A stretch of 29,532 nucleotides of DNA from positions 1-29,532 of IMG/VR virus record IMGVR_UViG_3300030389_001158; one strand, written 5' to 3'. The stretch comes from a virus. Of the stretch, positions 1-29,532 are shown in pieces (within the stretch, counting starts at the first letter, position 1; every line of letters begins with the position of its first letter). A model generated the notes under the pieces. The model was not told the DNA's origin. It saw only the letters and a list, made by a program, of their open reading frames with translations, and made no database searches. The position numbers and the translations under genes were made by a program.

Positions 1-98
1 CTAGTAGACAATATATTTAAAGACGCAGGATTAACATTTGACAGCACATTTTTTAGCACATCAGATTTTACTAAATTATACATAGATTTTAATACAAA
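1..98. repeat. Left copy of terminal direct repeat
   Basis: The first 98 bases are identical to 29434-29531; base 99 (T) differs from the last base of the window (A at 29532). The repeat lies inside one continuous reading frame that is in phase on both sides, so it is best read as the overlap of a circular or circularly permuted molecule. Unit length is then about 29,433 bp. A genuine short terminal repeat of a linear phage cannot be excluded from sequence alone. Confidence 0.9.
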
Positions 99-1494
99 TA
101 CAATACATGGAGGTAATTTTGTAGTAAAACAATTTACAGATAATAGCGTAGCAGCTAATGATAATTGGACAGGCACATTTATAGGATTTACAGATATTAA
201 ATTTGCAGAGGGAGACACTAACGAAGCTATAAAAAGTTTATATTTTACAAATGATACTACATTTACAGCTACAGAAAATAATCAGACAGTAGTAAATGAG
301 GTAGCGGTAAGAGTTAAAAATAATGCTGCAGGATCAGAAAAGGTCAGATTTAGAGTATTAAGTAGCGTAACAGGTACAATACCAGGAACTCAACAAACTA
401 TTAATATAGGAGGTAATGATGAGGCTGTGTATCATGTTAATTTTACAACTACATTAACACAGGGAGAGACATTAAAGGTGCAATTTGTATCAGAGACTAA
501 TAGTAATGATATAACGCAATTTGATGGTAATGTAAATAATGGAGATTTTTGGACTATACAAGTAATGGGAGGTACAGTAGGAGACCATGAGTTATCTATG
601 TGTAAGAGAGGACAGATGTCGCAATGGGAATTTTTTAGCGGCTTAATTAAAATGTTTAATTTAGTCATTTTAGAGACATCTACAGGTACTTTTAGTATAG
701 AGCCTTATAAAGATTTGTTCCAACCATTTACAGACACTAATGATGTAGAGATTTTAGATTGGACTGATAAAGTAGACGCACAGGAGTTTGTATTACAGCC
801 TATAGATACACTAAAGAAAAATCATATATTTACATATAAAAGAGACAGCAATGATTATATCTCTAAACAATACTCAGAGGCGTTAGGAGGGTATTTATTT
901 GGTACACATACTCGGGTAGAGACTACTAATGATTTTGTAGTAGGGGAGACTAAAGTAGAGTTACCTTTTGCGCCTACATTAGATAAAAGGATTTTCGGTA
1001 ATTTTTATGGACCAGCTATATACAAAAGCTCAGGAGATAATAAATTTGAGGATTTTGACAATTTACCTAGAATATTATACGATAATGGTGTACATACTAG
1101 ACAGGTAAATGGATTTGGATTTGACAGCCCTGTACAAAATCATGCATCTGCTCAATTTTCTAATCAAAAAGATTATTTATATTTTAGTCATTATGATAGA
1201 CCTAGTCCATTAACAGGTAATGAGACATTAAATTATAATTTTGGTATATGTCAGGGTATAGGTATGTCATTACCAGGCACAGACACATTATATAATTTAT
1301 ACTGGCAGCCGTATATTGATGATTTGTATGATCCTGATACTAGAATATTAAAATTAAAAATAAATCTAATATCTACAGATGTATCTAATTTTAGATTTTA
1401 TGACCTAATTAGGATTAAAAATAGATTATACAGAGTAAACAAAATAGATTACAAACCTGGAGAGATGTCGAATGTAGAGTTAATATTAAAATAA
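1..1494 (+). CDS. Tail-tip/baseplate hub-like protein, C-terminal part (gene continues from the window end)
   Basis: This frame is open from base 1 to a TAA at 1492-1494 and is the same frame that starts at 28168 and leaves the right edge. Joined across the terminal repeat, the gene encodes about 919 residues. This part supplies about the last 497: a beta-rich stretch rich in Asn, Thr and Asp, then a C-terminal domain ending in strands typical of tail-tip proteins (for example RFYDLIRIKNRLYRVNKIDY). The GTG at 427 lies inside the protein and is not a real start. The position between another large tail protein and the fibre and tape-measure genes suggests a virion tail tip or baseplate component. 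The stop overlaps the next start (TAATG). Exact role is inferred. Confidence 0.75.
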   Translation, partial: LVDNIFKDAGLTFDSTFFSTSDFTKLYIDFNTNTIHGGNFVVKQFTDNSVAANDNWTGTFIGFTDIKFAEGDTNEAIKSLYFTNDTTFTATENNQTVVNEVAVRVKNNAAGSEKVRFRVLSSVTGTIPGTQQTINIGGNDEAVYHVNFTTTLTQGETLKVQFVSETNSNDITQFDGNVNNGDFWTIQVMGGTVGDHELSMCKRGQMSQWEFFSGLIKMFNLVILETSTGTFSIEPYKDLFQPFTDTNDVEILDWTDKVDAQEFVLQPIDTLKKNHIFTYKRDSNDYISKQYSEALGGYLFGTHTRVETTNDFVVGETKVELPFAPTLDKRIFGNFYGPAIYKSSGDNKFEDFDNLPRILYDNGVHTRQVNGFGFDSPVQNHASAQFSNQKDYLYFSHYDRPSPLTGNETLNYNFGICQGIGMSLPGTDTLYNLYWQPYIDDLYDPDTRILKLKINLISTDVSNFRFYDLIRIKNRLYRVNKIDYKPGEMSNVELILK

Positions 1495-2369
1495 TGGAAT
1501 TTAAAAACGGCTTTAAAATAAAACCTCATAAAGTGTCAGAGGATGGTGTAATTACTTTTACAGATGGTACTAATACAGGTATAAATCCATCAGGGGTAGC
1601 GTGTAAAGCGTATGGATATGACTATAGAGATGGACTATGTAGGGCGTTTGTACCTAGTGTAAATATTAGTAAAATAGGTAATAGTCAGACAAACAATATA
1701 AAAGGTAAAAACACTGTACCATACAATGTAAATAACAGTATAGTACAGGGAGATAATATAGAGTTTACAGGATATAATAATAATATTATAGCAAATGGTA
1801 AAAATCATCAAATAAATAGTAGAGTATCAAATAGTACAATATTAGCAGGTAGGGGAGGTACATTACAGGCGCACGGGCAGACTATATTAACTAGTCATGC
1901 GCCACATAAAGCAAATGTAGGAGAGTGCTCAGTAGTCATTTTAAATTGTAATACTACAGACAATACTACTACTAGTATGTTAGCGCAAATAGAGCAGTCA
2001 AAAGTATCAGGAGTATTAACAGATTTTATACCTGTACCTAATAATAGTATTGTAGGCATAGAGTTATATCTAACTAGGCTAGAGTTAGGAGGTGCGTCAG
2101 GTACAGCAGGCAATTTTTCATATCGTAGACAACAGTCAGTTATAAGAGTAGACCAAAATGGCTCACCTACAATTACAAATTTTAACACAAAAAACATAGC
2201 TAAATTAGGAGTAAATGGCTCGTTTGCAATTACAGGAGCTACATTACCTAATGATGATGGGGATAATCAGTTTGCTATATCTGTAAATGTTTCTGACAGA
2301 AACAATGTTAATAACTCATGGAGCGGTATTATGTATTTACATATACTGTCTACTAATGTTAATTTTTAA
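1494..2369 (+). CDS. Putative tail fibre / beta-helical structural protein
   Basis: A 291-residue protein starting at the ATG that overlaps the stop of the tail-tip gene (TAATG). Residues about 65-135 are Asn/Ser/Ile/Gly-rich with short repeated turns (NNSIVQGDN, NNNIIANGKN, VSNSTILAG), the look of a trimeric beta-helix or beta-prism shaft. A beta-rich C-terminal domain follows (about 140-291) with no catalytic motif I recognise. Context between the tail-tip protein and the tape measure supports a tail-associated fibre or adhesin. It could instead be a tail-tip accessory protein. No signal peptide or membrane segment is seen. Confidence 0.5.
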   Translation: MEFKNGFKIKPHKVSEDGVITFTDGTNTGINPSGVACKAYGYDYRDGLCRAFVPSVNISKIGNSQTNNIKGKNTVPYNVNNSIVQGDNIEFTGYNNNIIANGKNHQINSRVSNSTILAGRGGTLQAHGQTILTSHAPHKANVGECSVVILNCNTTDNTTTSMLAQIEQSKVSGVLTDFIPVPNNSIVGIELYLTRLELGGASGTAGNFSYRRQQSVIRVDQNGSPTITNFNTKNIAKLGVNGSFAITGATLPNDDGDNQFAISVNVSDRNNVNNSWSGIMYLHILSTNVNF

Positions 2370-2379
2370 ATAAAAAAAA

Positions 2380-4314
2380 ATGAGTGCAAAAGCGGTAGTA
2401 GAGATAGAAATGATAGACAGTAAGGCGCAGAATACGCTAGCAGGTCTAAATGAAAAATTACAAAGATTAAGAAACAGGATAGATGATGTAGAGGTAGGTA
2501 GTGAGGCCTTTAAAAAACTAGCTAACCAAATACAAAAAACCTCATCTACTGTAAAAACTTTAGAGAAAGAGATGGAGGGATTAGAGCCACAACAAAAGGC
2601 AGAGGCGTTTCTTAAGATGGGAGAGGGCGTCATGGGGGGTTTTGTCGCCGCTCAGGGTGCGCTAGCAATGGTAGGAGTAGAGAGCGAAAATTTAGAAAAA
2701 ATACAGACTAGAGTACAGGGAGCTATAGCTATAGCAATGGGAGCTAGGATGATTAGTGAAGCAGCATTACAAGCTACTACAGCTAAAAGAATTGTAGTAG
2801 AAAAATTAGCAATAGCACAGACTAAAATAGGTACAGCAGTTAATAAAGCTGCTGCAGTAGCTGCAAATTTATACTCAGGAGCATTAAAATTAATAGGAGT
2901 ATCTGCTAATGTGTCTGCTAATGGTATGAAGTTTTTAAAAGTAGCTATAGCGTCTACAGGTATAGGATTATTTGTAGTAGCTATTGGAGCTATTGTAGCG
3001 TATTGGGATGACATAAAAGCATTAACTACAGGAGTATCTAAAGACATGAAAGACCAACTAGCGTCAGCTACAGCTACAAAAGAGGCGGCGTTAGCTAATA
3101 TGGAGGCTACAGAGGGTACTACAAACCAATTAAGATTAGCAGGTAAATCGCAAAGAGAGATACTACAATTAAAAATTAAAGATGTAGAGGCAGCTATTGT
3201 AGCCTCAGAGGTAGAACAACAAAGACAGAGAGACACAGCTGAGGCACAGATAGCAGCAGCTAAGCGTAATGAGGATATTGCTACAGGTATTATAGCGTTT
3301 TTAACATTACCTATTACAGGTGTATTAGCTTTAATTGATGGTATAGCAGAGGGATTAGCATTTTTAGGAGTTATTGATGCGCCTACTAATTTAGCAGAGG
3401 GATTTAGTAGAGGTATAGCTAATTTTATTGGATTTGACGCTGAGGACACAAAAGCAGAGATGGATGAGATAGACGCAGAGATGACATCAGGTATAAATAA
3501 ATTAAAAGAAAAAAGCGCAGGACTTAAATTACAAGTAAGAGACCTAGATAAAAAAGAGAAAACTACTACTACTACTGATACTAAGCCTGAGACTGAGGAT
3601 GATGGAGAGATAGATAGATTAAATGAATTTTTACAAGAAAAAGCAAAGCTAGAGCAGGAGTATTTTGACAGCTTATTGTCTGAGGAGGAGCGTTTAAAAA
3701 ATGCAGTAGAGGATAAATATTTTGAGAAAATAGAGTTAGCTAAGCAATATGGATTAGATACTACAGATTTAGAAAGAGCGAGACAGGCAGAGATAGACGC
3801 TATAGATGAGGAGATGTCTAAAAAAGCAATAGAGAGGACTAATGCGGAGCTACAGGCTAAAAAAGACGCTAGAGCAGCTTTTGTGCAGGCTGTAGGAGAC
3901 AGTGTAGGTCAAATATCAGGCTTATTAGCTGAGGGTAGTAGAGGAGCAAAGGCAGCAGCATTAGCAGAGATAGCAATTAATACAGGTCTAGGATTTATAC
4001 AGGGATTAGACATAGCACAGAAATCAGCTAAAGCTACAGGCCCTGGAGCGGCATTAGCGTTTCCTATATTTTATGCAACTCAAATAGCAGCAGTATTAGG
4101 AGCTGTTAAAAAAGCTAAAGCAGCTATAGGAGCAGGAGGAGGAGGAGAGACAGCGCCTGTAGTACCGGCACAGGCAGCGCCTACCAGGTCAGGTAATTTT
4201 ACATTAAATGCTAGAGAGACGCCTGAGATAGTGTCTAAAACATTTGTAGTAGCTGATGAGATGACTAATCAACAAAGTCAATTAGCAGATATTAGGCGTA
4301 GAGCTACAATATAA
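2380..4314 (+). CDS. Tail tape measure protein
   Basis: A 644-residue protein with the usual tape-measure layout: an N-terminal coiled coil (about 15-70), Ala-rich helices, a hydrophobic segment near 186-207 (IASTGIGLFVVAIGAIVAYW), a second hydrophobic patch near 300-330, a long charged coiled coil (about 355-500) and an Ala/Gly-rich hydrophobic region (about 510-590). Such proteins set siphovirus tail length and help DNA cross the cell envelope. At roughly 1.5 angstrom per residue the tail would be near 100 nm, which is an estimate only. The start follows an A-rich leader without a Shine-Dalgarno sequence. Unusually, the tail chaperone gene is not adjacent but about 7 kb upstream in gene order. 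Confidence 0.9.
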   Translation: MSAKAVVEIEMIDSKAQNTLAGLNEKLQRLRNRIDDVEVGSEAFKKLANQIQKTSSTVKTLEKEMEGLEPQQKAEAFLKMGEGVMGGFVAAQGALAMVGVESENLEKIQTRVQGAIAIAMGARMISEAALQATTAKRIVVEKLAIAQTKIGTAVNKAAAVAANLYSGALKLIGVSANVSANGMKFLKVAIASTGIGLFVVAIGAIVAYWDDIKALTTGVSKDMKDQLASATATKEAALANMEATEGTTNQLRLAGKSQREILQLKIKDVEAAIVASEVEQQRQRDTAEAQIAAAKRNEDIATGIIAFLTLPITGVLALIDGIAEGLAFLGVIDAPTNLAEGFSRGIANFIGFDAEDTKAEMDEIDAEMTSGINKLKEKSAGLKLQVRDLDKKEKTTTTTDTKPETEDDGEIDRLNEFLQEKAKLEQEYFDSLLSEEERLKNAVEDKYFEKIELAKQYGLDTTDLERARQAEIDAIDEEMSKKAIERTNAELQAKKDARAAFVQAVGDSVGQISGLLAEGSRGAKAAALAEIAINTGLGFIQGLDIAQKSAKATGPGAALAFPIFYATQIAAVLGAVKKAKAAIGAGGGGETAPVVPAQAAPTRSGNFTLNARETPEIVSKTFVVADEMTNQQSQLADIRRRATI

Positions 4315-4330
4315 AATATTAACAAATAAA

Positions 4331-4346
4331 ATCTATTATAAGATAT
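4331..4346 (+). promoter_or_regulatory. Late-gene motif, divergent copy
   Basis: ATCTATTATAAGATAT lies in the gap after the tape measure and runs into the protease ATG at 4345. It matches the five-copy consensus except AG in place of CT in the distal half. The C is 12 bases before the A of the ATG, the same spacing as at 7661 and 22295. Function as a promoter or initiation region is inferred. Confidence 0.5.
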
Positions 4347-4974
4347 GGAGGGTAAAAAGAAAAAAAAGAAAAAAAAGAAGTATTATCAAATACATGAGTT
4401 AATTATACAGGATTCTAATGAGGATTTAGCTATTGATGCGATTAGTTTAGTATCTGAGCCAGCCATAATGGAGTCAGCAGTATTTTTTAATAAACAAAAA
4501 AACAATTTAACATTAGCAAAGAAAACAGATGAGGAGAGAGTACTAATTAGTCCAGCTCTAATCCCTAACAAAAATATCTATAGATACAATGCAGATGAGG
4601 ATTTAGACTACTATGTATATTTTAGTGAGGCGACAGTTAGGAGAGCGTCTGAGATGTTTTTAAAATACAACAAACAGCATAAAGCTACATATCAACATGA
4701 GAAGCCTATAGATGATGTATATGTTATGGAGTCATGGATAATAGAGGGAGACAAAGACAAATCCAGATATTATGGATATGACTTACCTAAAGGTACATGG
4801 ATGGTAAAAATGCGTATAAATTCAGATTTAGCCTGGAATGAGTTAAAAAGTGGTCATTTGACAGGCTTAAGTATTGAAGGATTTTTTGTCAATGCTATGC
4901 AAAAAATGTCAGAGCAAAAATACACAGATAAACAAATACTAGAAGCATTAGCAGAAATAATGAAAATCAAATAA
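4345..4974 (+). CDS. XkdF-like prohead serine protease
   Basis: A 209-residue protein resembling the XkdF family of phage maturation proteases. It has the early conserved stretch AISLVSEPAI (about 30-39), then YQHEKP (candidate catalytic His), VMESWII (acidic residue) and GLSIEGFF (candidate catalytic Ser), in the order expected for the herpesvirus/HK97-type prohead protease fold. It would process scaffold and capsid during head maturation. The gene directly precedes the scaffold-like and major capsid genes. Odd feature: residues 4-12 are nine consecutive lysines encoded by an uninterrupted A/G tract (4354-4380) with two in-frame A_AAA_AAG heptamers. The start at 4345 abuts the late-gene motif. 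Confidence 0.8.
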   Translation: MEGKKKKKKKKKYYQIHELIIQDSNEDLAIDAISLVSEPAIMESAVFFNKQKNNLTLAKKTDEERVLISPALIPNKNIYRYNADEDLDYYVYFSEATVRRASEMFLKYNKQHKATYQHEKPIDDVYVMESWIIEGDKDKSRYYGYDLPKGTWMVKMRINSDLAWNELKSGHLTGLSIEGFFVNAMQKMSEQKYTDKQILEALAEIMKIK

Positions 4975-4984
4975 TTAAAAAATA

Positions 4985-5001
4985 TTTCTATTATACTATA
5001 T
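4985..5001 (+). promoter_or_regulatory. Late-gene motif upstream of scaffold and capsid genes
   Basis: TTTCTATTATACTATAT is an exact copy of the consensus in the 43-base gap between the protease and scaffold genes. Here the ATG (5018) is 30 bases from the motif C, so a short A-rich leader would be possible. This copy precedes the most highly expressed product expected, the capsid. Promoter role is inferred. Confidence 0.6.
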
Positions 5002-5017
5002 AAAAAATACTAAAATC

Positions 5018-5761
5018 ATGGATATTAAAGAACAAATTTTGACAGCATTAGGCCTATCTGCTGAGACAGTAGACCTAGCCTATCAGGCAAAGCTTGAGGA
5101 TGGCACAATTATCGTAAGTGAGGGAGATACGCTTACTGAGGGTGGAGATGTCAGTGTATTAGCTACTGATGGCTCTACTATGAAATTACCAGCAGGAGAG
5201 TATAAGGTAGAGGATGGTACTACTTTTACTGTAGTAGAGGAGGGTATTGTAGACTCTATTACTACAACTACTGAGGAGTCTGAGGAGACTGAGGAGGTAG
5301 AAGCAGGTAAAGACAAAGAGAAAAAATATGAGGATGAGGATGCGCCAGCAGAGGCAGTAGTAGAGGAGGTAATTGATGAGGTAGGAGGAGCAGTAGCTGA
5401 GGTAGCTGAGGCTATTGATGACGCTACAGGAGATGAGATTACTCCTGAGATTGCAGAGCAGGCAGCAGAGATAGCTGTAGCTATTGTAGAGGAGAAAATT
5501 GAGGAGGTAGCAATGGCAAAACAAATTAGAGTAATTTTAGAAGCTACTAAAAAAGAATTAACATCTCTAAAATCTGAGTTAAAAGAGACTAAAGACAAAG
5601 TAAAAGAATTGTCAGACATGCCATCAGATGAGGGTATTAAATTAAATAAGTTTAGTAGTAATAATGGGATAGAGGAGTTATCTAAAGCAGAGTACAACTC
5701 ATTAACATCATCTCAGAGATTTTACTATAATTTAAAGAGAGAAAAAAATAGATTAAAATAA
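5018..5761 (+). CDS. Scaffold-like head assembly protein
   Basis: A 247-residue protein. Residues 1-78 form a beta-rich module with LEDGTII, LPAGEYKVEDG and VVEEGIV, a pattern I associate with Bacteroidota phage head proteins. Residues about 80-155 are extremely Glu/Ala/Val-rich and acidic. Residues about 160-205 are a Lys/Glu/Leu coiled coil (KKELTSLKSELKETKDKVKEL), followed by a basic tail. Position between protease and major capsid gene, an acidic disordered part and a coiled coil all fit a scaffold cleaved by the upstream protease. The large antisense frame opposite it is a by-product of the GAG/GTA codon pattern. Identity is inferred mainly from context. Confidence 0.6.
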   Translation: MDIKEQILTALGLSAETVDLAYQAKLEDGTIIVSEGDTLTEGGDVSVLATDGSTMKLPAGEYKVEDGTTFTVVEEGIVDSITTTTEESEETEEVEAGKDKEKKYEDEDAPAEAVVEEVIDEVGGAVAEVAEAIDDATGDEITPEIAEQAAEIAVAIVEEKIEEVAMAKQIRVILEATKKELTSLKSELKETKDKVKELSDMPSDEGIKLNKFSSNNGIEELSKAEYNSLTSSQRFYYNLKREKNRLK

Positions 5762-5789
5762 TATTAATAATAATTAAAAATTAAAAAAA

Positions 5790-6728
5790 ATGGGATTTGG
5801 AACAATAAACAGCAACTATACGGGTTCTCATGCGGGGCAGTATATTGCAGCGGCCTTAAAAGAGGCTAAAAGTTTAGAATATTTAACAGTATTAGAAAAT
5901 ATTAAGTTTAAGCGTAATATTACAAATGTAAGTTCTACAGGATTGATTACTGATGCTAATTGCGATTTTGTAGAGGCAGGTACATTGACGCTTAGTGAGA
6001 GAGTTTTACAGCCTGAGAATTTACAAATTAATTTAGATTTGTGTGCAATTACATTACTAGAGGATTGGCAGGCAGAAAAAATGAGAGCAGGAGCTCATAA
6101 TAATGGATTAGCTGATGACTTTGCAGCGTTTGTAGTATCTTACTTACAGGCTGCAATTGCAGACCATGTAGAGTTAAAAATATGGCAGGGTGCTAATACA
6201 GGATCAGGAGAGTTTACAGGATTTATGCATGCAGGAAACGGGCATTTCGAAAATGACTCAGCTATTATAGAGGCTACTAACTCAGATGGCTCAGGCGGTA
6301 CATCAGCAGGTACAGCATTTACAGCAACAAATATAGATGAGAATTTAGGACTTATTACAGCGGCTATACCATCTGCAGTCTATGGCAAGGAGGATTTATA
6401 TATATATCTATCTACAGCGTCATACAGACTATACATAGAAAATATGGCAGCTGCAGGATATGCTAATTTATACTCTATGACAGATACATACAAGCCTATG
6501 TATAATGGAATTAAATTAGCTGTATGTCCAGGTATGCCAGACAATAAAATGTGTGCGGCTCAAAAGTCAAATCTATTCTTTGGAACAGACCTAATATCAG
6601 ACCACGGACCAGCTCTAAGAATTTTAGACATGAGTGAGATAGATGGTAGTAATAATGTGAGAGTAGTAGCTAAATTTAGTGGAGGTACACAGCATGCTCA
6701 GGGTGGAGACATCGTAAGATTAGACTAA
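5790..6728 (+). CDS. Major capsid protein
   Basis: A 312-residue protein directly after the protease and scaffold-like genes and followed by a hairpin. It has the overall look of an HK97-fold capsid protein of flavobacterial phages: an N-terminal arm, a helix-rich section with LLEDWQAEKMRAG and a long helix ending AAIADHVELKIWQG (about 120-135), a Gly/Ser/Thr-rich loop region (about 150-175), and a C-terminal domain with YIYLSTASYRLY, YKPMYNGIKLAVCPGMP and NLFFGTDLISD. Such substrings resemble the P-domain/A-domain strands of capsid proteins. The start follows an A/T-only leader. No paralogue is present, so it is the best major head protein candidate. Confidence 0.8.
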   Translation: MGFGTINSNYTGSHAGQYIAAALKEAKSLEYLTVLENIKFKRNITNVSSTGLITDANCDFVEAGTLTLSERVLQPENLQINLDLCAITLLEDWQAEKMRAGAHNNGLADDFAAFVVSYLQAAIADHVELKIWQGANTGSGEFTGFMHAGNGHFENDSAIIEATNSDGSGGTSAGTAFTATNIDENLGLITAAIPSAVYGKEDLYIYLSTASYRLYIENMAAAGYANLYSMTDTYKPMYNGIKLAVCPGMPDNKMCAAQKSNLFFGTDLISDHGPALRILDMSEIDGSNNVRVVAKFSGGTQHAQGGDIVRLD

Positions 6729-6744
6729 TAAGAATTGTAAAAAA

Positions 6745-6765
6745 GGGGGAGTATAATACTCCCTC
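6745..6765 (+). terminator. Hairpin after the major capsid gene
   Basis: GGGAGTAT (6747-6754) and ATACTCCC (6756-6763) are perfect inverted repeats, extendable by one wobble and one G-C pair. The central A means a tight loop of a few bases. An A-run precedes it but no T-run follows (TAATTTACTT), so it may be a weak terminator or an mRNA 3'-end stabiliser that raises capsid message. Confidence 0.55.
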
Positions 6766-6802
6766 TAATTTACTTAATAATAACAATTAAAAATTTATAG
6801 AT

Positions 6803-7369
6803 ATGTCATGTTTGCTAAGTAAAGGGAGACAAATTACCTGTAGAGATACAGTCGGCGGGATTAAAAACGCCTATTTTTTCAGATTTCAAGACATTACATC
6901 ATCTACTATAGCTAATAGCGAATTAACAGACTTAGAGGGTATATCAGACATTAAAAAGTATATTCTAAAAAGAGGTACAGCGTCATTTACAGAGACTATT
7001 AACGCATCCAGCGAAAATGGTACTGTATTTTTTACTCCATCTGTTAATATAAAATTACACAAATTAACTAAAGAGGACCAAAATGAGTTAAAAGTATTAT
7101 CTCAGGTAAGATTGTGTATTGGATTAGAGCTAAATGAGTTAAATAGTAATGGTAAAAATGTAGTTTTATTATGCGGATTAGACAATGGTATGGAGCTAGC
7201 GTCGGGTACTAATGTATCAGGAGCAGCATTTGGAGATATGAACGGCTATGATTGGACTTTTGAGGGAGCTGAGAGCTTCCCAACTCCTACAGTAGCTGAT
7301 TATACTGCAGCGCCATTTGATAATACAGCGTTTAATAGTGGTAGCACTATTACAATAGATGCAGACTAA
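6803..7369 (+). CDS. Putative structural protein (capsid-adjacent)
   Basis: A 188-residue protein I cannot assign to a named family. It is soluble, beta-rich, acidic at the C-terminus and has a few cysteines (SCLLSKGRQITCRDT at the N-terminus). The stretch RGTASFTETINAS...GTVFFTPSVNIKLHKL and the later MNGYDWTFEGAE resemble proteins found next to capsid or tail-tube genes in flavobacterial phages. The tail tube itself is otherwise not obvious in this genome, so this protein is a reasonable tube or minor head protein candidate. It sits between the hairpin after the capsid gene and a strong terminator, so it ends a transcription unit. Confidence 0.5.
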   Translation: MSCLLSKGRQITCRDTVGGIKNAYFFRFQDITSSTIANSELTDLEGISDIKKYILKRGTASFTETINASSENGTVFFTPSVNIKLHKLTKEDQNELKVLSQVRLCIGLELNELNSNGKNVVLLCGLDNGMELASGTNVSGAAFGDMNGYDWTFEGAESFPTPTVADYTAAPFDNTAFNSGSTITIDAD

Positions 7370-7404
7370 TTAAATTAGTTTTTATTTATTGATTTATATA
7401 TATA

Positions 7405-7432
7405 AAAGGGAGGCTATATGCCTCCTTTTTTT
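7405..7432 (+). terminator. Strong Rho-independent terminator
   Basis: GGAGGC (7409-7414) pairs with GCCTCC (7420-7425) across a TATAT loop and is followed by seven T (7426-7432). The preceding A-run can extend the stem. This is the clearest intrinsic terminator in the genome; it closes the protease-scaffold-capsid unit after the gene ending at 7369. Confidence 0.9.
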
Positions 7433-7454
7433 GTTAAATTTAAAAACATATAAA

Positions 7455-7625
7455 ATGTATAAACTAAAAAAACAATACAGAGGAGTAGAATTAATTAAAA
7501 ATGGTAGATTAATTAGATTAGACACAGTAGAGTCAAATGAGGTAAAATTACTAGGTCTAGAGGAGTATTTTACTAAGTCAAAAAAAGACAAAAAAACTAA
7601 TGATACTGTAGGTAGTAAATTGTAA
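7455..7625 (+). CDS. Small hypothetical protein, head region
   Basis: A 56-residue, Lys-rich protein beginning MYKLKKQYRG. I chose the ATG at 7455 because the longer frame from 7389 would run through the terminator hairpin. No family recognised; the first 35 residues resemble a small beta fold (YRGVELIKNGRLIRLDTV) and the tail is charged and probably disordered. It lies between the terminator and a late-gene motif, so its transcription depends on readthrough or on an unseen promoter. Small proteins here in related phages are often head completion or assembly factors, but that is only context. Confidence 0.6.
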   Translation: MYKLKKQYRGVELIKNGRLIRLDTVESNEVKLLGLEEYFTKSKKDKKTNDTVGSKL

Positions 7626-7645
7626 AAAAAAATATTTACAATAAA

Positions 7646-7662
7646 TTTCTATTATACTATAT
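7646..7662 (+). promoter_or_regulatory. Late-gene motif before the structural gene at 7661
   Basis: TTTCTATTATACTATAT is an exact consensus copy. The last two bases are the AT of the ATG at 7661, and the motif C is 12 bases before that A. It lies downstream of the strong terminator, which fits a restart of transcription for the next unit (7661 to the portal and beyond). Confidence 0.6.
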
Positions 7663-8137
7663 GATACATGGAATATACGGCAGTAATATAGAGTCATACC
7701 TATCCCTATTAGAGAGTCAAATTAATGACAATGTAGCAACTACTAATTTAAGGTATTTATTTAAGTGTACTAATGACATGACTAAAGATGTCAAATATGC
7801 ATACGGCAATATATTAGAAATAAATGACAGATTTGTAAAACAAAGACTCACACATAATACTACAGACGCTGTATTAACAGGTAATATAAATTTTAAGCCC
7901 TTTGGATTTTGGACTTACGAAGTTTACGAGGTATCATGGGTAGGTACAGTAGATTTATCATCAGGCAAAGCGCCTACTACAGAGACAGAGGTATTGTCGC
8001 CAGCAGCAAATGACAAAGGGGTAGTACAGGGATTAGTACATAGAGGTAAAATTAAAATACAGGAGACTGTAGGCAGTGAGCAAATACAATATACACAGCA
8101 TACAGGAACTGAGACAAATTATTTATACACAGATTAA
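7661..8137 (+). CDS. Hypothetical virion-associated protein
   Basis: A 158-residue protein without a family I can name. It has an N-terminal helical part, then a beta-rich part with GFWTYEVYEVSW (about 87-98) and a C-terminal strand GLVHRGKIKI, a pattern recalling small structural proteins beside capsid and portal genes in flavobacterial phages. The ATG at 7661 overlaps the late-gene motif; the frame keeps reading MIHGIYGSNIES, which looks native. It is followed by another small structural candidate after 11 bases. Confidence 0.55.
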   Translation: MIHGIYGSNIESYLSLLESQINDNVATTNLRYLFKCTNDMTKDVKYAYGNILEINDRFVKQRLTHNTTDAVLTGNINFKPFGFWTYEVYEVSWVGTVDLSSGKAPTTETEVLSPAANDKGVVQGLVHRGKIKIQETVGSEQIQYTQHTGTETNYLYTD

Positions 8138-8148
8138 AATAAAAAATT

Positions 8149-8427
8149 ATGGCAGATACAACACAGGAATTATTAAGCGAACAACTAGGTAAAGGTGGAG
8201 TAGAGATAGTAGTGTCAGGTACAGGAGCTGTATCAGGTAAAAATTGCTATGCTGTAGCGTTTCCTATAGAAACTACAGTAAGTAATTTAGATACAGGTAG
8301 TAATGTGTCAGGTACAGACTCAAATTTACATCAGACATACCAGGCAGGTACTACATTGTTTTTAAACTTTACAGCAATTACTATTAGCTCAGGATTAGCT
8401 CTTATATACAAAAATGATACTCTATAA
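8149..8427 (+). CDS. Small hypothetical structural protein
   Basis: A 92-residue, Gly/Ser/Thr-rich, apparently all-beta protein, with no charge clusters or membrane segment. Its composition (VSGTGAVSGKNCYAVAFPI, ISSGLALIYKND) suits a head decoration or fibre-base protein, but nothing in the sequence decides this. Its stop overlaps the ATG of the LamG-like gene (TAATG), which suggests coupled translation and perhaps a shared structure. Confidence 0.5.
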   Translation: MADTTQELLSEQLGKGGVEIVVSGTGAVSGKNCYAVAFPIETTVSNLDTGSNVSGTDSNLHQTYQAGTTLFLNFTAITISSGLALIYKNDTL

Positions 8428-9149
8428 TGAGATTAGCATTAACAAATAGTATTAATAGATATGCAGGAGGTGTATGGACTCCAGCTAGACTATCAGGATT
8501 AATAGGATGGTATAGAAATCAAAAACCTGACAATACTGATATATTTACAGCTAGCGATGCATTAGCAACTAACGGCGAGAATGTGCATAAATGGCTAGAC
8601 AGTAGCGGTAATAATAGTCATATTACAGCGTCTAGTAATTTTTATCAATACAATTTAGAGTCAGGAGGTGTAATTAGTGAAGAGGAATCTAATGATACAT
8701 TAAGTAGACCGCAAATTAATTTTAGTGGAGAGTTTGCTATGTATATTAGAGTAAGTTTTGACTCATTTAGTAGTGGCGCACATGATTTGTTTTTTTATGA
8801 CACAAATACATCATCAGAGGACTTTTTTAGAGTACAGTCAGCAACAGAGATAAGAGGTAAAATCAACAATAGTCAAAAAATTGGATTTACAACTAGCATA
8901 TCAGAAAATACTTTTGTAAATATTGGTATAGAGAGAGATGATACTAATAGAGTAGTAGCTTATCTTAATGGAAGCGCGCAAACACAAATAAGTACATCAG
9001 GATATGTAGCAGGAGCAGTCAGCGGCACATTAGATATAGACAGCATAGGAGGTAATACAGATGGTAAAATTAAAGAAATAGTAATTGTAAATACATCATT
9101 ATCTGCATCTGATAGAACTAAACTAAATAATTATTTAACAGCAATATAA
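8427..9149 (+). CDS. LamG/concanavalin A-like domain protein
   Basis: A 240-residue protein with the plan of a LamG-like jelly-roll: SGLIGWYRNQ near 24-33, VHKWLDSSGNNSHI (about 54-67), mid-domain strands with FAMYIRVSF, and the late signature VAYLNGSAQ...GTLDIDSIGG...GKIKEIVIVNTSLSASDRTKL. Such domains bind polysaccharide or decorate virions. It lies between head genes and overlaps the portal gene (TAATG), so a head-surface decoration that binds glycans or cell surfaces is likelier than a tail adhesin. It covers essentially one domain with a short N-terminal arm and has no hydrolase motif. Confidence 0.65.
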   Translation: MRLALTNSINRYAGGVWTPARLSGLIGWYRNQKPDNTDIFTASDALATNGENVHKWLDSSGNNSHITASSNFYQYNLESGGVISEEESNDTLSRPQINFSGEFAMYIRVSFDSFSSGAHDLFFYDTNTSSEDFFRVQSATEIRGKINNSQKIGFTTSISENTFVNIGIERDDTNRVVAYLNGSAQTQISTSGYVAGAVSGTLDIDSIGGNTDGKIKEIVIVNTSLSASDRTKLNNYLTAI

Positions 9150-11266
9150 TGGCAAAAAATAAAAAACAGATAATGTCTATTGAGTTAAAGAGTCAGACCG
9201 CGCCTACAATATCTGAGAAAATGGGTAGCGATTGGATTGAGTATAGCGGGGAGGACTGGCATAATGCCTATCCTAATTTTTTAGTAGATTTATACTACTC
9301 TAGTAGTACACATGCTGCAATTATAAATACTACTGCTGACATTATTGGGGGAGAGGACATAATAATAGAGGAGACAGACAATTTAGAGGCACAGGTTAAA
9401 TTATCTAAATTTTTTAAAAATGCTAATAGCGATGAGACACTACATGAGGTAGTAAAAAAATGTGCATTTGACTTTAAATTACAGGGAGGATATTTTCTTA
9501 ATATTATATGGAGTAAAGACAGACAGACTATATCAGAAATTAGACATGTAAGCGCTGAGAAAGTAAGGGTAGGAAAGCCTAATGCATTAGGTAAAACAGA
9601 TACATACTATGTGTCAGCAGATTGGACTAATACTAGAGACAATGAGCCTGTACCTGTACCAGCATTTAATATAAATGATAGGACTAATCCTAGTCAATTA
9701 TTATACGCAGGATCATACAGTCCAGGTATGGACGCATATTTTTTACCTGATTATATTGCCTCTAATAATTGGAGTCTTATAGACGCAGAAATTGCACAGT
9801 ATCATTTAGCAAATGTGCAAAATAATTTTAGTGGTACAATGGTAGTGTCTATGAATAATGGCATACCATCTGAGCGGGAGAGATTGGATATAGAGAAATC
9901 ATTAAATAACAAATTTTCTGGTAGCGCTAATGCAGGCAAAGTAATTTTGACATTCTCAGACGGAGCAGATAGAAGTCCTGAGATAACTCCAATACAATTA
10001 CCTAACAGCGATAAAACTTATTTAGCATTACAAGAGCTAATACAAAAAAACATACTTACAGGACATCGCTGTACCTCCCCATTATTAGTAGGTATTAGAG
10101 ACACAGGAGGTGGATTAGGTAATAATGCACAGGAGATGACAGAGGCATTTGATTTATACCTTAATAGCGTAGTAAAAGGGTATCAAAAAAACATACTAAA
10201 GACATTATCTAAAATATTTGCAGTAAATGATATGGATTTACCTATACAATTCGTACAGGCAAAGCCAGTATCTAATAAATTTACTATTGAGGATATGAGA
10301 GCGGTCATGACCAAAAATGAAATTAGAGAGGAACTTGGCTTACCAGAGTTAGATGAGTCAGATGATACAGCTAAAGAGGAGTTAAAAAAAGTAGGTAGCA
10401 TGATTACTGATGGTATAGAGCTACCATTATATGAAACTATAGAGGAGGCAGAGGCAGAGGCTAAGAGATTAGGCTGTAATGGCACACACCAGCATACTCA
10501 GGATGGTACTACTTATTTTATGCCATGTGAGGACCATGATACTATAAAGGATTTGAATTTAGAGGAGTGTAATTGTAAAGAGGAGTTAATTAGTCCTAAT
10601 CCATGTACTAAAGGATATGAGCCATACGGCCATAAGATTAAAGATGGTAAAAAAGTACCTAACTGTGTACCTATAAAAGCGTCTGCATTAGAGAAGTTTA
10701 TAGCGTTAGGAGATGATTTAGATGATGATGAGTGGGAGTTATACTCAGAGACAGACGCAGAGGATGAGGATAATAATTTTAATTTTGAGAGAGAGCTACA
10801 TGACCTAACTAGAATTGAGTTAGCTAGCACAGGTAGAGCTATACCTAATGCAAAATCAGGTCAGGATCAGACATCTAAACAGACAAATTATCAAGATGAT
10901 ATATACAGAGTTAGATATGTATATGATGGACCTGGAGGAGATAGAGCATTTTGTAAAGCTATGAAAAACGCAAATAAAGCGTACAGAAAAGAGGACATAA
11001 TTAGGATGGGTACGCAGGCTGTAAATCCAGGATTTGGACCAGAAGGCTCAGATACTTACTCTATATGGAAATATAAGGGAGGAGTTAATTGTTATCATAA
11101 ATGGTTTAGGAGGGTGTATATAACTAAAAAGGGAGAGCGTCCAAGTAATTTAGATGAGATAATTAGTAGTACAGAGGCAAGGAGTAGAGGAGTATCATTA
11201 CCTAGAAACGCACAGGAGGTGTCAGTAGCGCCTATTAACATGCCTAATAAAGGTAGAAAAAATTAA
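9149..11266 (+). CDS. Portal protein with extra C-terminal domains
   Basis: A 705-residue protein. Residues about 30-420 look like a phage portal: an early W..SY-type region (YYSSSTHAAIINTTADIIGG), a mid-part (SLIDAEIAQYHLANVQNNF) and the conserved helix segment GHRCTSPLLVGIRDTGGGLG with the following long helix. Residues about 445-465 carry GCNGTHQH and MPCEDH, a Cys/His motif seen in phage head proteins. Residues about 575-705 form a separate domain (VRYVYDGPGGDRAFCKAM, GGVNCYHKWFRRVY, VAPINMPNKG) that I recall as a free-standing or differently fused module in Bacteroidota phages. The protein is long for a portal because of these additions. It forms the DNA channel vertex and partners the terminase, which is encoded more than 13 kb upstream in the circular order. 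Confidence 0.8.
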   Translation: MAKNKKQIMSIELKSQTAPTISEKMGSDWIEYSGEDWHNAYPNFLVDLYYSSSTHAAIINTTADIIGGEDIIIEETDNLEAQVKLSKFFKNANSDETLHEVVKKCAFDFKLQGGYFLNIIWSKDRQTISEIRHVSAEKVRVGKPNALGKTDTYYVSADWTNTRDNEPVPVPAFNINDRTNPSQLLYAGSYSPGMDAYFLPDYIASNNWSLIDAEIAQYHLANVQNNFSGTMVVSMNNGIPSERERLDIEKSLNNKFSGSANAGKVILTFSDGADRSPEITPIQLPNSDKTYLALQELIQKNILTGHRCTSPLLVGIRDTGGGLGNNAQEMTEAFDLYLNSVVKGYQKNILKTLSKIFAVNDMDLPIQFVQAKPVSNKFTIEDMRAVMTKNEIREELGLPELDESDDTAKEELKKVGSMITDGIELPLYETIEEAEAEAKRLGCNGTHQHTQDGTTYFMPCEDHDTIKDLNLEECNCKEELISPNPCTKGYEPYGHKIKDGKKVPNCVPIKASALEKFIALGDDLDDDEWELYSETDAEDEDNNFNFERELHDLTRIELASTGRAIPNAKSGQDQTSKQTNYQDDIYRVRYVYDGPGGDRAFCKAMKNANKAYRKEDIIRMGTQAVNPGFGPEGSDTYSIWKYKGGVNCYHKWFRRVYITKKGERPSNLDEIISSTEARSRGVSLPRNAQEVSVAPINMPNKGRKN

Positions 11267-11271
11267 GAGAT

Positions 11272-11841
11272 ATGAGTTATGTATTATTTATAAGTGAGGA
11301 GAAAATAAAAAACTCTACAAGTCTATCAGGCTCAGTGGATATGGATTTCATATTGCCATATATTAAAACTAGTCAGCGTATGTATATAGAGCCTAAATTA
11401 GGTACAGACCTATTTGAGGCATTACAGTCAAAAATTACTGCAGGCACATTGTCAGGTACATATCAGACATTAGTAGATGATTATATTATGGAGGCGTTAG
11501 TACATTTTAGTTTTTACGCTGCATTACCATTTTTAAGAGTCAGAGTCTCAAATAATGGGGTAGGTATAAAAACATCAGAAAATATACAGGCATTGACTAA
11601 TGAGGAGTATAAAGACCTAAGACAAGAAATTATAAATACTGCTGAGTTTTTTTTAGAGAGGATGGTACGATTTATTAGACATAATACAGCTAGTCTACCA
11701 GAATACAGCACATCATCAGGGGCAGACCTCAGTCCTACAAAATCAGCGTATTACTCTGGTATAAATCTTGAGACACAAAAAGACAGAGTAAAAGGATTGA
11801 CATTAGATGATTTTTTAACTCCTGACCTCAAAAAATATTAA
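11272..11841 (+). CDS. DUF6712-like head-tail connector protein
   Basis: A 189-residue helical protein resembling the DUF6712 group of Bacteroidota phages: YIKTSQRMYIEPKLGTDLF near 28-46, LVDDYIMEALVHFSFYAALPFL (quoted in part; about 65-86), VGIKTSENI and a long helix with YKDLRQEI. Position directly after the portal fits a head-completion or connector protein that plugs the portal ring. The stop overlaps the start of the next small gene (TAATG). Confidence 0.7.
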   Translation: MSYVLFISEEKIKNSTSLSGSVDMDFILPYIKTSQRMYIEPKLGTDLFEALQSKITAGTLSGTYQTLVDDYIMEALVHFSFYAALPFLRVRVSNNGVGIKTSENIQALTNEEYKDLRQEIINTAEFFLERMVRFIRHNTASLPEYSTSSGADLSPTKSAYYSGINLETQKDRVKGLTLDDFLTPDLKKY

Positions 11842-11960
11842 TGAGTAGACAAAAGACATACAAACCAAAGGCTAAAAATGAAATAGCCTTAAAAAAATAT
11901 ATTAAAAATGCCACTACAAAAGGTAAAGCAGGATTTAGGAGAGATATTAGTAGTAAATAG
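11841..11960 (+). CDS. Very small basic protein
   Basis: A 39-residue, strongly basic protein (MSRQKTYKPKAKNEIALKK at the start, ending RRDISSK). Its start overlaps the stop of the connector gene in the TAATG arrangement used throughout the genome, and codon use matches its neighbours. No family recognised. It overlaps the next gene by 53 bases in another frame, which is unusually large here, so one of the two may be a weaker product. Confidence 0.5.
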   Translation: MSRQKTYKPKAKNEIALKKYIKNATTKGKAGFRRDISSK

Positions 11961-12081
11961 TAGCGTATTAGGATTTACTACATTAGCTGATATAGAGATG
12001 ATATTAAAAATAATACTACTAGTAGCTACAATAGGATATACATTTAGTAGATGGTACTCACACTATAAAAAAAATAAATAA
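11908..12081 (+). CDS. Small single-span membrane protein
   Basis: A 57-residue protein with one membrane segment (about 31-47, MILKIILLVATIGYTF) followed by a basic tail (RWYSHYKKNK), so the C-terminus is likely cytoplasmic. Two small genes downstream lies the M15 endolysin, so a lysis role (holin-like or spanin-like) is possible. It starts inside the preceding basic small gene and ends two bases before the next small ORF. Function is inferred from topology and position only. Confidence 0.55.
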   Translation: MPLQKVKQDLGEILVVNSSVLGFTTLADIEMILKIILLVATIGYTFSRWYSHYKKNK

Positions 12082-12082
12082 A

Positions 12083-12172
12083 ATGATAAAATTTATATGT
12101 AATTTATTATACTACATTACAGGTAATAAAATCTGTTTAGGATATTGTAGTAAAGATTGTAAAAAAAAATGA
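12083..12172 (+). CDS. Tiny Cys-containing protein upstream of endolysin
   Basis: A 29-residue peptide with four cysteines (IC, IC, YC, DC) and a hydrophobic first half, ending CKKK. It overlaps the endolysin start in the ATGA arrangement, which supports translation. I recall similar tiny peptides before lysis genes in flavobacterial phages but cannot name a family. Residues LLYYI are encoded by a sequence resembling the late-gene motif (12105-12117, 12 of 13 core bases). Confidence 0.45.
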   Translation: MIKFICNLLYYITGNKICLGYCSKDCKKK

Positions 12173-12558
12173 GTAAATTTAAGTATTTTACTTATGAAGA
12201 ATTTAATCAGCCTGGACTAGTAGGATCAGGAGAGGAGTTTATGTCTGATAAATTTATATACATGCTTGATGAGGCTAGAGGTTTATATGGTAAAGGCATA
12301 AAAATTAACTCTGGATATAGGAGTGAGGCATACCAGCAGGAATTAGCAAAAAAATATAAAACAGGGGTAGCTAAAAATAGCCCTCATACAGAGGGTATAG
12401 CCGCTGATATACATGTAGGTAATAGTAGAGATAGATGGAAACTAGTAAACAGCTTATTACTAGCAGGATTTACTAGGATTGGTATAGCGTCTACATTTGT
12501 GCATGCTGACATATCAGAGACTAGACAGCAAAATGTCATCTGGCATTATAAGAGATAA
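12169..12558 (+). CDS. Endolysin, peptidase M15 family
   Basis: A 129-residue zinc peptidase. The M15 motifs are complete: SGYRSEAYQ (about 48-56), SPHTEGIAADIH with H73 and D80 as zinc ligands, and VHADIS with H112 as the third ligand, followed by the terminal WHYKR. It would cleave peptide cross-links of peptidoglycan at lysis. It is a bare catalytic domain with no signal peptide or cell-wall binding domain, so export needs a holin. Tiny membrane proteins lie on both sides. ATGA overlap with the preceding peptide gene. Confidence 0.9.
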   Translation: MSKFKYFTYEEFNQPGLVGSGEEFMSDKFIYMLDEARGLYGKGIKINSGYRSEAYQQELAKKYKTGVAKNSPHTEGIAADIHVGNSRDRWKLVNSLLLAGFTRIGIASTFVHADISETRQQNVIWHYKR

Positions 12559-12590
12559 TTAACTAAATATTAATCAAAAATTAAATAATC

Positions 12591-12755
12591 ATGGATGGAA
12601 TTACATGGCAAGAGATTGCACTAGCATTAGTAGCTGTATTTGAGATTGTAGTAAGATTGACTCCTACAGACAAAGACAATACTATATTAGCTAAAATTAT
12701 TTGGGTATTAAATAAAGTAATACCTAATAATAAAAGTAAAGGCGGTACTCATTAA
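12591..12755 (+). CDS. Holin candidate / small membrane protein
   Basis: A 54-residue protein: a hydrophobic helix (about 7-22, EIALALVAVFEIVVRL), a polar turn TPTDKDN, a second amphipathic or hydrophobic helix (TILAKIIWVLNKVI, about 31-44) and a short basic tail. Location directly after the endolysin and the hairpin-like two-helix design fit a small holin. The conserved-looking RLTPTDKDNTIL stretch is one I associate with flavobacterial phages. The stop overlaps the next gene (TAATG). No experimental family call is possible from sequence alone. Confidence 0.6.
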   Translation: MDGITWQEIALALVAVFEIVVRLTPTDKDNTILAKIIWVLNKVIPNNKSKGGTH

Positions 12756-13480
12756 TGAGAGATAACAGGTATAGGTTAAATAATAAGGAAATAGAAATGC
12801 TCATGCAGATGCGTAAGGATAATACTAGAAATGTATTAATTATAGGCGATTTGCATGAGCCTTTTTGTTTAGATAGATATTTAGACTTTTGTATAGAGCA
12901 GTATAATAAATACAACTGTAATCAAGTCATATTCATTGGAGACATCATAGATAATCATTACTCATCATATCATGAGACTAATCCTGATGGTATGTCAGGA
13001 GGAGATGAGCTAGACTTAGCAATAAAAAGAATAGCTAGATGGTACAAAGCATTTGGAGATGTAGGTACAAAAGTTATAATCGGTAATCATGACCGCATGG
13101 TATTTAGGAAAGGACAGACATCTAATATACCTAAAAAATGGATAAAATCATACAAAGAAGTATTAGAGGTGCCTAATTGGGATTTTGTAGAGAGATATGT
13201 GCAGGATAATGTGCAGTATATACATGGAGAGGGAGGTACAGCTAGGACTAAATGCAGAGCAGACATGCAAAACACAATACAGGGGCATCTACATACACAA
13301 TGTTATACAGAGCATTATGTAGGTCAAAATTATAGAGTATTTGGATTACAGACAGGATGCGGTATAGACCATGAGAGTTATGCAATGGCATACGCAAAAT
13401 ACGGCAAAAAACCAGCTATAGGGGTAGGACTATGTCTAGAAAATGGTAGTATAGCATTTAATGTATTAATGCCACTATAA
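12755..13480 (+). CDS. Calcineurin-like metallophosphoesterase
   Basis: A 241-residue protein with all main metallophosphoesterase motifs: GDLH (D32, H34), GDIID (D63), GNHD (N111, H112), H157 in IHGEGG and GHLHT (H178, H180). The two-metal site looks intact, so it should hydrolyse phosphomono- or diesters; the substrate is unknown. Phage members of this family have been linked to nucleotide or end-group processing. It ends the late unit, after the lysis genes and just before the early control region. No terminator hairpin is seen after it. Confidence 0.85.
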   Translation: MRDNRYRLNNKEIEMLMQMRKDNTRNVLIIGDLHEPFCLDRYLDFCIEQYNKYNCNQVIFIGDIIDNHYSSYHETNPDGMSGGDELDLAIKRIARWYKAFGDVGTKVIIGNHDRMVFRKGQTSNIPKKWIKSYKEVLEVPNWDFVERYVQDNVQYIHGEGGTARTKCRADMQNTIQGHLHTQCYTEHYVGQNYRVFGLQTGCGIDHESYAMAYAKYGKKPAIGVGLCLENGSIAFNVLMPL

Positions 13481-13583
13481 ATACCACTATTACCTCATAT
13501 AAACACATTTAAAGGACTTTTATAACAAATCTATATAACTAGTCTATATAATCAAAAAACATCTTAAAACTAATATATTACTA

Positions 13584-13643
13584 TTGTTAATAACTTTTGT
13601 TAATAACTATGGTAATAATTATGTTAATATTTGTGTTAATTAA
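13584..13643 (+). repeat. Array of five degenerate 12-13 bp repeats
   Basis: Units begin at 13586 and 13599 (both GTTAATAAC), 13611 (GGTAATAAT), 13623 (GTTAATATT) and 13635 (GTTAATTAA). The first unit is a near-palindrome. The last two overlap or flank the -33 element of the early promoter, as expected of operator sites; replication iterons are the alternative. Confidence 0.7.
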
Positions 13644-13661
13644 AAATTTATTGTAGTTTTG
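13630..13661 (+). promoter_or_regulatory. Bacteroidota-type early promoter
   Basis: TTTG at 13630-13633 and TAGTTTTG at 13654-13661 match the -33 TTTG and -7 TAnnTTTG elements of the Bacteroidota primary sigma factor, 20 bases apart. Transcription would begin near 13668, giving a leader of about 20 bases before the ATG at 13689. This is the only exact match I found in a gap. Confidence 0.75.
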
Positions 13662-13688
13662 TGTCAATATTAATCAATAAATAAAATT

Positions 13689-14114
13689 ATGAAAAACAAT
13701 AGTACATCATTAGGTATGTCAGATGATAGATTTAATGAATTAATGAAAGAGATTGCAATTACAGAGCGTATAGACAATAGTAATACAGATATGATAGACG
13801 CTATAGAAACTAAAAAAGAAATACAAAAAGCTATAGGCAAATTTGATGTAGACATTGTATATGATAGATTAAATATGACAGCTACTATATTTGAGAATAC
13901 TGCTAATGCTATGCGTAAATATGAGATAGAGGAGCGTAATAATTATAATGGTACTGAGGGAGATAGTAGAAACCTATACAAATCATCAGAGCGATATTAT
14001 GCAGGAGTAGCTGAGGGGTACGAAAAAGCAGCAAAAGACCTTAGAGAGGCTATGACATTTATTATAAGAAGTCAAAAGCAGGTAAATAGAATAGTTAAAA
14101 ATTTTGAGATATGA
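13689..14114 (+). CDS. Hypothetical early protein, helical
   Basis: The first gene behind the early promoter encodes 141 residues that I do not recognise. The sequence is mostly helical and charged (FNELMKEIAITER, EGYEKAAKDLREAMTFI), with no membrane segment, signal or metal site. First-position early genes in phages often act against host functions, but nothing in the sequence shows that here. ATGA overlap with the next gene, which continues the operon. Confidence 0.7.
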   Translation: MKNNSTSLGMSDDRFNELMKEIAITERIDNSNTDMIDAIETKKEIQKAIGKFDVDIVYDRLNMTATIFENTANAMRKYEIEERNNYNGTEGDSRNLYKSSERYYAGVAEGYEKAAKDLREAMTFIIRSQKQVNRIVKNFEI

Positions 14115-14449
14115 ATTGGATAGATGCTACACATAAAAGTTATGGAGATGATCCTACTGATTACAATGGACCTGAGTCTGATAATTGTGCATTTTGCGAC
14201 ATGGAGCCTAAATATGATGATTTAGCGGTATGTGAGGGATGCTATGATTATTTAGTAGAGGGAGAGGAGTACAGTTATTGCTGTACGGCTATTATAACTA
14301 ATGAGGGCCTATGTATATCATGTCTAGAGCATGCAGAGAGCTGTACTGAGGATGAGCTAGAGGGTACTAATATAGACATAAACACATACAAACTATACAC
14401 AAATAAAACTACTCAAAAACCTATAGAGGATATGAGTATGCTAGACTAG
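14111..14449 (+). CDS. Zinc-binding-like hypothetical protein
   Basis: A 112-residue acidic protein with paired cysteines: CAFC (about 27-30), CEGC (about 43-46), then CC, CISC (about 73-76) and a later single Cys. The spacing suggests one or two zinc ribbons or knuckles within a Glu/Asp/Tyr-rich frame. No known family recognised. It overlaps the previous gene (ATGA) and is followed by a hairpin before the SSB-like gene. It could be a protein-interaction or nucleic-acid-binding adaptor. Confidence 0.65.
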   Translation: MNWIDATHKSYGDDPTDYNGPESDNCAFCDMEPKYDDLAVCEGCYDYLVEGEEYSYCCTAIITNEGLCISCLEHAESCTEDELEGTNIDINTYKLYTNKTTQKPIEDMSMLD

Positions 14450-14454
14450 GTAAA

Positions 14455-14476
14455 AGATACAGCCTAAAATGTATCT
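14455..14476. other. Inverted repeat before the SSB-like gene
   Basis: AGATACA (14455-14461) and TGTATCT (14470-14476) form perfect 7-base arms around an 8-base loop. It fills the gap between two early genes and is not followed by a T-run, so it may be an operator or an mRNA hairpin that separates expression of the SSB-like gene from those upstream. Confidence 0.45.
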
Positions 14477-14496
14477 ATAATATTAAATATAATAAA

Positions 14497-14958
14497 ATGA
14501 TAAAAACAGCAAAAATTAGTAAAGTAAACAACAAAAAAGAGTGGCAAGGACCTAAGGGTACAATTATCTATCATGACCTAATTATGGATAATGGAGATAA
14601 AATCAATATAGGTAAGAAAAAAGACCAGCTAGAGGGATGGGATATTACTTATGAAATAACAGGAGATATAGGACAGCAGGAATATGTAAAAGCTAAAGCA
14701 GCACAGCCTGAGGGTGGATTTACTAAATCATTTGCAGCGCCTAAAAACAATAAACAGATTACAGAGTTAGCATGTCTAAAGGTAGCAGCAACTATATCAG
14801 CAGCTTATATAAATCAGGGGCATAAAGTAAATACAGATGATGTAATTAGATTAAAAAATGAGTTAGTAAATGACATTTTAAGATCTGAGAAACCTGTAGA
14901 AAGTCTAAAAAATGTATTAGACAATGGAGAGGTAGTAATAGATGACATGCCATTTTAA
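14497..14958 (+). CDS. SSB-like single-stranded DNA-binding protein
   Basis: A 153-residue protein whose C-terminal tip is VVIDDMPF, almost the DDDIPF tail by which bacterial SSB recruits replication and repair enzymes. The first 65 residues are beta-rich with WQGPKGTIIYHDLIMDNGDKINIGKK, plausible for an OB-fold. A helical stretch follows (about 85-135). It would coat single-stranded DNA and, through the tail, dock host replication proteins. Neighbours are the replication-initiation-like genes. The fold is inferred; the tail is seen directly. Confidence 0.7.
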   Translation: MIKTAKISKVNNKKEWQGPKGTIIYHDLIMDNGDKINIGKKKDQLEGWDITYEITGDIGQQEYVKAKAAQPEGGFTKSFAAPKNNKQITELACLKVAATISAAYINQGHKVNTDDVIRLKNELVNDILRSEKPVESLKNVLDNGEVVIDDMPF

Positions 14959-14960
14959 TT

Positions 14961-15515
14961 ATGAGAAAAACTAGACATGATAAAAATATAATTACTGATG
15001 TAGATGAGGTAGAAAAAATGGTAATAATTGCAGAGAAACTATGCAACCTACCCCCTCAGTCATTATGCCGTAGAGTGAGAACGCATGACATTTTAATGCC
15101 TAGGATGGTAGTTAGTAATATTGCTAGATATGAGAGAGAGATACATTATAGTACTATAGCAGAGGTATTAAATCATGACAGATGTAGTATATATCATTAT
15201 GAGAAAACACATGAGCAAAACTATAAGTATTGGACTGATTATAGAAATCTATTTAATGACATAGTAATATCTATATCTGACTATAAAAAATCAAATACAA
15301 TAAACAGTACTATAAAAGAAAATACAGACCTTAAAAATTATATTTTAGATAATACAACTATTAAAGAAAACAAAGCAGGCAAAGTATTTATATCTGTAAA
15401 ATTAGATGATTTACATACTGACATACAAACTAATTATAGAGATTTTAGTAGTACATTAAAAAAAATACAATACTGTATGAGCGATTATAATGCTAAAATT
15501 GATGTATCATTATGA
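14961..15515 (+). CDS. Protein with DnaA domain IV-like DNA-binding motif
   Basis: A 184-residue protein. Residues about 36-84 (RRVRTHDILMPRMVVSNIAR..., then STIAEVLNHDRCSIYHYEKTH) match the pattern of the C-terminal DnaA helix-turn-helix, including the HDR-S-I-H signature that reads DnaA boxes. No AAA+ ATPase domain is present: there are no Walker motifs, and the remaining about 100 residues are helical and unfamiliar. It probably marks the phage origin or competes at DnaA boxes, recruiting the host replisome. It lies between the SSB-like gene and a winged-helix replication protein, with an ATGA overlap downstream. Confidence 0.7.
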   Translation: MRKTRHDKNIITDVDEVEKMVIIAEKLCNLPPQSLCRRVRTHDILMPRMVVSNIARYEREIHYSTIAEVLNHDRCSIYHYEKTHEQNYKYWTDYRNLFNDIVISISDYKKSNTINSTIKENTDLKNYILDNTTIKENKAGKVFISVKLDDLHTDIQTNYRDFSSTLKKIQYCMSDYNAKIDVSL

Positions 15516-16171
15516 GAAATATACTAAGTAGTACAGCGTATTTAGTGGTAAATAAGTTTTTAGCTAGTAGAATAGGGGTAGATGCTTCTATTTTACTAGC
15601 AGACCTTATATCTAAGGAGGGATATTTTATAGACAATAATAGTTTAGTAGATGGATATTTTTTTAATACATCAGATAATATAAAAAAAGATACTACATTG
15701 TCTAAATATAAACAGAGAGAAGCTATAAAAATACTGCAAGAGCATAAATTTTTGACTACAAAACTGTCAGGCATGCCATCTAAATTACATTTTAAAATAA
15801 ATCATGATAAGATATTAAAATATTTGACTACAAGCAGTAAAAAAATTAGACAGCAAGAAGTCAAAAAAGCAGACACTAATAATAATAAAACAATAAAAAT
15901 ACAAAATAATATATCTATAAGAGATGCAAAATTTAAAGCTAAAATTTTAAGTCATAAAAATGAGTTTGCTATAGATATTTTAGAGGATTTTTATATGTAT
16001 TGGAGTGAGATAGGCGGTACTAAAATGAGATTTGAGAAACAAAAAACATTTGACATACATAGGAGACTATTAAGATGGCAAAAAAACTCTAAAAAATGGG
16101 ATAAAAAATCTACAATTAGTAATCATATAGATAGTCATAATAAAGCAAAAGACATATTAAATAATTTATGA
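15512..16171 (+). CDS. Winged-helix replication protein
   Basis: A 219-residue protein. Residues about 8-100 fit a phage replication initiator winged helix: GVDASILLADLISKEGYF, then TLSKYKQREAIKILQEHKFL as recognition-helix region and a wing with LSGMPSKLHFKI. A Lys/Asn-rich linker (about 105-135) joins a C-terminal helical domain with FYMYWSEIGGTKMRFEKQKT and RRLLRWQKNSKKW, a segment recalling DnaD/replisome organisers of Bacteroidota phages. It likely binds the origin and helps load the host helicase, as no phage helicase is present. ATGA overlaps on both sides. Confidence 0.7.
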   Translation: MRNILSSTAYLVVNKFLASRIGVDASILLADLISKEGYFIDNNSLVDGYFFNTSDNIKKDTTLSKYKQREAIKILQEHKFLTTKLSGMPSKLHFKINHDKILKYLTTSSKKIRQQEVKKADTNNNKTIKIQNNISIRDAKFKAKILSHKNEFAIDILEDFYMYWSEIGGTKMRFEKQKTFDIHRRLLRWQKNSKKWDKKSTISNHIDSHNKAKDILNNL

Positions 16172-16554
16172 AAATTAAAGATATAGAATATAAAGACCTA
16201 TGCCTAAAATGTCTAGACTTAATTAGTCATACATTAGTAGAGTTAGGGCAGCAAAAAGATACAGATTTTAAAGTAGTATTAAGTAAGAGTCTAGCTACAG
16301 ACTTATTAGAGAGTTTTGGTAATATGGAGTTTGAATCAATAGTCATGAGTTTTCGCTATGGTGTAAGAGACACAGAGGATGTAAAATTTGTACTTAATGT
16401 GCAAACCTATTTTGCCTGGATAAAAAAACATAGGCAACTAATTTGGGATAATGACACTAAAGAGCCTGAGCGTAGAGATAAGAGGTTAAAATACAGGTCT
16501 AAAAACGGCACAGGATTAAAATTAATAGGCAATCAGATTAAGTATATAAAATGA
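16168..16554 (+). CDS. Hypothetical replication-module protein
   Basis: A 128-residue, mostly helical protein I cannot name. It has MEFESIVMSFRYGVRDTED, LNVQTYFAWIKKHRQLIW and a basic C-terminus (RRDKRLKYRSKN), so nucleic-acid binding is possible. It is translationally coupled (ATGA) to the winged-helix protein before it and to the methyltransferase after it. Placement suggests a helicase-loader or initiation accessory role, but no ATPase motif is present. Confidence 0.6.
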   Translation: MKIKDIEYKDLCLKCLDLISHTLVELGQQKDTDFKVVLSKSLATDLLESFGNMEFESIVMSFRYGVRDTEDVKFVLNVQTYFAWIKKHRQLIWDNDTKEPERRDKRLKYRSKNGTGLKLIGNQIKYIK

Positions 16555-17222
16555 TTTATAATAAAGATTTTAGAGAAATTATTAAAGATTTAGACAAAAA
16601 AAATACCTTAATCATTATAGACCCTCCTTATAATGTAGGATGGAAGTATGATACATATAAAGACAATTTATCTAAAAAGGATTATAGTAGTCTATTTAAA
16701 TATTTTCAGGGATATAAATTAGTAGTAATACATTACATAGAGGATATTATAGAGTATATAGTGCCATATATGGGAGTACCTACAAAGGTAATACAATGGA
16801 TTTATAATAGTCAAATGCCTAGACAGCATAGGAGTATAGCTTTTTTTAATTGCAAACCTGATTTATCAAAAGTAAAACAGCCTTATAAAAACTTAACAGA
16901 TAAAAGAATTTTACAAAATATAAAAAATGGCAGTAAGGGAGCTAATTTATATGATTGGTGGAAAATAAATCTAGTAAAAAGTAATGCGGAGCAAAAAGAG
17001 GATTATGCTAATCAAATACCAGAGGAGGTAATAGGTAATATAATAAAGACTACAGCGGATAAAGAGTTAATTTTTGATGCATTTATGGGTACAGGTACTA
17101 CATTAGCAGTAGCGTCTAAATTAGGATACAAATATATCGGATGCGATATATCAAAAAAAGCATATAAAATTACAGAAAAAAGATTAAAAAAAATAGAAAA
17201 TAATTTATTTAATCAGTTATAA
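16551..17222 (+). CDS. DNA methyltransferase, beta-class, DPPY type
   Basis: A 223-residue enzyme with motif IV DPPYNVGW near the N-terminus (D24-Y27) and motif I FMGTGTT near the C-terminus (about 178-184), the permuted beta-class order. DPPY is typical of N6-adenine methylation. The central target-recognition region is short (about 60-150) and the whole enzyme is small. No restriction partner is present, so it probably protects phage DNA from host restriction or marks it for regulation. It is coupled by ATGA overlap to the gene upstream. The recognition sequence cannot be read from the protein. Confidence 0.9.
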   Translation: MIYNKDFREIIKDLDKKNTLIIIDPPYNVGWKYDTYKDNLSKKDYSSLFKYFQGYKLVVIHYIEDIIEYIVPYMGVPTKVIQWIYNSQMPRQHRSIAFFNCKPDLSKVKQPYKNLTDKRILQNIKNGSKGANLYDWWKINLVKSNAEQKEDYANQIPEEVIGNIIKTTADKELIFDAFMGTGTTLAVASKLGYKYIGCDISKKAYKITEKRLKKIENNLFNQL

Positions 17223-17226
17223 TATA

Positions 17227-17973
17227 ATGAATAAAAATTATATAAATGGAGTAATTAAATCATTACCAAAAAAATGGACTGATGAGGACATATCTACATT
17301 ATTATCTATGAGACAAAATAATATAAAATTTAAGGACATAGCTACAAAATTACAAAGGACTCAAACATCTGTAGAGATTAAATATAAAAGATTATGTAAA
17401 AAAAATGATACTTATAATATAAAAGACAGAAATATAAAATATAATACTAACGCAGATTTTATAAAGAGTATAAATCCTCATAGTATTTTAGATGTATATG
17501 CAGGAGGCTCATATTATAAAAATAATTACAAAGATATTAAGGTAATAGATAATGACATAAAAGGAGGTTGCGATTACAAATTAAAATCTATTGATTTACT
17601 AACTAAATTAAGGAGTAAAAAATATGATTTGATAGATTTAGATCCTTATGGTAGTGCATTTAATTGTTTTGATTTATCTATTAATATGGCTCAAAAGGGA
17701 TTGATAATAACTTTTGGAGAGTGGGGGCATCAAAGATGGAATAGGTCAGACTTTGTAAAGTATAGATACAATATAAATAAATTAGAGGATTTTAGAGATA
17801 CTAAATTTATAGATTATATAATAAATAGAGGTCTAATTTATAATAAAGAAATATCAGTATATAAAAGTATTATTTATAAAAACATATTAAGAGTATATTT
17901 TAATATAAAAACAATTAAAAAAAGTCAAAGCGGCAAAGAGTATTTTAAATCTAATCAAATTAAATTATTATGA
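17227..17973 (+). CDS. Myb/SANT-like domain fused to a Trm1-like methyltransferase
   Basis: A 248-residue protein. Residues about 14-58 (KKWTDEDISTLLSMRQNN..., FKDIATKLQRTQTSVEIKYKRL) form a Myb/SANT-like three-helix DNA-binding domain. Residues about 85-215 look like a Rossmann methyltransferase: motif I LDVYAGGS (88-95), an acidic strand end VIDND (106-110) and DLDPYGS (137-143), the motif IV form of Trm1-type tRNA guanine methylases, then LIITFGEWGHQRW. The C-terminus is basic. Without other Trm1 domains, a DNA target is likelier than tRNA. It sits between two DNA methyltransferases. Catalysis is inferred. Confidence 0.65.
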   Translation: MNKNYINGVIKSLPKKWTDEDISTLLSMRQNNIKFKDIATKLQRTQTSVEIKYKRLCKKNDTYNIKDRNIKYNTNADFIKSINPHSILDVYAGGSYYKNNYKDIKVIDNDIKGGCDYKLKSIDLLTKLRSKKYDLIDLDPYGSAFNCFDLSINMAQKGLIITFGEWGHQRWNRSDFVKYRYNINKLEDFRDTKFIDYIINRGLIYNKEISVYKSIIYKNILRVYFNIKTIKKSQSGKEYFKSNQIKLL

Positions 17974-18296
17974 AATCAAAAAACTATTTTAACACAACAA
18001 ATCAAGACAAAAACTTTGTAAAACAGAAAAAAACTAAAAACAAAAATCAAGAGCAAAAAGTATATCAGATATTTAAAAATGGAGGTAGATATACAGCGTC
18101 AGAGATATATGATTTATGGAAGGTACACTATGCTAAAAATATACCTCTTACAAGCATTAGGAGAGCTATGAGTAATTTACAATATGATAGACAAATTATA
18201 AAAACTAAGGACACAAAAATAGGTTTGTATGGAGCGCCTGAGCATTATTACAAATTATACAGACCTGTATTTGCTAACTCTACAATGTATGTTTAA
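17970..18296 (+). CDS. Winged-helix DNA-binding-like protein
   Basis: A 108-residue basic protein. After a Lys/Asn/Gln-rich N-terminal arm (1-40), residues about 41-100 suit a winged helix: KVYQIFKNGGRYTASEIYDLW, then TSIRRAMSNLQYD as recognition helix and a wing ending HYYKLYRP. Overlaps with both flanking genes (ATGA before, TAATG after) put it in the methyltransferase cassette, where it could be a specificity or regulatory partner. Could also be a small transcription regulator. Confidence 0.65.
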   Translation: MKSKNYFNTTNQDKNFVKQKKTKNKNQEQKVYQIFKNGGRYTASEIYDLWKVHYAKNIPLTSIRRAMSNLQYDRQIIKTKDTKIGLYGAPEHYYKLYRPVFANSTMYV

Positions 18297-19027
18297 TGGA
18301 GATTAATAAAATATATAATGAGAGTAATTTAGATACTATGTCTAGGATGGATGATAATTTTATAGATATGATAATTACTAGCCCTCCATATAATATAGGT
18401 AATAGTAGAGGCAATACTAATAATCCTAATGTAAACTATGATACCTATACTGATGATTTAGATACAGAGGAGTATTTTAATCAGACTAAAATATGGATAG
18501 ATGAGTGTCTAAGAGTTAGTAAACATTATGTATTTTGGAATATAGGAGAGTATGCAGGGTGTAAAGGTATAGCGGGATATATAATGTCAGAATATAAAAA
18601 ACATTTAAAAGATACTTTTATATGGATTAAAAATAATCCTAATCCTACAGGCAGAGGGGTAGTATGTAATGGATATGAATATATATTTTGTCTATGTCCT
18701 AATACAGATGACTCTATAGGTAAAAAATTTAATTATAATAACTTTGGGGATAATATGATTAAAAACTACATAATAAAACCTGTAAACAATAATAAAGATA
18801 ATGCAGGTCATGGGTACGCCTTTGGAGAGTGGCTACCTAAATATTTTATTAATTATTTTAGCAAACCTGGAGACCTAATATATGATTGTTTTATGGGTAG
18901 CGGTACTACTGCTGTAGCTGCTCATCAATTAGATAGAAATTGGATAGGTTCAGAAATCAGTAAAAAATATGTAGGTATTGCAAATAATAGATTAAGACCT
19001 ATATTAAATCAGACTAAATTATTTTAA
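18296..19027 (+). CDS. DNA methyltransferase, beta-class, SPPY type
   Basis: A 243-residue enzyme with motif IV SPPYNIG (S29-Y32 and following) and motif I FMGSGTT (about 199-205) in permuted order. SPPY is common in N4-cytosine methylases and some N6-adenine ones, so its chemistry may differ from the DPPY enzyme upstream. The segment FIWIKNNPNPTGRG and EYIFCLCPN are typical of this group. It joins the NinG-like gene by TAATG. Orphan, without a nuclease partner. Confidence 0.9.
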   Translation: MEINKIYNESNLDTMSRMDDNFIDMIITSPPYNIGNSRGNTNNPNVNYDTYTDDLDTEEYFNQTKIWIDECLRVSKHYVFWNIGEYAGCKGIAGYIMSEYKKHLKDTFIWIKNNPNPTGRGVVCNGYEYIFCLCPNTDDSIGKKFNYNNFGDNMIKNYIIKPVNNNKDNAGHGYAFGEWLPKYFINYFSKPGDLIYDCFMGSGTTAVAAHQLDRNWIGSEISKKYVGIANNRLRPILNQTKLF

Positions 19028-19437
19028 TGCCTAAAAAAAAATCAATAAGTCAATTAAAAAAACAATTAGACAAAATCTTTAGTCTATACATTAGATTAAG
19101 AGATGCGACGCCTGAGGGGTATGTAAAGTGTTTTACATGCGGTAAGGTTAGTCATTACAAAATAGGAATCCATGCAGGTCATTTTATGTCTAGGTCTAGA
19201 CTAGCAACTAGATGGCATGAGGATGGTAATGTTATGCCTCAATGCTATAGATGTAATATACATTTAAGCGGTAATCAGTATATATATAGTCTTAGATTAG
19301 ATGAAAGGTATGGAGAGGGTACAGCTAAAAAATTAGAGGAGTTATCTAGACAGCCTACAAAAATGATGAGGATAGACTATGAGGAGTTAATAGACTATTT
19401 TACTAAAAAAGTTAATAAGCTAACAAAAAGCAGTTAA
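19027..19437 (+). CDS. ninG: NinG-like recombination protein
   Basis: A 136-residue protein of the lambda NinG type: C35-x2-C38, HAGHF (H49, H52), the SRSRLATRWHE stretch and C73-x2-C76-N with LSGNQYIY. This Cys/His arrangement resembles an HNH-like zinc site. NinG (Rap) acts as a structure-specific endonuclease in lambda recombination; a similar Holliday-junction or branch role is inferred here. The gene ends the methyltransferase cassette. Its 3' end contains GTTAATAAC, the same word as in the early repeat array. Confidence 0.8.
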   Translation: MPKKKSISQLKKQLDKIFSLYIRLRDATPEGYVKCFTCGKVSHYKIGIHAGHFMSRSRLATRWHEDGNVMPQCYRCNIHLSGNQYIYSLRLDERYGEGTAKKLEELSRQPTKMMRIDYEELIDYFTKKVNKLTKSS

Positions 19438-19476
19438 TAACTAATTAACATTTTACATTATATGTGTATGTAAAAT
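19433..19476. promoter_or_regulatory. Operator-like site between ninG and the next gene
   Basis: GTTAATAAC at 19433-19441 is identical to the first two units of the array at 13586. It is followed by perfect 9-base inverted arms ATTTTACAT (19450-19458) and ATGTAAAAT (19468-19476) around a 9-base loop. There is no exact Bacteroidota -7 box here (TAATATTTG at 19479 is one base too long). A regulatory site is inferred. Confidence 0.45.
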
Positions 19477-19490
19477 ACTAATATTTGTAT

Positions 19491-19850
19491 ATGCATGTAA
19501 AACCTATATATGTAAATATACAACATGAGGTATTAATAGAGTCATTCTTAGACAATATTACAGACAATTTACGGGATTTAACAGACATACAAAAGTACAA
19601 AGATTTTATAGACATGTCATCATGGATTATAGAGTACCATAATATGTATAGCAACAATAAAAACGCAGGCAATTGGGATGACTTTCTAATGATTATACCT
19701 ATTAATTTATCATGTATGGTAAATGGATTTTTATTAGGTATAGAAAATAAAGAAAATAGAGGAGAGATTAGAATATATAGAGAGATAATAGGACAGTATA
19801 GTACAAAGCTAATTAATGATTTACAAAAAATCAGACCTATAGATGACTAA
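19491..19850 (+). CDS. Hypothetical protein upstream of sigma-like factor
   Basis: An approximately 119-residue, helical protein without a recognisable family (MHVKPIYVN at the start; IIEYHNMYSNNKNAGNWDDF and ENRGEIRIYREIIGQY later). I use the ATG at 19491 rather than the upstream in-frame TTG at 19485. It follows the operator-like site and overlaps the sigma-like gene by 8 bases, so the two are probably co-translated. It could be a partner or antagonist of that factor, but only position supports it. Confidence 0.6.
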   Translation: MHVKPIYVNIQHEVLIESFLDNITDNLRDLTDIQKYKDFIDMSSWIIEYHNMYSNNKNAGNWDDFLMIIPINLSCMVNGFLLGIENKENRGEIRIYREIIGQYSTKLINDLQKIRPIDD

Positions 19851-20400
19851 AATATATCAAATAATAGCAGATTTGAGGGATGTATATATAGGTATATCAT
19901 TACAATATACTAATAATAAGTATGAGGCAGAGGATGCTGTGTCTATGTTAATGGAGTATTTTATGTGTATGAATAAAGACACATTACAACAAATATATAA
20001 ATCTGATGGTAGAGATGGATTAATTAAATATGGAGCTGTAGCATTAAGGAGGTCATTTACTAGTCCTAGAAGCAAATTCTATTATACATATAAAAAATAT
20101 GGAAGTATAATAGATGACAGCATACAACTAGTCAGAGATAATGATAATACTAGAGATATAAACAATATATTATACATTACAGATGACTCTGATCCTACAT
20201 GGGTATATTTTGAAAAATTAGACAAAGCATTAGACTCTATGTATTGGTATGATAGGGATGTATATAAGTTATACTACAATGTAGAAAAAAAAGAGACATT
20301 AGATAGTTTAGCTAAAAAAACTAAAATAAGTAGGAGTAGCCTATTTACAACTATAAACAATGTAAAAATAAAACTAAAAGAGATATTATCTGATGAGTAA
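19843..20400 (+). CDS. Sigma-70-like transcription factor
   Basis: A 185-residue protein with a region 2-like helix at the N-terminus (NKYEAEDAVSMLMEYF, about 25-40) and a region 4-like helix-turn-helix at the C-terminus (ETLDSLAKKTKISRSSLFTTINNVKIKL). The linker is acidic and variable. This layout matches phage-encoded ECF-type sigma-like proteins of Bacteroidota phages. It would redirect host RNA polymerase, and the five late-gene motifs are the obvious candidate targets. Overlaps with both neighbours are 8 bases. Region 2 is weaker than in textbook sigma factors. Confidence 0.7.
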   Translation: MTKIYQIIADLRDVYIGISLQYTNNKYEAEDAVSMLMEYFMCMNKDTLQQIYKSDGRDGLIKYGAVALRRSFTSPRSKFYYTYKKYGSIIDDSIQLVRDNDNTRDINNILYITDDSDPTWVYFEKLDKALDSMYWYDRDVYKLYYNVEKKETLDSLAKKTKISRSSLFTTINNVKIKLKEILSDE

Positions 20401-20803
20401 TTTTTTTGTAGATAGTGAGACATTTAATTTTAGATTTAACACATGTAGAGCGTGTGAGTATTTTTTTAGTCCTACAGCGTCATGTAAAGTGTGTAAATGT
20501 TTTATGCGTGTAAAGTGCTCAATTTCTCAAATGCAGTGTCCTAAAGACAAATGGATGTCTGTAGGTAGTAAACTTAATAGAGATAACATACCACAATATT
20601 TAATAGATGAGGTACTTAGTTTAGAGACACAAATAAAGTCTAAACAATTAAAAGACTTAGACAGTAAAGTAAAGGCTATAGAGTTATACAACGCTATATA
20701 TAGCGGAGGGTATAAGACTAATACTAGCTGTCCTAGCTGTCTAAAAGAGATACACAATGGACTAATAAATATAATAAATAAGTATGGCAAAGACAATACA
20801 TAG
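20393..20803 (+). CDS. Zinc-ribbon-like protein (DUF6171-like N-terminus)
   Basis: A 136-residue protein with a dense Cys block: CRAC (about 18-21), CKVCKCFM (about 32-39) and MQCPKDKW (about 49-56), a pattern I associate with DUF6171-type phage proteins. A helical middle follows and then NTSCPSCLKEIHNGL (about 114-128), a second Cys pair in a short C-terminal module. Zinc binding is likely; the function is unknown. It overlaps the sigma-like gene by 8 bases and the next tiny gene by 20 bases. Confidence 0.65.
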   Translation: MSNFFVDSETFNFRFNTCRACEYFFSPTASCKVCKCFMRVKCSISQMQCPKDKWMSVGSKLNRDNIPQYLIDEVLSLETQIKSKQLKDLDSKVKAIELYNAIYSGGYKTNTSCPSCLKEIHNGLINIINKYGKDNT

Positions 20804-20906
20804 ACATATAACAAAACAGAGAAAAAAAAGACCTGGAGTACATAGTAAAAACGCAAGTAGAGGACAAAATGGATATAAAAAAAAATATAGAGGTCAGGGC
20901 AGATAA
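20784..20906 (+). CDS. Tiny Arg/Lys-rich conserved protein
   Basis: A 40-residue, highly basic protein ending KKYRGQGR and containing KKRPGVHSKNASR. I recall close relatives of this short protein in many flavobacterial phages, where it is conserved but unassigned. It begins 20 bases before the end of the preceding gene and ends 38 bases inside the next gene, so three genes are nested here. Its charge suggests nucleic-acid or ribosome binding. Confidence 0.7.
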   Translation: MAKTIHRHITKQRKKRPGVHSKNASRGQNGYKKKYRGQGR

Positions 20907-21237
20907 ACATGATTCATATTGGGAAACTGACAGAAATTTAGACAATGCAAAACAAATGAATAAAATAAATCCTAAAATGTTATTGACAAAAGAGGAGTTA
21001 GGTATATTAGATGTACCAGAATATTACAAAGGACATAACAATTACACAGCTAGAGAGGTATGCGATAATTTTGATTTGTCATATCATATAGCTACAGCTA
21101 CTACATATCTTATTAGAGCAGGTAAAAAAACAGAGGCGGGTATGACTATATTTGAGAAAAAAATAGAGGACTTACAAAAGGCTATACATCATTTACAATT
21201 TGAAATAGAGAAAACAATTAAAAACAATAAATTATGA
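20869..21237 (+). CDS. DUF3310/SaV-like nucleotide kinase-related protein
   Basis: A 122-residue protein. Its second half shows the DUF3310 signature: EYYKGHNNYTAREVCDNFDL, then YHIATATTYLIRAGKKTE and a C-terminal helix with LQKAIHHLQFEIE. The family is common in phages and is often annotated as SaV-like or a nucleotide kinase, though its activity is not well established. The first 45 residues are basic and charged and may be a separate arm. Nested start inside the preceding tiny gene; ATGA overlap with the next. Confidence 0.75.
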   Translation: MDIKKNIEVRADKHDSYWETDRNLDNAKQMNKINPKMLLTKEELGILDVPEYYKGHNNYTAREVCDNFDLSYHIATATTYLIRAGKKTEAGMTIFEKKIEDLQKAIHHLQFEIEKTIKNNKL

Positions 21238-21440
21238 AAATAAACACATACGCATATTATAAGTCATTACACATTTTACCATCATTGTCTATAGAGTGGC
21301 GTAATGTAGTCAGAAAAGGTAAATTTTGTGCATTATGGATAGAGTTTATATTTTTGTTTTGGACTATAGAGATATACTTATGGGAGTTAGATGATGAGAC
21401 AGTAATAAAGGAGATGCATAAACATATCAACAATGACTAA
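21234..21440 (+). CDS. Small membrane protein
   Basis: A 68-residue protein with one probable membrane helix (about 32-51, CALWIEFIFLFWTIEIYLWE) after a basic stretch (RNVVRKGK), predicting an N-in orientation. The tail is acidic then His/Asn-rich. No family recognised. Overlaps of 4 and 8 bases with its neighbours keep it in the early operon. Possible roles include superinfection exclusion, but nothing proves it. Confidence 0.6.
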   Translation: MKINTYAYYKSLHILPSLSIEWRNVVRKGKFCALWIEFIFLFWTIEIYLWELDDETVIKEMHKHINND

Positions 21441-21618
21441 TAATTGGAGACAGGCAGGTAGAAAAACAAAAAAATACTATTACAAACCTAGTATTATTAA
21501 AAATGGTAAATTAGTAATACCTGAGATAATTAGAGAGGACTATGGATTTGAGATGCAATTTGGTATAGAGGAGAGACATTTGACTAGAGAGGAGATATAT
21601 TTAAAAAACAAAAAATGA
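21433..21618 (+). CDS. Small hypothetical protein
   Basis: A 61-residue, basic, soluble protein (MTNNWRQAGRKTKKYYYKP...), with VIPEIIREDYGFEMQFGIEE in the middle and a charged end. No family recognised. Coupled to both neighbours by short overlaps, which supports real translation. Confidence 0.55.
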   Translation: MTNNWRQAGRKTKKYYYKPSIIKNGKLVIPEIIREDYGFEMQFGIEERHLTREEIYLKNKK

Positions 21619-21692
21619 CATACATAATAACATTAGGAGTAGGTATAGCTGTAGGTATGTATATAGCGACACAAATAGACAAAAAAATATGA
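21615..21692 (+). CDS. 25-residue single-span membrane peptide
   Basis: Peptide MTYIITLGVGIAVGMYIATQ plus a short charged tail. It is essentially one membrane helix with small-residue GxxxG-like spacing (GVGIAVG), which favours helix pairing. Both ends overlap neighbouring genes by 4 bases in the ATGA arrangement, so it is likely a real micro-gene. Confidence 0.5.
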   Translation: MTYIITLGVGIAVGMYIATQIDKKI

Positions 21693-21814
21693 TAGAGTTT
21701 TTTAGACATTTATTTGGATTTTGCGGGGAGCCACATCCTAATATATTTACTATAATACTAGGTACTCCTACAATAGGGTACATTATATACAAAATAAAGA
21801 AATATAAAAAATGA
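21689..21814 (+). CDS. 41-residue membrane-associated peptide
   Basis: A short protein with a first part FFRHLFGFCGEPHPN and a hydrophobic segment (about 19-34, IFTIILGTPTIGYIIY) ending in five lysine-rich residues. ATGA overlaps on both sides. It follows another one-span peptide, so the pair may work together in the envelope. No family recognised. Confidence 0.5.
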   Translation: MIEFFRHLFGFCGEPHPNIFTIILGTPTIGYIIYKIKKYKK

Positions 21815-22050
21815 GATTTGTATGTAATATATGCGGTAATACATGTAATTTGTATAGAGTAAAATTTACATCAGTAAATAATAAATTAGTATGTAAAGAT
21901 GCGTACTGCTGTGAGGAGTATATGGAGCAGGTAATTACAGATGAGTATAAGGGGATACCTGACATACATAGAGACGCAGATGATACTCAGCATAGTAATC
22001 CTTTAAAGGTATGGGATAAATTTAAGTCAGACTATGCAGAGAAGCCATAA
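21811..22050 (+). CDS. Small zinc-ribbon-like protein
   Basis: A 79-residue protein with C5-x2-C8 (CNIC) and C12 at the N-terminus and C28 and CC (YCCEEY) further on, suggesting a small zinc ribbon. The second half is acidic and rich in Asp/His (HRDADDTQHSN), perhaps a binding tail. Unknown function. It overlaps the next gene by 17 bases. Confidence 0.6.
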   Translation: MRFVCNICGNTCNLYRVKFTSVNNKLVCKDAYCCEEYMEQVITDEYKGIPDIHRDADDTQHSNPLKVWDKFKSDYAEKP

Positions 22051-22276
22051 ACAAAATAATTACTATTGGAAATGTATAGTAAAAATATTAGGATCAGAGT
22101 TAGGTTATTATCCTCATGAGATACATGCATTACTAAAAAGGGAGTTTATGGTAGATGATACAAAGACAATGGAGAGAGGAGAGTTTAATGATTATATAGA
22201 GCAGATAAGGATATGGAGTCAAACAGAGTTAGGTATATTATTACCTACTCCTGAGGACTTAAAAAATAAAATGTAA
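22034..22276 (+). CDS. NinB-like recombination protein (short)
   Basis: An 80-residue protein with HKQNNYYWKCIVKILGSELGY, then EIHALLKREFM, GEFNDYIEQIRIWSQTELGI and LPTPEDL. This sequence pattern is that of short phage proteins related to NinB/Orf-type recombination mediators, which bind single-stranded DNA. It has no catalytic site, as expected. It closes the early block immediately before the packaging genes, and is shorter than lambda NinB, so it could be the core domain only. Confidence 0.6.
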   Translation: MQRSHKQNNYYWKCIVKILGSELGYYPHEIHALLKREFMVDDTKTMERGEFNDYIEQIRIWSQTELGILLPTPEDLKNKM

Positions 22277-22280
22277 AAAA

Positions 22281-22296
22281 ATCTATTATACTATAT
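22281..22296 (+). promoter_or_regulatory. Late-gene motif before the terminase genes
   Basis: ATCTATTATACTATAT lies in the 18-base gap before the small terminase and its last two bases are part of the ATG at 22295. The motif C (22283) is 12 bases before the ATG, as at 4345 and 7661. It would open the late transcription unit. Confidence 0.6.
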
Positions 22297-22654
22297 GAGT
22301 ATAGACAAAAGTAGGCATATAAAAAAGGAGAGCATGCTAGCAGCATTAGAGGCTAGTTTAGGGGTAGTATCTGCTGCATGTCATGAGGCAAAGATACCTA
22401 GAGCTACATATTATAAGTGGCTAAAAGAGGATGAGGATTTTAGACAAAAGGTAGAGGACATTAATAATATAGCATTAGACTTTGTAGAGTCATCATTACA
22501 TAAACAGATAGCAAGTCATAATACATCAGCTACAATATTTTATTTAAAATGTAAAGGTAAACACAGAGGGTATGTAGAGAGGTCAGAGTTAGACATTACT
22601 AGTCAAAATGAGCCAGTAAAAATAGACATTAAAATAGATGGGATTGACTATTAG
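22295..22654 (+). CDS. terS: Terminase small subunit
   Basis: A 119-residue protein with an N-terminal helix-turn-helix (about 12-48: LGVVSAACHEAKIPRATYYKWLKEDEDF quoted in part as AACHEAKIPRATYYKWL), a helical core and a C-terminal segment TIFYLKCKGKHRGYVERSEL that is typical of phage small terminases. It recognises phage DNA for packaging and hands it to the large subunit, whose gene overlaps it by 17 bases. The start at 22295 is tied to the late-gene motif; the next in-frame ATG is codon 14 and would remove only a basic arm. Confidence 0.85.
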   Translation: MSIDKSRHIKKESMLAALEASLGVVSAACHEAKIPRATYYKWLKEDEDFRQKVEDINNIALDFVESSLHKQIASHNTSATIFYLKCKGKHRGYVERSELDITSQNEPVKIDIKIDGIDY

Positions 22655-23957
22655 TCCTACATTTACTAATAAACAAAAAATAGCTTTAAAGTATTTATTT
22701 GATAAAAATACTAATGAGATTTTGTATGGAGGTAGTGCAGGTGGAGGTAAATCATTTTTAGGATGTGCATACTTACTAATGATGTCATTAAAATATCCAG
22801 GTACTAGACATCTAATGGGTAGGTCTAAATTAGACTCACTAAAAAAAACTACATTAAATACATTTTTTGAGGTGTGTAAATTATGGGGTATAGAAAGTAA
22901 AACACATTACAACTATAATGCACAGTCAAATATAATTACATTTTTTAACAGCTCAGAGATTATATTAAAGGACATGTTTGCGTATCCATCAGACCGCAAT
23001 TTTGACAGTCTAGGAAGTTATGAGCTAACCTCCTCATTTTTAGATGAAGCAAACCAGATAACAGAGAGAGCTAAAATGGTATTAATGTCTAGACTGAGAT
23101 ACAAACTAGATGAGTATAATTTAACTCCTACATTATTGATGACATGTAATCCGAGTAAGGGATGGCTATATACTAATTACTACAAACCAGCAAAGGAGGG
23201 TACTATAAGAAACAATAGAGTATTTATACAAAGTCTAGTAGATGACAATAAATATATATCTAAACATTACAAAACTAATTTAGAGTCATTAGATGAGATT
23301 AGTAAACAGAGACTATTATATGGTAATTGGGAGTATGATAGTACAAAGGATAGTCTAATACATTATGACAATATAGTAGGTCTATTTAGTAATCAGGGTA
23401 TAGAGGGAGACAGGTATATATCTGCTGATATTAGTAGATATGGAGATGATAAAACTGTTATATGTTTATGGTATGGTATGCATATAGACAAAATTATTAC
23501 TATAAATAAATCATCATTAACAGAGGTAGCAGATAAAATAAAAGAGCTACAGAGAGAGTATGATGTATATACTAGAAATATAGTTATTGATGAGGATGGT
23601 ATAGGTAGTGGGGTAGTAGACATGATTAAGGGATGTAGAGGATTTATTAATGGTAGTAGATGTCTAAACAAAGAAAATTACCAAAACCTAAAAACACAAT
23701 GCTACTACTATATGTCTGACTATATAAATAAAGGACATGTAGGTATATCTACAAATGACATAAAAGTAAAAAACGATATAATACAGGAATTAGAACAGGT
23801 CAGAAGTTATAATATTGATAAGGATGGCAAATTACAAATAATACCTAAGCCACAAATTAAAGATATTATAGGCAGGTCGCCTGACTATGCTGATGCAATA
23901 ATGATGAGATTTTACTTTGCTATAGACGCTAACTATGGTAGGTATTATGTGTATTAA
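22638..23957 (+). CDS. terL: Terminase large subunit
   Basis: A 439-residue packaging motor. The ATPase has Walker A GGSAGGGKS (31-39), Walker B SSFLDEA with D136/E137 and the coupling-type stretch MTCNPSKGWLY. The nuclease half has ISADISRYGDDKT (about 255), VIDEDGIGSGVVD and the terminal acidic SPDYADAIMMR, giving the expected Asp triad of the RNase H-like fold. Length and motif order match the family. It cuts DNA and pumps it into the prohead through the portal. Confidence 0.95.
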   Translation: MGLTISPTFTNKQKIALKYLFDKNTNEILYGGSAGGGKSFLGCAYLLMMSLKYPGTRHLMGRSKLDSLKKTTLNTFFEVCKLWGIESKTHYNYNAQSNIITFFNSSEIILKDMFAYPSDRNFDSLGSYELTSSFLDEANQITERAKMVLMSRLRYKLDEYNLTPTLLMTCNPSKGWLYTNYYKPAKEGTIRNNRVFIQSLVDDNKYISKHYKTNLESLDEISKQRLLYGNWEYDSTKDSLIHYDNIVGLFSNQGIEGDRYISADISRYGDDKTVICLWYGMHIDKIITINKSSLTEVADKIKELQREYDVYTRNIVIDEDGIGSGVVDMIKGCRGFINGSRCLNKENYQNLKTQCYYYMSDYINKGHVGISTNDIKVKNDIIQELEQVRSYNIDKDGKLQIIPKPQIKDIIGRSPDYADAIMMRFYFAIDANYGRYYVY

Positions 23958-23983
23958 TACAATTCTAAACTAAAATATTAATT

Positions 23984-24000
23984 TTTCTATTATACTATAT
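23984..24000 (+). promoter_or_regulatory. Late-gene motif before the tail chaperone
   Basis: TTTCTATTATACTATAT is an exact consensus copy in the 43-base gap after the large terminase. The ATG (24001) is immediately downstream, 14 bases from the motif C. Confidence 0.6.
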
Positions 24001-24654
24001 ATGCAAATAAAACTAAATAAAAATGGAGAGTCTAAATGGTATAGTATGCCTGACTCATGGGATGAGATGTCTATAGACAAATATATGGGTACTATGCAAT
24101 ATTTGACAGATGACAAATCAGACAAACATACTAAATTAGTAATGATGATACATTATTTATCTGACATACCTGAGCAGGATTTATGGAATATGTCAATTTC
24201 TGATTTAACTAAATTATCAGGAGTAATGTCTGATTTACTAAACAGTAAGCCTACAGAGGATTTAAAGCATATAATAAAAATAGATGGAGTAAAATATGGA
24301 TTTGATCCTAAATTAAGAGATATATCTTTGGGAGCATTTGTAGATATAGAGCATTGTATAAAAGATGGTATGTATAAAAATCTACATACTTTATTATCTG
24401 TATTGTATAGACCTGTTATAAAACAAAAGGGCAAAAAATATATAGTAGAGGACTATGAGCCATCAGAGGAGCGGGCAGAGATATTTAAAAACAATTTAAA
24501 GGTATCTGATTTTAATGGAGCTAGTGTTTTTTTTTACGCTTTAGGAACGCAACTTTTAGACAGTATGAGCAAATATTTGGAGATGGAGACGCTGAGGGAG
24601 AGGATAAAACTCTTAAAAATAAATGGGGATGGTATGAGGTCATCTACAGATTAG
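24001..24654 (+). CDS. Tail assembly chaperone, zero-frame product
   Basis: A 217-residue protein with features of flavobacterial phage tail chaperones: WYSMPDSWDEMSIDKYM near the start, a middle with LSDIPEQDLWNMSISDL, and LRDISLGAFVDIEHCIKDG followed by NLHTLLSVLYRPV and EERAEIFKNNL. It would bind the tape measure before tail polymerisation. A T9 run (24527-24535) sits at codons 176-179, and the codons after it in this frame are atypical for the genome (CTG, CTC, CTT, TTG, ACG), whereas the -1 frame shows normal usage and conserved sequence. The main product may therefore be a frameshifted one. Confidence 0.75.
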   Translation: MQIKLNKNGESKWYSMPDSWDEMSIDKYMGTMQYLTDDKSDKHTKLVMMIHYLSDIPEQDLWNMSISDLTKLSGVMSDLLNSKPTEDLKHIIKIDGVKYGFDPKLRDISLGAFVDIEHCIKDGMYKNLHTLLSVLYRPVIKQKGKKYIVEDYEPSEERAEIFKNNLKVSDFNGASVFFYALGTQLLDSMSKYLEMETLRERIKLLKINGDGMRSSTD

Positions 24655-24773
24655 CTGATTGTAAAGTAGAAAAATTTGACACTATAACATGTCTGCCAGC
24701 GGTACAATGTTTTACATATATGGCATATCAGCAGGACCTAAACAGTAGACAAGAGGTAAAAAGAGAAAACTAA
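24525..24773 (+). CDS. Tail chaperone -1 frame extension (programmed frameshift candidate)
   Basis: This frame opens just after a TAG at 24522 and ends with TAA at 24771. It has no plausible start of its own. After -1 slippage on T_TTT_TTT (24528-24534) it would add about 79 residues from TTA at 24534, ending the fusion at about 257 residues. It encodes an acidic linker and KNKWGWYEVIYRLADCKVEKFD, close to the WGWY-xx-Y-L pattern that in relatives lies in the C-terminus of tail chaperones, comparable with lambda gpG/gpGT. An alternative is a true homopolymer-length difference (T10 would fuse the frames). Confidence 0.65.
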   Translation, partial: CFFLRFRNATFRQYEQIFGDGDAEGEDKTLKNKWGWYEVIYRLADCKVEKFDTITCLPAVQCFTYMAYQQDLNSRQEVKREN

Positions 24774-24778
24774 TAAAT

Positions 24779-25273
24779 ATGACAATAAGATACAAAACAT
24801 ACAAAAATACATTAGATACTATTACATGTCTATTAGAGGCACATAAACAAATACAGACTACTACTACAGGAGATATATTTGATGTAGATATAGAAAAAAA
24901 TACAAAATTTCCGTTAGCACATGTCAATATAGGTAATGTAGATATTAGCATGTCTCAAAAGACTTTTAATTTTCAATTATTTATTATGGATATTGCAGAT
25001 GAGGATAATGAGACTTTTGTATTAAATGAGATGTTAAATATAATGTCAGATATTATAGCATTGCTAAAACATGGAGAGAACACATTTTTATATAATGCGC
25101 AGCATGGAGAGGAACCTAGATATTTTGTAGATAATGACTTTACATGCGAGCCATTTACAGAGAGATTTGACAATACAGTATCAGGATGGGTATGTAATAT
25201 ACAGGTAATTATAGAGTCAGTATTAGACTCATGCGATATACCTATAGATGATGACAAAGTATGTATAAAATAA
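24779..25273 (+). CDS. Tail completion/terminator-like protein
   Basis: A 164-residue protein resembling tail terminator or completion proteins of Bacteroidota phages: an N-terminal helix (YKNTLDTITCLLEAHKQI), beta strands (FPLAHVNIGNVDISMS, NFQLFIMDIADEDNET), a helix (LNEMLNIMSDIIALLKHG) and a C-terminal sheet with CEPFTERFDNTVSGW and a terminal DSCDIPID. Such proteins cap the tail tube or connect it to the head. It follows the chaperone gene by five bases. Confidence 0.65.
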   Translation: MTIRYKTYKNTLDTITCLLEAHKQIQTTTTGDIFDVDIEKNTKFPLAHVNIGNVDISMSQKTFNFQLFIMDIADEDNETFVLNEMLNIMSDIIALLKHGENTFLYNAQHGEEPRYFVDNDFTCEPFTERFDNTVSGWVCNIQVIIESVLDSCDIPIDDDKVCIK

Positions 25274-25318
25274 GAATAGGAAAATTAACAATACAATTAA
25301 TACCATTAAAGATTAGAT

Positions 25319-25705
25319 ATGACTTATGATGATTTATTAAAAAAACTAGAGGCTATTAGTATTAAATTAGAGAGCTATAATGACTATCCTGAGTCAGCTA
25401 GTAATAATGCTAAAAAAGTATTGAGATGGAGAGATGAGCATGGTAGAGATGAGGTAAAAGGAATGACAGCCGTAGGATGGCGGCGTGCATCGCAATTAGC
25501 TAAAAAAGCTAAGATTTCAAGAGACACGATTGCGCGCATGGCATCATTTATGAGACATAAAAAAAATGCAGAGATTAATCCTGATTTTAAAGCAACGCCA
25601 TGGAAAGACAAAGGATATGTAGCCTGGCTAGGATGGGGAGGTACATCGGGCATTAATTGGGCTATTAGAAAATTAAAAAGTATAGATAATAAAAAGAAAA
25701 AATAA
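25319..25705 (+). CDS. Small conserved phage domain protein
   Basis: A 128-residue protein dominated by a domain I know from phage head or portal proteins, here on its own: SNNAKKVLRWRDEHGRDEVK, TAVGWRRASQLAKKAKIS, TIARMASFMRHKK and YVAWLGWGGTSGINWAIRKL. The Trp/Gly-rich end is characteristic. The function is not established; it is usually found near structural genes. A 45-base A/T-rich leader without a late motif precedes it. The region also uses more CG-containing codons (GCC, GTA GGA TGG CGG CGT) than its neighbours. Confidence 0.65.
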   Translation: MTYDDLLKKLEAISIKLESYNDYPESASNNAKKVLRWRDEHGRDEVKGMTAVGWRRASQLAKKAKISRDTIARMASFMRHKKNAEINPDFKATPWKDKGYVAWLGWGGTSGINWAIRKLKSIDNKKKK

Positions 25706-25706
25706 A

Positions 25707-26159
25707 ATGCCAACATTAACAACAACAATTACAGAGACAGTAGCTATAAACGGACAGCAGAGAGGTAGTACAAATGTACTTACTATAGCAGACATTGTAG
25801 ATACATTAGAGAGGACTATTACATGCGCTCATAGTCAGATTACAACTATAGCAGAATTTAACTCATCTAATCATGCAGCAGAGAGCGCTATAGATAGAGA
25901 CAATGTAAAGTACATTAGAGTATCAAATTTAAGCGACTCACAAGAGGCAATATTAGGAGTCATATCAGGTAGTACTAATTACCAGGTAAGATTAACTCCT
26001 GGAGGTAGTCATATATTATTAGGAGGAGCAGATATAGCAACTGCTGAGGCAGACGCTGATCCTAGTATGGCTAGTATGACAGATGATTTAGTAGCATTAG
26101 AGATAAAACCTGTAGCTACTACTAATACTCAAATAGAGTTATTTGTAGCTAGTATATAA
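25707..26159 (+). CDS. Hypothetical structural protein, beta-rich
   Basis: A 150-residue protein rich in Thr, Ala, Ser and Gly, predicted all-beta. It has VKYIRVSNLSDSQEAILGVI and YQVRLTPGGSHILLGG, then ends TQIELFVASI. Such proteins occur in tail or decoration positions of flavobacterial phages, and a tail-tube or accessory role is possible. Overlaps the next gene (TAATG). Confidence 0.5.
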   Translation: MPTLTTTITETVAINGQQRGSTNVLTIADIVDTLERTITCAHSQITTIAEFNSSNHAAESAIDRDNVKYIRVSNLSDSQEAILGVISGSTNYQVRLTPGGSHILLGGADIATAEADADPSMASMTDDLVALEIKPVATTNTQIELFVASI

Positions 26160-26719
26160 TGGCTAGTCTGTTTGGATTAAGGTATGAATCTATAGAGAGA
26201 TTTTTAGAGTCTTATGCTAAATATATTATAAGGCAGGGGCAGTCTATATTATCTAAACATAGCGCTACAGGTATATTAAGCGACTCACTAGATTTTACTA
26301 TATTTAGAACAGATGAGGGGTATGAGATTAGATTTACAGCTGCAGCCTATGGAGATTTTAGAGACAAAGGGGTATCAGGTAATGTAAGTAAAAGATATTA
26401 CTACAGTATAGATGGCAGGCGTAAATCAAGTCCATACAAATATACAAGTGAGCAACCTCCTGTAAGAAGATTAGTAGAATGGCTGTCAGTAAAAGGCATA
26501 CAGGGTAGATATAAAAAAGGAGACAAAAAAAAGAGAGGCGGCAGATTTATGAAAAAAGAGAGTTTAGCGTATTTAATTGCTAGGTCTATAAAATCTAGAG
26601 GTATTAAGGCATTATCATTTTATAGTCAGCCTATATCGTATAGTTTTGGTAGATTTAAAACAGAGTTAGCGCAAAACTTTGCAAAAGACATAGAGCTAGG
26701 ATTAAGTATAAAAATATAA
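26159..26719 (+). CDS. HK97 gp10-like/tail completion candidate
   Basis: A 186-residue basic protein with an N-terminal helix (ERFLESYAKYIIRQGQSIL), a central sheet carrying YEIRFTAAAYGDFRDKGVSG (the GxFxDKGVSG-type motif I associate with tail-completion proteins of Bacteroidota phages), a Lys/Arg/Gly-rich loop and a C-terminal helix. It lies between tail genes. It could close the head-tail joint or act at the tail terminus. Confidence 0.6.
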   Translation: MASLFGLRYESIERFLESYAKYIIRQGQSILSKHSATGILSDSLDFTIFRTDEGYEIRFTAAAYGDFRDKGVSGNVSKRYYYSIDGRRKSSPYKYTSEQPPVRRLVEWLSVKGIQGRYKKGDKKKRGGRFMKKESLAYLIARSIKSRGIKALSFYSQPISYSFGRFKTELAQNFAKDIELGLSIKI

Positions 26720-26722
26720 GAC

Positions 26723-28165
26723 ATGGCATTAACAATAGAGCAAAAACCTAAATACCAACTAATAGCAGCTAATGGAGACATTATATTTACTGTAAAAGAT
26801 GGAAACCAGGTAGCTAATAGAGTAAAAGTAAAATACATAGGAGAGGTATATATAAGCAATAAAATATCTCAATTAGATAATAATCTAGTATCTAAATTAA
26901 AAGTTAGTCCTAATAATGCAGGAGTAGGTATATTTGATTTTGGACCTATAGTAAGAAATTTTGTAAGTCCAGATTTTACAGGGGGTACAGTACATAATAC
27001 AAATAACATTAATAATAGTGAGTACAATACAGTACAATACTCAGAAACTACTCCACATAGCATACATCAAGTAGACAAATTTAGTACAAATAGGAACAGC
27101 TGTAGATTTTTAAGGATTAAATTTAAAGTAGAGAGCGCTGGTAATATTACAGACGCTGTATCAGACGCAGGCGAGCTACAGACATCATTAGATTATGTAG
27201 TATATAATGGTGTATTAGATGAGACAGACATACTAGCATTAGACAATAATGGTAATTATGGATTTAATTTAGATGCGGCGGGATTTATTATGAATGATAC
27301 AAATGCTAAATTTTTAAGTAATGCGCCTACTACTCAATATATAAAAAATAATCAATATATGACAATGCCATTTTTTAGTCAGTATGATGAGGATTTTGTA
27401 GTAGGAGCAGGGGGTACACATCCATCAGTAAATACTATACAAATAAAATTTTACAATAGCTCTAATAGCGTTTTATCTACATTAAATAGAGCGGTACAAG
27501 CAGGTAATGGAGGTCATGCAGGCAATATGGGAGATAGTAATACTAGGATGCAATTTGCAGGTATAGGTACAGGTAATATTACAGGAGCAGGATCATCTAT
27601 ACCATCAACCTGGAGCTACTATACTATACAGGCATTTGCTAATGACTCAGGAGGCTCATCTACAGCAGTTAGTCAATTATACTATATATATAAGCAGGAT
27701 GATGACTGTAAAGGATTTGACAATATTAGGCTTACATGGCTAAATAAATTTGGAGGATGGGATTATTATAATTTTAATAAAAAATCTATAAAAACATTTT
27801 CAGCAGAGAGGACTACATATACACAAATTAAAGGCGTATGGAATGATACGCAATTTAGGTATCATGGATATAAAGGAGGTCAAAAAGCATTTACAAATAA
27901 CATAACAGAAAACATTACTATAAATACAGATTTTATTACAGAGTTAGAGGCAAAGTGGCTAGAGGAGTTATTTATTAGTACTGATGTGTATATAGTACAT
28001 GACAAATCTACTGACAATGCAAATGAGGGATATATAAGAAAGTACATAGAGCCTGTTAGATTAGAGGCTAGCGAGCATATACGAAAAACACAGACAAATG
28101 ACAGATTAATACAATATACATTTAATATAGTAAAATCTAAAAACAGACAAACACAGAGAGCATAA
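26723..28165 (+). CDS. Large tail structural protein
   Basis: A 480-residue protein. The N-terminal part (about 1-80) is beta-rich (YQLIAANGDIIFTVKDGN), the middle is Asn/Gly/Ser-rich, and the C-terminal part has DDDCKGFDNIRLTWLNKFGGWDYYNF, then KSIKTFSAERTTY and YIEPVRLEASEHIRKTQTNDRL. The FGGWDYYNF region is one I know from flavobacterial phage tail proteins. Likely a distal tail or baseplate component encoded just before the hub-like gene. Confidence 0.7.
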   Translation: MALTIEQKPKYQLIAANGDIIFTVKDGNQVANRVKVKYIGEVYISNKISQLDNNLVSKLKVSPNNAGVGIFDFGPIVRNFVSPDFTGGTVHNTNNINNSEYNTVQYSETTPHSIHQVDKFSTNRNSCRFLRIKFKVESAGNITDAVSDAGELQTSLDYVVYNGVLDETDILALDNNGNYGFNLDAAGFIMNDTNAKFLSNAPTTQYIKNNQYMTMPFFSQYDEDFVVGAGGTHPSVNTIQIKFYNSSNSVLSTLNRAVQAGNGGHAGNMGDSNTRMQFAGIGTGNITGAGSSIPSTWSYYTIQAFANDSGGSSTAVSQLYYIYKQDDDCKGFDNIRLTWLNKFGGWDYYNFNKKSIKTFSAERTTYTQIKGVWNDTQFRYHGYKGGQKAFTNNITENITINTDFITELEAKWLEELFISTDVYIVHDKSTDNANEGYIRKYIEPVRLEASEHIRKTQTNDRLIQYTFNIVKSKNRQTQRA

Positions 28166-28167
28166 TT

Positions 28168-29532
28168 ATGAGTTTACAATTAATAGTATATCCACAAATA
28201 AATCCTAATGGAGTATATAGTTTTACATCTACAGCTAATACTAATGAGTATGTAGGAGATAGCAACCTAAATGGAGCGTTAGCAGGTACAGTATCATGTA
28301 CTACAGGGAGTCCATCTACAGAGGCTATAGCGTCATCTAGTCCTATTATAAATGCCTATAAAAGATTTAGGACCACAGGTACAGGTAATCCATACGCACA
28401 GGCAGCATTAGCGCCTTTATTTGGAGGGGGATTATTGTCATTTTATGGAGGTATTACTAGTAATAGTAGTAGTGGTATATATCAGGTAGTAGATAATTTA
28501 GTAATAGGAGTATCGTATGAGCTAACCTATGTAGTAGACAGTGTATCAGGTGCAGCTAGCGCTGATGTATATATAGGTAATCAGTATGGTAGTCAGGTAA
28601 ATGTAGCTAATTCAGGATTTAACTCATTAGGCTCATCTTTATTTGTAGACAATGCTGTAGCGGCAGGTACATATACACATACTTTTACAGCTACAGATAC
28701 ATCAGAGTTATTAATATTTGAGTATATAGACGCTACTAGTGGTAGAACATTTGTAGATAAAATAAGTATAAGAGAGACGCAAACAGCTGCAAATAGTGTT
28801 TATGAGGATTTTGCAGATGGTCAGGTAATATTAGATTTATATGAGGAGTCATCTATACCATTTACATTGTCTGTAGATGAGTTTAAAAACGCTGCAGAGA
28901 AGCCTACTAGCTATAGTAAGTCATTTAGATTACCAGCTACTAAAAGAAATAATCAAGTATTTAGTAATATATTTGATGTGTCTAGGAGTACTGCAGATGA
29001 TTTACTAAGTTTTAATCCATACAAAAAAACATCTATAAGAGTAAAAGAACATGGATATACTATATTTGATGGATTATTAAGATTAATAGATATATCTGAG
29101 AATAATGGAGAGATTAGTTATAATGTAAATTTATACTCAGGTACTACATCTCTAAAAGAGTTATTACAAAATAAAGTATTAGGAGATATAGATTTTAGTG
29201 AGTTAGAACATGACTACAACGCTACTAGTATAGAGGCGTCATTTAATGGTAATTTACCTATAGCTCAATTAGCAGGAGGCTCATTTGCAGGAGCATTAAA
29301 TGCTACTACTACATCAGTATTAAAATATCCGCTTTGCGATTGGAGTGGTAATTTTATACTAAATGATAATGCAGAGGGATTTACTATGGATTTATTAGAG
29401 GATGGATTTAGACCATTTATAAATCTAAAATATCTAGTAGACAATATATTTAAAGACGCAGGATTAACATTTGACAGCACATTTTTTAGCACATCAGATT
29501 TTACTAAATTATACATAGATTTTAATACAAAA
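28168..29532 (+). CDS. Tail-tip/baseplate hub-like protein, N-terminal part (continues at base 1)
   Basis: Starts at the ATG at 28168 and remains open to the edge, joining in frame with base 1 for about 919 residues in all. Residues about 65-210 look like a beta-sandwich, perhaps carbohydrate-binding (LVIGVSYELTYVVDSV, AAGTYTHTFTATDTSELLIF). From about residue 225 comes the tail-tip signature PFTLSVDEFKNAAEKPTSYS, SFRLPATKRNNQVFSNIFDV, IRVKEHGYTIFDGLLRLIDI and SLKELLQNKVLGDIDF, found in Bacteroidota siphovirus tail-tip proteins. The N-terminal module may help bind the host surface. Confidence 0.75.
   Translation, partial: MSLQLIVYPQINPNGVYSFTSTANTNEYVGDSNLNGALAGTVSCTTGSPSTEAIASSSPIINAYKRFRTTGTGNPYAQAALAPLFGGGLLSFYGGITSNSSSGIYQVVDNLVIGVSYELTYVVDSVSGAASADVYIGNQYGSQVNVANSGFNSLGSSLFVDNAVAAGTYTHTFTATDTSELLIFEYIDATSGRTFVDKISIRETQTAANSVYEDFADGQVILDLYEESSIPFTLSVDEFKNAAEKPTSYSKSFRLPATKRNNQVFSNIFDVSRSTADDLLSFNPYKKTSIRVKEHGYTIFDGLLRLIDISENNGEISYNVNLYSGTTSLKELLQNKVLGDIDFSELEHDYNATSIEASFNGNLPIAQLAGGSFAGALNATTTSVLKYPLCDWSGNFILNDNAEGFTMDLLEDGFRPFINLKYLVDNIFKDAGLTFDSTFFSTSDFTKLYIDFNTK
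29434..29531. repeat. Right copy of terminal direct repeat
   Basis: Identical to bases 1-98. The final window base, 29532 (A), would correspond to base 99 (T). Because 29434 and 1 are in the same codon phase, the reading frame passes through the overlap without interruption, which supports circularity of the assembled genome. Confidence 0.9.

Follow-up and report, generated by a model that had tools for sequence, protein, structure and literature searches.

In bacteriophage T4, late promoters are recognized with the help of gp55, a phage late σ factor; they have an AT-rich −10 element, lack a −35 element and require the sliding clamp. The phiEco32-like Salmonella phage 7-11 encodes the late σ factor SaPh711_gp47, which has bipartite promoters of the form GTAAtg-16-aCTA at several late operons (PMC8948821). 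For the gp36 σ factor of phiEco32 itself, the same source describes the AT-rich sequence tAATGTAtA in front of middle and late genes, with transcription starting 6–8 bp downstream (PMC8948821). That this is a single element without a −35 counterpart is explained by the lack of region 4 homology in gp36.

Promoters that abut start codons are known from cellular genes, where a −10 element located about 10–12 nt before the start codon gives rise to leaderless mRNA, both as a motif adjacent to ORFs in the Deinococcus-Thermus group and in TA-led genes (PMC12340547; PMC3160421). According to a review, most middle and late mRNAs of the Thermus phage phiYS40 are leaderless as well, and this phage shifts the levels of IF2 and IF3 (PMC3594737). 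In F. johnsoniae, a distance of 4–5 nt was mapped between the host −7 element and the transcription start, and 87% of the predicted leaders are longer than 10 nt (PMC6847099).

Here we describe five putative late promoters, three of them fused to the start codon, in the complete 29,532-nucleotide stretch of IMG/VR virus record IMGVR_UViG_3300030389_001158 (hereafter the window). The definition of a gp55-type promoter (TATAAATA as −10, no −35) is not met by these sites because they carry a −35-like element, and this element together with a σ-like protein that includes a region 4 also distinguishes the window phage from phiEco32.

Results

The first and the last 98 bases of the window are identical, which suggests a circular and complete virus genome. 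The closest terminases are those of Flavobacterium phage 11b and Cellulophaga phage phi10:1, and a perfect host-type promoter with the Bacteroidota −33/−7 consensus, TTG-N20-TAGTTTTG, is present at positions 13631–13661 of the + strand; from these two observations we infer a host belonging to the Bacteroidota. The host is probably marine. The promoter at 13631–13661 heads an early operon (13689–22276) and is the sole complete intergenic host-type promoter that was found in the window. Host-type sites are also carried by the near relative G001.

The 15-mer TCTATTATACTATAT occurs as four exact copies on the + strand (4987–5001, 7648–7662, 22282–22296 and 23986–24000), compared with none in 100 dinucleotide shuffles, and a divergent fifth copy with two mismatches, TCTATTATAAGATAT, is located at 4332–4346. 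When up to three mismatches were allowed the motif was not enriched in the window (14 matches versus 17.9 expected), so that it is the exact or near-exact copies, together with where they are located, that carry the signal. Each of the five occupies a short gap 5′ of a late gene. The C of the motif precedes the A of the ATG by 12 bases at 4345, 7661 and 22295, by 14 at 24001 and by 30 at 5018, and CTATTATA is present within 14 nt 5′ of 4 out of 42 start codons versus 2 out of 760 other ATGs. A previous sequence-only reading of this DNA had reported the same coordinates and distances, and also the four exact copies with a divergent fifth; its spans of 16–17 bp take in T/A flanks of the 15-mer. 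Its statement that no copy resembles the host TAnnTTTG promoter was borne out, since none of the five copies matches this consensus. The fusion of the motif with the ATG, which it had likewise noted for three of the sites, holds there; as a correction, leaders of 18 nt at 5018 and 2 nt at 24001 are predicted for the other two.

Homologous positions in relatives, i.e. viral contigs related by terminase or capsid protein (mostly with 53–99% of terminase or 60–86% of capsid sequence shared), are occupied by CTATTATA or close variants. An alignment of 52 distinct sites from five gene contexts in these relatives displays a (T)CTATTATA core at −13 to −5, which reads (T/C)C(T/C)(A)TTATA, followed by a T at −1 and a near-invariant A at +1, 4 nt past the core; in most aligned sites this base is also the first of the ATG. 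A second element, [AC]AA[AC]TA[AT], is located at a fixed spacing further upstream (−32 to −26) so that the core begins 13 nt after its invariant TA. Within this element, A at −31, A at −30, T at −28 and A at −27 are each conserved to 90–100% in the 52 sites. The −35-like element, which is absent from the sequence-only reading, frequently extends into the end of the preceding gene, and part of its conservation could be of coding origin.

In the window, the fuller two-part pattern matches exactly five sites on the + strand and none on the − strand. P4345 (4313–4346, + strand) consists of the −35-like sequence AAAATAT (4313–4319) and the −10-like sequence TCTATTATA (4332–4340), with a predicted +1 A at 4345 that is the A of the ATG of a head maturation protease gene (4345–4974, + strand; Peptidase_S78_2, Pfam PF14550). 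The same arrangement is present in relatives L097 and L101. P5018 (4968–5001, +) combines CAAATAA (4968–4974) with TCTATTATA (4987–4995) and a predicted +1 A at 5000, which leaves an 18-nt A-rich leader before the ATG at 5018 (+ strand) of a scaffold-like protein gene that is followed by the major capsid gene; a leader at this promoter is kept in the scaffold orthologues of relatives. P7661 (7629–7662, +), with AAAATAT at 7629–7635 and TCTATTATA at 7648–7656, has its predicted +1 A at 7661, again the A of the ATG, and precedes a conserved late gene of unknown function (7661–8137, +) with a predicted leaderless start. P22295 (22263–22296, +; AAAATAA at 22263–22269, TCTATTATA at 22282–22290) places the predicted +1 A at 22295 on the A of the ATG of the terminase small subunit gene (22295–22654, +). 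Finally, P24001 (23967–24003, +; AAACTAA at 23967–23973, TCTATTATA at 23986–23994) has a predicted +1 A at 23999 and hence a 2-nt leader to the ATG at 24001 of a gene weakly assigned as coding for a tail-assembly-chaperone-like protein (24001–24654, +).

In a held-out test with 68 σ-related loci that did not overlap with the training loci, the two-part pattern was found 51 times on the + strand and 8 times on the − strand, as compared with 0–3 matches in shuffles. The controls used initially in this test were probably richer in G+C, and AT-rich controls weigh more. Although spacers of 13–15 were permitted, all 51 + strand matches had a spacer of 13, and 33 of them were located exactly 4 nt from an ATG. 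A weight matrix trained on one gene's orthologues had been discarded in favour of the two-part pattern because a scan of both strands with it gave noisy minus-strand matches, this strand being T-rich. The strand bias bears on the idea that the motif is an operator or a packaging or replication site which lies before late genes by chance. A weak palindrome, CTAT-TAT-ATAG, in some relatives would fit such a site, yet the orientation of the motif is fixed toward the gene, and neither the constant distance to the −35-like element nor the +1 A is expected of an operator. We consider this idea barely credible.

Among 64 distinct two-part sites the +1 position is A in 62 and G in two, and it is part of an ATG in 43. 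At leadered sites, which belong to scaffold genes with the ATG 13–40 nt away, an A was found 5 nt after the core in 15 of 15 cases and was preceded by T in 13 of these; leadered sites of the held-out set had A at +1 in 13 of 14 cases. Persistence of the A at such a distance from the ATG implies that the start codon is not the cause of its conservation. The +1 A is thus conserved in its own right, as one would expect of an initiating nucleotide.

Of 21 distinct orthologues of the gene at 7661, 16 have the core C[TC][ATC]TTATA, which in 15 cases is spaced exactly 4 nt from the ATG, and the remaining orthologues have recognizable variants of the core. Control genes from 17 families, among them those for capsid, portal and terminase large subunit, almost lack the core, which was detected in a total of six sequences and never at a distance of 8 nt or less from the ATG. 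Only some of the relatives have the promoter in front of their protease and terminase genes. In the listed orthologues with fused starts an in-frame stop is located 6–93 nt upstream, and an alternative start (TTG) further upstream exists in only two. The protein encoded at 7661 is conserved from N-terminal residue 2 onward, and the window offers no other start codon upstream of it. Given these stops, the scarcity of alternative starts and the conserved N-terminus, the fused start codons are secure.

An intrinsic terminator, AGGGAGGCTATATGCCTCCT-TTTTTT (7400–7433, + strand; dG −12.8), is located upstream of P7661, and nine relatives have a strong intrinsic terminator whose end lies immediately 5′ to the −35-like element of the orthologous gene. 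Genes of the 7661 type downstream of such terminators thus need a new transcription start. This argues against the alternative considered in the sequence-only reading, namely that the motif is a translation initiation or mRNA processing signal within long late transcripts. One might favour an RNA-level signal on the grounds that most motif copies are fused to a start codon and that ribosomes of the host phylum do not use Shine-Dalgarno sequences (PMC6847099). However, such a signal does not account for a second upstream element that is conserved at a fixed distance across different genes and would not be contained in an RNA that starts at the motif, nor for leadered copies that retain the same +1 A at 13–40 nt from scaffold starts. 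It is also at odds with the absence of the motif from capsid, portal and other control genes and with its covariation with a σ-like protein (see below). We therefore regard an RNA-level function as very unlikely.

A candidate for the factor reading these promoters is encoded in the early operon (19843–20400, + strand). Its product is predicted to consist of a σ2 domain (residues ~1–86), a disordered linker (87–116) and a σ4 domain (~118–182), and it thereby shows the domain composition of ECF (group 4) σ factors, which possess only σ2 and σ4 joined by a linker. Only weak σ matches were obtained with an initial structure model based on nine sequences, and the fold was resolved with an alignment of 20 sequences (mean pLDDT 75; two helical domains plus disordered linker). 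The relative orientation of the domains in the model is uncertain. The top Foldseek matches were all σ factors, the best being the ECF factor SigL (6dv9 chain F; E 8.6e-4), and the C-terminal domain superimposed on region 4 of E. coli σE with 2.1 Å over 69 residues (Z 9.9). For helical proteins a Z of 9.9 is modest on its own, and it is the uniform identity of the Foldseek matches that carries weight.

At the sequence level, the 19843 protein by itself gave weak family matches only, all below Pfam cut-offs, and a search of solved-structure sequences with it found no σ factor. Within a set of 20 homologues, 10 matched a PHROG σ family, 10 matched Sigma70_r4 (weakly; best 4.6e-4) and three matched Sigma70_r2 (weakly); the 19843 protein itself had no match to either Sigma70 profile. 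A homologue was detected in 17 of the 21 relatives, and at least 572 loci of the phage group encode such a σ factor. A tblastn search against phage isolates gave no match, so that no cultured relative with this system was found, and a search of genome contigs yielded only two matches, each in the metagenome bin of an unlikely host. We conclude that the modelled protein has an ECF-like fold and is a phage σ factor, an assignment based on its fold, on family matches and on covariation in the absence of binding data.

Covariation became apparent in relatives with strongly diverged σ factors, which have other motifs in the same place: CTATTTAA, TATATTTACTAT, TATATTTTATA-GT-ATG, TATATTTAT or CCCATTACTA. 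Contig G013, whose capsid protein is 69% and whose σ factor is 32% identical to that of the window, carries the TATATTTAC motif; G010 (capsid 60%, σ factor 49%) carries CTATTATA. In Mantel tests the distance between motifs correlated with that between σ factors (r 0.59), also when capsid distance was taken into account (partial r 0.56, p 4e-4), whereas the correlation of motif with capsid given σ was not significant. The correlation was further confined to region 2 (0.44 given region 4, p 0.002; 0.03 for region 4 given region 2). These tests are based on n = 14–15 related genomes and on motif strings that were partly compiled by hand. Within these limits, the −10 sequence follows region 2 of the σ factor and not the capsid protein across relatives.

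It is conceivable that the promoters are read via an alternative σ factor of the host or another phage activator and that the 19843 protein acts elsewhere, because binding data are lacking and the assignment as σ factor relies on fold, family matches and covariation. Such a model would have to accommodate that the motif changes with region 2 of the phage protein beyond what is predicted by capsid or terminase phylogeny. Moreover, it is absent where a 19843-type protein is absent: in the σ-less phages 11b and phi10:1 and in contig G018, no such sites were present in AT-rich DNA. We consider involvement of another factor unlikely. The link between motif and 19843 protein that was suggested by the sequence-only reading thus gains strong comparative support.

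Discussion

Our data are best explained by a phage σ factor that redirects the RNA polymerase of the host to late promoters yielding leaderless mRNAs, a model to which we assign a probability of about 0.88 and for which no RNA or binding data exist. Early in infection, the primary σ factor of the host would read the TAnnTTTG promoter at 13631–13661 and thereby drive expression of the early operon that encodes the ECF-like σ factor. The latter is then proposed to bring the core enzyme of the host to five late promoters of the bipartite form [AC]AA[AC]TA[AT]-N12-TCTATTATA-N4-A(+1), with region 4 binding the upstream element and region 2 binding TCTATTATA. Bipartite pattern, spacing, positions, +1 A, upstream terminators and covariation can be read from the aligned genomes; binding of the σ factor, the temporal order and initiation at the +1 A are inferred. 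Transcripts are predicted to start at the AUG (4345, 7661, 22295) or 2 nt before it (24001), and the first gene of these four late transcripts would be translated from a leaderless mRNA or one with a 2-nt leader, which is likewise an inference. Only the scaffold/capsid promoter would retain a leader, which, as a matter of speculation, may suit high expression. Promoters giving rise to leaderless or near-leaderless mRNAs had been postulated previously for this DNA; comparative evidence strongly favours this, and at the RNA level nothing has been shown.

Of the criteria for late promoters of the phiEco32/7-11 kind, those that can be read from sequence and predicted structure are satisfied, namely a protein with σ fold, a repeated non-host consensus and a fixed −35/−10 spacing. 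As in phage 7-11, a phage σ factor would act with the host core enzyme on bipartite late promoters while early genes are served by host promoters (PMC8948821). The consensus sequences are, however, unrelated, and the host of 7-11 is enterobacterial. Neither fusion with start codons nor leaderless late mRNAs are reported for 7-11 in the part of the source at hand (PMC8948821).

The window motif also fulfils the sequence criterion for leaderless genes, a −10 element about 10–12 nt before a secure start codon. While the leaderless genes of Deinococcus-Thermus and the TA-led genes are cellular and depend on the housekeeping σ factor and a TANNNT element, the window features a phage σ factor, a CTATTATA core and a −35-like element at fixed distance. 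Leaderless late mRNAs would be shared with phiYS40, which is a Thermus phage and for which the review draws no link to an ECF-like phage σ factor (PMC3594737). With an element at about −12 to −5 followed by 4 nt, the gap in the window motif equals the geometry of the −7 element of F. johnsoniae (PMC6847099). Each kind of component is therefore known. The combination of an ECF-like phage σ factor, a bipartite promoter and start-codon fusion in an uncultivated group was not found described, and no description of this promoter system was found in open-licence papers.

We consider it probable that evolution within a large uncultivated group of phages has produced a late-promoter code that makes the start codon part of the initiation site, resulting in leaderless late mRNAs in a phylum with mostly leadered transcripts, and that σ region 2 and the −10 element have coevolved into several specificities. 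The early-to-late switch of a widespread, apparently marine group of uncultivated phages would thereby become readable, with start sites predicted to the base, and it would follow that leaderless mRNAs of phages are translated by ribosomes of Bacteroidota. The naturally occurring series of σ factors and promoters (CTATTATA, CCTTTATA, CTATTTAA, TATATTTAC, TATATTTTATA, CCCATTAC) would allow direct tests of the specificity code of region 2, and such pairs could supply orthogonal expression parts for Bacteroidota.

The termini of the window are identical over 98 bases (1-98 and 29434-29531), and the contig is therefore probably a complete genome, circular or circularly permuted, despite a last ORF that looks truncated. 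Two of its genes, at 16551-17222 and 18296-19027, read like DNA methyltransferases, an assignment that rests on DPPYN and SPPYN motifs recognized by eye, without a family search.

Several start codons of the window (4345, 6803, 11272, 14111 and 25319) are directly preceded by AGAT or GAT, as in AGATATG, which is perhaps a separate start-codon context of its own. Within the sigma factor gene (19843-20400, plus strand), TCTATTATACATATA is present at 20078-20092 without a matching -35 element; this copy, which codes for the conserved FYYxYKK stretch of the protein, may be a chance occurrence.

Among the relatives, L226 and L227 carry the bin labels Pseudooceanicola and Euryarchaeota and look like phage contigs placed in the bin of the wrong organism. 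Contig G018 (loci L219 and L220) is related via its terminase. Because it lacks the sigma factor and host-type TAnnTTTG elements precede several of its genes, dependence of this relative on a host sigma factor is suggested.
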